A DNA stretch of 64,000 nt from positions 1 through 64,000 of the forward strand of contig BDDD01000885.1 in NCBI GenBank assembly GCA_001972305.1, in the 5' to 3' direction. Under the pieces are notes generated by a model, which made no database searches, was not told the origin of the DNA, and saw only the letters and a list, made by a program, of their open reading frames with translations. The position numbers were made by a program, and so were the translations under genes. Positions 1-64,000 of the stretch are shown one piece after another; the first letter of the stretch is position 1; the number at the start of each line of letters is the position of its first letter. Source of the stretch: Cephalotus follicularis. Lineage: Eukaryota > Streptophyta > Magnoliopsida > Oxalidales > Cephalotaceae.

Positions 1-201
1 TTCACAACCCTTTGATATGACAGGGCACCATATATGTAAGCAGTGACATGCTTCGATTATGTGATAAAACACATACGGTTATGCCATAAATAAATATAAT
101 TTGCACAGTGTAACATGGATAGAACAAGACTGTATATAAATGAGTAGAGTACAAGTACATCCAACCGCCTAGTGGCTTGACGGGTCACACTCTCTCTAAC
201 A
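1..201 (-). mobile_element. Copia T-type LTR, right-hand end, cut by the window edge
   Basis: The segment ends in a gggtcac...ctaaca block that matches the right ends of the LTRs at 29928-31379 and 63226-63375, including the gtgataaaacac and ggcttg.cgggtcac stretches. In those copies this is the 5' end of a reverse-strand LTR (TGTTAGA on the minus strand). Here it abuts family A LTR sequence at 202, so it is probably an insertion into that LTR. The rest lies outside the window. Confidence 0.6.
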
Positions 202-405
202 CTTATTTCTTCAACTTTCAACATCACATTGAGCTTGCCTTGTCCTTTCATGAGTGCCACCCAAACCAGTGGCAAAAGGAAGGTAATTCGAGCACCACTA
301 CATTTCCTGCAACCACTGTTGAAGCTTTGAAGCATTAGGAGCTTTAGACCTGAGTCTAACCTCTATTTTTTGCTAAATAGTCAACCCAAAAGCTTCTAGT
401 TAATA

Positions 406-422
406 GGTAGAGTTTCTCTACC
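406..422 (+). repeat. Perfect 7-bp hairpin in family A LTR
   Basis: GGTAGAG, a TTT loop, then CTCTACC. The same 17 bases followed by taaaatgc recur at 27837-27853 in the other plus-strand family A LTR, although the flanks have diverged. This suggests the hairpin is constrained or was recently shared. It lies about 575 bp from the LTR start in the complete copy, so it would be transcribed. Confidence 0.7.
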
Positions 423-659
423 TAAAATGCAAATGATTATGCATATATAGAACTATGTAATTGAATTGAATTGAATTGAATTGAAATTGACTGATTGAAC
501 TAACATTGGGTTTTGGGAGTTTTGACCTAAAACAGAATCTGATGGTATGGTTTAAAAATTGGGTTTGGAAGTGTTTAAAGGACGATTTGAACTTGCCTAA
601 ACCTTCATTATTCGAAAAATTATTAAATGAAACAAACATGAGTTAGATTGCGCAAAGGA

Positions 660-905
660 CTACTGATTTTATTTCCCAGCATGTTGACATTTTTCATTAC
701 AACGTTGTCGTGTTCTTGATTGAACACCGACGTGTTCTTGAATGATTACAAGCATGTCAACATTTTTCATTAAAATGTCAGCATGTTCTTGATTGATTAC
801 CAACACACTGAAGTTTTTCCCATAAAGTGTCGATGTGAAACCCTATCACTTTTGCCTCTAATCCTGACTCAAAATGTCGATGTCTTATCTTGGAACGTCG
901 ACGTC
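660..905 (+). repeat. Degenerate TCGA-palindrome array in A1 LTR
   Basis: Units such as cgttgtcgtg, caccgacgtg, agtgtcgatgtg, atgtcgatgtc and cgtcgacgtc recur in roughly 20-25 bp steps, partly alternating with cattaaaatg and gttcttgattga stretches. This is the most degraded of the arrays in the window. Confidence 0.5.
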
Positions 906-1899
906 TTGTACTTTGAATTACTTAATTGTTAGGTTATAAATAGTGATGTTTTGACTTGTTATCAAACGATGTTCAATGGGAGCCTCCTATGATTCAAAAG
1001 ACTTTATACTAAACATATTTTCATATGCTTACTGACCGACGACATTGGGTAACCACGTTGGGATAAGCACTTGTGCTTGAGCTGGATTGTAAGTGCATAA
1101 GACTTTTATTTACAAACACCAAAGTTACTAGGTTCTTAAGAGATGATGCTCTATCCGGAGCCCCCTTCGACTAGAGTCGATTGTTAGCCTGAGCTTGAGT
1201 ATCTACACTTGACTTAGTTCTCTGAGCTAAGCATTGATTCTTGGTGTCTAACCTTACTTGGGTTATCCCTTATTACCTGGTTGCTTGTTTTTAAACTATT
1301 GGCAATGCTTTTCAAATGATCGCCTTACAGGATTGCACGTGGGATCAGTCAAGCTCTTTTGAAAATTATTTTCTACATGGTTAGACAGGTCATAATCTTT
1401 TGGTAGATCAATTGATTGTACAACACTTTCAATTGACATGATTGACTAACCGGTTCATTGACCGATATATTGCTTGACTGACTTATTGAACTATGGCCTT
1501 ATCATCGACCGACCCTTCGTATTGAAAGATGGAATAGTCATGTTAACGATTGAGTGATTGATTGAGACCATAGGAACCTTAGTGATCTCTTGTCGGGTAC
1601 GCTTGGTATCCCCCTCCAACTAGAGATTCGTTGTCTATTGGTTAATGATATTGTCATCGATTAATTAATTGACTGTGACCATAGACTCTTTAACGATCTC
1701 TAATTAGGAAGCTAAGCGATGGTTATGTACATATCCATCGGTTCCCTCTGGTTAGATAGTTGACGCCTATTGGCTATTGACATTGACTGATTGATTGCAT
1801 TGTATTGGTTTTGTTGGAGTGACCTCATAGTTCTAGACAAGAAGTCAAGCGATGGTTGCACCATATGTTCCCTATGACTAGATCGCCACTACCTTCAGG

Positions 1900-2060
1900 C
1901 ATATTGTATTGAGCCACCTATGGACAGAGCTATTGATTGGGCCACTGACGGGCAGAGCTATTGGGCCGCCAGAGGGAAGAGCCATATAACTACGAGCCTC
2001 CTTGGAGCAGAGCTATTGAGCCACCTTTGGGCAAAGCTATTGTTCATTTGGTTGATTGGG
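1900..2060 (+). repeat. Short tandem module (gagccacc...agagctatt) in A1 LTR
   Basis: Several imperfect units of gagccacct.tgg.cagagctattg follow one another. The reverse complement of the same module appears at 37825-37880 and 44830-44885. Other family A LTRs carry different tandem modules at the matching place (28910-29105, 32820-33230). Confidence 0.6.
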
Positions 2061-2145
2061 TTTGGCTGATCCAAGATAACTAGACTCGTTTACCCACCCT
2101 TTTTGAAGGACTAATTTCTGTGGGTTAGACTATCGATATCGATAC

Positions 2146-4220
2146 TGTCACACCCCGTTCCCATTAACAACATAAATCATGGTAATTTAACATAAATCCA
2201 GCTTATACAAAAATACGATAAATTTAGAACTTTGATTCCAATAACATCTTGCGGAAGCATTTAATAATAAGCTGAATAAGTTAACCAAATCATGCGTCCC
2301 ATACCACATGATTCCAACATTTCATATCATTAAACCATTGTCAACTGCCCTCAAACGGAGCGTGATCAAAAGTTGATCAACATCATTAATCCATTAACAC
2401 AGTAACCCCAAATAAAAACATGTCTCACTACATCGTTTAACATTAATTTAAGTAAATAAAACTCCATCTCCCCTCCGAATCGACCGTGCTCGGCGATATC
2501 CATATCACTGCATCAATCTAAAAATAGTAGGGGGGTTAGCCTTTTTCCTCACTCGGCTAAAATATAAGTGTAGTTCAGGGTCAATGATAATGAATGTCAT
2601 GAAATGAATGCATCCATGACTCAATACATAATATATCACAATACATATATATGTATACATATATGCATCTATTCCAATAGGTGCAACCATTCCAAGTGGC
2701 TACAACCACCAAATCATCAATCATGTCACAAAGGACAAATCAAATCAAATCGAATCAACTGTACGAAGAGCGCCGCCATCTCCTGGTCCCGACGTTGTAC
2801 TCTTACTTCGGCCCCCAACTCCTGGGTCACTAAACAAGGCAATAAATCAAACTCATGATGCTCGCACTCTGTGTTCAGCAATCATGGTAACCCATGTTAC
2901 TTGCACTATGTGTCTAGTAACATTGTATTTGGTCTCCCTAGCTATTTCCTGGCCCCTAGGAGAACACCCCGCCACCAGCCATCGGCGACACTCTGTCACC
3001 CCAGCCAGTACGGCATCAATCACAATCAACAAATCAATTCGAATCAAATCGTTTCTAAGTAATTTACAAGTTATAAAATACTGGAAATATTACATTTATT
3101 CAAAATGTAACCAGTCTTTGAAATCACGTTTCAATCCGTCGAAAACATACATTTATCAAAATATACATTTTCATATAAAATAATGATTTGTATAAAATCA
3201 TGTACACATTTCTAAAATGAATAAAACATTTTAGAGATCATTCATATTCCAATCATCAGTTCATTTCATATCAAAATGCAATGCAAACATATGCTCAAAG
3301 TGCAGATCAGTCCCTAACAGTCAGCTGTCTCCTCTTGACAGTCGGCTATTTTACCTTCAACAGTCGGTTGTCCTAAATTTGGTAGTCGGCTGCCCCCTTA
3401 ACAGTCGGTTGTCTCCACTTGACAGTCAGTTGCTTCATAAACAGTACGCGTCTTCTACATCGCTACCCTCCCCAGCCTCGCCACCTTAGCGAATCCAGGT
3501 AAGGAGACATATGGACAGTCGACTGTCATCCCAAACAGTCGGTTGTGCCATCTACAGTCGGATGCTCTCTCTCAGCAATCGACTACACAACCAGCAGGAG
3601 GTGTCCTCCATTAAAATGCACAAACAGTCGACTGGCTCCTTTGCACAGTCGGCTGTTTCCCATCGAGTAGTCGGTTGTTCTACTGAACAGTCGGCTGGAA
3701 CCCTCGAACAGTCAGCTGTCCTCCTGGGACAGTCGGCTGCTCCTACAAGTAGTGCACAAAAACAGCAGGAAAATACATGTAATTCTCAACCCAATCCATT
3801 CAAAATAGAGCATTTATCAACAGCAACACACATTCATGCTCATATCACAGTCTATTGCATGCATTTCATCTATGAACATCTATTATAACTGAACATAAAC
3901 CAACAATATAAAATCCCCTACCTCGAATTCTAAGTTAGGAATTGCAATCCACCTCTTTAAGTCCCAGATCTGAGGCATTCAGAGCTCTCAAGTCCATCCA
4001 ACAACTCCAACAAGCTCGGTTCTCCCACTGGTTCGAGCCTCCAAGTCCCCAGCTCAAGTGTGGAGCATTTGGCTTCACCTATCTCTCTCTTTTCCTCTAT
4101 TTCTCCCTCACAACTCTTTGTTTCTTTTCTCTCTTTGAAATTATGAGGGAAAGAGGAAGAGAATGTGTGTTTTTATGGGAAAAACATGTTTCCCCTTTTC
4201 TCTCTCTCTCTCTGCCGACA
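2146..4220 (-). mobile_element. Family B LTR inserted in the A1 LTR
   Basis: Starts TGTCACACCCCG and ends GCCGACA, giving a TGTC/GACA terminal inverted repeat. The left end (cggaagca and the catgcgtcccataccacatg block) matches the reverse complement of the 3' end of the LTR at 6604-9034 and the left end of the LTR at 63646. Family A sequence resumes directly at 4221. No clean target-site duplication is visible, so the junctions may have been altered after insertion. No coding sequence accompanies it, so it is probably a solo LTR. Family B is judged Gypsy from LTR style only. Confidence 0.7.
3318..3740 (-). repeat. CAGTCGGCTG-core array with 21-bp spacing
   Basis: At least sixteen units of acagtcggctgtc or acagtcgactgtc. 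The gtc of successive units falls at 3320, 3341, 3363, 3385, 3403, 3424 and again at 3518, 3538, 3557, 3578, then 3627, 3648, 3670, 3690, 3711, 3732. Most steps are 20-22 bp. The core differs from the GTCGACGCTT core of the related family B LTR at 6604-9034. Confidence 0.9.
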
Positions 4221-4680
4221 TAACCATCAATCACTTCCCACTCTACCAAGACAGGTCTGGCGCGCACGTTATGCTGTCTGACCGTATTGGGTGTTTTATA
4301 CGCCACCATTGATTGTCTGATAGATAATTAATAGGAGTGGCTGATTAGATCCCATTCCTATAGCCAGTATGGGACGGTTGTATACGAATGGTAGATCACA
4401 ACTGGCATTCATGCATCCACACACTGTTCACTGATATTGTGCACATTGATATTGTATACACTGCTATTGTACACTGATATTGCATGTTGTTTGTATATCA
4501 TAATCCACGGATGGGAATATACCAGCTTGTCCCTATGGCTCCATCCTTCGGGATGGGGCATCTACTTTAGTTTCAGGTGTTTCAGTTGGGACAAGTGGAT
4601 GTGGAGGCTCTTAGATATCATTGCAATATGGATACTGAATATTAGACTTTATTGCTTCGTTATTTCATGTATAAGTACTG

Positions 4681-5720
4681 TGTTGACCTTTGCCTCCACA
4701 TACTTTTATTAATCTTTGTATTTTGATTACCTTACAAAATATAATGAATTGGTGAACACTTTGATGATTATCTTGATGAATGCTTTAATTGTCGATATAT
4801 AATGTTAAAAAAAATGTTACTCAATATTTTATAGGTATTTACGATGGTTGTCTTGCTTTGGAAAGACTGTATTGCAAGTATTCCATGTTTTAACCCCTTT
4901 ACAGGTGGTAAATTAGTTGACTAATATAGTGATAGTCTGCTATCTTTGACTAAAGAGTGTGATTCTATCAGCTGGAATTCTCTGCCAAATTTTATGGCAT
5001 TTTCATGCCTTATTAGTCGACTAACATCCACTAATGGATCCACTACTGACCGTTTTATGTTTCGAGTTTAAAAGACAACTGATGGGCAGCTAATGGTTAG
5101 TCGACTAGTCTGACTGGAATTAAGTTTTCTCTCTCAAATATAGTTGTTGGAAGCCTTGGGAATGCCAACTTTTGTCCTAATTATATAAGAACACACGGAA
5201 AGCTTCAAGGGTATCAAACATTCACTCTATACGGCTAAAAAGCTTTCATACACAAGAATCCAAAACTATCAAGTCAATAAATCAATAAAAGCTCAAAAGA
5301 CAAAAAGAATATGTATCGCAAAGCTTCTTTTTCTTCCATTATTAGAAAGCTTTGTGTCATTTGTGCTTTATTGTAAAGGAATTCAAATTGAATTTGGACC
5401 CTTTTTAAGCACTTTATTCATTCTGTAAACACTAGAGAGGTTGTCTCTAGTTGATTTCAAACTCAGTTGGAGTTTGGTTCTTGGGTCATGGTTGGAGCTT
5501 CAAGGCTTTGTAAGGCAAGGTTGTTGCCATGCTAGTAGAACTCAAGAGGAGGTCTTGAGATGTGGATGCAGGCACTGATTTTGCCAAATCACTATAAAAG
5601 TGTTTGCATTCTCTTACCCTTCCTTTTAATTTTCACATTTATATTGTGTTTATTTGATATTTAATGTTTGGACTATTTAGTTTTGAGAAATAATTTATAA
5701 AAGTCTAACTTTACTACTTT
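4681..5720 (+). mobile_element. Copia-type LTR (TGTTGAC class) inserted in the A1 LTR
   Basis: Starts TGTTGACC like the LTRs at 52471 and 59744. Near its 3' part it has gtggatgcaggcactg and ccaaatcactataaa, matching gtggatgtaggcaagagt and ccgaaccactataaa in the solo LTR at 59744-60911. It carries tagtcgacta palindromes near 5010 and 5100. It is bordered by a 23-bp direct repeat (4659-4681 and 5721-5743), much longer than the 5 bp normal for this class. The 3' end is therefore uncertain. Confidence 0.55.
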
Positions 5721-5809
5721 GTTATTTCATGTATAAGTACTGTACCTTTTGGATTAAGTATTGTACTTCATTCATGCTTATAATAATCACCCGAACGCGT
5801 GGTGTCACA

Positions 5810-6603
5810 AAAATGTCCTCTATGCTCTTAATATTCGACAGAACTTGGCCTCTATAATAGTCCTTCTAGGATTAGGTTATCATTTGAATTTCCATGCTAG
5901 TTGTGTTAGTATTGTTATAGGATCTATTTATCATGGTTCTGATTATGTACTTGATGACTTTATTGTTTTGGACATCGACGATGATGCGTTTGATGTTTCT
6001 AATGATAGTTGTTTTTCTCTTACTGCATCTTCTTGTAATGAAAATATTGATGCTAATGTATGACATAATAAACTTAGGTCACATTGGGCAAGACAAAATG
6101 AAAAGATTAGCTAAAGAAGGTCGTTTGGGGTCACTCACTAATATTGACTTACCCATATGTGAACATTGTCTAGCAGGAAAAGCAGCAAGAAAACCATTTT
6201 CCATTGCAGCTTGTACATTCTAAAATTTGTGGTCCAATGAATGTGTGGGCAAGACATGGAGCCTTATATTTCATCACTTTTATAGATGACTTTACACGTT
6301 TTGGTCATTTTTATCAGATCTCCCATAAGTCAGAAGCATTAGATTGCTTTAGACAATATGTGATTTTGGTTAAGAATCAGTTGGACAAAACAATAAAGAC
6401 TTTTAGAAATAACCGAGGACGTGAGTACCTATCTAAGCAGTTTAAAAATCTTTGTGATGAAAAGGGTATTATCAGACAATTGGATATTCCTCGAACTCCA
6501 CAACAAAATGGTACTGCAGAAAGAAGGAATAGAACCCTATTAGACATGGTTAGAACTATGATGGAGCAAGTTAATCTACCTATAACCTTTTAGGGAAATG
6601 CAT
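5810..6603 (+). pseudogene. Copia P: GAG-pre-integrase and integrase core remnant
   Basis: The Copia GAG-pre-integrase domain is recognisable from HIGQDKMKRLAKEG and the CEHCLAGKAARKPF zinc-finger-like stretch (about 6076-6205). The integrase catalytic core follows (about 6204-6593), with YFITFIDDFTRFG, then REYLSKQFKNLCDEKGI and the TPQQNGTAERRNRTL block that is diagnostic for plant Copia integrases. This enzyme would have inserted the element's cDNA into the host genome. The piece ends where the family B solo LTR is inserted (TGCAT duplicated). It is a non-functional fossil. Confidence 0.9.
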
Positions 6604-6830
6604 TGTAATAACAGCAATTTCAAATTTAATGTATATTGTCTAAATGATGAAAAAATTATAAATTGATTTGAAATTAATTCTTAATTCCCCATGGATTAAG
6701 ATAATTGTTGTTATTGGATTAAGTTGAGGGTTTAATTGTTGGGATAAAAATGAATATAAGGGTTAAATTGAATTAAATTGAAAGTTAGTTGAATAAAGTT
6801 TAAAGAAACAGAATTTGAAGACAAAGAGTC

Positions 6831-6902
6831 AACGCCAAAGATGAAAGCATCGACGCTTTATGCCTAACCGTCAATGCCAAGGAGAAAACTGTCGACGCTT
6901 TG
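6831..6902 (+). repeat. TCGA-palindrome array, first block in B solo LTR
   Basis: Four units (gtcaacgcc, atcgacgcttt, gtcaatgcc, gtcgacgcttt). Two have the intact TCGA core. The other two have CG replaced by CA or TG-type bases. Confidence 0.75.
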
Positions 6903-7114
6903 CACACAGACAGGTGCCTGATACGTGTTGCCTAGAACAAAGCAGTGGCACAAATGTTTTTTTAATTGGACGGGTATCCTAGAAATGTGTCAAACATTGC
7001 ACGACATGGCGCCAACTGCTAGTTAGGGGTGAGATTAGTGTCCTTAACGTTTGTGACCTGCAAAATTGTAAGAAAACAGAAAACAAAACAAAATCAGAAG
7101 AGTTTAGTGGAAAT

Positions 7115-7116
<2 letters not shown>

Positions 7117-7169
<53 letters not shown>
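7117..7169 (+). repeat. (GA)n microsatellite
   Basis: An uninterrupted run of about 26 GA units within the family B solo LTR. It also creates long serine/leucine reading frames that are not genes. Confidence 0.95.
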
Positions 7170-7172
<3 letters not shown>

Positions 7173-7687
7173 AAATGGTGAAATCTTGAGTTAAAGAATT
7201 AAGCAAATTAATGAGTACAGGATTCCTTTATATCAGATGTTAGAGAGACTTGAGTTGAGTTAGAAATCTTACTGAGAAAGAGAGAGACCATCTACCATGC
7301 TAAGTGTTCATGCCAAATTAGAGTTCAAAGTTGAACTTAAAGCATTAATTAGATTTCGTAAGCTTCTGGTTGAACTCAGTTGTTATTATAGTTAATCAGT
7401 TGTGTATAAATATAATGATTTTTGTTTTATATCTACTATTAACCTTCAAATTGATTGATTTCTGAAATTATTGAAGATTGATTGGAGTTGAAGGAATATT
7501 GGGTGTAAAGAAAAGAATCAATTCAATTGATTCTGTGATAGCGTTTTGAGGTAGGGTTTATGACATGATTATGAAGATATAGCATGTATATTATGTTAAG
7601 ATGGTTTATATATGATTGCATGTTTATGTTTGAGTGAATTGAATTGTGAAATGCATGCTCTTTTGCTATGAATCGCAAGAACACTAG

Positions 7688-7835
7688 AAACCGTCGACGC
7701 TTGGTAAGGAACCATCGACGCTTTAGGTGAAAATTCATCGACGCTTAAGGAGGGATACCATCGATGCTTTAAATAGACTATCGACGCTTTGGGAAGAAAC
7801 TGTCGGCGCTTTAGTAGAAACTGTCGACGCTTAAG
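7688..7835 (+). repeat. TCGA-palindrome array, second block in B solo LTR
   Basis: Seven units of the type (g/a)tcgacgctt. The TCG cores start at 7694, 7715, 7738, 7761, 7781, 7803 and 7824, giving steps of 21, 23, 23, 20, 22 and 21 bp. Six of the seven keep TCGA. Confidence 0.9.
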
Positions 7836-9039
7836 AGCCTGTTCCATGTTCAATTCTCCTGATTACACTGGCTTCCATATGGGATTATTCCAATAATCAG
7901 TACTTGGTATGTATACTCAGATCACAGGAATCGAATAACTTAATCACTACTATTTTGATTCTTATAAATTGATATTGAGTGTACTATTTATCCACTGTTT
8001 GATCCTTGAACTGCTAATGAATGTACTGTTATGCAAATTGAATATTGTTACTGTTATAGATATTTTATATCTATAAAAGTATTTTATATAAATACTAATG
8101 TTTTAAGGATTTAAAGTACTGAGTGCTATATGCACACTTAAAGGTTTTCCACTATACTGTTTTCTCGAAACAAGAACCTACTGAACTGTTTTACTATTTT
8201 CTTAAAATGAAAATTACTGTTATTGTTACTATTTTCTCTACAAAAAAGAACCACTGTTATATTACATTATATATGTAATAACTGTACTGTACTGTTTGTG
8301 ATTAATAGTATGATGGTCTTGTGATCAGAGTGTATCACAGAATACAGATGTGGGTCTAGGTGCCAGGAGTTGGCTAGAGCTTATACATTAAACTTATCTG
8401 CAATGTAGATCATGACTGTTAATTGCCCGCTAAGTGACGGCAATACTGTTAACCTTTTCTAACATCATCAGAGTGTATGGTGATAGTTAGGTGGTGCATC
8501 GTTGGGGCTAGGAGGTAGCGACGTTTGATACCTACTGGTCTTCGAACAACTATACTCTTTGTACCCTTTATGGTATTCCTGATGATTGAATGTTTGTAGC
8601 AACTTGGCATGGTTGCTTATATATATTGGCATATATACAAATACTGTTTAGAAATATAAACTGTCATACATGATTACATCTTTATATTCATTTTCATGCA
8701 TATCTCCTAATTAACCGAGAAGACAAAAGGCTAATACCAACGATTTCATATTAACGAAGGGAAGTGGAGACGTGCTGCTGAAGCTTTGCGCTGAAGTTTT
8801 TATTTAAGGTTGTAAATTGTAATAAGTCATGCCCTCTGTTATAATTACATTGCCAATATGTAATATATAACTTGCTTGTAATAAAGTTTAAGCATGTAGT
8901 ATGGGATGCATGTGTATACTACATGAATGATCAAGTATATTGTTAAGCTTCCGCAAAGTTTAAAAGTTTTAAATTATTGGTAAATACTGGATTAATTGAT
9001 TAACCATGTGTTAATAAAAAAAAGAGGTGTGACATGCAT

Positions 9040-10636
9040 TGTTAACTACTGCCTATATACTTAACCCTGTGCCCTCCAAATCATTAACTTCCATACCTTA
9101 AGAATTATGGACAGGCAAGAAGCCTGATTTAAATAATTTGTGACCCTAAGGGTTAGCAATATATGTTCATGATTCTTCTCATAAACATGGAAAAATAGGT
9201 CAAAAAGGGAACAAATGTATTTTTATTAGATACTCACAACACTCCAAAGGGTACGTCTTCATAAGTGAACATAGTTATGGAAGTGTGACTGAAATTGAGT
9301 CATGAGATGTCACGTTCTAGGAGAACGATTTTCCTAGTAAGGGTGAGGTTGACAAGGACTTTCAACTTTATGAAATGGAAGATAATAATGTAAATGGCGC
9401 ACCCATTAATTTTGTTGAGGAAAATGAAGAACTGCTTCATTGTCCTATATCTAGTAGGAGGGAAGCATTGCCTAGTGAACCGATTTTACAAGGAAATCAT
9501 TTACGCAATAGTAATCGTATGTGTATCCCTCGTCGTCATTTTGAGATTGAGGGGAAAGATTTTATGATTGCTCCACATAACGATGCAAAGCCTAAAACAA
9601 TTGAAGAGGCTCTTTCATCCCTTGATAGGGAAGAATGGATAAAAGCTTTGGAAGATGAAATGGTGTCCATATGATAAACCATATCTGGAACTTGGTTGAT
9701 CTACCGCCGGGGAGCAAGGCAATAGGGAAAAAAATGGGTTCTCAAAATCAAACTCAAGGCAGATGGGTCTGTTGATAAGTATAAGGCTTGCCTTGTGGAA
9801 AAAGGCCATACTCAATAAGAGGGTATAGATTATAAGGAAGCTTTTTCATCAGTTGTAAGGCTTGCCTCTATACGCCTAATCGTAGCCATTGTTGCACATT
9901 TGGACTTGGAATTACATCAAATTGATGTAAAGACAGTATTTCTCAATGAAGAACTAAATGAAGAGATCTACATGAAACAAACTGTAGGTTTTAAACTAAA
10001 GACAAGGAACACAAAGTTTGCAAGCTTCAACGTTCAATATATGTCCTGAAGCAATCAGATAGACAATGATATTTACGTTTTTATCGAGACATGACTCTTT
10101 TTGGGTTTAAGATGATTGAAAAAGACCACTGAGTGTATGTCAAGAGGTATGAAGATCATTTTTCAATTTTATCTCTACATGTGGAAGATATTTTGTAAGA
10201 TGGGAATGATTTAAGTGTTATTATCACCATTAAAAAATGGTTGTCCTATAATTTTGAAATGAAAGACATGTGAGAAGCTTCATATATTTTGGGAGTTAAT
10301 ATCCAGAGAGATCATTCAAGAAAACTACTTGCTCTTTCACAAGAGAATTATATAAGAAAGATTCTTGAAAATTTAACATGTAATCCCATTGATACCCCAA
10401 TTACAAAAGGTGAAGGCTTGAGCTCTTTCATGTGTCCTAAGACTCTAGAAGAAAAGAAAGAGATGGAAACAGTTCCTTACTCCAGTGCAATCGGAAGTCT
10501 GATATATGCTATGATGTGCACACAACCGGATATTTGTTATGTCATGGGATTAGTAAGTCTATACTAGTCAAATCTAGATAAAGCACTTTGGAAAGCTATT
10601 AAAAATATCCTGAGATATCTAAGAGGCACTGTGGAC
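9040..10636 (+). pseudogene. Copia P: reverse transcriptase remnant
   Basis: After the family B solo LTR the Copia reading resumes with ELWTGKKPDLNNL-like sequence (about 9090-9140). A spacer follows, then the reverse transcriptase: EEALSSLDREEWIKALEDEM (about 9600-9660), a QIDVK stretch with the conserved aspartate near 9920, and a C-terminal LGVNIQRDHSRKLLALSQENYIRKILE block at 10289-10370. Next come SSAIGSLIYAMMCTQPDICY and LRYLRGTVD, the RT/RNase H border. The enzyme would have copied element RNA into cDNA. The piece is degraded and stops at the family A LTR at 10637. Confidence 0.9.
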
Positions 10637-11188
10637 TGTAACACCCAGCGTCAAGGTAACAAACCCGGGGCGTTACATTTAATAACAATTACAATGGTCG
10701 AGCCTAGGATACATATCAAAAATAGGATAAATTTAAAACTTCAATACATACATGCTCCAACCATTATAAAAGTAAGGATACAATTATTACAAGCCTGAAT
10801 TAAAAGTACAACACTTAATTAGAAGGTAGAGTACTTTTATATGAATACTAAAGCACTACAAAGGTCCAATCGACAAACAACGACAAACAGCAACTACGAG
10901 CCAACACGTTCATTGAGCACTGAAGATCCACCTGAAACCAAAGTAAAAGCCCTATCATAAAGGATGGGTTTGCCATAGGGCCAAGCATGGATATCCCCAT
11001 GTGGAGATTATGCTATATATAACAGTATGGAATAACAATGTGCAATGATAGTGTATGCGATAACAGTGTGTATAATATCGGTGGGCAATGTGTGGATGCA
11101 TGAATGCCAATTATGATCTATCATCTGTATACAACCATCCCATACCGGTGTATAAAAATGAGACCTACAAAATAAATCCTATCAATCA

Positions 11189-13572
11189 CGTCACGCCCGA
11201 ACCGAGGGCGAAACCCCACAACCCAACATGTGAAACCATCCATACAATCCATACATATCATTCCTAAAAATATGTCACAAATTTAAAACTTTAAATACCA
11301 TATGAATGCGGAAGATAACATCAATACATAAAGACAAGCCCATCCATCCATATACATATCTTAAGCGCTACCACAAGTCAACAGGTCAAAAGCTGAAATA
11401 CAAATATCTCTTATACATCCAAACCTATACACAAGGTACATACCAAAGCAAAACCGTTGACCATAATCTATCTGGAAAGCCCGATCCGCTTCGGGCTGCT
11501 TCACTGCGGTGCACCCCCCAAACCTGCACCTGAACCTGACCCATTACGGGAATGGGTCAGCAAAGGCTATACAATATGCTATGCATGCAATAGATATAAC
11601 AGATATATATGCATGACATGTTACATGCATGAATTCCATAGTGGACAGCTTTGGTATACCAATTGTCCCTAAGCAGTGGTATACTTAGCTAGTCCTAAAC
11701 ACATCAAGGCCATAGGCCTGCAAACACTCCATAAAACCATCCATAACCATCCATAGGGTCAAGTACTTCTCTACCGCTCCGGCCCGAGATAGTACCTCTA
11801 TTGTCTATACACTCTTCGTGCCACAGCCATATGGAGCATAGGATAACACCGACCACATAATCCATACCATAATTCTAGTCCCCTATAGAGGGTACTAGCC
11901 CCATCCATAATAGAGATCTCTGGGAGCAAAGACATGTTTGTATGTATACCATACCCCTATCAATCCATAATGCGGTGGTTGCTCAAGTCACCCAAAAAGA
12001 GAGGATTCCATAACCATAATATGTGGCCTACATCCATAATTCTTCATGACGGAAATGAAGATTATGAATGGGTTATCCCGTAAGGACTAAACCATAACCA
12101 TCCATCAATTATAGCCATACTATACCCGTACCCATAACCATATTTCTATTTAAAGGATAGAGACCTACCATAAAGGATCACATAGGATCCATCCGTCGAA
12201 ACCATTTAAAACCCTTTTTCCATAACCCTTTCCCTTTTCCATTTCCATTCGTTTGTCCCTATCGGAGTTTGAAAACAATGGAGAGGCAATCTAATTAGGA
12301 TATCCGCGTCCGGATGTCCTAATTGAGCTATCCTAACCATTCTTGAAAGCCATTTGTATAAAACCCATTTTTAATAAAACTTTCCTTAAAGATTTTCTTG
12401 AAAGTTAATTTGAACATCAAAAGATGTTTAAAGAGGCTTCACAGAGGTTACAAGGCCTTAGGGAGGCTTCTTACGGATTCATTTGGAGAGAAAACTATTT
12501 GGGATTAAAACAGTAAAGTTTGGCTAAAAACAGGGGCTTAGGCGTCAACACCTTCATGTTAGGCGTCGATGCCTATCGTCTAAGCATCGACGTTTTGCGC
12601 TAGGCATCAACGGCTAAGGCAATATGCCTTGAGCGTCAACGCATGTCGCTAAACGTCAACCGCTTACCATACAAAAGGCGTCGACTCTTATGTCCATTCC
12701 CTCTTATCTTGTTAATGTGTCGCACTGATTGGCGTACAAACGCGAAGGACACATAGGGCGTCGATGCTTATCGTCTAAGCGTCGACGCTCTGGGCGCTGA
12801 AGAACATGTCGACGTGCACGAAAAACACGTCGACTCCCCGGGCTACTGAAATTACTGTAAAATGCCCAAAAATCCATCAAAATCCATTTAAACTATTTTT
12901 AATTCAATTCAAAGAAAGCCATAAGCTCCAAACACCATTTAAAACTCAAAAACAGCTTTTAAACCATTTAAATCCATGTCCATAACCCATAGATAGAGAG
13001 AAAATAGGAATTGGGTTCAAGGACCCAACTCACAGTTTCCTCTTAAATATCCATTTCAATCCATTATAAACCATTCCATATTCCATAAACCATCCATCTA
13101 GCATGTCTACAGCCATCCATAACCATAAAATCATACAAATCCATCATAATATGGAGATCGGAGCATAAGTATAACCTGCCTCAAATCGGTTAAAAACGGA
13201 GAAAATGTTGCTTGGATCCTCAAACTGATTCTCCCTTCAGGATCTACCTGCTGCCACGATCCCAGAGACACCATGTTTGCTTGATTTCGTCCACCTTTTC
13301 TCTCTAGCTCACTCACTCTCTATATATATATGAAATTTGAAATAAAAGAGCTGAGCCGTCTATATATAAAAATAGGCGCCCTTAAGGAAAAAATCTCACA
13401 AACAGCGATCAGGTTCTACTGAACCTCCATTACCCATAAACAGGCATAAAAGTGGAAAATAGAATATATGATATACAATCCATGCCATCCATGAGTACAA
13501 TATTGTACTATACCATATAAATACAAGTAAAATACATGCCAACCTGTCAACGTAAAAGATATGGGGCTTACA
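11189..13572 (-). mobile_element. Tekay 3' LTR
   Basis: 2384 bp, ending GGGGCTTACA at the internal side, identical in its last ten bases to the other LTR. A TATA-type promoter stretch (tatatataaaaatagg, read on the minus strand) lies near 13355-13375. The TCGA-palindrome array lies at 12541-12835, downstream of that promoter in the sense of transcription. Confidence 0.92.
12541..12835 (-). repeat. TCGA-palindrome array in Tekay 3' LTR
   Basis: Unit aggcgtcgatgcctat, taagcgtcgacgctt and variants. Cores start at 12545, 12566, 12587, 12607, 12636, 12656, 12681, 12761, 12782, 12809 and 12830. Adjacent steps are mostly 20 or 21 bp. Variants are largely TCAA or TTGA, that is CG changed to CA or TG. 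Confidence 0.9.
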
Positions 13573-13590
13573 TCCTCCCCTCTTTAGAGA
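13573..13590 (-). promoter_or_regulatory. Tekay polypurine tract
   Basis: The plus strand reads tcctcccctctttagaga directly after the LTR end, so the element strand has a purine run ending at the 3' LTR. This is where plus-strand DNA synthesis is primed in LTR retrotransposons. Confidence 0.85.
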
Positions 13591-14810
13591 AATCTAATCT
13601 CGAGATTCCCTAGGATCAAAACAAGTGAGGATACAAAGCTCTCATGTCATCCTCACGCTCCCATGTAGCTTCCTCAAACCCGTGATGGCGCCATCAAACC
13701 TTAACCAAAGAAATCTCTTTGTTCTATAGCTGCTTGACTCGGCGGTCAAGAATCTGAACTGATGTCTCCTCATAACTCATATCCATCCTCAGATCCAACA
13801 GCTCATACTGCAATACATGTGAAGAGTCTAGGTGATACTTCCTTAGCATCGACACATGAAACACATTATGTACCTCTGATAGGCTGGGAGGCAAGGCAAG
13901 TCTGTAAGCGACTGTACCCCCTCAAGGATCTCAAAAGGTCCTATAAACCGTGGAGCTAACCTTCCTTTCTTGCCGAATCTCATAATTCCTTTAGTTGAAG
14001 AGACTTTAAGGAAAACATGATCACCCACTAAGAACTCTAGATCTCGTCGACGATGATCATCATAACTCTTCTGTCGAATCTGAGTCGTCAAGAGTCTTTC
14101 CCTGATAACCTTAGCTTTCTCTGTCAATTCCTGTACAAACATTGGTTTTAGGAGACTCTGCTCTCTTACCTCAAACCAACAGACTGGAGTCCTACATTTC
14201 AGTCCATAATGAGCTTCAAACGGAGCCATACCGATGCTCGTATGAAAACTGTTGTTATAAGAGAACTCCACTAAAGGCAGATGCTGATCCCAACTGCCAA
14301 CCCAATCCATCACACATGCTCGGAGCATGTCCTGTAGAGTTTGAATCGTTCTCTCAGACTAACCATCTGTCTCGGGATGAAAATTCGTAATGAAACTCAA
14401 CTGTGTACCAAGAGCTGTCTGCAGTTTCCTCCAAAACTGTGAGGTAAACCCTGGATCTCTGTTAGAAATGACACTAATTGGTACTCCATGGAGTCTCACA
14501 ATCTCCCCACATATAGAGATGCTAACCGTTCCAGAGAATAAGTCATCTTGATTGCTAGAAAATGTGCAGATTTGGTGAAGTGATCAACAACAACCCATAT
14601 AGCATCATGGTTAGCTCTCGACCGTGGAAACCCCAATACAAAATCCATCCTGATGTGCTCCCACTTCCATTGTGCCACAGGCAACGACTGAGGATATCCA
14701 GCTAGCCTCAGATGTTCCGCCTTGACTTGCTGACATACCAAGCAGGAAGCACCATACTCTGCAATATCCCTCTTCATGGTGTTCCACCAATAGATGAGCT
14801 TCAAGTCTCA
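13590..14810 (-). pseudogene. Tekay integrase with C-terminal chromodomain
   Basis: The zinc-binding N-terminus is visible as YWWNTMKRDIAEYGASCLVCQQVK (about 14730-14800). It is followed by the catalytic core starting WEHIRMDFVLGFPRS and [13 protein letters not shown] (about 14560-14690) and then LPLVEFSYNNSFHTSIGMAPFEAHYG (about 14200-14300). The C-terminal part has RFGKKGRLAPRFIGPFEILE (about 13920-13990). A chromodomain-like stretch ending in WRHHGFEEATWEREDDM lies near 13620-13760. In chromoviruses this domain is thought to guide integration to heterochromatin. The coding sequence is a fossil with several lesions. Confidence 0.9.
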
Positions 14811-15039
14811 ATACATCTTAGTGCTCCCTGGATGCACTAAGAAACTGGAGCGATAAGCTTGCGACAACAACTCATCCTTCAGTTCCTTACTATCAGGAAC
14901 ACAAACCCTGCCCTGAAATCTTATCAAACCATCACCATTTACCGAGAACTTGGGCTTTAACCCACCTTGACCATTAAAAGCAGCCTTAAGCAAAGCTCCA
15001 TCCATCCCTTGAGCCTCTCTAATCTTGTCTGTCAACTGT

Positions 15040-16340
15040 GGCCGCGTCTGAATCTAGGAAACCATCAAGCAAGCTAATCGATGACTCAAAGCGTCTGCCA
15101 CCACATTAGCCTTGCCTGGATGGTACTGTATCTCGCAATTGTAATCATTGACCAGCTCCATCCACCTCCTCTGTCTCATATTCAGGTCTTTCTGAGAGAA
15201 AAGATGCTTTAAGCTCTTGTGATCCGTGCAAACATTAAACTCTGTGCCATACAAATAATGTCTCCATTTGCATAGTGCAAAGATTATTGCTGCTAGCTCC
15301 AGATAATGAGTGGGATAATTCTCCTCATGAGGCTTTAACTTCCTTGAAGCATAAGCAATTACCTTTCCATACTACATCAACATACAGCCCAAACCATTCT
15401 CTGACGCATCACTGTATACCATGAAACCCTCATTACCCTCTGGCAAGGTTAAGATCGAAGCGGAAATCAAGCGATGCTTCAACTCCTGGAAGCTCTACTC
15501 ACAACTGTCTTCCCAAACAAACGATGTCTTCTTATGTGTCAATCTGGTCAAAGGCGTAGCAATCCGCGAGAATCCTTCGACAAAGCGGCGGTAACAGCCC
15601 GCTAAGCCTAAGAAACTGCGGACTTCAGACATGTTTGTTGGGCATTTCCAATCCTTAACTGCTTTTATCTTCGTGGGATCCACTGACAATCCATCACTGG
15701 AAATGACATGGCCCAGAAAAGCTACCTCCGATGACCAAAACTCACATTTGCTGAACTTGGCATACAACCGATGATCTCTCAGAGTCTGTAATGCCAAGCG
15801 CAAATGCTCTTCATGCTCTTGGAATATACCAAGATGTCATCAATGAAGACCAGGATAAACTGGATGAGATACGAGCTGAACACCCTGTTCATCAAACTCA
15901 TGAATGCGGCAAGGGCGTTGGTCACCCCAAACAGCATTACCACAAACTCATAATGCCCATACCTTGACCTAAAATCTGCCTTCGGAATGTCTTAAGCTCT
16001 AAGCCTGAGATGATGATACCCTGATCTCAAATCCTACTTCGAGAACACTGAAGCACCTTTCAACTGATCAAACAACTCATCGATATGCGGCAATGGGTAC
16101 TTGTTCTTAACTGTAACCCTGTCAAGCTGCCGATAATCGATACACATCCGGAAGGATCCATACGTTTTCTTTACAAACAAAACAGGTGCTCCCCAAGGGG
16201 AAACACTCGGCCGGATAAAACCTCTATCGAGCAACTCCTGCAACTGAACTTTCAACTCTCTCAACTCAAGAGGGGCCATGTGATAAGGAGCTCTTGATAT
16301 CGGTGCCATCCCTGGAAGCAAATCAATCATAAACTCCATA
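15040..16340 (-). pseudogene. Tekay reverse transcriptase and RNase H
   Basis: Reverse transcriptase begins with the [21 protein letters not shown] block and [24 protein letters not shown] (about 16034-16330). The catalytic FIDDILVYS motif is at about 15823-15860, and [18 protein letters not shown] with [18 protein letters not shown] at about 15600-15720. RNase H is visible as [14 protein letters not shown] and [23 protein letters not shown], ending in [10 protein letters not shown] (about 15070-15240). Together these would convert element RNA to double-stranded DNA. Typical Gypsy order, non-functional. Confidence 0.92.
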
Positions 16341-16345
16341 TCCCT

Positions 16346-18450
16346 CTATGGCGGTAAGGATGTCAACTCATCCAGAAACATGTTTGGATACTCAGAAACA
16401 ACCAGGACATCCTCAAACCTCGGTAACCATTTCCTTCTATCCATCACATGTTCTAAGAAACCACTGCAACCCTGTCTCATAAGCATGTCAGCATGAAGAG
16501 CTGATATCATCTGAACTGGTTGATGCTCTAAAGTCCCAAAAAACTGGAACTGAGACTGTTCAGGCATACTGAAGGTCATGACCTTCCCGTTACAATCCAC
16601 ATGGGCGTAATGCGCCGATAACCAATCCATCCCGAGAATCACATCTAGATCACCCATCGGCAACACTATAAGATCCGCTGGCAAAACATGGTCGGTGATC
16701 TCCAACATACAAGACCTGCATACCCATTCTGAAATAACAGACTCCCCCGCTGGGGTACTCACTTCCATCATAAAAGGCAAAGGCTCAGGCTCCACACTAA
16801 CATGACATATAAAATGTGATGCAATGTATGAATGGGACGAGCCCGGATCTATAAGAACTCGTGTCATATGCTGAGAGATACAAATAGTACCTCCAATCAC
16901 TGATGTAGATCCTCTTGTAACACTCTGATCCATACCATATACCCTACCTTGAACGGTAGGCATCAGCTCTATAGGCTGCTTGCCACGATCTCTCCCTAAC
17001 GCTGAAGGCGAGCTGGTGTTAGGACGGCCATGATACTGCTGTCTAGAACCACTGCCCTGCTGAGAACCTCCCTGAAATTGGACTGTACTCTGCTCTGGCT
17101 TACTCCCTGTACCATATCTATCACGAGGGCACTCCCTAGCTATGTGGTTAGAAGCCCCACAACCCATGCATTTACAATCATCCGATGTGTGGTTCGTGCT
17201 TCCATAATGAACACACATATCAAAAGGAGATTGACTTCCACCACTGGAAAGTCTAGAACAGTCTTCTTGCATCCCCTGACTCCATTGTTGAGAATCCTAC
17301 CCTTCGCACCTCTGTCGGGAACTCTGGACTCTACTCCTCCGTTGTGATCCTCTGGACTGACCTCTCTGACCAGAAAAATAGGGCTGGATGCCGACACTCT
17401 GAGGCAAGCCACCCTGACCAGGACTGCTGTTCTCGGATCTCTGGGACTTGTTACTGCTCCCAAAACTCCTCCCTGGCTGCCATCCCGACGAAGCAGGTCT
17501 GTTACGATCATTTTGAATCCGTAATTTGCGCAACTCCTCTGCCAACGCCTCACAATCTCTGGCTCTGCCAGCCAACTCCACGAAAGATCTCAATCTGAGT
17601 AGTGCCAGTCTCTGTCTGATATCTGGTCTAAGGCCACCAAGAAATCTCTTATCCCTTCTCGTTTCTATAACAACCATATGTGGAGCTATCCTTGGCAATT
17701 CAACAAATTTGGATTCATACTGGGCCACAACATGTTACATTGGGTTAACGCAAGAAATTCAGCCTCCATCTTATCAACCTCAGCCTCTGGATAATATTGC
17801 TCATTGAACTCTGTTTTGAACATATCCCAAGAATTCGGATCCCATTTTCTTCCCAAGAGGCAGCAACCATGTTCCACCAATGTTTCGCTTCACCCTGTAG
17901 CATATATGTGGCGAGGACAACCTCCTCTGAATCTGAACATCTCAAGACTCGGAAGTTCTTTTCCATTTGCATCAACAATCTCTCTGCGGTAACTGCATCA
18001 GGACCTCCTGTAAAAGCTGGAGGATTTAACCTCAAAAAAACTTGCTAGAAGGTCCTCCCTAGGTGCAGGTAGGTCAACTGATCTCCTTTATGTTTCGGCA
18101 TGTCTAGCGGGCCTTACAACTGGGGTCTGGTCTGGTGCCTCTGTTGCACGCCTAATAGGTCTCGTAGTAGGGGTTTGTTCAACTGTAGGTGCTTGTCGTT
18201 GCATAAACTCATTCATCCAGTTCATCACATTATACATCTTTCTCATAAAACATATGGGGTTCCCTTTGGCCAGGAGCGTCAAAATCTGCTTCTTGGCTAA
18301 CATTCTGTTCCTCTGGTTCTTCCACATCTTTATTGGCTCGAGTATGTCGGGTCGATGGCCCTGCCTTAAGTTTTCCTTTAGCTCCTCTTCGACCTTCCAT
18401 ATCTACCTTGTATAAGAGACAAAAGTCAGCTATCCAATTCATAACCACAA
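16346..18450 (-). pseudogene. Tekay gag, zinc knuckle and protease
   Basis: The gag core is at about 17300-18040: LNPPAFTGGPDAVTAERLLMQMEKNFRVL, then LATYMLQGEAKHWW, typical of the retrotransposon gag domain. A CCHC zinc knuckle (CMGCGASNHIARECPRD) lies at about 17119-17170 and would bind element RNA. The aspartic protease active site appears as VLIDPGSSHSYIA (about 16820-16860), with the LPMGDLDVILGMDWLSAHYA stretch (about 16600-16670). A charged N-terminal region upstream reaches about 18440. The region is broken by several lesions. Confidence 0.9.
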
Positions 18451-18590
18451 TTCCAAAATAGATATAGCAGCCAATAGCTTATCAATATCACTCAATTCCA
18501 ATAACAACCATTTCATCCATATCACTTAAACGGCATAGCCAAGGATCCTATCCTGGCATAGCATAGGATCCTATCCTGGCACAGCCAACA

Positions 18591-18609
18591 TAGCGTGGAT
18601 CTGATACCA
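18591..18609 (-). promoter_or_regulatory. Tekay primer-binding site (initiator tRNA-Met type)
   Basis: On the element strand the sequence is TTGGTATCAGATCCACGC, close to the TGGTATCAGAGC complement of the initiator methionine tRNA 3' end. It lies 8-10 bases inside the 5' LTR. Confidence 0.85.
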
Positions 18610-18617
18610 AACTATCA

Positions 18618-21014
18618 TGTCCCGAACGGTCCTCATGACCCGACACGTGAAACCATCCATACAATCCATGCATATCATTCCTTAAAATATGCTACAGATT
18701 TAAAACTTTAAATACCATATTTATACGGAAGATAACATCAATATATAAAGACAAGCCCATTCATCCATATACATATCTTAAGCGCTGCCATAAGCCGATA
18801 GGTCAAAAGCTGAAATACAAATGTCCCTTATACATCCAAACGTATACACAAGGTAGATAACAAAGCAAAACCACTGACCATAATCTGTTTGGAAAGCCCA
18901 ATCCGCCTCGAGCTGCTTCACTGCGGTGTACCCCCCAAACCTGAACCTAAACCATTACAAGAATTGATCAGCAACCAAAGGCTGTGCAGGCTATACAATA
19001 TGCTATGCATGCAACAGATATAACAGATATATATGCATGACATGTTACATGCATGAATGCCATAGTGGACAACATTGGTATACCAACTGTCCCTAAGCAA
19101 TGGTATACTTAGCTAATCCTAAACACATCAAGGCCATAGGCATGCAGACACTCCATAAAACCATCCATAACATTCCATAGGGGGAAATCCATCCACAGGG
19201 TCAAGTACTTCTCTTCCACTCTGGCCCGAGATAGTACCTCCATTGTCTATACACTCTTCGTGCCATAGTCATATGGAGCATAGGATAACATCGGTCACGT
19301 AATCCATACCATAATGCTAGTCCCCTATAGAGGGTACTAGCCCCTGGCATAATAAGAGATCTCTGGGAGCAAAGACGTGTCTATATGTATACCATACTAT
19401 ACCCTTATCCATCCACAATGCGGTGATTGCTCAAGTATCCCAAAAAGGGAGGATTCCATAACCCTAATATGTGGCCTACATCCATAATTCTAGATGACGG
19501 AAATGAAGGTTATGAATGGGTTATCCCGTAAGGTCTAAATCATAACTATCCATCAATCATAGCTGTACCATACCCTTACCCATAACCATATTTCCCATTA
19601 AAGGATAGGGACCTACCATAATGGATCACATAGGATCCATCCGTCAAAACTATTTAAAACCAATTTTCCATTACCCTTTTCCTTTTACTGTTCTATTTGT
19701 TGGTCCCTATAGGAGTTTGAAAACAATGGAGAGGAAGTCTAATTAGGATATCCGCATCCGAATGTCCCAATTGAGCTATCCTAACCATTCTTGAAAACCA
19801 TTTGTATAAAACCCTTTTTTAATAAAAATTTCCTTAAAGATTTTCTTGAAAGTTAATTTGAAGATCAAAAGATGTTTAAAGAGGATTCACATAGGTTACA
19901 AGGCCTTAGAGAGGCTTCCTATGGATCCATTTGGAGAGAAAGCCATTTGGGATTAAAGCAGTAAAGTTTGGCTAAAAACAAGGGCTTAGGCGTCAAAGCC
20001 TTCATGTTAGGCGTCGATGCATATCATCTAAGCGTCGACGCTTTGTGCTAGGCATCGACGGCTAAGGCAATATGCCTTAAGCGTCAACGCATGTCACTAA
20101 ATGTCAACTGCTTATCATACATAAGGCGTCGACGCTTATGTCCATTCCCTCTTATCGCATTAACATGTTGCACTGATTGGCGCACAAACACAAACAACAC
20201 ATAGGGCTTCGATGCTTATCATTTAAGCGTCGACGCTCTGGGCGCTGAAGAACACATTGACGTCCACGAAAAACACGTCAATGCCCTGGGCTACTGAAAT
20301 TAGTGTAAAATGCCCAAAAATCCATCAAAATCCATTTAAACTGTTTTTAATTCAATTCAAAGGAAGCTATAAACTCCAAACACCATTTAAAACTCAAAAA
20401 CTGCTTTTAAACCATTTAAATCCATGTCCATAACCCATAGATCGAGAGAAAATGAAAATTGGGTAAAAAGGACCCAACTCACAGTTTGCTCTCAAATCTC
20501 CATTTCAATCCGTTATAAACCATTCCCTATACCATAAACCATCCATCTAGCATGTATACAGCCATCCATAACCATAAAACCATACAAACCATCATAATAT
20601 GGAGATCGGAGCATAAGTATAACCTCCCTCAAATCGGCTGAGAACGGAGAATATGTTGCTTGGACCCTCAAACTGATTCTCTCTTTAGGTTCTACTCGCT
20701 GCCATGATCACAAAGACACCTTGTTTGCTTGATTTCGCCCACCTTCTCTCTCCAGCTCACACACTCTCTATATGAAATGAGAACTAAAAGAGTTGAGCCG
20801 TCTATATATAGAAATAGGCTCCCTTAAGGCGAAAATCTCACAAACAGCAATCAAGTTCTTCTGAACCTCCATTACCCATAAACATGCATAAAAGTAGAAA
20901 TTAGTATATATGATATACAATCCATGCCATCCATTAGTACAATATTGTACAATACCATATAAATACAAGCGAAATACATGTCAACCCGTACACATAAAAG
21001 ACATGGGGCTTACA
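18618..21014 (-). mobile_element. Tekay 5' LTR
   Basis: 2397 bp from TGTCCCGAACGG to GGGGCTTACA. It carries its own copy of the TCGA array (19990-20290), with the first cores at 19993, 20014 and 20035 (21-bp steps). A TATA-like stretch (ctatatatagaaatagg read on the minus strand) lies near 20800-20818. Confidence 0.92.
19990..20290 (-). repeat. TCGA-palindrome array in Tekay 5' LTR
   Basis: Same array as in the 3' LTR, unit for unit, with extra CG-to-CA or TG variants (for example atgtcaactg, acattgacgtcc, acgtcaatgcc). Confidence 0.9.
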
Positions 21015-21641
21015 AATCATCTATCAAACAATCAATCAATCAATTACCGTATAGAGTTTTGGACTTTCAATATGGTATCAATGTCAGTATCAATACTCTA
21101 CATCACGAGAAGGTAGTCCTTCTAAAAAGGGTGATGGACATATCTAATCATCTATAATTGGCCTATCCAGACAAATTAGATCCTCTAAACAATTCTAGGA
21201 ATCACTCGACCCGAAGGGAGCGCAATGATCAATAACTCAACCCAGAGGGAGTACAATAACAATAGCTCGACCTGAAGGTAGTGCATTGTTGATCATCAGT
21301 AGGCATAACACAAAGTCCTACAACACTGATTGAAATCACTAGGCAACTCTATAGGAATTGTAACGCCCCGTAGCAGTTTTGGGACTTTTTCTATGGTGTT
21401 TAATTTTTTTTTATGGGCTTTGGACTTAATTGAGTAAGAAAAGAAGGTCAAGTGTTGTTTAGTGTTATAAGCCCAAGTGTAAAGCATGATTAATGATAGT
21501 AGGAGGACTTATGTGCAAAGCTTGTTGAGGAAGCTTTCTTATCCCAAGACAAATGACGGCTTATATTGGGAGTAGGGTGGATATATATATGGTGATGTGG
21601 TCTTTCCTTTCTTTTAGTTTCAGCAGATTAGAGAGCTTTAG

Positions 21642-21644
<3 letters not shown>

Positions 21645-21697
<53 letters not shown>

Positions 21698-21734
21698 CTA
21701 GTTCTTCTTCTTCTTCTTCTTCTTCTTCTTCTTT
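21645..21734 (+). repeat. (GA)n and (TTC)n microsatellites in LTR C
   Basis: (GA)n covers 21645-21695 and (TTC)n about 21702-21734, separated by gctctag. The same kind of GA run sits in the family B solo LTR. Confidence 0.95.
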
Positions 21735-22097
21735 GACGAGCGGGAGGAGAACAGCAGTTCGAAGCTTTCTAAGCTTAGTGGAGAAGCAGTCAGGCGTAGT
21801 AGCAGACGAAGAGAAAGAGAAGAAGTTTTCGTCAGAGAAAGCCAATAAGAACACAGCCAAGAACTATGAGTGGGGCATCCTTTATATGTTTCTAGTTATC
21901 TCTTGATGTTCTTGATCATTCTTCAGCTTTTTAATCCCCAGTACAATGAGAGTTTTGTAACTGGAATTTGTTTCCCTAGCGTCTTTGTATGTTTTCTTTT
22001 GACAGAAAGATAGAGAAAGAGAGTTTCTCGAGCATTAGAGCTCAAGTTCTTCTAAGTGAATTAGTCACTTTCCAGGTAAGGTAACGCGTACGTGCTC

Positions 22098-22365
22098 AAC
22101 CCCACTCCTCGGCCTACTATTGTCTATGATGGGAAGTCGAGCGAGTCTGCCCCCGGGTTCCATACCTGGATCTCCTTTGCACTTTGTCTATGATGGTGTT
22201 TAGGGTGAGTGCAGCTGAGCACTATGTACATAGCTCCAACCTCCTCAGTATACTATTGTCTAAGATAGGAAGCCGGGAGAGACTGTCTTCAGGTCCTACC
22301 TGGATCTCCTTTACGCTATTGTCTATGATGGTGTTTAGGGTTTGAGTACAGCAGAGCTAAGTTGC
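22098..22365 (+). repeat. Imperfect tandem duplication, about 137-bp unit, in LTR C
   Basis: The block from ccta.tattgtct..gat through acctggatctcctt to gtctatgatggtgtttaggg occurs twice in tandem, starting near 22112 and 22249. The two units have visibly diverged. Confidence 0.8.
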
Positions 22366-24529
22366 CTGAGTAGAGATTAGAGCCTTTCAGTAAGTCTTCT
22401 AGAGGAGGACTTAGCCCTCGACAGTAATGCCATCAACCCAGATAAGTAAGCAAAGTAAAGAATACCAAGCACAGAAGGGAACCATGGGTTCTCGGCAGTT
22501 ACTGCCAAGTAGGCTTCGACCTAGATCAGCTCAATGCCACTATAAGTTGGCAACCATATTATGTAACTAGCAGGCTTCGACCTACATCAGCATAGCAAAG
22601 AAAAAGCCAGTTCCTAGCTGAGTCGTACTCCTCGGGTGTTTAGCCGGGAAGGACCCCACTCCTTTATCAGATGCCTTTCTTTTAATGAGTTGTACTCTTA
22701 AGTTTATTTCAGCCTATATAAACTTTCTAGAACCAGCTAAGCAGAGAAAGAGTAAGTTTTTCAAGTACTTTGAACGTTTCTTTATTGTATGCCCTGACAT
22801 ATGCTTTGTTACAGTCTTTTCCCCAGTTGGGATAGTTTTTCATGTTGGGATAGTTTTTCATGTTCATGGTAAGTTTTCCTTCAGCACATTCATTTTTAAG
22901 AATGTACCAGAGGATGTTTTGTTCTCATTTCACTTAGTCAGTTGGACTAATCCCCTCACAGACTGTTTTGCAGACCAGCCAGCAGGAGGAGACCCTCCAG
23001 CTCAGCAGTACATAGCTAGCAAGGTAGTTTTTGAGCTTAGCGCCAGGGAACGTCAGCTCGGGCATTATCATTGCATAGCATGGGGCATTCTTTGGGCTTT
23101 GTTACCCTTTGTTTGTAGTAGAGTAGTTGAGAGTTTTCTTTATGTAAAGATATGATGTTCTTTTTCCTGCCAGAGGAGGCATGTATGTACGCCAGAGGAC
23201 AAATATCTAATAGATGTATGCTTTAGAGATATGTTATGGATGTTTTGAGTATACATATGTGTTTATGATGTGGTTTTATGAACTTCTTATGTTTTGAGTT
23301 TTGTGATCTCAGGCTTGGCGGGGGAGCAAGAGAGTCCATGGGCTTGTATAGCAAAGACGAACTTAGCGGGGGAGAATAGTTAAGGCTAAGGTGGTTGCCT
23401 TAAGTTTTTGTAGTATTACCCGTGGTGGTAGGGTATCCTCGGGTAGGTGCCAGGGAAGGCTGGTTAGAAGAAGGCCCGGGACGGGCACATGTTTGATGGA
23501 TAGCGTTTTGATGATAGTTGTGTTGTTGAGTTGGGCAGAGGTGCCGGGGGACAAGGTGTGTCCCCAGGGGAGCTTAGGTGAGCACGTGTGGTGTGCGTGC
23601 GTTTCTCCCCAGGCATATTGCTTTGGTGTGCTCGTGAGTTGCACGTGTGTGCTCTCCCCGGGCATACTTTGCGCGTTATGTTAAGTCCATGTGTGGAGCA
23701 CGTGGGGCTTAAGTAATGCGGAGCATTTTGGGGCCTTGGTTAAGTGAAGCTTTGGGCTTTTGTTATATGGCGCGTTTGGAGTTTGGTTTTGATGTAGCGC
23801 TGGACATGAGCGGGAGAGGTGTTGGGTCCTCTGTCCCGGTTCCCCAGTTAGCCGCGCGCCCAACCCAGCCCAAGCTTTCTTCTCGGGCAGTTACAGTTTA
23901 AGAGGGTTGTTGGCAAGAGGAGCGCCATCCCTGGTCAGGGCACGTGTCCCTAGAGTTAGCGGGAACGGGTCCTGACAGGAATAATACGACCACTCAATCA
24001 ATCAGTGTCAATAGCTGATAGGCGGTGAGCGTCCGAACAGAGGGCATAGATGGTTGTACAACCAATGCCTACTTCCTGACTAGAGGTCGCTAAACACCTA
24101 TGGTTACGGCCAATCAATAAATATTAATAATAGTCACCGACAATATCACTAACCACTAGACAACGAATGTCTAATCGGTGTGGGACACCACGCTAGCCCG
24201 ACTAGAAATCACTAGTGTGCCTATGTTCTCAATCAATCACTCAATAATCAACACGACTATTTCATCGTTCAACACGATGGGTCGGTCGATAACAATACTG
24301 TGGGTCAATCAATTTTTCAAGCAATCTAGTGGTCGATGGATCAATTAGCCAATTGTCTCAATCAAAAATGATGCGCAATCAATTAATCTGTAGAGAGATC
24401 AAATATCACCTACCTAACCAAGGAGAAAACAATTTGAAAAGAGCTTGAGTGATCTCAAGTGAAATTCAGTCAAGCAATCATTTTGAAAACGAATTGAAAA
24501 CATTTTAAAAATAGAGTACAGGGCCTAAG

Positions 24530-24785
24530 CGACGATGCTACATTGGAAGCGGCGATGCTTAAGAGCCTTGGTGCGTTTATGCAAAAGAGTGCAAAGCGTC
24601 GACATTTTGCCTGTTATGAAATAGGCAGCGTTTAACGGTAGCACTTAAACAATGGATGAACCCAGGCTAAGCGGTGACGTTTACAATCAAAGCATCAATG
24701 CTTTGATCAGAATGTGTTCAATTTAAGGGAGTAACAAGGCTACATGGTGACATTTTAATGCAAAGAGCCAGCGCTTAGTCTAGCA
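24530..24785 (-). repeat. Degenerate TCGA-type array in A2 LTR
   Basis: Units such as aagcgacgatgct, aagcggcgatgctt, aaagcgtcgacattt, aagcggtgacgttt and aagcatcaatgctttg. The AAGC...GCTT arms are better kept than the centre. Equivalent arrays lie at 28106-28375 and 32395-32645. Confidence 0.7.
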
Positions 24786-25019
24786 GAATAGGTTTTGTTC
24801 GCCATTTTCAAAACCATTTTCAATTCAATCTTCCAGAAAATTGTTTTCTTTCCATTTCAATAGTTTGTGTTTAGCATAAAAATATGTTGTTTTTAACGAG
24901 TTAATTGTTATATTTTTATGCTTGGATCAGATTACTTGGGTTGCTTTTATTTGATTTGCAGGTATAAAGGGGAAGATATCAAAGTGCAGTGAAATTGGTT
25001 CAAATTTTGTAAATTACAG

Positions 25020-25460
25020 TATAAAGCGTCGACACTTTCATTTAAAGCATCGACGCCTATCTTCAAAGCGCTGACAGTTCAATTAAAAGCATCGACACTT
25101 TGTGTTTCTCTCTGGTTTTGCATTCTCGACACTTTGGCTATGCTCAATACCTCATCTCTGGCCTGACAAACACCTCAAGTCCACCTCATACTTGTGTTCC
25201 ATGCTTTGCTCTACTCTATATTCACATGCTCGGCACCTCGGCAAGTTCAGTCTCAGCTCGGCATTTTTGTCCTCAGTGCATGTCAACACCTCAAGCTTTG
25301 CTCAGCAAGTTACATTTACAAGTCTGACTTTATGCTCAAAGCGTCGACACTTCACTCGACACCAACAACGCTTTAGGCTTTAAGTGCCAAATATTATACG
25401 CGTATCTTGGCACTTTGTTAAAATACACATATTAAAAGCATCGACACTTTGTGGTCTGTT
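25020..25460 (+). repeat. TCGA-palindrome array upstream of the TATA stretch, Athila LTR
   Basis: Cores at 25029, 25050, 25072 and 25092 (21, 22, 20 bp), followed by scattered units to 25450 (aaagcgtcgacactt, aaagcatcgacactt). Confidence 0.85.
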
Positions 25461-25934
25461 CTGAATAGAAAGTTGCGCACGTGGCTTGATTTGTTGGCAA
25501 TTGTTAGATTATTTTAGCAGTTGATTGTTTAGTATTTTAGGAAAGTTTTTAGGATTGTAATCCTTTCCTTAACATGATTAATTATGTTAAGTTTATTTTC
25601 CTTTTGCATTATGTATTTTGTAATGAATAAATAGAGGAGAGGGGGCTGCACAAACGGAGTCGACACTTTCTTACACAGTGGTCGCCCTCTTCCTTCTCTT
25701 TTCTTTTCAGTCAGTTTTCACAATGTTTAGTAGCTAAACCTTTAAGGTTTTTGGGTTAGAACAAAGCCTAGATTGTATTGCTTCAATTCCATCAATAAAA
25801 ATCCTTGAATATTCAATTTGTTCTTCAATTTTTTTCCTTCACACACACATTGTCTATCTAATTAAAATCCATAAACATCTTGCCGGTGAATATGAACGTT
25901 GATGAATAAACGGTTTTTTAAGCGATCAATGGAG

Positions 25935-26090
25935 TCTACTCATACGGTTTGTCACAATGAACACACTCCGTATAGACCTAGCATGTCTACTCATACGATT
26001 TGTCGCTGCTGTCGTACTCCGTATAGACCTAGCATGACTGATCATACGATTTGTCATCACAGTCGCACTCCGTATTGACCTAACTGTCGT
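25935..26090 (+). repeat. Three 51-bp tandem units with ATACGG/CCGTAT arms, Athila LTR
   Basis: catacg occurs at 25941, 25992 and 26043, each followed about 25 bp later by actccgtat. Each unit can therefore fold on itself through ATACGG and CCGTAT. The same triplet is at 39336-39485 and 46338-46487 in the reverse-strand copies. Confidence 0.85.
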
Positions 26091-26261
26091 TGGTTATCAT
26101 GGTTTGATCGTTCAAGTAAGTGAATTGTTCAATATAATCTATAATGAGTTTCTATACCCTAAAACTGACTTTAATTTGCATATTTTATTCCCTTTAATTT
26201 ACTGCTTTGATAATTCATAGTTGCATGCATTACAAATTTGTTAGTTCTCAATCCAGTGCTT

Positions 26262-26392
26262 AACCGTTGACGCTTTACTTGATAGCGTCGACGCTTTCCT
26301 CATTTGTTTAGTTTACGTCGACGCCTCAAGTCGATGCTTTCCTTGTTTTTTTTATATATAACCGTCGATGCCTTGACAAAGCGTCGACCCTT
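26262..26392 (+). repeat. Second TCGA array in Athila solo LTR
   Basis: Units cgttgacgctt, gcgtcgacgctttcc, acgtcgacgcc, agtcgatgctttcc, cgtcgatgcc and gcgtcgaccc, flanked by ctttcct stretches. Confidence 0.8.
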
Positions 26393-27090
26393 TCCTGCCT
26401 GTTTTAATTAGTTTAGCTTATTTTGCATGTTTAGGAGTAGATTTTGATAATAATTCTCTATTTTGCATACTTCGCCTAAGTTGAATAGATTAAAATTAAT
26501 TTAACTTGATTTTCTAGCATTCGGCCTGTTACTGCACAACCGTGCACTTGTGGTATAAATTTAAACATTCAAAATACGTGAACAGTTTGTAAACATCATT
26601 TAGGGTTTATAAAACTAGTTTGTACCAATTTAATCCATTGATTTAACCCTAGAATCATTCTAGGTAGAAATCCAACCAAAACCCAAAAAACTCAATCAAA
26701 GTCAATACAATCCATTTCAATTAATTTTATCAATTAATACAGTTCTATATGTGCATAATCATTTTCATTTTGGGTGTACATTTCCTACCAAATGCTTAGA
26801 AGCTTGTAGATGTTGAATATATCAGACAATTCAGGTCAGACTCAAGTCTAATGTTCTCCAAGCTCCAACCTGAACGTGATCCCATACTTTCAAAACTCAA
26901 CTTAAACACACCCGAATAATAAATGAAGTATGAAAACTCAATCAATATAATAATGATGAGTATATAAAATACTCTAATCCTGTCAATAACAATACATCAG
27001 GTATATAAAACACCTCAATCGGTCAATAGAATACAATAATAACAACGCATACATACGATAAAGTACAATACAATAGTTCAGGTCGTTACA

Positions 27091-27262
27091 ATTATGCTTT
27101 GTGTTATCAAGGACATGATTTGCGCTTATTGGGTTATTCATATGCTGATTTGGAAGGAGATTTAGATTAGTGCAAATCAATTTGAGGATACATTTTCTCG
27201 CTAAACCAAGGAGCAATATGTTGGAGTATCAAGAAACAGACATGCACAGCTCTATCGACAAT
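27091..27262 (+). pseudogene. Copia P: RNase H remnant
   Basis: Copia RNase H sequence resumes right after the A2 LTR with DLRLLGYSYADLEGDL, then a GYIFSLNQGAICWSIKKQTCTALST-like stretch up to 27258. It would have degraded the RNA strand during reverse transcription. The piece ends at the next family A LTR and belongs to the same host element as 5810-10636. Confidence 0.88.
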
Positions 27263-28105
27263 TGTAGCGACCTAAACTTATCTGTTATATTTTATCATAT
27301 GCTTGGTACTAAGTTTGGATTGGAGTATTTTATACTCATCCTAATTATTATTGATATGTATAAATATTTCTTTTATTATTCGGACTCGTTATATCTGTTT
27401 TTCAGGAATGTGTGGCCACTATTATTGTGAACCACTTGTTACACTTTAAACTCTACCCACACATCCCTTATTTCACATTCTCTCCCTCACCCATCCCCCT
27501 CACTCTCTTTGTCTCTAACATTTCCTTATCTCATTTCTTATCTCCATTCTACACCACACAGCACACATACTTTTCATTAAATAATACTACACCTATATAC
27601 CATACACACTTCTCTTTACTGAAGATACAAAACAAAACACACATAAACACTTTCACTCCCTCTCTCTCTCTCTGCCAAATCTACCAGTAACCAAAGGGAA
27701 GATTTTGAGCGCATCTCTTTGCATCAACAACAGCATCTACACTTGCCATTGAAGCTTGCTCAACCAGTGGATTTTAGACTTGAGTCTAACCTCTATTTTC
27801 TTATTGAATCTCTCAACCACAAGCGTCAAGCATTTTGGTAGAGTTTCTCTACCTAAAATGCTACTTATTATGCTTAATATATCTTTTATAACTGATTGTG
27901 TGATTGATTATTAGTTAAAACGGGTTGTTAGTATATTTTAGGGTTTTTATGATACTTGACATAGAATAGATTATAGGGTTTAATCTTTGAAATAAATGGT
28001 TCTAAACTGTTATAAAGACCCCTAATATACCTTTACAAACCCTTGGAACTAGAAGAAAACATTCTCACAAAGGATTGATTGAAAATGGAAATGTTACTGT
28101 CTGTC

Positions 28106-28375
28106 TAAGCATTGGTGCTTTACCCAGAAGCGTCGCCACTCAGTACGGTTTATATCTAAAAATCAAGCGAAACCCAACCAAAGCACTGACACTCTGATGT
28201 TAAGCGCCATCGCTTAAGCTGGTTTCATCCCAGTGCTCAACGCTACCGACTAAGCTCTAGCCTCTTTTACACTGGCAGAGCGTTGACGCTTTAAGTGTAA
28301 CCGTCACTGCTTAGCACACTTACTACAGAACTGAACTAAGGCCTTAAGCGTCGCCACTCACGATGGAAGCACCGC
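28106..28375 (+). repeat. TCGC/TCGA-type array in A3 LTR
   Basis: Units aagcattggtgcttt, aagcgtcgccact, aagcactgacact, aagcgccatcgctt, gcgttgacgcttt, aagcgtcgccactc. The arms match the other arrays while the centres vary. Confidence 0.75.
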
Positions 28376-28909
28376 CTCTTGGGCCATGTTTTCTACTATT
28401 TAAACTATTTTAATACGTTTTCAAAATAATTGCTTAATTGAATCGATCTTGAGATCACTTAAGCTTTTTAAACTATTTTCTCTCTGGTTAGGCAGGTCAT
28501 GATATTTCGGTAAATCAATTGATTTGTATAGCACTATCAATAGATACGATTGACCAACAAATTCACTAACCAAGTAGAATTTCTTGACTGACTAATTTGG
28601 GAGTATAGTCCACCCATCGACCAACCCTTCATATTGTACGATTTTGTAGTCGCATTAATTAACATTTGACTGATTTGACTGGGACCATAGGTATGTTCGA
28701 TCTCTATTCAAGCTGACCAGAATATGGTCAAATGTCCATTGTTCTCCCTGTTGGACCTTCGTCGCCTTTTTTCTTTTAATATTGATTTGTATTGATTTAT
28801 TGTTCCTATTAGACCTACCGCGTGACCCTAGTTAGGTATGACACGATCGGTACATACCTTCGAACGATATTATTACTTGAATCACCTACGGGTAGAACTA
28901 TTACCCTCT

Positions 28910-29105
28910 GGTGGCACTTACCACAGTGAATACGCTCAGATGGGACTTACCGTTGCATGTACAATGACACTTACCATCGAGGATGCACTTGTATGGCACT
29001 TATTACCAAGTATGTTCACTAGTGAAACTTACCACCGCGTATGTGCTTAGATGACACTTACCACTGAGTAGGCACTTACATGACACTTACCACTAAGTAG
29101 GCTTA
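28910..29105 (+). repeat. Tandem module of about 28 bp (gacacttaccactgagtagg) in A3 LTR
   Basis: cttacc or its variants start at 28917, 28946, 28971, about 28999, 29029, 29057 and 29086, giving steps of 25-30 bp. It occupies the position held by different modules in A1 (1900-2060) and in the LTR at 31439 (32820-33230). Confidence 0.8.
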
Positions 29106-29922
29106 GTGGGTTTAATCTATCGATCTAAGCCCACTATGTCGATCTTTCCATTCTCTCTACAGGACTACCTTCCAAGGTTTCAATTGTCACTTGAAATTGA
29201 CATGATTTGACTAGTACAGATTTGAGGTCACACGCTCTATAGGATTTACTTGATTTGATGAGAGTGTACTCGCATTCTATAATTGATTGTCTGTTAGATG
29301 ATTGATATGACTGATGATTAGATCTCACTCCTATACACCAGTATAGGACGGTTGTATACGACTGATAGATCACAATTGGCATTAATGCATTTTACATTCC
29401 ATACATCATTACTGTACACTTTATATTTGACACCGTGCACTTACACATTTATGTGATACTGCAAACCTATACATTGCATAATCTATGCATAGAGATGTAT
29501 CTACTTGGTCCTATGGCTAACCTATCATTCGGGATAAGGACTCTATTTTGTTAAAGGTAACCCTACCGATACCGGTGGTCATGGAGATTTCTAGTTCCAC
29601 CTTTCCTTAGAAGACTTGAAGATTGTAATGCTTTAATGCTTTTAACCTGTACTGAACCTGTAGTGTATTTGTATTAATATCGTACTGAAACTCATTCTTG
29701 TAATAATTAGTATGGTTTAATATTATTACTTCTGAAGCTTAAGGAATTACATGTGTTGTAATAAAGTTTTAAGTTATCCTGCCTTTAATACAATACCTAG
29801 GGCCGACTACTATATTTGACTGTATATCACCATAAGTGACATCGTGTGTCCGGCCCTTCGGGCACAAGCATCACTATGATAGAGGCTAAATTTAATACTC
29901 GTTTTGTAGCAGTGCAAGAGGC

Positions 29923-31384
29923 AGTATTGATGGAATCAGATATACCGAGTCCGGTGCCAAAATGGTCAAAGGGTGTAAGGGTGTAGAATAAAAATTTAAA
30001 CATACAATCATGGCAACGGAATAACACCCTATATAACAAAACAAATCCATTATGGCACGTCCATAGTCCACATGGATCTCCACAACATCAACAGAATTGA
30101 ATTGGTGTCACCATTGCAAACAATGGTGACACACAAGCATGGCAAGAAGAAGAGGGACCAAAGGTTATACCAGTGGGTGAAGGCTCCTTCTTTCTTTGCC
30201 GGTACGAGCTTGAGTAGATTCCCTTTGATGTTCTCCAAGCCTCAGGAACAGCAAGTAATCCAACCAGCAATCACAAAGTGTATGAACTCACACTCTCTCT
30301 CACTTAGCTTAGAAAAGGTGTATTGATTTTGACCAATGAAGTCAACAAATAATCCACCCTAGATAAGCCTTTGCTTGGTGTATACCAGATGAAGAATCAC
30401 TCACAATCTACAGAGGAATTTGAGTTCTCAATTGCCCAGCAAAAACTCAAACCTTTTTCTTTTTGGATCAGCCACTTTATTTTCTGCAGAAATGCTTTTT
30501 AACTAGCCTCCATTTCTCTCTCCCAATCTGCCATTCACTTAGAATCATGGCCTTCACTCCCTAGGAGTCTGAAGCCATGATTCCCACGTTTCTAAAACGT
30601 GTAAAATCAAGAGAAACCGGCTAAGGATGTGAGAGAAGTAGTACCCACGAAGTGAGATCGTGCACTGGTTGCACGTTCTGCTCAAAGACGTCGACGCCTT
30701 CCAAAGGACGTCGACGCCTATGCAACGTGGTACTAAAGCACATCGATGCTTTCTAAAAGACGTCGACGTCTTTATCAGAGAAAAGCATCGACGTCTTTCT
30801 AAAAGACATCGACGCCTTCTGGCCAGTCAAGCATAAAGGGTCTAACTCTTTTAGTGATCTCTTATAACTTTCAAACATTGGTTAAGTAAGATCAAGCATA
30901 TGTGTTTCCACAAAATGCAAAATCCACACAACCGATATTTGACACCAAGACTTAATATGTCTAACATATTAAAGATTCAGTGTACACGCTCCCAGCGCGC
31001 ACCCCGTATTTGCCCTAGTGTCCAACACAAATGGTAGTGAGAGAATCCATCCCCCGATTCCATGAGCAGGAAACATACGTGCAAGTCTATCCGGTTCACT
31101 AATGCCCATAAAGTGAACCTATGACTCGGAACAAGTTTGACATAAGGAGTAAGGTAACCAGTCTCACAGCCTCCATGCCAGGCATCCAACCTTATGTCGG
31201 GGCATCACTAGTATAAGTAGGCGATTAAATGAACTACTTCAATTATGTGATAAAATACAAGTGATATAGCCATAACAAATTTAGCACGCATCATATATAT
31301 AAGAATAAGATTGTTCCATACATGGTAAGATATAATATGACAACCCATCTAATGGCTTGTCGGGTCACTATATCTAACAAGTAT
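29923..31384 (-). mobile_element. Copia T solo LTR with TSD AGTAT
   Basis: 29928-31379 (1452 bp) runs from TGATGGAATCAG to ATATCTAACA, flanked by AGTAT at 29923-29927 and 31380-31384. Orientation follows the copy at 62545-63375, which adjoins a Copia RNase H on the minus strand. It carries a TCGA array at 30688-30820, which the copy at 62545 lacks. Confidence 0.92.
30688..30820 (-). repeat. TCGA-palindrome array in T solo LTR
   Basis: Six units such as aaagacgtcgacgcctt, taaaagacgtcgacgtcttt and aaagcatcgacgtcttt. TCGA starts at 30691, 30711, 30743, 30763, 30788 and 30809. The units are grouped in pairs spaced 20-21 bp. Confidence 0.92.
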
Positions 31385-32084
31385 GACTGAGAAAATTCTC
31401 ACAAGACCTTGCCATTGTTACTGACACTGAAAAACCAGTGTAACGCCCCGAAACAACCCCTTTATGATTCAGTATATTTTGCAGCACATGGTACGGTATA
31501 TAGATGTTATGGACGATGTTTGTGCATATGGATACAGATTATATGAGGGTATTTTCAATACCAATATGGTATCATGGTATGTCTGTTTACGGTATTTAAT
31601 ATGCATGGGGGTAGAGATTAGTGAGAAACCTATAAATAGATACCAAAAGCACTAAACACGTTCATTGTCTCTCATTTCTCTCCTCTCTCTCTCTCTCTAA
31701 CCCAAACTCACACAAAACCACTCCAAACAGCAGATTTTTCATGGGAAATCTTATGGGATGGGTATATGATTAATCATAGACCTGATTAACACAAAATTAA
31801 AGCTCCATTGACCAAGAACTTGAGTTCTTCCTCACTTTTCTCCACCCAGAAGCCAAGAACAAGCTTCAATCTTTGGCAAAAACCTTCTCTACCTAAATAT
31901 CGTATGATTTACATGTATATGCATATGTATAAACAATTTGAATGGATTAAACTGGATGGATTGGTATGAATTTCTATGTTTTGGTTTTATAAAGGGATTT
32001 GGGGTTTTTAGCCTAAAATTGATAAGGAATAGATTTTAATGACTAAAACTAGTTTTAATGGCATAGATAGGAGTGAAAATTTAA

Positions 32085-32350
32085 AACCAAAAACCGAAGA
32101 AAAAAAAAACCAAAACTGAACCGAAATAAAATTCAGTTTCGGCTAATTCGGTTTTTAAAAGATTAAATTTCAGTTAATAAAAAAAATCTAAATATCAAAT
32201 TTTATTAATTTTTTTATTCTTGCTTATTGATATATCATATATTCACCTTTGAAATTGAATTAAGCCTTTTCTATATATTATGCTAAAATATGTTCTATAT
32301 ATTTAATGTCATATACATTATGGAAACATGTTTGAAGAAAGAAATTGATT
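32085..32350 (+). repeat. AT-rich patch with accgaa/ttcggt direct and inverted motifs
   Basis: aaaccgaag, aactgaaccgaaat, cagtttcggctaattcggttt and a long A/T-only tail. Similar motif-rich patches occur in plant genomes near small transposons, but I see no terminal repeats or target duplication. No class is assigned. Confidence 0.35.
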
Positions 32351-32394
32351 TGCAAAAGTTTAAACTTATGAACCCTAAGTTCTGCCGCACTAAG

Positions 32395-32645
32395 TGACAA
32401 CGCCCAGCCCATGAGCGTCGCCGATTAGGACTTGATTTAAATGAGGATTACGCTTTCAAACTGTCAATGCTTAACCTTGTTTTGGTAGCATTTGGCTAAG
32501 CGGTGATGCCTAGTCTTGAGCATCACCGCTTATGCCATTTTCCAACATGAACAAAACCTATTGTCGTGCCTAACCGATGACACTTGACCTAACTGTTGAT
32601 GCTTAAGCGCTAAGCATCGACGCCCAGGTTTAAGGTGTCGTCGCT
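32395..32645 (+). repeat. TCGC/TCGA-type array in the LTR at 31439
   Basis: Units gagcgtcgccgatt, taagcggtgatgcctag, gagcatcaccgctta, aagcatcgacgcc and ggtgtcgtcgctt. The arms are kept while the centres have largely drifted. Confidence 0.65.
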
Positions 32646-32819
32646 TAAAGCTCATAGATTTTCTAAAATGTTTTGAAAGTATGTTTTCAAACTGCTTTTC
32701 TTCCGGGTCCTTTTCTAGGCCCGTGGTACTGTTATGGCTGGGTTTCTACTCAGATTTTAAAGATGACATGGTAAAGGTAAGGGTACAGTAGAGTCTATAG
32801 ATTTTTCATGATACGTGAT

Positions 32820-33230
32820 TGGTTGAGCTCCTACTAGTCCACCAATAGGCAACCAATTCTAGTCGAGCTCCTGTTGGTCTATCAATAGGCGACTAGATAT
32901 AGGAACCTTTAGCTTGTGCCACATTAGGGAAGGTTTATACTCATGTACGGATAGGGTACAGATCTCATGACCGGTTGAGCTCCTATCGATCCACCTGCAG
33001 GCAACTAGGTCTAGTGAGCTCTTATCGGTCTACCGGTAGGCACTACATGTCTAGGCCTCGAGCTTCTTCCACCTTCAAAGGGGCTCTAAACTCATGATGA
33101 TACAGTACATACAGATGATTATATGCTACAGCCTGATATAATGATATGCTACAACATTACGAATACAAACGGATGTACGGATCTATAACTAGTTGAGCTC
33201 CTATCGGTCTACCGGTAGACAAATAGAGGT
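32820..33230 (+). repeat. Module gagctcctatcggtctaccggtaggcaacta repeated in LTR
   Basis: At least five imperfect units (near 32825, 32868, 32985, 33010 and 33195), each with a short palindrome such as ctaccggtag inside. Spacing is irregular because other sequence separates them. Confidence 0.75.
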
Positions 33231-34098
33231 TCTTAAACTCGAGCTTGTGCCGGGTTAGACTTACAGATGATGATATGCTCAGTTTACCACTTATATATGC
33301 TGGTATGGGACAGTGTATATATCTTTCTAACCACCTCATTGTCTGATACATGTATGGATATGAGTGTATAATTATGTTAATGATCTATACATATGTCGAT
33401 ATGGGACGGTTATATATATGGATTCGTTAACCATAATTGTTCACGCATTATGCCATGACATGCATTTATATTTGTAATATCTGCTCATATCATATGCATA
33501 GGGGTTGAGTTTCTTTGAGGCAGTAGTACCGACTCATCCTTCAAGATGGGTCAACGTTATGTGTTTAGGTACAAACGGATCAGGGGCCAATGGCAGTGGC
33601 CATAGAAAGAGAGATCAATGAAGACAAGGATGTTTGGAGTGTGAATTTATGGATGTTCCACTTATGGTTTTATGTATAGAATGAATACGTGGATATGGTT
33701 TATGTATGTTATGGAATTGTAAGGATTCGTATTGACATAGTATGTTTTAGCGATGGACTATAATGTATAGTATTGATGTTCAAGAATGTTGAATGTATGC
33801 ATGCACATATGCATGAAAGTCTTAAGTAGTCATGATTTTTCGCTACACGGAGTAGGCTCTTACTAGTACCCCCAACATATGGAATAAGAGACCGAACAGA
33901 TTTGGGTGACAACAAGGACCCCCTATGGGTTCGGGGTGTCATAGTCGGTATCAGAGCGGTGTTGGCCTACTAGTTAAGCCTGATTGATGGTTATGGGTTG
34001 ACTGAATGGATACATGACTTATGTGTTTACATGGTTAATGCTTTTGGTATTGGATATATATGCGTTAATTGACAACGACCTCTTTATAGGGTAGAGAC

Positions 34099-35060
34099 AT
34101 GAAAAGTAAAGGACAGAGAGGCGGAACAGGAATAGGAAGGGCATGGATGAATAATTTGGCTATTGAAGATGAATCGATACATGAGAATCAAGTACCAGCT
34201 TTTGATGAGAATGCTCCATCTTCTGGAAATGGTCATGCTGCTTGGAGAGACATGTACATAACCATGCCAAGGATGAATGAACTATTGATGAGATGGAATG
34301 CTAGGGATGAACATCGTCAAGGGAGAAATGACATGTTGTCAACTTTTATGAAATTACTTCCTTTAGTTTTCAAGGGGGAGATGGATCCAGTGACAGTTAA
34401 GGAGTGGCTCATTCACATAGAGAAGATGTTTACGGTTATGGAGAGTAAGGATGAGCAGAAGTTTTCCTTAGCAGCTTACATACTTCAAGGAGAAGCTGAT
34501 TATTATTGGACTATGGTCCAAGCTTCATGGGAAATGGGACACCAAGGACATGGGAGGTCTATGTGGCAAAGTTTAATGCTCAGTTTTGTCCCGAGGACAT
34601 TAAAGACAATAGGGAACAAGAGTTTTCCAACCTGACATAGAGAGCTATGAGAGTTGCACAGTATGAGAGCAAGTTCATGGAGATGTATATGTCGACTCCA
34701 TACGGTGTGCAAGGTGAGGCAACGAGAGCAAAGAAATTTCTACGGGGTTTAAGTATTGAACTCAGGAGTCAGTTGGTTATAAAGGACTTAAGGACTATAG
34801 CTGATGTGGCGGCCAAGGCTAGACAGTTAGAGGATATATCAGAGAAGTTTTGGATGCTAAGGATTCAGAGAGTACTAGACCAGCAACGCACTTGTGGCAG
34901 AGTGATCATAGTGGGTTTCCTAGTGGGAAGTCAGCAAAGACAAACAGTAGTGGCTCACCGAGTGGATCACCGGTTGGGTTTTCATAGGGGTTCTTCCAAG
35001 GTGACTTCCATGCTGGTTCTAGGTGTTTTAGAGAGTGTGAGGTGTGTACAGTTCGGATGA
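34099..35060 (+). pseudogene. Gypsy gag remnant
   Basis: The first 178 codons hold the retrotransposon gag core: FKGEMDPVTVKEWLIHIEKMFTVM, then DEQKFSLAAYILQGEADYYWTM (about 34366-34530). It continues with RVAQYESKFMEM, the KKFLRGLSIELRSQLV stretch and a charged region to about 35060. Gag would form the virus-like particle. The start 157 bp after the LTR and just downstream of the primer site fits a gag start. It is a fossil, truncated before the protease. Confidence 0.85.
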
Positions 35061-35075
35061 AAAAAGTCTGGATTC

Positions 35076-35570
35076 TTGAACAAGACAAAAAATGAACTAT
35101 TTATAGGATGGAGCCTATGCCCTAATTACGTGAGCAGCAATCCCCCCTCCCTGCGCATGAAGATCCAGCGCTTTCCTTTTCTGTATTTCTGAGAGGTCCT
35201 ATTCGTAATTAATGCACCGACAGTTACTGTTCAACTCCTCTAAATAATATCTCGAAATATAGGAGACGGTTACCACTCATAACTTTAAATCCTCCTGTAG
35301 TGTCCTTCTGTTCAACCTCAGCATTCGAGACTCTGAGTTCCGACATTGCAATTTCCTTCCGTTTGACTTCGGTGACCGGGGTTTTCATCCCCGACCTCAT
35401 GACTCTACTTCTATTTGATCTTGGCATCTGAGGTCTTGGGTTTCTTTCCTTAGGAATTTCCTCAGTGCCGAAGTCTTTGGCTTGTTCCCATCATTCACGT
35501 GTCCGTTTTTTATTGGACTAAGAAAACCAACCCTCATCAGCTGGTGATACAACTTCCTATATTTTTCATT
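35076..35570 (-). mobile_element. Probable LTR fragment, reverse strand
   Basis: Read on the minus strand there is a GC-richer leader (gaggtcggggatgaaaaccccggtcaccgaagtc) followed by cctataaatagttc and a pyrimidine-containing tail ending near 35076. This is the layout of an LTR U3/R region with a TATA box. No second end, primer site or coding part is visible. Confidence 0.4.
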
Positions 35571-36739
35571 TTAGTTCATCAAGAGAAGTATTCCAAATGA
35601 ACTTATCAAATTTTATAACTTTTTTTGTTAATTTTTTTCTAAAACAAGTAAATGAGCATTTGGATTTTCTTGATAATGATGATGGCTCTGGTTGCCATAT
35701 TTTAATTGGTTCTTTGTTCTCATTAAATAATACATGCCTGTTACATTATTGTATATGAAAAAGGAATTGAAGAAGTTGGTATGCGAGCAAAAATTGGCAG
35801 AAGAGTCTTGGTCTAGATAACAAGTGTTGAAATGTCCCTATCCTTTTCTTTCATTAAAGAAGTGGAATCCCTACGCTTCCCATCCTGCTCGATCTCCAAT
35901 TTGACATTAAAATATGTGTTCGATGTACTAAAGAACATAAAAAGAAATGACAACGAATACAGTAAGTGTTTGTATGATAGTTGTGTGAATATAGATTAGG
36001 ACAATGTATCACAAAGTTCAATTATATATGCATATTCCCAAGCAGGTAAATCTCCTTCTATATAGATATACCCAAATTTCTTGCCAAGTTATTTGATATT
36101 TCAAATGTTTAATAGTGTTTTTATAGCAAATAATGAGTAGGTTAAATTGCCTCTTTCCTTTTGATAAAATAAGAACACAAACTATTGCAAGTTCGATACT
36201 TAGGTATTGTTAGAAAGCGTTAGTAATTAGGTATCGATCAGTAATATATATCCAAAGGTCTAAAATTTAGTGTTTCTTAAACTGATGAAATTTATTTGAT
36301 CCTCTAAAAACATACTATTTTGTTTTTTAGCCTCGACATTATTATAAAATGGTATCCTACTTTCCCAAAATGGTGCTCTCTAAATCATTGCACCTGAAAT
36401 TTATCGTTCAATATATATTAATGCATGCATGGATCAATGATTATTCATGGATGCCATGCAAATTTATGGCCATGCATGGGCCCAATTTTCCCTTCTTGAC
36501 GCATCACGCATAGTTAATATGAGAACCACCGTTGTAACTACACAATTCCCTTTTCATTTTCCTTTGGCATCTTGTAGTGCCAAATTAGGTTCTCTTTTTT
36601 CATTTTTGGGAAAAAAATAGTTCATTTTTTCTATTTTAGAAAAAAAATACATGATAAGGAGCATGTGAGAATCCTTCCTTCCTCTAACATTATATAGATG
36701 GGTTTGGTATGAGTTTTTGACTCAAGAGAAAACTAATAT
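35571..36739. other. AT-rich stretch with no recognised feature
   Basis: No coding domain, RNA gene or repeat family recognised. Open frames are short and AT-driven. It may be a remnant of older DNA around the retrotransposon nest. Confidence 0.5.
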
Positions 36740-38873
36740 TGTAACACTTCGTGTCTGAGCAACAAATTCGAGGTGTTATTTTCAATAAAATATAACCAGT
36801 AGTCGGGTCCAGATAATGTATTAAAAAAAGGATAATTAAAACTTTTATACAAGCATGTATTGATGTAATTATAGCATTCTTACTAAGTATTACAATATTC
36901 AACACAATATTGGCCCAAGTCAATACATGCTAGAAAGAAAAACAATAAAGCGTAAACATTACAATCTTCAATCCTCGATCTTCAATCTTCAATCTTCAAT
37001 GCAAGCGACTATGACTACAAGCCTCCACGACCGCTGGCCTCTACTATGGTGCCTGTACCAAAATAGATGCCCCATCCTGAATGATGGGTTAACCATAGGG
37101 CTAATCAGGTATATGCCCATACATGGATTATGCTATGAAAAATTATGCAATATCGGTGTCAATGTGTACAGTACTATTATGTGCAACAGTAATGTGTAAG
37201 TGCGCAGTGTCATGTCAATGTGTACGTTATCAGTGTATGTTAATAACAGTGTGTACATTATTACTGTATGGTATGTATATGCATGAATGTCAATTATGAT
37301 CTATCATTCGTATGCCACAGTCCCATAACGGCATATAGGAATGTGATTTAATTATTCAATCCAATCATGATCTATCATTAGTATACCACTGTCCATACCG
37401 ACATATAAGAATGTTATCTAATCGATAAATCTTACTATTCACCTATCAGAAAATCAGCAATGGTGTATAAATACACCAAATAAATCCTATAGAGCAAGTG
37501 ATCTCTATTCAATGGTTTAATGATAGTATCAATATCGATAGCATAGCCACGAAAGGTAATCCTTAAAAAAAAAAGTGACTAGATGGGTCTAGTTCTCTCT
37601 AATTGGCCAAACTCGATCAACTAAACCTACTGAGTGGTAGATGTCATCTAAGTACACAATAATGGCGAATGCCATGCTAGCCAATGGTGTGTGGCACCCA
37701 AGTGTGTATACTTGGTAGTGAATGCTATCCATGTAGGTGCCTAGTAATGTATAGCACCAAATCACCGTGCCTCTATGGGGAGTCAGACTGGAGCCTAACA
37801 ATGCAGCCCGTTGGCACGTCGATACAATCAATAGCTCTGCCCGTGGGCGGCTCAAATAATAGCCCGAAGGCATTGACGATCTATTCAGAGGAAACAATTG
37901 GGGAACCACCGCCTAGCTTCCTGTCAAGAGTCATGAGATCTCTCTCATAGGAACGATATAATGCATTCATTCAATCAATCAATATCAATAGCCAATAGAT
38001 GACGAGTGTCTAACCAGAGGTAACAAATGGATATGTACATAACCATCACCTTGCTTCCTGACTAGAGACCGCTAAGACACCCATGGCCACAATCACTCAA
38101 ACAATCACCAACATGACTACATAATCGTTCCATACAACGGATCGGTTGATGGATTGACCGTAGTCCATACAATCAGTCAATCAATATAAGGGTCAATGAT
38201 TCAGTCGGTTCATCAAGTCAATTGAAAGTGTTGTACAATAAATTGATCAACCAAAAGATCAGACCTGTCTAACCGGGTAGAAAATAGTTTTAAAAAGAGC
38301 TTGAGTGATCTCAATTATGATTCGGTCAAGCAATCATTTGAAACGCATTGCAAACTATTTAAAAACAAGAAACCAGGTGCTAAGGGTAACTCAAATGGTG
38401 ATGATTAGACTCCAATAATTGACGATTAGCTCAGAGAACTAAGTCAAGTGTCGATGCTCAAGCTAACAATAGACTCTAGGTGAAGGACACTCTGGATAGA
38501 GCATCATCGCTTAATAACCTAGTAACTTTGGTTTTTGTAAAGACAAACATTAAGCGATTATGATTCGATTCAAGCACAAGTGCTTAGCCAAACATGGTTA
38601 CCTAATGTCGTCGGTTAATAAACATATGAAAATATGTTAAAACATGTTTAAAACAAAGTCATTTGAGGCATAGGAGACTCCAATTGAAAATATTTTGATA
38701 AGTAAGTGAAAACAACACTTTTGGGTGAAACTAGTCGACTAAGTTGCTCAGACTTGCAAACCCATTGCCAGGAATAAGAACATAGTCGACAAATTTCATA
38801 ATTAGCCAACTAATAGAACATTTTTTGTAGAAAATAGGAACTAGCCCTTTAGCCAAATTCCAATTTTGAAGGT
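36740..38873 (-). mobile_element. Family A LTR (copy A4), reverse strand
   Basis: Starts TGTAACACTTCGTG at 36740 and follows the family A order on the minus strand: the gatctatcattcgtatgcc blocks, the agagctatt module reversed (37825-37880), the ttgactgattga-rich part (37970-38230) and the degenerate array (38390-38560). It is cut at 38874 by the Athila LTR. The piece right of that insertion is not found in order, because of the duplication described for 37776-46858. Confidence 0.75.
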
Positions 38874-39064
38874 TGTTCACGTATTTTGAATGTTTTAAAA
38901 TTTATACCGCAAGTGCACGGTTGTGCAGTAATGGGTCAAACACTAGAAAATCAAGTTAAATTAATTTTAATCTATTCAACCTAGAGATAGTATGCAAAAT
39001 CAAAGGTTATTTTTCAAAACTACTCCTAAACATGAAAAACTAAACTAAATAATCAAAACAGGAA

Positions 39065-39150
39065 ACGAAGGCGTCGACGCTTTGTCAAGGCGTCGACGTG
39101 AATCTATTTAAAGCAATACAGCGTCGACGCTTACGGGGTAGGTGTTGACG
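39065..39150 (-). repeat. TCGA array in Athila 3' LTR, first block
   Basis: aaggcgtcgacgctttg, aaggcgtcgacgtg, cagcgtcgacgctt and ggtgttgacgg. The counterpart in the duplicated copy is 46070-46150. Confidence 0.85.
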
Positions 39151-39335
39151 GTTAAAGGCACTGATACGACAATGAACAGAAATTAAAGTAGGCAAACAAT
39201 TAATTATCAAAGCAATAAATAAAAAGAAATGAAATATGCGAATTAGAGTTGGTTTTAGGGTATAGAAACTCACCATAGATTATATTGAACAATTCACTTG
39301 CTTGAACGATCAAACCTTGATAACCAACGGCATCT

Positions 39336-39485
39336 ATGTCGATACGGAGTGCGACTGTGATGAAAAATCGTATGAGTAGTGATGCTAGGTCTATACGGAG
39401 TGTGGCAACGGCGACAAATCGTATGAGTAGACATGCTAGGTCTATACGGAGTGTGTTCGTCGTGACAAACCGTAAGAGTAGACTC
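39336..39485 (-). repeat. 51-bp triplicate (CCGTAT/ATACGG) in Athila 3' LTR
   Basis: Three units with atacggagtg and aaatcgtatgagtag, the reverse-strand counterpart of 25935-26090. Also present at 46338-46487. Confidence 0.85.
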
Positions 39486-39879
39486 CATTGATTGCGTTAA
39501 ACACCATTTATTAAACAACGTTCTTATTCACCGACAAGATGTTTGTGAGTTGTAATCAGACAGACAAAGTGTGTGTGAAGGCAGAAAATTGAAGAACAAA
39601 TCAAAACTTCAAGGATTTTTATTGATGGAATTGAAGCAATACAATCTAATTGCTTGTTCTTTCCCTAAAAACCTTAAAGGTTTAGCTACTAAACATTGTA
39701 ATTAACTAAAAACTGAATTAAAGAAGAAAAGAGAGCAAGAGGGTGGCTACTCCGGCTACACACTATTTTTAGCTGGCCTCTGTACATATATATAATCACA
39801 AAACTGATAAAAACGGAAATGAAACTACCCTAATTACAATCCGTGCATAAATCAAAACTTTCCATATTTGTTCTTGTCG

Positions 39880-40125
39880 TAAGCGTCGACACTTTTGGTG
39901 AAGGCGTCAACGGTTTTATAAGTAAATGTGCTATGCGTCGACTTTCGCGTTGCAGAACATAATTGATTTTTCACAAAGACATCGACGTGGTTCAGAAGAC
40001 ATCGACGCTTTTAGTTCAAAAGTTACAGGTCGATTTTTCACAAAGACATTGATCCAGTTATATGATGACATCAATGTTTTAACAAAAGACATCGACATGA
40101 TTCAGAAGACATCAACGCTTTTATT
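39880..40125 (-). repeat. TCGA array in Athila 3' LTR, second block
   Basis: aagcgtcgacacttttg, aaggcgtcaacgg, gcgtcgactttcg, aaagacatcgacgtgg, aagacatcgacgctttt and further units. A last block is at 40500-40580 (aagtcgatgctttaa, aagcatcgacacttt, ccgtcgacgcttt). Confidence 0.85.
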
Positions 40126-40760
40126 CATGAAATAATATTGAGCAGACTTGAATGATGTTGGCATTTTGTGCAAAGGTAAAGCTCCTAACTAGCAGACTTG
40201 AAACGCCACAGCAGAGAATGCATGTCGAGCAAACCTTAAAGAGTATAGCAATTAACAGACCATCAAACCAGACCTGCCAAAAGGCTGAGATGCCGAGCAC
40301 CAACTACTTTTTTTGCCGAGCATCGTGAATATGGTGTAGAGCAAAGCACGGAATACAAATATGAGGCAAACTTGAGTTGTTTGTCAGACCAGGAGGTGCC
40401 GAGCACTCTGACCATGTAACAAAAATCAGAAAAGGCACGAGAAAGCGCTAAGCGGGACAGAGAAGTGAAGGTGGTCTGGTGCCGAGTATGTAATCATAAA
40501 GTCGATGCTTTAAATTGAACTGTCATCGTTTTGAAGATAAGCATCGACACTTTATACTAACCCGTCGACGCTTTCAACTGTAATTTGAGCAGTTTAAGTC
40601 AATTTTGCTGCACTTTGCTCATTTCTCCTTTGTAACTGCAAATCAAATAAAAACAACCCAAGTAATTTGATCAAAGCATAAAAATATAACAATTAAATCT
40701 TTAAAAACAACATATTTTTATGCTAAACAAATATCCTCATACTTAAACTTTGCTTGTCCT

Positions 40761-41880
40761 CAAACAAACAAAATGGAAAGTTAGAACAAACACAAAAACA
40801 AAAATAGAAAACAGAAAACACGAACAAATACCTAACACACTTTCGTAGCAATCACGATTGCATTTAGCATATGCAACAAGCCGTTAAACCCTTAGGTGGC
40901 CCTAGTGGACGAGTTTTGTCTCGTGAGTGTTTTCCAGCGAATAAACACACAAAATTCAGTTCATTTCATCAACCTTGATATTAAGTTAAATGTATCTCTA
41001 CTTAAAAATTAATAGGCAACCACCATACTTGAATTTTATTATCTCGTTTCAAGTTCTAGAATCAAAACACATCTCAATTAAGGAATTTCACTAAATTTTT
41101 CTATTATTCCACCATTAATGACCAATCAAGATATGCCTTCGCAGCAACATAAAATCCTACTTTGGAGTTAGACAAAAGAACTTTTAGCACAATGCATTCC
41201 TTTTCTTTTCCTTAAAAACAAATTTTTTATTATTTCTCCTATGGGATTTTCTATTATTTCTAAGTATATAAACATTTATTCCTACTTTAAAAATTAAAAT
41301 GCCTCATACTTAAATATTGCATTGACCTCAATGCAATGAAAAGCAACTAAAGAAATGACAATGAATGATAAAGAAAATATAAGAAACAATGCAATAAAAT
41401 AAAGAATAAAAGGGGTAGGGTTTACCGAATATGATCATGGAAGCTCAAAATAAAGAGGCTCATGACGGTCCATGGCCTCTTCCACCTGTGCGGCCCTAAA
41501 CTTGAGAAGTCTTCGCAATCGCTGCCCGTTCACTCTTAATGCTTCTCCAATACCTGTCTTGAAAAACTTAAACATACCATGTGAAAGCACAGTTTTAACA
41601 ATATAAGCTTCGTTCCAACAAGATTTTTACCAGTAAAAACCATCAAAAATAAATTACAACTCATAGGGTGAGAAAACAATTTGTACAAAATAAGAATTAT
41701 CCCACCATGATTTCCACCAGTAAAAATCATCAAGAAAACCATAACAATGAGAAACATTTTCAACAGTAGGAGAACCGTCCCAACGAGATCTCCACCAATA
41801 GAAACCATTAAGAGAACAAAAATAGTCATGGGCAACCAACCAGTCAAACATTTGGTCATTGAAAATGCCTACCCTCCATC
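40761..41880 (-). other. Athila non-coding 3' region
   Basis: Sequence between the polypurine tract and the gag-protease remnant. It is AT-rich, with repeated ccaccagtaaaaa.catcaa and aaccat phrases at 41620-41810 (three imperfect units). No domain recognised. Athila elements are known for a long region after pol, but here the pol itself is missing. Confidence 0.55.
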
Positions 41881-42439
41881 ATATTTGATCTTTAGTAGTG
41901 AAAATATTATTTTTGAGGATGGTGTGAGGGTGAGACGACGTGCTAACCTTGTGTGTGAAATGGGACAGATCGTCCCATCGACTATCCGAAGGGGAATTAA
42001 TGATCCCATCATCCAACCAACTCAGAATTTCCTTTTGCGTTGCCTCTAATTCCTCAAATTCTTTCAAACATTCCATAAAGTTGTTCTCAAAATCTATGTC
42101 AAAATATGTTTGGTCAGGCGTGGCAATTTTGTGAGTGTAATGGGATATATGATCCCATTCACTATCCAAAGTTGGCTCATTGATCTTATTTTCCAGCCAC
42201 GCTAATGCTTCCTCATTTTCCAGCCACGTTAACATTTCCTTTTGGGTAGCTTTCGTTTCCTCGAATTCTCTCATACACTGGAAAAAGTTTCTATCAAAAT
42301 CAATGTCAACATATGTATCAATCCTGTTAGGAATCGAGTGTATCACGTAGACTTCATCGAAGTCAGCTTGATGCTTTCCCAAACGGAAAATGTTAAAGTC
42401 CATTGACGACTTTCCAAAACTCAACTTCATGAGACCATT

Positions 42440-44727
42440 TCAGCAATTTATCAAAGCATTACTCGTGGGCAAAAATGGTCTATCGAGGATAAATGAGATT
42501 TGGTCTTTTATATTTGCAACAGGTTGGGTATCTAAAACGTCAAAGTCGACAGGAAAGAAAAACTCACAACCTTGATCAAAACATCCTCAACTTTTCCTCT
42601 CGGTGCTTTCACCGACCTATCAGCTAATTGCAAAGTCGTCATGGTCGAGCGCAACTCTCCTAAACCAAGTTGCTCAAAAACTGAAGAAGGCAACAAATTC
42701 ACACTTGCTCCTAAATTGAGCAAAGCATGTTCAATTTTGGTATTACATATAACATGAGAATGTTGGGCAGCCAGGATCTTTGTACTTTGGTATCTTTGGT
42801 TGCGAAATAATCGCAGTGATATTAGCTGCCAAGGAAGCCTTTTTTGGAGTTTGAAGGATCCTCTTTTTAGTGCATAAGTCTTTTAGGACTTTTACGTAAA
42901 AGGGCACCTGAGTGATAGCATCAAGCAATGGAATATTTATTTGGACTTGCTTAAACGTTTCAATGATCTTTTTCATTGCTGGGGCTTTCTTACTTTGTAA
43001 TCGTTTTCGGAAAGGGGTTGGTGGATCATATGAACGCTCAGATAACGCCACTGTTTGTTCCTTCTTCTTCTTCTCTTCTTCTTCTTTCTTTCGTCTTGCG
43101 CACTTGAATTTTTTGGTTGCGCAAATGAGTTAACCAACTGTTCTTTTAAATTTTCATGCACCAAGGACTCATCCAGCTGCTCACTAAAATTTTATGTATT
43201 CTCCCCTGGTTGGTCCTCACCTTCACTCCTCATGACAAACACTTGGTTCGATGGTCCCGAAGAAGAAGAGGGGCATTGCGGATTAGATGGTGGTTGGATA
43301 TGAGCGGGCTAGTTCATAGTAGTCCTAGGATTCGGGTCAGGTTGGGAGGGCATTTTTCCTTTCTCCCTCGTGTGTAACACAGATGATAACTGTGAAATTT
43401 GCTTCTCCATGTTATACTCGCTAGTCATCACAGTACCCATGAGAAGCTCTATGTTCTTTTCTAACAAAGAAATCATAGACGTATCTTCCCTTTGGTTCAA
43501 AAATCCAGATGATTGTTGATTTTGAAACTGATTTTGCGGTGGGAAGCATGGTTGGACATTATTTGAATTTGGTAGAAACCTTTGATAAGTCTGTTGTGGT
43601 GCAGACTGGCCAGAGAAGCTCAAAGGTTACCCCGAAAAGTGTGAAGGTTGACCAGAAAAATTTAATGTTTGACCAAAAATTCGAAGGTCCACTTTGGTTA
43701 TGCCCTTGACTCCATGAGAAGTTTGGGTGATTTCGCCAACCCGGATTGTAAGTGTTACTATACGGGTTGTATTGATTCATTGCGAAAACATCCTCAGGAG
43801 AGTATTGATTTTCAGTGTAACTTTGGCATTCTTCAACAACGTGATTTGGTGACTGGCACCAAGAACACATAGACACGATTTGATTGACGTGATTTACTTG
43901 CGCTAAACCCCTAACTATCGACTCCAATCTCGTGACGCGGCTTTCTAATTGTGCCTCCTTAGCAACTGCCCCTTCTATAACGTATCCCTTACTCGGCAAA
44001 GCTCTCTCAGAAACTTGAGTGAAATTCCACTCTCTAGTTCGCTCCAAATCTAAAAGGAAATTCCATGCTTCATTTCGTTGGTATATGAGGTGAACCCATC
44101 AGGACACATCGATTCGACCAATTGTTTGGTCTGATAGTCGATCCCTTAGTAAATGATTTGGCATAAATACCACGTGTTCAAACCGTGATGAGGACACTAT
44201 AAGAGAAGGTCTTTAAAATGTTCCATACATTGAGAAAATGATTTGCTGGGTCTCTGTTGAAACTGGAGAATGTCATTCCTAAGTTTACTGGTTTTGTAAA
44301 GTGGAAAGAATTTCTTGCGGAACGCAACAGTGAAATGATCCCATGTAGATATGGAACCATTTGGGAGACTGTAGTGCCACTTTTTAGCTCCATCTTTCAG
44401 AGAAAAATTGATAAAACGCAATTTGATTGCATCATCCGAGAGTTGCTGAAGTTTCATGAGGGCACACACCTCCTCGAATTCGTGAAGGAAGAGATATGCA
44501 TCCCCATTGGGTAAACCATGAAAGTGCGGAAGCATGCTAATGAACTGAGATTTAAACTCAAAATTGTTCCATTGAGGAGCAGAATACAGGATACAGGATG
44601 GTTGCGCTGCCCTCGCAGGATAGAATCCATCGCGCAAAGTTTGAATTAGGCGTTCATCAGCCATTGTTGCTTGTTGATGATTAATTCTTTCTATACGTTG
44701 ATTTGGACCACGAACCCACTCAATCAT
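42440..44727 (-). pseudogene. Athila-type gag and protease remnant
   Basis: Gag starts with MADERLIQTLRDGFYPARAAQPS and MLPHFHGLPNGDAYLFLHEFEEVC, then LRFINFSLKDGAKKWHYSLPNGSISTW and FRKKFFPLYKTSKLRNDILQF (44197-44665), the classic Athila gag core. A cysteine motif CSWCQSPNHVVEEC is at about 43810-43864. Further on come RLQSKKAPAMKKIIETFKQVQINIPLLDAITQVPFYVKVLKDL (about 42900-43010) and the protease site LNLGASVNLLPSSVFEQLGLGE with LQLADRSVKAPRGKVEDV (about 42570-42720). Non-functional. Confidence 0.9.
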
Positions 44728-44782
44728 ACTTTAACGCAATACAAAAACACAACGTAACAAAGGTACTATTCAGAGGGAACAA

Positions 44783-46858
44783 ATGGGGAGTCAGAGTGGA
44801 GCCTAACAATGCAGCCCGTTGGCGCGTCAATACAATCAATAGCTCTGCCCGTGGGCGGCTAAAATAATAGTCCAAAGGCATTGACGATCTATTCAGAGGA
44901 AACAATTGGGGAACCACCACCTAGCTTCCTGTCTAGAGCCATGAGATCGCTCCAATAGGAACGATATAATGCATTCATTCATTCAATCAATCAATCAATA
45001 TCAATAGCCAATAGACGACGAGTGTCTAACCAGAGGTAACAAATGGATATGTACATAACCATCGCCTTGCTTCCTGACTAGAGACCGCTAAGACACCCAT
45101 GGTCACAATCTCTCAAACAATCACCAACGTGACTACACAATCGTTCCATACAACGGATCGGTCAATGGATGGACCGTAATCCATACAATCAGTCAATCAA
45201 TTTAACGGTCAATGATTTAGTCGGTCCATCAAGTCAATTGAAAGTGTTGTACAAAAAATTGTTCTACCAAAAGATCAAACCTGTCTAACCAGGTAGAAAA
45301 TAGTTTTAAAAAGAGCTTGAGTGATCTCAATTACGATTCGGTCAAGCAATCATTTGAAACGCATTTCAAACTGTTTAAAAACAAGCAACCAGGTGTTAAG
45401 GGTAACTCAAATGGTGATGATTAGACTTCAGTAATCGACGCTTAGCTCAGAGAACTAAGTCAAGTGTCGATGCTCAAGCTAACAATAGACTCTAGGCGAA
45501 GGACACTCTGGATAGAGCATCATCGCTTAACAACCTAGTAACTTTGGTTTTGTAAAGACAAACATTAAGTGATTATGATTCGATTCAAGCACAAGTGCTT
45601 AGCCAAACATGGTTACCTAATGTCGTCGGTTAATCAACATATGAAAATATGTTAAAAACATGTTTAAAACAAAGTCATTTGAGGCATAGGAGACTCCAAT
45701 TGAAAATCGTTTGACAAGTAAGTGAAAACAACACTTTTGGGTGAAACTAGTCGACTAAGTTGCTCAGACTTGCAAACCCATTGCCAGGAATAAGAACATG
45801 GTCGACAAATTTCATAATTAGCCAACTAACAGATCATTTTTTTGTAGAAAACAGCAAGTAGCCCTTTAGCCAAATTCCAATTTTGAAGGTTGTTCACCTA
45901 TTTTGAATGTTTTAAAATTTATACCACAAGTGACGGTTGTGCAGTAACGGGTTGAACACTAGGAAATCAAGTTAAATTAATTTTAATCTATTCAACCGAT
46001 GGATAATCAAAAAAGTAAATTACTCCTAAACATGCAAAAATAAACTAAATAATCAAAACATGAAACGAAGGCGTCGACTCTTTGTCAAGGCGTCGACGTG
46101 AATCTATTTAAAACAGTAAGCGTCGACGCTTACGGGGTAGGCGTCGACGGCTAAAGGCACTGATGCGACAATGAACAGAAATTAAAGCAGGCAAACAATT
46201 AATTATCAAAGCAATAAATAAAACAAAATGAAATATGCAAATTAAAGTTGGTTTTAGGGTATAGAAACTCACCATAGATTATATTGAACAATTCACTTAC
46301 TTGAACGATCAAACCTTGATAACTAACGGCAGCTAGGTCGATACGGAGTGCGACTGTGATGACAAATTGTATGAGTAGTCATGCTAGGTTTATACGGAGT
46401 GTGGCAGCGGCGAAAAATCGTATGAGTAGACATACTAGGACCATACAAAGTGTGTTCATAGTGAAAAACCGTATGAGTAGACTCCATTGATTGCGTTAAA
46501 CACCATTTATTCAACAACATTCTTATTCACAGACAAGATGTTTGTGGATTTTAATCAGACAGACAAAGTGTGTGTGAAGGAAGAAAATTGAAGAAAAAAT
46601 AAAAACTTCAAGGATTTTTATTGATTGAATTGAAACAATACAATCTAATAGCTTGTTCTATCCCTAAAAACCTTAAAGGTTTAGCTACTAAACATTGTAA
46701 TAAACTGAAAACTGAATTAAAGAAGAAAAGAGAGCAAGAGGGTGGCTCCTCAAGCAACACACTATTTTTAGCCGGCCTCTATACATATATATACTTACAA
46801 AACTGATAAAAACGGAAATAAAACAACCCTAATTACAATCCGTGCATAAATCAAAACT
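44783..46858 (-). mobile_element. Second copy of the family A/Athila LTR block
   Basis: 44783-45890 is family A LTR sequence and 45891-46858 is the sense 3' half of the Athila LTR, in the same order and orientation as 37776-39855. It contains its own degenerate array (45400-45540), TCGA units (46070-46150) and 51-bp triplicate (46338-46487). Confidence 0.8.
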
Positions 46859-48487
46859 AGACCATACATCCAATGGTCAACTCCATGGACCTTTATCATG
46901 CAGTGTATATTTTGTCATAAATTATAAAAAACACAATAAAGTAAAGATGTCATTAACATATTTTATAAAATCAACTGAATAAGAAGGTTTTTACATCCCA
47001 TTTATTACAATAATAGGTGGCTGCCAAAACACACACTATTAAAGAAGTAGTCATATCAAATATCAAGAACTGAACAAAAGTAACACAATAAGAATAAAGA
47101 AATACGAAACAAACTGATAATCATACTGAGTACTGAGCTGATATCAAAATAATCATACAAATGCAAAATATGCAATACATGGGACTGTCAGTATTCATAT
47201 GTATAACAGAATGGTGCGTGTGGCACAACCATCCCAAAAACTTACAAAACTTACAAATTAGGGCCAACCCATACGCTTCCTGAAAATCATGTCCTACTCT
47301 CATGCTACAAATAGGCCTACTCCTCTACTCATAAGCCCTAATGAGATGTTGTGGACTAATCACGCTGCCACAGATAGTGTCGTGTTTCCATGCGAAGAAA
47401 ACATGCGTATGGTACCCTCACAGGTAGTTATAACTCAGTGAGAAAGAAATACAATGATACAACGAATAATTCATCATAGCTAAATATTGCTCAAATGCCA
47501 CAACAGATGCAAAACAAATAAATCCCAATAATCAGATTTAATCATACTAAGAGATTTCAATAAGGTTCAATAGAAATCATTTCAGAAATAAAGGGTACTA
47601 ATAATCAAAGTGACTGAATATCAAATTTATGAATAATCAAATTCCAAATTATTCACAAGGTTCAGTTATCAAATCGAAACCAATATCAAAGGAATTACGA
47701 TTCAATAAATAGCAAGTTTTTGAATGAATCATAATTCATGGTATAAAAAAACTAAAATAAGTTCAAGAATCTCGAAGGAAGGAATCAAGAATGAAACATA
47801 TTCCGTACTACAAATCATTAATCGCAAAACTAAATCAGTTTCAAAGAACTATATATAAAAGGAAGTCTAAGAATGTGAATACGTACCTTAATCACTTGAG
47901 ACAAACACAAAATCCAATCAATAGAATGAGAAAATGAGAGAAAATGGTTGATATGTGTGATGTATAAAAGGAAAAACTCACGTACTAATACATATCTATA
48001 TATTTACAGCGCTAGGGTTTTAAACTAACGCGTTTTCTTGAATAATTGCATCGACGCTTTTATAAAAACATATATGTAATCAATTCTTTTGAAACAATTT
48101 CGTCGACACTTTTCTAAAAAACATCGACACTATAAAACAATAGGTTTACACGGCTAGGAATGCATAAAAGACTCCGGTGCTTAAGGAACACGCGACGCTT
48201 AGTGCAAAACAAAAGTAACGTCGACGCAATTTAAAATAACATTGATGCATTTGCACAGAAACCTAGAAATCAGTTCCGATTTTTAAAACAAATTCCATCA
48301 AATTCATTTGTAACTCAAAACCAAATCATGAACATAATTGTAAAACTACTAATAGCTTACTTGACCAAATACAATATCAAATTAACTCAAATCAAAATTT
48401 ATCCGGCCCAAACAAATACCGAACATAATAAACGATGGAACGAACAAACAAAGCTCAAGAATAAAAAAATTTATTCAAGGTATTACA
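46859..48487 (-). mobile_element. LTR D, reverse strand, inside Copia Q gag
   Basis: The right end CAAGGTATTACA gives a minus-strand start TGTAATACCTTG, typical of Gypsy LTRs. Copia Q gag sequence begins at 48488, so D inserted in that gag. The left end is cut at the junction with the duplicated Athila LTR. A TCGA array is at 48045-48245. No coding sequence of D is in the window. Confidence 0.65.
48045..48245 (-). repeat. TCGA-palindrome array in LTR D
   Basis: gcatcgacgctttta, tcgtcgacacttttc, aacatcgacacta, acgcgacgctta, aacgtcgacgc and aacattgatgc. The pair at 48103 and 48124 is spaced 21 bp. Confidence 0.8.
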
Positions 48488-49204
48488 TTCTCATTATGTG
48501 CTACAGAAAGAGTGGAGGAATCGTCAGCAATATTTGTCCTAGTTTGGACAACGTCCCACAAGTCTTGGGACAAGAATTATGTCTTCATTTTTAAGCTCTA
48601 AAAATCATAGTTTTCGCCATGAAAAATTGGAACAGGCATAGTGACAATGTTTTGGTTTACGTTGGCCATCAAGATTTGGTTGGAGTTTGTGGACAAACGG
48701 AGGGAGCAGACCCAATTACAATCGAACGTAGCTCTGATACCACTTTTGAATTAGTTGATAAGTATAGAATGATATTAGTGAACAAAGTAAACTTAGGAGC
48801 GGAGGAAGAAGGTAAAGTTAAAAGCTTGGTACACAACTTAGTTGATATAGTTATTGGGTTCTTCTTTGGCTTACATTGAAATTACATGTCATGGCTATTT
48901 ATAGCATTTGATAACCGACTTATAATAGTAAAATACACAACATTATTTTTTTACTCTCTAAACCGACTTCACGAGAACTAGAATTATCTAATCCTAAGCT
49001 AGATTCTTTTACTAACAATTACTTAGCTAATATAGATGCTTAGAGAATTATGTAGATAGACTTGAATTCTTCCACCATGATGCACCACCTAGAATCATCT
49101 AGCTTAGTCTAAATGTTTGGAAAATGCATCAATTCAACGGTCCATAAAGTTACATGTATATTTCATGATCACTCCTTAGATTATCTGCCTTTTGACTGTA
49201 AACA
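48488..49204 (-). mobile_element. Copia Q: gag start, primer site and 5' LTR
   Basis: On the minus strand, the LTR is 49204-48747 (TGTTTACAG to ACTAATTCA, 458 bp, with a tgctataaatagcc TATA stretch near 48895). The primer site TGGTATCAGAGC follows at about 48742-48731. The gag start MANVNQNIVTMPVPIFHGENYDF lies at about 48681-48610, continuing through a SQDLWDVV stretch to 48488. This is the usual Copia layout. LTR D cuts the gag. The LTR and 37 bp of leader are duplicated at 53431-53925. Confidence 0.8.
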
Positions 49205-52200
49205 CTAGTGGAAAGGGTACATAGGCATAAAGTGCACTGCCAATTTTGAAGGAGCTGGATACCATGAATTCCTTGAGTCTAGCTAGCTCTCACTAATTAA
49301 AAAAGTGTGCGCCATAAGATAATGTGCGCAAAAAAATGAGATGGATTTGAAGGTGCGACCTAAAATGCCCTACCACACGTTGCCCTACATTACCCTTTGC
49401 ATGATTGGGGTGCCCTGGACCAATACGGATTGCGCAATTCTGGAGGGAGAGAGATCCTATAGATTTAAGAGAAAAAAGTTGGGGAGAGAAGTTGGTCAAA
49501 GACATATGTATCATGTACACTGAGAAATCTAACTTTCCCACAAAAGATAAACTCCAAGCCATCACGTGAAGGCATCGTGGTCACAATCTAGGCCTAGAAA
49601 AGCTTGTACACCCATCCAAAAATTTAAAAAAAAAAAAAATTAAGACTGAATGAAAGATATTCCTCTCTTGGTCACTTGTCTCCAACCTTTTCATTTTCAT
49701 TGCTGTAAAAACTTCAAATACTTAAGTCATCCTTGACTAAAGTTTTCCATATCATCAATGCAGAAGAAAAAGTATCTTACCATTTCGTGCCTCAAAAATT
49801 GACATAACTTAGGCCTATTAGGGAAGCTGCAATATCGCCATAATTTGTATAGAGTTATCACATAATATGTATAGGGTTATCAGTCTATCTGTCGTTCATT
49901 ACTACATTGGAAAGATGAGCGAGAGATTAGATTAAAAAAGTTAGTTCAGAGACGGATGCCCACTATTTTGCAAATGTTTGAATTGACAAAATCTCTCCCT
50001 TCTTCTTCTTCTTTTTTTTTTTTTTTAATTGGATGAGGATGGGTGAACGAGAAAATGATTTATCAATCTCTTGATCCCACACTAGAGTGGTCAATTTTGT
50101 TGACTATCCAAATGAGGGTCCGCCTATCCTTATTGTAAAGACGGATCACCACAAATTAAATCCACCCTATCATTAGCTTAGGCTTAAAAAGCACGGTCAT
50201 TTCTTTCTTCTCATCACCATTCCCTTTATTATATCATCATCCATCAAAATCGTGGTAAAGTTGTCATCGTCCATCAAAATCATGATAAAAAAGTTGCTAT
50301 ACCAAATATATAAATAAAAAAACCAAGGAAAAAGTTGTTTACATTTTTAAACCAACATTAAGCTGATAATCATGCTCCTATGTATCAGCAGTTCATCGAC
50401 TATTTAACTAATTTCCACTCCATAACATAGTTTTTATAGTCACAAGCTTTGGAGACCAAAATTCAATAGAAGTGCTTATTAAATCCTTAAAACTGATGTA
50501 TTGATGGAACAAGCAGATGATTTGTCGGTGTCACATAAAACTAATAGTTTCAAAACTATAACATGTTAATCATTGGAAGTTAAGCAGGGGTTCTTGTTTT
50601 TGTCAGGGTGACGACACACTTTTGATGATGTTAGCTTCTTAAGCCAACAGAGCATTGAGAGTGACTCACAATCATAGAGAGATGGAATAGGCATCTAAAT
50701 CTGTGGTTGAGGACAAGATGATTGGGATATGTGCATCACATTATATAGACATTTGATCCCTGACTTTCTTGAGTGGCCGTTGGAGGGGCTTTGCCTTTTG
50801 TAAAAATGATTTTTAAAACGTTTTTGTAAAAAAAAATGTTTTGTTTGGATAATTATAGTGATAAGAGTTTTTCAATAGTAAATTTAGAAATAAAGTATTT
50901 CATAATCTATATATATTATATGGAAAATATAAAACAATTTAAAAAAACAAAACATTATTATAAAAAACTCAAAAAACTTGAAAACAATTTTTTTCAATTT
51001 TTACTGAATCTCTTCCAGAAAATTATTCAAAAGTTTAGTTTCACAATAACTAACTCTTTATATGTGCATTGAAATCTAATTAGTGTGGATGCAAGAAATT
51101 GGTAGATTGATCAATACAGAATCTCAATGATCAAAGTCTTTTTTCTTTCGACCTACAAGATACGTGGACACAAGACAAAAAAAAAAGTGATTAAATGTGG
51201 ACTCCAGACACACCATCCAATATTTAAATTAACACAGGAAATAGGAAAAGAATATAGAACTCAAAATAAAATAAGAATTAATAAATAGTCAACAGAATCG
51301 AACTTAGTGTCGATAAATTAAGGTCATATGTATAGATGCTTGTTCAATTCTAGTTGACTTCATATTTATGCATCCAGATATTTTTCTTTTGTTAGAGTCA
51401 TAAGAGAGTCATGCCTCCTTAATTATCAAAATTATCTTTAATTACACTTCTAGAGAGGACTTCCAGAGATCTCTTCCGTAATTAATTAGTTGTAATCAAA
51501 ATTTAATTCTCCTAACTAATTTCTTGTTTGTGGCATGTTCTAATTGACCAATAAATTTTAACTATATCAATTTAGTATCACAAATTTCTCAATATACTAA
51601 AAAAAAATTCGTTTCATAAAAGACCTACGTACAATGGATAATAAAACTATGATTCATTGTTGTATAGTCTCCCTAACCACCAACCATATGATGTCTAAGA
51701 TGTCTTCAGTACATAAATTTCACCCCTAAGATGTCCCAACAATGTCACTTCAAATGTCAAACTAACAATGGCACTCATGCTTTGCCTAGTTTTTCATCTC
51801 TTTACAGAAGGGATTGCACATGGGGGCATGGCCATAGTGTAGGCTAGATGCTCTTTGTTTACTGTTGTTAAAAAAATATATATATATAAATAAAATAAAA
51901 TAAAATATAAAAAAAAGCAAACAAATATATAGAAACAAAGGAGTCTTAGATATTTCTATGTTAATTCACAATTTTAGTAGATTCCTTTTCAATAAGAGAC
52001 AGCGGCTTTGGACTTAACTTGTTACTTATTATGATGACGTTTTTTGACATTCTGTGATTGATTCCTTCGTGGTACGTCCTTTGCAATTGCCGAGATGCTC
52101 ATCCAGTTAGGCTGCTAAGTTGGTGGGTATTTCTCATTCTCCAACCCAGATTTTTTTTTAGTAAAATATCTCATCACATTAACAGTCAAATAATTTAATA

Positions 52201-52470
52201 AAAATATGTCATTAATGTATTATTTACTTTATGATTGTAGTAAGTTTTATATTCATTATCTTTTTATATTAATAACATATTTTTTTTAAATTATCTCATC
52301 GTTAAAATAATAAGATATTTCCAATAAAAAAATTTCTTTCCACAGTGAACGGGCTTAATAGGTCATTATTAATTGAAATGTAACAATTAATTATATACAC
52401 TCCATTACTTTTTTTCTTCATTAGTAAGCAACATAACATGGAAGTTCTAGGCTTCAACTTTTAATGTCAT
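49205..52470. other. Left copy of duplicated AT-rich DNA, no recognised gene
   Basis: No coding domain found on either strand. Open frames of 90, 60 and 78 codons recur identically in the right copy only because the DNA is duplicated. Features seen: A/T-rich runs, a long T run after cttcttcttctt (about 49999-50027) and an alternating TA run near 51870. It may be pre-insertion host intergenic DNA. Confidence 0.6.
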
Positions 52471-53430
52471 TGTTGACGATTCAGTCCCAATCCTTGTTTT
52501 GATGATAACATATTTGTATTTGACAAGTTTACTTGATGTGTAAGAAATTACAAGTTCAATACCAAAGCAAAAATACCATATGCAGAAGAAGACATCGACT
52601 TTCAAGGAATAACATCGACGTCCGTACAGAAAGACATCGACCCCTTTCAAGAAGACATCGACGTCTTTCATGCCAGAAGTTACAGGTCAAATTTGCATGA
52701 AGACATCGACTCCTACAGGCAAAGACATCGACGTCCGTACGAAAGAAGTCGATCCCTATCTGAAAGATATCGACGTCTTTAGGTGCCAAAGTTACAGGAC
52801 AATTTCGAGTGATGACATCGATGCTTATCAGTAAAGACATCGACGTCCGTACGAAAGATATCGACGCCTTTCAATAGACATCGCGGCTTTCTAGAGCTAC
52901 CTGCATTTCCCAGAAAAGACATCGACCCCTACAGAAGAAGTCGATGTGATGTTCAAAGATTCAAATCCTGGAGATTTTCCAGAAATGACATCGACGCCTT
53001 TTAAAAAGACATCGACGTCTTTTTGAAATGGTTTGACCCGGGAAACCTGGAACGGCTAGTACGCGCACTTCCAACGGCTATCAGATATAAAGACATCGAC
53101 GCCTTTTGAAAGATATCGACGTCTTTATGTCAGCAGAGACAAAAATCAAAGATTAAAACTACACATTTTTAAATCAAAAGCTTCCATGATTTATGCAACG
53201 GCTACAAATCTTTCATGGCTATAAAAGGAAGATTGAAACCTCAGAAGAATAACAAGAATTCAGAATTATTCACATCAATCACACAACATCAAGAGAAATA
53301 TCAAATCCAAGCATTCTAGTGTGCAAAAAGCTCAAAGTGCTCAATTGTGTTCTAACAAGCTTCTAAGCTTTATTCTTTGAGATTATCTGAGTGTTTCATA
53401 TTGAGAGCTGTATTTTTCATACCTACCTAT
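52471..53430 (+). mobile_element. Partial Copia-type LTR L between the duplicated copies
   Basis: Starts TGTTGACGATTC right after GTCAT (52466-52470), resembling the solo LTR at 59744 (TGTTGAC...ttgatgataacatattt). A TATA stretch ggctataaaagg is at about 53218. The 3' part expected for this class (gtggatgtaggcaag...) is absent, and the sequence joins the second duplication copy at 53431. The empty site aatGTCATaaaaa is kept at 57143-57147, so GTCAT is the insertion target. It carries the richest TCGA array in the window. Confidence 0.8.
52590..53125 (+). repeat. Eighteen-unit TCGA-palindrome array with higher-order period
   Basis: The unit is AAAGACATCGACGTCTTT or close. Core starts are 52595, 52615, 52637, 52658 / 52706, 52728, 52749, 52770 / 52818, 52840, 52861, 52881 / 52922, 52941 / 52991, 53012 / 53096, 53116. 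Steps within groups are 19-22 bp. The first two four-unit groups repeat every 111-112 bp, with an agttacagg..aattt spacer at 52678 and 52789. Confidence 0.95.
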
Positions 53431-53925
53431 ACCCAATTACAATCGAACGTAGCTCTGATACCACTTTTGAATTAGTTGATAAGTATAGAATGATATTAGT
53501 GAACAAAGTAAACTTAGGAGCGGAGGAAGAAGGTAAAGTTAAAAGCTTGGTACACAACTTAGTTGATATAGTTATTGGGTTCTTCTTTGGCTTACATTGA
53601 AATTACATGTCATGGCTATTTATAGCATTTGATAACCGACTTATAATAGTAAAATACACAACATTATTTTTTTACTCTCTAAACCGACTTCACGAGAACT
53701 AGAATTATCTAATCCTAAGCTAGATTCTTTTACTAACAATTACTTAGCTAATATAGATGCTTAGAGAATTATGTAGATAGACTTGAATTCTTCCACCATG
53801 ATGCACCACCTAGAATCATCTAGCTTAGTCTAAATGTTTGGAAAATGCATCAATTCAACGGTCCATAAAGTTACATGTATATTTCATGATCACTCCTTAG
53901 ATTATCTGCCTTTTGACTGTAAACA
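53431..53925 (-). mobile_element. Copia Q leader, primer site and LTR, duplicated copy
   Basis: Identical by eye to 48710-49204: acccaattac, the reverse-complement primer site gctctgatacca, then the 458-bp LTR. It is present here because the whole segment was duplicated, so it is not an independent insertion. Confidence 0.85.
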
Positions 53926-56900
53926 CTAGTGGAAAGGGTACATAGGCATAAAGTGCACTGCCAATTTTGAAGGAGCTGGATACCATGAATTCCTTGAGTC
54001 TAGCTAGCTCTCACTAATTAAAAAAGTGTGCGCCATAAGATAATGTGCGCAAAAAAATGAGATGGATTTGAAGGTGCGACCTAAAATGCCCTACCACACG
54101 TTGCCCTACATTACCCTTTGCATGATTGGGGTGCCCTGGACCAATACGGATTGCGCAATTCTGGAGGGAGAGAGATCCTATAGATTTAAGAGAAAAAAGT
54201 TGGGGAGAGAAGTTGGTCAAAGACATATGTATCATGTACACTGAGAAATCTAACTTTCCCACAAAAGATAAACTCCAAGCCATCACGTGAAGGCATCGTG
54301 GTCACAATCTAGGCCTAGAAAAGCTTGTACACCCATCCAAAAATTTAAAAAAAAAAAAAATTAAGACTGAATGAAAGATATTCCTCTCTTGGTCACTTGT
54401 CTCCAACCTTTTCATTTTCATTGCTGTAAAAACTTCAAATACTTAAGTCATCCTTGACTAAAGTTTTCCATATCATCAATGCAGAAGAAAAAGTATCTTA
54501 CCATTTCGTGCCTCAAAAATTGACATAACTTAGGCCTATTAGGGAAGCTGCAATATCGCCATAATTTGTATAGAGTTATCACATAATATGTATAGGGTTA
54601 TCAGTCTATCTGTCGTTCATTACTACATTGGAAAGATGAGCGAGAGATTAGATTAAAAAAGTTAGTTCAGAGACGGATGCCCACTATTTTGCAAATGTTT
54701 GAATTGACAAAATCTCTCCCTTCTTCTTCTTCTTTTTTTTTTTTTTTAATTGGATGAGGATGGGTGAACGAGAAAATGATTTATCAATCTCTTGATCCCA
54801 CACTAGAGTGGTCAATTTTGTTGACTATCCAAATGAGGGTCCGCCTATCCTTATTGTAAAGACGGATCACCACAAATTAAATCCACCCTATCATTAGCTT
54901 AGGCTTAAAAAGCACGGTCATTTCTTTCTTCTCATCACCATTCCCTTTATTATATCATCATCCATCAAAATCGTGGTAAAGTTGTCATCGTCCATCAAAA
55001 TCATGATAAAAAAGTTGCTATACCAAATATATAAATAAAAAAACCAAGGAAAAAGTTGTTTACATTTTTTAACCAACATTAAGCTGATAATCATGCTCCT
55101 ATGTATCAGCAGTTCATCGACTATTTAACTAATTTCCACTCCATAACATAGTTTTTATAGTCACAAGCTTTGGAGACCAAAATTCAATAGAAGTGCTTAT
55201 TAAATCCTTAAAACTGATGTATTGATGGAACAAGCAGATGATTTGTCGGTGTCACATAAAACTAATAGTTTCAAAACTATAACATGTTAATCATTGGAAG
55301 TTAAGCAGGGGTTCTTGTTTTTGTCAGGGTGACGACACACTTTTGATGATGTTAGCTTCTTAAGCCAACAGAGCATTGAGAGTGACTCACAATCATAGAG
55401 AGATGGAATAGGCATCTAAATCTGTGGTTGAGGACAAGATGATTGGGATATGTGCATCACATTATATAGACATTTGATCCCTGACTTTCTTGAGTGGCCG
55501 TTGGAGGGGCTTTGCCTTTTGTAAAAATGATTTTTAAAACGTTTTTGTAAAAAAAAATGTTTTGTTTGGATAATTATAGTGATAAGAGTTTTTCAATAGT
55601 AAATTTAGAAATAAAGTATTTCATAATCTATATATATTATATGGAAAATATAAAACAATTTAAAAAAACAAAACATTATTATAAAAAACTCAAAAAACTT
55701 GAAAACAATTTTTTTCAATTTTTACTGAATCTCTTCCAGAAAATTATTCAAAAGTTTAGTTTCACAATAACTAACTCTTTATATGTGCATTGAAATCTAA
55801 TTAGTGTGGATGCAAGAAATTGGTAGATTGATCAATACAGAATCTCAATGATCAAAGTCTTTTTTCTTTCGACCTACAAGATACGTGGACACAAGACAAA
55901 AAAAAAAGTGATTAAATGTGGACTCCAGACACACCATCCAATATTTAAATTAACACAGGAAATAGGAAAAGAATATAGAACTCAAAATAAAATAAGAATT
56001 AATAAATAGTCAACAGAATCGAACTTAGTGTCGATAAATTAAGGTCATATGTATAGATGCTTGTTCAATTCTAGTTGACTTCATATTTATGCATCCAGAT
56101 ATTTTTCTTTTGTTAGAGTCATAAGAGAGTCATGCCTCCTTAATTATCAAAATTATCTTTAATTACACTTCTAGAGAGGACTTCCAGAGATCTCTTCCGT
56201 AATTAATTAGTTGTAATCAAAATTTAATTCTCCTAACTAATTTCTTGTTTGTGGCATGTTCTAATTGACCAATAAATTTTAACTATATCAATTTAGTATC
56301 ACAAATTTCTCAATATACTAAAAAAAAATTCGTTTCATAAAAGACCTACGTACAATGGATAATAAAACTATGATTCATTGTTGTATAGTCTCCCTAACCA
56401 CCAACCATATGATGTCTAAGATGTCTTCAGTACATAAATTTCACCCCTAAGATGTCCCAACAATGTCACTTCAAATGTCAAACTAACAATGGCACTCATG
56501 CTTTGCCTAGTTTTTCATCTCTTTACAGAAGGGATTGCACATGGGGGCATGGCCATAGTGTAGGCTAGATGCTCTTTGTTTACTGTTGTTAAAAAAATAT
56601 ATATATATAAATAAAATAAAATAAAATATAAAAAAAAGCAAACAAATATATAGAAACAAAGGAGTCTTAGATATTTCTATGTTAATTCACAATTTTAGTA
56701 GATTCCTTTTCAATAAGAGACAGCGGCTTTGGACTTAACTTATTACTTATTATGATGACGTTTTTTGACATTCTGTGATTGATGCCTTCGTGGTACGTCC
56801 TTTGCAATTGCCGAGATGCTCATCCAGTTAGGCTGCTAAGTTGGTGGGTATTTCTCATTCTCCAACCCAGATTTTTTTTTTAGTAAAATATCTCATCACA

Positions 56901-57147
56901 TTAACAGTAAAATAATTTAATAAAAACATGTCATTAATGTATTATTTACTTTATGATTGTAGTAAGTTTTATATTCATTATCTTTAATAAGATATTTCCA
57001 ATAAAAAAATTTCTTTCCACCGTAAACGGGCTTAATGGGCCATTATTAATTGAAATGTAACAATTAATTATATACACTCCATTACTTTTTTTCTTCATTA
57101 ATAAGCAACATAACATGGAAGTTCTAGACTTCAACTTTTAATGTCAT
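53926..57147. other. Right copy of duplicated AT-rich DNA
   Basis: The counterpart of 49205-52470, with no gene recognised. It ends at GTCAT (57143-57147), after which sequence unique to this copy begins. Confidence 0.6.
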
Positions 57148-57474
57148 AAAAACATTTCAATATCCAAGTCAATGTTAAAGTTAGTATACTAGAAAACATG
57201 ATCTCCCCTACCCCGAAGGGACTATGGTTCCAAGTGTCAAAAATCTTTAATGTATGAATCCTTTGTCCATATAGAACTTGGAGTAGGATTTGAATTCTAT
57301 TGGAAATAAAACTAGTAAGGTAAGAGATAAAATTGTTCTCCAACTATATCATACATGTCTTTCCATTAAATTTGCTTAAATCATCAACCTTGGTAAAAAT
57401 ATCAGTAACTTGATAACTAGTCGTGCGCTAACAAACTTCAATTCCATCAACTTTGATCAAATCACGAATAAAAT
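57148..57474 (-). mobile_element. Small antisense Copia RNase H remnant and flank
   Basis: The minus strand of about 57357-57474 reads FIRDLIKVDGIEVC, then VTDIFTKVDDLSKFNGK, the C-terminal end of a Copia RNase H. 57148-57356 shows nothing I can name. The fragment is cut at 57475 by the LTR of Copia V. Confidence 0.65.
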
Positions 57475-59000
57475 TGTTGGATATTTAGGTTTGGCTCAAA
57501 ACAATTTCGTTCATTGAGTATGTCCGACCTGATAAAATGTTAATTTTGATCTTGTGTTTTATCTTCGATTGGAAGAACAACTTGATCGTGCTTTTGTATG
57601 TTTGTTTTTGTGTTCGTGATTCTTTGTGGACGTAAAACAAGAAGTTGAAATGCTGGAGTTCGTTAATCTTAAATTTCAAAAGGTCAGTAACGAATACATA
57701 TATTGTTTGTATTTTTTTCTCTACATTGGTATCAGACCGAGGTTTAAGTTGTTTACGTGTATCTAGAATTTATATATATCATGAAAAATTCAATAGAATG
57801 ATTAAATATACGTTTTTGAAACTGTATTTTTGAGTGGGAAGTCAACCTGCACCATTTGTTTTACCGCTTTTATTTGCAGTTTTTTTCCCGATATAGTTCT
57901 TTTTATTGTGGAATAATGGCTATTTATTAGAAAATAAATAACTATAAATCATAGAAAATCTGAAAAATGGTGGAAATTTTTCTGTGCATTTATGTGACTG
58001 TTTAGAATATACATTAATAAACTTAGAATTTCTGGACAAGTTACAGTATTTATATTTTATTATTAATTGTTCATCAATAAATAAATACTATAAATCATAG
58101 AAATCCGAAAAACTGTGAAACTTTTTCTGTGTATCTATGTGATAGTCTAAAATGTTCACTAATAAACTGGAAATTTCTAAATGATTTATAGTATTTATTT
58201 TTTATTATCGAGTGTTTATCAATAAATAAATAACTATAAATCATAAAAATTACAGAAATTTGTGAAATTTCATATTTATGATTATGATATTTTCTGTAAT
58301 GATTGATCGTTACCATATATTTTTTAAGTGTCCTTGGTATTTTATTTTGATTATGGACTATTTATTAGTGAACAAATAACAAATAAATTATGGAATTTTC
58401 ATGATAATATTTTTAAAATATTCTAAGTTTGCATGTGATGTCATGAGATATTTTGGGTACCTCTCGTACTGTTTTTCAAATTTTTGGGCTTGATATATCA
58501 TGGTAAATTATTTAATCTGTGAAATATGCCTAAAAAGTTTTTTATTTTATTGAGTGAGATTGTCGAGTCGAGTAAAATTAAATTTTTATTCCTCAGAAAC
58601 TAGATTGATCATTGTTTAAAAATTTACGCATAATAAATTTAAAAATGAAATATAGTAGAGCATTAAAAATGGGAGATGATTAATTGCTTGAGTAATTTAT
58701 AAATCTTATGGTTAGTGTGATATTATTATTATTTATTTTTGGGTTATTGTCACAAATTATTTGGTTTGTGCTAATTATAAATAACCTATTTACTTATACT
58801 TTGTGTTGTTTTCCCGTTTTCAATAATCCATGGCATCCAAATCGGTCGCTGCTAACCTGAAAAAGGGTGAGAAATTGGATGGTGACACTTATGATATTGG
58901 CACTGCAATATACAATACATCATGGTCGAGCAAGATCTTGTTGATACCCTGACTCATACCATGGAAGAACCTCCATAGGGAAGTGTTGCTTTCACTATAA
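57475..59000 (+). mobile_element. Copia V: 251-bp LTR, primer site, leader and gag start
   Basis: The LTR is 57475-57725 (TGTTGGATATTTAGG to TTCTCTACA). The primer site TGGTATCAGACCGAGG is at 57727-57742. A long AT-rich leader with tandem repeats follows, then gag from ATG at 58830: MASKSVAANLKKGEKLDGDTYDI, continuing with EQDLVDTLTHTMEEPP. The gag stops near 59000 where the reverse-strand LTR of Copia U begins. The right border is approximate. Fossil, mostly missing. Confidence 0.8.
57920..58400 (+). repeat. About four tandem units of roughly 145 bp in the Copia V leader
   Basis: The phrase aataaataactataaatcat begins near 57932, 58077 and 58222, with a weaker fourth near 58365. Between them, ctgtgaaattttctgtg.atttatgtga and aataaact..aaatttct recur. 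The units have diverged from each other. Confidence 0.8.
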
Positions 59001-59738
59001 AAAGCCTAGATTAACACTTAAACTAAGTCATTAACAAGTAAATCATAAAAATTGGAATGGATATACAAGTTATGAAACCTATGCCAAGATTTCTTTGATC
59101 ATCATTTTGATATATGTACATAAACAAAAGATCAAGAGAAGGAGAATATGTAACACTTACTAGTTGATTCTTTACTCCTTCAATCTTTTCAATACGTTAT
59201 CTAACCTCAAGGCACTTGATGAGTGACAAAGTGTATGTCACCTCGAAGACATCCACTGCAAGACAGAAGCAAAGGAGAAGATGCTAGTTTCTAAAACCCT
59301 TAGTCTCTTTTCTTCTTTAAGTGAAATGAAATCCTTAATCATTTTCTACAAACACTTTAGTGTGTGTGTGTGTATTCATCATATGACTTACTAGCTTTTG
59401 ACTAGATCAAGTCAAATGTACATAACTTAAGTGAATGTCACATATAATTAATCACATTAATCATATAATCTTATCTCATAAGTTTAGTTCAATTATACTA
59501 CACACATTAGCATAATTAATTCCCTCTCTAATACTCTTTCATTCATTCTCACACTTGTATTGTGTGTGACTCTATGAGTTCATAATTACGCTGGACATAG
59601 GAATAATCGTAACAGTATACGATTCTCCAATTAGTCATTTCTAATAACATTAGAAACTTCTAATCCAAATAAAAGAATTAAACCCTAATTTTAATTTCTT
59701 TGTTACAGGTGATTAATAATCAATCAATCTAAGTTATC

Positions 59739-60916
59739 CTACTTGTTGACTTTTTATCTCAATCCTGAATTTCAATGATTACATATTTGGATTTAACATT
59801 GTCACTTTCTGTGCAAGAAAAGATAAAAAAAATAAAGAAGTGCAGAAACAGGACAAAGCATCGACGGTTTGTATATAAGCAAAAACGATTAAGGGAAAAC
59901 TGAAGAAGGTCTCAGTCAAAGCGTCAACAGATGAAGTATTGCAAAGCTGTGCAAAACTACTTAAAGCGCCGACAGTCTCAAAGAAAGCGTCAGCGGTTTG
60001 GACCCAGGAGTCAACGCTTAAAGAGCATATATCAGAGCTTTATTCTAGGGACTTGTAAATCCAATTAAGGAACTCAAAGAGGTGACGGTCATAAAGAAAG
60101 CGTCAACGGTTTCTCCAAAAAGTCGACACTTAGAACAAAGTGCCAGCGGTATGAGCGAAGATTTCAAATTCATACACACAACGGTAACATAAGCGTCGAC
60201 GCTTAGTGTTACTACGGCGACACTTTGCGCGGCTGGAAACATTAAAAGAAGCTATTTTTCAAGCCGTCTTCAACACAACAAGTTCCAAGACATTCCCAAC
60301 AGCTCTATTAACTCCACAACGGCTACAAACTTAAATCTACAATAAATAGTAGCTAAGAATCAAGATTAAAGAAGCTTTTGCACAACCTAAGAAAAGAGCT
60401 CAAATTGCACAACTTTAAATCAAGAAGAGAAGAACATCAAGAGGAAGTCTACACTTTCATATCCAAAGCTTGTGTCTAGATATTTATCACTTTCATATCA
60501 AACCTTGTAGATGTTATATCCAGGTCTCAAAACACAAAACAATCTTTCATTGTAAAAAGGGAGTTAAACTCTTAGTGAGATAATCAAGGGAAGTGAACGC
60601 TTAGTAGGATTATCGTGGGAAGTGAACCCTTGTAAGGTGTTTTCTTTGATTTGCACCCGTAACCCAAAATCAAAGGGTACTAGTTGATTTATAGTTGAAT
60701 CTCAAGGGGGTCCTTGGGAAAAGTGGATGTAGGCAAGAGTTAGCCGAACCACTATAAACCGTGTTTGCATCTCTCTAACTCTTTCTCTCTTTACTTACCA
60801 TTGTTTGTATTTGTTATATTGTTCTTGTGTGATTGTTTATATTCATAGTTCAATTTATTTTTTCCGCAAATCATTTATTATACAAAGGTTGCCATATAAA
60901 ATTGTCTTTCACTACT
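59739..60916 (+). mobile_element. Copia-type solo LTR S with TSD CTACT
   Basis: 59744-60911 (1168 bp, TGTTGACTTTT to GTCTTTCA) is flanked by CTACT at 59739-59743 and 60912-60916. The 3' part has gtggatgtaggcaagagttagccgaaccac, a signature of plant Copia LTRs of the SIRE/Maximus style. A weak TCGA array lies at 59855-60235. Confidence 0.9.
59855..60235 (+). repeat. Decayed TCGA array in solo LTR S
   Basis: aaagcatcgacggttt, aaagcgtcaacag, aaagcgccgacag, aaagcgtcagcggttt, gagtcaacgctta, aaaagtcgacacttag and aagcgtcgacgctta. Three intact cores remain; the others show CG-to-CA changes or other drift. Confidence 0.75.
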
Positions 60917-61865
60917 GATCAACATCGGCATCTATCAATGCATATTGACTCCCATGTAACATGAATGTAACCTTGAACCTCGAACTACAGTTATTTGTAT
61001 GTATAATCCCTCTACCGATAATGCTCGAATTAAACCAAGGGCACGATACATGTCAGGCCCTAATAGTTTATTCATTAAAATGATACCGTAGGTAATTTGC
61101 TACCAGGATCAAATTAGAAGATCTTTCTAATTAACTAATCTCTAATATTGGAATCAACATTTCAATACCTTTTAATCCTAACCAAAAAATCTTACAGCTA
61201 ATAACCCTAAGCATAAACTGCCTTTACTGGGAGTAGTAGATTCCATATTGCTCACTCACATATCTCAACACATAATCTACCATACCCAATTAATACCTAT
61301 ATGCTCATCGTGATTAGAAGATGTAAGTATTATCAAAGCATGATATCTTATACACAAAACATCTAGTGGTGGCTCGGGTCTAGGACCACTCACAATACTG
61401 CAATACAAAAAGCCTATTTGACATGTAAGTAAAACTCCATACAGGACTTCTTACAAAGAGCCACTTCAATAAACTCATAAAATAATGAGCACCTACGTGT
61501 ATGACATATAGTCACTACATGATGGCTTGTGAGAACAGTCAACCTCTTCAACTAGTTGGCATACAAAGTGCTAGCCTATCAGAATAACATATGTTCAAGT
61601 ATGTTATCCTACGACTAGGAAAGTTCTAGAATAAAGATTACTTATGTGCTAAGTCTCACAGCATGATCTCATCATGATCTTAGTCATAAAACTTTATTCC
61701 ATGGACATTCATTGATTTTATATATATATATACGCACATAAATGAACAATTGTCATTGATTATAATGAAGAACATCCTTTATTGAACTATAATATTTATT
61801 ATAAACTATTGTTATTACAAGATAACCTGGCTTGTAGGACTTATCCTAAAAATCTACTACTAGTA

Positions 61866-62544
61866 CTAAAGGCAGTTACCCATGTGTTTCACACCCATCC
61901 CAGAAAGATGTTTATCGAAAACGCTCTTCGATAAAGCTTTGGTAAAGGAGTTGTCTTCTCCTCGTACTCGCTCTACTTTGATATCTCTTCTTCCAATAAT
62001 CTCTCTAATCAAATCGAAGTGTCACAAGATGTGTTTAGACCTTTGGTATGACTGGGGTTCCTTAGCCTGTGCAATAGCCCTATTGTTATCACAATATAAA
62101 GATATTGGATCATCCGTGGTAGGAACCACAGCAAGATCTATGATGAACTTCTTCGTCCACATACCTTCCTTTGTAGCTTATGATGTTGCAATGTATTCAG
62201 CCTCAGTGACTGAATCTGCAGTGGTTGGTTACTTGGAACTCTTCTCGCTCACTGCACCACCATTCAAGGTCTATAAGCAACCCGATGTAGATCTAGAATC
62301 ATTCACATCAATTTGAAAGTCAGAGTCAGTAAAACCCTTTACTTTCAAACTATTTCCTCCATAGACTTGAAACAAATCTTTAGTCCTTTTCCAGTACTTA
62401 AGAATGTCCTTGACTGTCTTCCAGTGACTCTCACCTGGATCCGACTAATATCTACTTGTAATGGTTACAGCAAAAGTGATATCCGATCGTGTGCACAACA
62501 TAGCATACATGATGCTCCTTATTGCAGAAGCATAAGGGATATGC
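61866..62544 (-). pseudogene. Copia U: RT end and RNase H remnant
   Basis: Minus-strand reading from 62544 downward gives SAIRSIMYAMLCTRSDI near the RT end, WKTVKDILKYWKRTKDL, GFTDSDFQIDV, and then the RNase H stretch YCDNNRAIAQAKEPQSYQRSKHI (about 62015-62085). It ends with FIE..FR..., then a SGMGVKHMGNCL-like tail near 61870. It would have matured cDNA during reverse transcription. Non-functional. It is cut at 62545 by the LTR of Copia T. Confidence 0.85.
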
Positions 62545-63645
62545 TGATAGAAATGGATAAACCGAATCCGGAGCCAAAAATGGAACTAGGCATATAGGGT
62601 GTAGAACAAAACAAAATCATAAAACATAGCAGCGGAAGAACACCCAATAAAAAACAAAAACCAGACCATTATGGCATGTCCACAGACCACATGGATCACC
62701 ACATCATCAACAGAATTGAATTGGTGTCACCATAGCAAACAATGGTGACACACAAGCATGGCAAGAAGAGAAGGACCAAGAGATATACCAGCGGGTGAAG
62801 GCTCCTTCTTTCTTTGCCACTACACGCTTGAGTAGATTCCCTCTTTAATCTTCTCCAAGTCTCTGGAATAACAAGCAATCCAACTAGCAATAACCAAGAA
62901 CAAAGTGTATGAACTATCTCTCTCTCACTAAGCTTACAAAAGGTAAATTGATATTGACCAATGAAGTCAATAATCAATCAACCCTGGATAAGCCCTTACT
63001 TGGTGTATCACAGATGAAGAGAACACACACTACAGAGAAGAATCTGAAGTCCCATTGCCCAGCAAAAACTCTACTCCCCCAAACACATTTTCTGCAGAAA
63101 ATGTTTTTTAACTAGCCTCTTTCATCTCTCTCCCACTCTCCCATTCACTTAAGATCATGGTCCCTACTCCTCGGGAGTCTGTGGCCATGATCCCCACGTT
63201 GCATCACAAGTATAAGTAGGTAATTAATAAACTACTTCAATTAAGTGATAAAATACAAGTGATATAGCCATAACAAATTAGCACGTATCATATATAAGGA
63301 ATAAGATTGTTTCATACAAGAACAGATATAAAACGACAGTTGATCCAATGGCTTGTCGGGTCACTATATCTAACAATCTCCCACTGGACCCTCAAGCCAT
63401 GAACTCCTATATCCTAGACCCATCGTCCCACGATGATGCTCCAGTGCCTTGGTGCCCATTGCCTTGGTCAGCGGATCTGCTCTGTTCTCCTCTGAGGAGA
63501 CCCTCTTAACCTGTATATCTCCTCTACCAATAATCTCTCGGATCAAATGATAGCGCCGCTCGATATGTTTGGATCGCTGGTGAGACCGCGGTCCCTTGGC
63601 TTGTGCGACAGCCCCATTATTATCACAGTATATTACAACTGGACT
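62545..63645 (-). mobile_element. Copia T: 3' LTR, polypurine tract and RNase H
   Basis: The LTR 62545-63375 (TGATAGAAATGG to ATATCTAACA, 831 bp) is the array-less form of the LTR at 29928-31379. The polypurine tract follows at 63376-63391 (minus strand GGGTCCAGTGGGAGAT). RNase H at 63392-63645 reads VIYCDNNGAVAQAKGPRSHQRSKHIERRYHLIREII, then EENRADPLTKAM. It is inserted in Copia U and cut by the family B LTR at 63646. Confidence 0.88.
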
Positions 63646-64000
63646 TGTCACACCCCGTTTTTTTTCCCAAATTACATTGGACAAGCATATATGGTGACAT
63701 CAGAAATAAGCATAATAATATTTCAGCAACAATTCATAAATAAATTTGCGGAAGCATTCGATAAGCCGGAATATGAATACAAGTCATTCGCACGCATCCC
63801 ATACTACGTGCAGGCACAAACCAACTATTATCCTTACATAAGGAAATACAACAGTAATATGGAGTGTGATCCGTTCGATACAATACAATACATCATAAAA
63901 GAATAGCAACCTTAGAATGAACAAATAGAAGCTCTCCAAGCTTCAACGGCAATCTCCAAGCTCTTCGCTTAATCTGAAAATGTAGGGGTTAGCCGTTGTC
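63646..64000 (-). mobile_element. Family B LTR, left end, running off the window
   Basis: TGTCACACCCCGTTTT, then tttgcggaagcattcgataagc and the cgcacgcatcccatactacgtg block match the family B ends at 2146 and (reverse complement) 9034. It interrupts the Copia T RNase H. Confidence 0.75.

Follow-up and report, generated by a model that had tools for sequence, protein, structure and literature searches.

TCGA-centred palindrome arrays with fixed neighbour spacing in LTRs of several retrotransposon families of Cephalotus follicularis

Arrays of a short palindromic unit, with neighbouring units typically 20 or 21 bp apart, are shared by LTRs of several retrotransposon families in a 64,000-nt stretch of the Cephalotus follicularis genome (contig BDDD01000885.1, positions 1 to 64,000, forward strand; here, the window). 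Our analysis confirms this sharing within the window, among LTRs whose sequences cannot be aligned beyond the units (Table 1). The hosts include Ty3-type LTRs (Tekay-like, B and Athila-like) as well as LTRs T, Y and D, which are probably Copia-type. Palindromic LTR arrays are already known from Sireviruses; on our best reading, the arrays described here are of that kind, but their hosts are Ty3-type LTRs together with probable Copia-type LTRs in which the testable marks of that group are missing.

Host LTRs and turnover of the arrays

The interior of the Tekay-like element encodes RVP_2, RNase H, integrase zinc and SH3_Tf2-1 domains, and the gag of the B element is 45% identical to that of Tekay over 64 amino acids. 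LTRs L and S had been taken for Copia, an assignment that found no support: L is a solo LTR inserted within a Copia reading frame, and S is related to L. All arrays listed in the original prediction were recovered in the sequence, although three of their members (12545, 12607 and 25072) have decayed and no longer contain an intact TCGA, and the one at 25072 scores below the threshold of a unit profile trained on Y. Nor is the core uniformly TCGA, as had been supposed, being often gone in A24, A28 and B, where the AAGC/GCTT arms are retained. The first array of L, those of A24, A28, B, AthInt and D, and the variant array of S are additional to those listed there.

Table 1 Palindrome arrays and related LTRs (positions are those of the window)
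Feature	Position	Strand	Array	Remarks
Units beside Athila-like LTR segment	728..899	.	four units, final pair 21 bp apart	adjoining segment 939-1597 matches Athila LTR at 77%
LTR S, array	3317..3740	-	15 units of other palindrome ACAGTCGGCTGT; 12/14 gaps 19-22 bp	one LTR end (minus strand) at 2146
Solo LTR L	6604..9034	+		target duplication TGCAT
L, first array	6830..6893	+	4 units; gaps 21, 21, 21	
L, second array	7695..7825	+	7 units; gaps 20-23	
Tekay-like Ty3, 3' LTR	11189..13572	-	12546-12831, 11 units	element 11189-21014; target duplication AATCA
Tekay-like Ty3, 5' LTR	18638..21014	-	19994-20279, 11-unit layout as in 3' LTR	
A24, Athila-like LTR	24533..24769	-	6 units	arms retained, core mostly altered
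Array in Athila-like segment	25030..25093	+		segment homologous to Athila interior 40501-40729
Array in Athila-like LTR	26268..26385	+		flanks 85% identical to 38874-39544
A28, Athila-like LTR	28113..28352	+	7 units (three 21-bp pairs, one single)	
Solo LTR T	29928..31379	-	30692-30810, 6 units	target duplication AGTAT
LTR B, 5' LTR of Ty3-type element	31439..33941	+	32398-32639, 8 units	primer binding site at 33946, one mismatch
Athila-like element, 3' LTR	37775..39859	-	39075-39146	
AthInt, Athila-like interior	39887..40113	-	8 units, mixed dialect	directly upstream of 3' LTR
Athila-like element, 5' LTR	44783..46858	-	46075-46145	
Five units in one element	48052..48243	.		
Y, LTR start, truncated	52471..53430	+	52596-53117, 18 units	
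Solo LTR D	59744..60911	+	59862-60197, 9 units	target duplication CTACT
Second T-family LTR	62545..63375	-		adjoins polypurine tract AGTGGGAG

Units are gained and lost between related copies. The array at 26268 differs by about two units from its counterpart at 38874-39544, the initial 77 bp of D align to Y, and the S array uses a word different from that of its relative L at equal spacing. The second T-family LTR contains no unit and is without the 611-bp segment that holds the array in T (30591-31201), and no unit was found in another solo LTR at 21359-23977; the array is therefore dispensable for LTRs.

Motif, spacing and spacers

Pairs of TCGA 19 to 23 bp apart, with both LTRs of an element included, numbered 35 in the window, whereas 200 dinucleotide shuffles made block by block gave a mean of 2.0 (SD, 1.5) and never more than 7. 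Palindromes around TCGA with at least six of seven positions paired numbered 27 (2.9 in shuffles; maximum, 8). Among the 16 palindromic cores TCGA had the largest excess of perfect 12-bp palindromes (11 versus 0.7). The unit consensus across arrays is AARRCRTCGAYGYYTT, with the core CGTCGACG. The profile trained on Y found 53 additional positions outside Y compared to 5.4 per random window, with only 1 in L and only 5 in everything beyond the named groups (A24, A28 and B included). Arms were also compared between lineages at TCGA sites chosen by spacing alone, without inspection of the arms: agreement between Ty3-type (6 from Tekay, 5 from L) and Copia-type sites (17 from Y, 6 from T) was 0.535, while the null had a mean of 0.327 and a maximum of 0.353 in 500 draws.

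When each element was represented by a single LTR, gaps of 19 to 23 bp made up 56 of the 95 between neighbours, and 47 of those 56 were 20 or 21 (neighbour spacing, 20.8 ± 0.8 bp). The fixed spacing proposed earlier is genuine and is maintained even with the different palindrome of S. Helical phasing is evident for adjacent units only, with none at gaps of 25 to 100 bp (R = 0.13, P = 0.56), so that the proposed two helical turns are indistinguishable from closely packed footprints of about 18 bp. The sequence between units is free. Among 31 spacers of 5 bp, all from gaps of exactly 21, likeness was 0.25 between arrays, which is the chance level, and 0.32 within arrays. The shared motif is thus not a single inserted block with common flanks.

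The arrays also form CpG-rich islands in CpG-poor LTRs. In seven of eight LTRs the observed/expected ratio was 1.0 to 2.1 inside the array versus 0.2 to 0.8 outside, a comparison that is partly circular in that the units contain CG, and the contrast was weak in S (0.70 versus 0.59).

Putative binding modules and alternative explanations

The form of the units and their layout suggest that the arrays are, with somewhat better than even probability, cis-regulatory modules of the LTRs, that is, enhancer-type clusters of putative dimer-binding sites for a common host protein. Each site would be a two-fold symmetric stretch of 16 to 18 bp with the half-site GAYGYYTT, recognised at the DNA level by a host protein acting as a dimer. 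At a neighbour distance of 20 to 21 bp adjacent dimers might be in contact or closely packed, and so bind cooperatively. Arrays occupied in this way would bring the transcription machinery to the LTR promoter in the tissue or under the stress in which the protein is active. If separate families use the same or sister proteins, the word could be kept, regained or exchanged while the remainder of the LTR drifts. In Y, a TATA box (CTATAAAAGG at 53219) follows the array at a distance of about 100 bp. Against this reading, TATA-like words have no constant position: they come before the array in Tekay, T and the Athila LTR, flank it in B and L, lie within it in D, and follow it in Y and S (far downstream in S). 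The original prediction had placed the array downstream of the TATA stretch in Tekay, where weak TATATATA words do precede it, and upstream in L, where TATA-like words flank it on both sides.

The palindromes might instead act as RNA, with hairpin transcripts feeding small-RNA silencing, a role already proposed for the LTR palindromes of maize Sireviruses, and the arrays being a liability or a host handle. The sense strands of T, Tekay and B fold much better than shuffles (z of -7.0, -4.4 and -6.7), as do the antisense strands of Y and Ath39 (-5.9 and -5.8), and the available text of PMC5311732 and PMC10760457 describes a small-RNA excess at Sirevirus palindromes. However, sense z was only 0.0 in D, -0.3 in L2 and -1.1 in A28, while one of six control flanks also reached -3.8. 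The units show no pairing preference either: pairing inside units was 364 versus 370.5 ± 7.1 when right halves were swapped within arrays (109 units), and the base beside the core forms an A-C mismatch in 37 of 109 units and G-T in 15. Because swapped halves pair equally well, each half-site seems to be kept by recognition rather than by base pairing. As folding also gives no reason for a fixed 21-bp spacing with free spacers, we regard this explanation as unlikely.

A similarly low probability is given to functionless debris, i.e., a 21-bp repeat born once or a few times and spread by slippage within LTRs and recombination between elements. Unit likeness is indeed highest within arrays (0.67 versus 0.57 to 0.58), Y carries a 112-bp higher-order repeat, and spacer words are common to AthInt and Y (12 bp) and to B and A24 (14 bp); with letter-shuffled spacers the longest common word reached at least 12 in 7 of 40 trials and 14 in none of 40. 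But duplication would copy spacers together with units, and the spacers are near random; a neutral repeat should not retain two mirror arms while the sequence between units is lost, as in A24 and A28; and S maintains the spacing with a different word.

It is improbable that the arrays are targets of a sequence-specific protein encoded by an element (e.g., a trans-acting anti-silencing factor like the VANC of VANDAL elements) and parasitised by other families. In the portion of PMC5735166 available, VANC targets are short non-coding motifs in fast-turnover tandem arrays, whose words are acquired, lost or replaced from one relative to the next, and AT9TSD1, unrelated to VANDAL, responds to VANC6 as well; L/S, Y/D, T and Athila show comparable turnover here. 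The same portion describes a binder that is encoded by the transposable element and removes methylation, and targets mostly of one family, with VANC21 motifs in a single orientation and rare in other elements, whereas the sites in the window are two-fold symmetric and cross lineages. No candidate gene was found among 16 domain-searched frames (of 65 listed, at least 90 amino acids). Landing sites of the REM/CLSY3-CLSY4 type, recruiting RNA polymerase IV for siRNA production, are the least probable: Arabidopsis REM factors do bind tandem motifs and recruit CLSY3/4-Pol IV, but the units given in the accessible part of that report, TTTTGCTTAT and AAGCGGAT, are one base apart (PMC12270911), compared with 20 to 21 bp here, AARRCRTCGAYGYYTT matches neither (AAGCG partly resembles AAGCGGAT), and the CLSY3 motif of siren loci is without CG as presented in the accessible part of PMC8752594.

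For the common host protein, the best lead, a doubtful one drawn from motif resemblance, is the CBF/DREB group of AP2/ERF proteins with the core RYCGAC; CBFHV/DRE cis-elements are quoted as RYCGAC and RCCGAC in the parts available of PMC5183650 and PMC4886440. RYCGAC is present in 80 of 124 units (11 of 15 in S; background, 1.3%) but nearly absent in B (1/8), A24 (1/6) and A28 (0/7), so this group would be insufficient for all arrays. Known DRE sites are single hexamers rather than 18-bp dyads, nor is such a dyad known to be required by AP2 proteins. The Dof-factor core suggested before did not hold up in several arrays: AAAG occurs in 60 of 124 units (background, 18%), but in 1 of 11 in Tekay, 0 of 8 in B and 0 of 15 in S.

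Units fall into a TC dialect (T, Y and part of the Athila interior) and a CT dialect (A24, A28, B and D). These dialects cross family lines, which suggests that the modules either moved between elements or came under selection by one and the same host protein. Between convergence and transfer, the alternatives of the original prediction, the two cross-lineage pairs with a common spacer word hint at some transfer. Since dialects do not track element descent and spacing is kept as the word changes (L versus S), we tentatively put forward, as a possibility well short of even, that one DNA-binding protein or a few sisters may act as a host switch for LTR elements of both superfamilies, with the modules as movable, quickly rebuilt cassettes crossing families by recombination.

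Relation to Sirevirus palindromes and significance

The closest known system is that of the RM boxes, described as Sirevirus-specific within Ty1/copia and having a CGG-CCG core (Bousios et al. 2010, PMC2829016). Both are many-copy palindromic words in LTRs and also in the element interior, forming CpG-rich islands (here judged by CpG observed/expected in seven of eight LTRs) upstream of the TATA box, a position clear here in Y only, and the Vitis and Tnd-1 words (CGGTCGACCG and ACAATCGATTGT) resemble the two words of the window. The copy number of RM boxes, at least eight per element, is reached in Y (18), S (15), Tekay (11 per LTR), L (11), D (9) and B (8), but not in T (6) or the main Athila LTR cluster (4). 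The arrays differ in having the core CGTCGACG and neighbours at 20 to 21 bp, and in their Ty3-type hosts. The CGG-CCG core was not found in the consensus, and in S units TCGG is confined to one side; Tnd-1 likewise is without this core (PMC2829016). The Copia-type hosts also fail those Sirevirus marks open to testing. The polypurine tract AGGGGGAG with AT/TG was not found in the T family, whose tract is AGTGGGAG-AT/TG, a type that is the commonest classic-Copia substitution (PMC2829016); the sole exact AGGGGGAG octamer, at 34373, falls within the B gag frame. The C-rich integrase signal near the LTR end is absent in D (longest C-run of 2 in the last 60 bp).

Maize Sirevirus LTR palindromes, which are small-RNA hotspots in the text available of PMC5311732 and PMC10760457, likewise lie in a fast-changing, palindrome-rich regulatory part of the LTR. 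They differ in their word, and a hairpin role is unsupported here by covariation. The same text gives the maize palindrome CACCGGACNNNGTCCGGTG as also the commonest motif in structured Helitron regions, a precedent for superfamily crossing.

If the arrays are modules for a common host protein, separate retrotransposon lineages of a single genome would have their LTR control regions tuned to one host regulator, and a single binding experiment could name a protein controlling much of this genome's mobile DNA. This would open the question of whether transposable elements arrive at host factors by convergence or pass control modules among themselves, and palindromic LTR arrays would be a wider feature, no longer a speciality of Sireviruses.

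Palindromic units and the LTRs that carry them

All counts refer to one 64-kb window of one genome. TCGA occurs 227 times in it, where block-wise dinucleotide shuffles have about 141. TCGA pairs 19 to 23 bp apart are in excess as well (35 versus 2.0 in shuffles; maximum of 7, n = 200). Near-perfect TCGA palindromes numbered 27 versus 2.9 in shuffles, and TCGA was the most overrepresented of the 16 palindromic cores among perfect 12-bp palindromes (11 versus 0.7). The symmetrized consensus of 74 seed sites was AARRCRTCGAYGYYTT. We call each imperfect palindrome of 16 to 18 bp a unit, a cluster of units an array, and a half-site variant a dialect. A refined profile, fitted to the same data, reached 9 bits or more at 136 positions versus 5.0 in Markov-1 sequences. 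In a fairer cross-test, a profile trained solely on the 17 units of LTR Y matched 71 positions, 53 of them beyond Y, versus 5.4 in random sequence (maximum of 12, n = 20). These 53 lay in the Tekay-like element (15) and the Athila-like element (14), each with both LTRs counted, LTR T (6), the second Athila LTR (4), a segment homologous to the Athila interior (3), clusters 0.9k (2), 48k (2), and 60k (1), LTR L (1), and elsewhere (5), so that units recognized by the Y dialect are scarce in L and across the stretches of arrays A24 and A28 (Athila-like LTRs) and LTR B. Checked coding stretches gave five weak profile matches (8.2 to 10.0 bits). Prokaryote and viral collections yielded one bacterial tandem repeat and zero viral matches; the former, about eight 23-bp copies with AAGGCGTCGATGCC or a near variant at positions 3715 to 3895 of a Modestobacter lapidis contig, is presumably a coincidental look-alike. 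A further TCGA palindrome, TTAGTCGACTAA or near it, lies at 5018 and 5102, upstream of Copia reading frames, and is possibly another word of the same kind; a palindrome resembling it is found at 38736 and 45752 in Athila LTRs.

Element boundaries were set by target-site duplications (see the table), and L, S, T, Y, and D were provisionally assigned to lineages from their termini and similarity. The element types suggest a plant host. The Tekay-like interior encodes retroviral protease, RNase H, integrase zinc, and SH3_Tf2-1 domains and the Athila-like interior a Retrotrans_gag domain; they are consistent with both names, which come from the original prediction, but fall short of proof. The gag after B is 45% identical to that of Tekay over 64 amino acids. 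We call T a putative Copia LTR from the polypurine tract and RNase H-like residues judged by eye. The tract of its relative reads AGTGGGAG-AT/TG, with the substitution given as the most frequent one of classic Copia in the available part of PMC2829016. The frame beside this relative had no match in profile searches, a sole, irrelevant match in PDB (E = 0.45), and no similarity to the other Copia frame of the window. Y and D are presumably Copia as well, judging by the earlier assignment and the appearance of their first bases. Assignment of L and S to Copia found no support: L sits inside a Copia frame, and alignment of its 3' part to S gave 62 to 64% identity (E = 5e-14 and 5e-5); GTGTGACA, which terminates both, appears Ty3 LTR-like. 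The array-free solo LTR had zero units by profile and serves as a natural negative. The 3.7-kb direct copies on either side of the 960-bp Y segment are 98.5% identical. A minus-strand primer-binding word with no mismatch, GCTCTGATACCA, occurs about 20 bp into each copy, at 48731 and 53452, which makes the copies unlike simple LTRs.

Coordinates of elements, arrays, and other repeats in the window
Feature	Position	Target duplication	Remarks
LTR L	6604-9034	TGCAT	
LTR T	29928-31379	AGTAT	
LTR B	31439-33941		Followed by primer binding site and gag
LTR Y	52471-53430		Start resembles D (first 77 bp, 74%)
LTR D	59744-60911	CTACT	
Relative of T	62545-63375		
Frame beside relative of T	63370-63699		
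Tekay-like element	11189-21014	AATCA	TG form lost at left end
Solo LTR	21359-23977	GGAAT	2.6 kb; array-free; clean duplication; Ty3-like ends
Array of S	3317-3740		Different palindrome
Array A24	24533-24769		Athila-like LTR
Array A28	28113-28352		Athila-like LTR
Array in Athila-like interior	39887-40113		
Array in Athila-homologous segment	25030-25093		
3.7-kb direct copies	48710-52470, 53431-57147		
51-bp tandem repeat	25934-26082, 39361-39483, 46332-46482		Athila-like LTRs; separate from palindrome arrays
145-bp tandem repeat	57932-58250		2.2 copies; AT-rich surroundings

Dialects across lineages

Arms were compared at 52 TCGA sites with a TCGA neighbor at 19 to 23 bp, chosen regardless of their arms and from one LTR per element; the Ty3-type group held sites of Tekay (6) and L (5) and none of S or B, and the Copia-type group those of Y (17) and T (6) and none of D. 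Arm identity between the two groups was 0.535, versus 0.327 for other TCGA sites (maximum of 0.353 in 500 draws), a test whose P value is not literal because sites in one array are not independent. Between Athila-type and Copia-type sites it was 0.60, a value without its own null. Half-sites of the form GACGTCTT dominate in Y (24/36) and recur in T (6/12), the Athila interior (5/16, plus 4 of the other kind), and cluster 0.8k (2/8), while GACGCTT dominates in A24 (10/12), A28 (13/14), B (9/16), and D (10/18); Tekay is mixed, with 6 GACGCTT and 8 GACGCC among 22. The dialects thus cut across lineage. Units picked by the profile resembled each other equally well across lineages (0.57) and across arrays of the same lineage (0.58; random 16-mers, 0.33), a measure in which the profile itself favors likeness. 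A24, A28, and B retain the AAGC/GCTT arms and have frequently lost the central TCGA, so the arms matter and the description "TCGA-centered" is too simple.

The closest known kind is the RM box, the repeated-motif box of Sirevirus LTRs (PMC2829016), reported in the available text as Sirevirus specific among 21 Sireviruses and 30 classic Ty1/copia elements, a data set described there without Ty3 elements. Unlike Sireviruses, the T family lacks the Sirevirus polypurine octamer and D the C-rich signal. The maize Sirevirus palindrome is also reported in Helitron regions (PMC10760457, in part). VANC target arrays, as far as described in the accessible parts of PMC5735166 and PMC10398659, share turnover with the present arrays but not symmetry, and the portion available of PMC6911290 concerns palindromic insertion targets, unlike these LTR arrays. 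None of the searched palindrome words appeared in the accessible text of PMC10670769. Within the open-access literature, as far as its text was available, we found no report of one palindrome dialect common to Ty1/copia and Ty3 LTRs, which hints that such sharing may be new.

Spacing, turnover, and exchange

When each element was represented by a single LTR, neighbor gaps of 19 to 23 bp made up 56 of 95 (mean, 20.8; SD, 0.8), and 47 of these were 20 or 21 bp. The two-turn spacing originally proposed is matched by this neighbor gap of about 21 bp, but across the 36 gaps of 25 to 100 bp a 10.5-bp phase was absent (R = 0.13; jitter P = 0.56). What repeats is therefore a pair or a short series of sites about 21 bp apart, instead of an extended array in helical phase. 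Among the five-base spacers of exact 21-bp pairs (n = 31), identity was 0.32 inside arrays (37 comparisons) and 0.25 from one array to another (428). S, a relative of L, has a different word at the same spacing (15 units of ACAGTCGGCTGT; gaps of 19 to 22 bp in 12/14).

The word changed between L and S and the dialect between Y and D. Between two Athila-like LTRs that share 85% identity in their flanks, the difference is about 43 bp and contains two units; between two T-family LTRs (79 to 88% identical), it is a clean 611-bp segment with the entire array, at whose ends no duplication was seen, consistent with either insertion or deletion. Spread of a single inserted block was rejected, as arrays of different lineages fail to align once units are masked and relatives do align. 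Spacer words are shared by the Athila-like interior array and Y (AAGTTACAGGTC, in the same register) and by B and A24 (GAACAAAACCTATT). The longest shared word in letter-shuffled spacers reached at least 12 in 7/40 and 14 in 0/40. A second control, with windows from elsewhere, gave at least 14 in 23/40 draws, probably inflated by windows falling on two copies of one repeat, and lends spacer sharing no support. Some exchange between families is plausible from these words.

A candidate host regulator

Swapping right halves within arrays left pairing unchanged (370.5 ± 7.1 versus a true value of 364; 109 units, 16 blocks), which places the symmetry in each half-site, in the manner of a dimer on DNA, and not in transcript base pairing. 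Selection for hairpins was rejected, within-unit covariation being absent; sense-strand folds of ten arrays had z scores from -7 (T) to 0 (D). Seven of eight arrays are CpG-rich islands within CpG-poor LTRs. The Y array lies upstream of CTATAAAAGG, its end about 100 bp away, and in other LTRs array position relative to TATA-like words varies.

RYCGAC is the hexamer that the TCGA word shares with the S word. It is present in 80/124 units (background, 1.3%) and scarce in A28 (0/7), A24 (1/6), and B (1/8); it is listed as CBFHV in the available parts of PMC5183650 and PMC4886440, and one of the two papers places it with AP2/ERF. Among other motifs, ARF TGTCGR was rejected at only 16/124 units, W-box TTGACY at 2/124, and the GCC-box at 0/124; the Dof match once suggested for the unit ends fails in three arrays, and the CLSY3/REM motif was ruled out by its motif content as far as published in the text available. 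A co-motif search near arrays (2,292 seven-mers) ranked GCAGAAC best (3 versus 0.03 expected; P = 5e-6, about 0.01 corrected), followed by TGCAAAA and AGTTACA, with small counts that include repeated copies.

We regard it as fairly likely that the arrays are bound by a host regulator acting as a dimer. Each half-site would be recognized by one subunit of the protein on DNA, and the bound arrays would act as an enhancer of the LTR.
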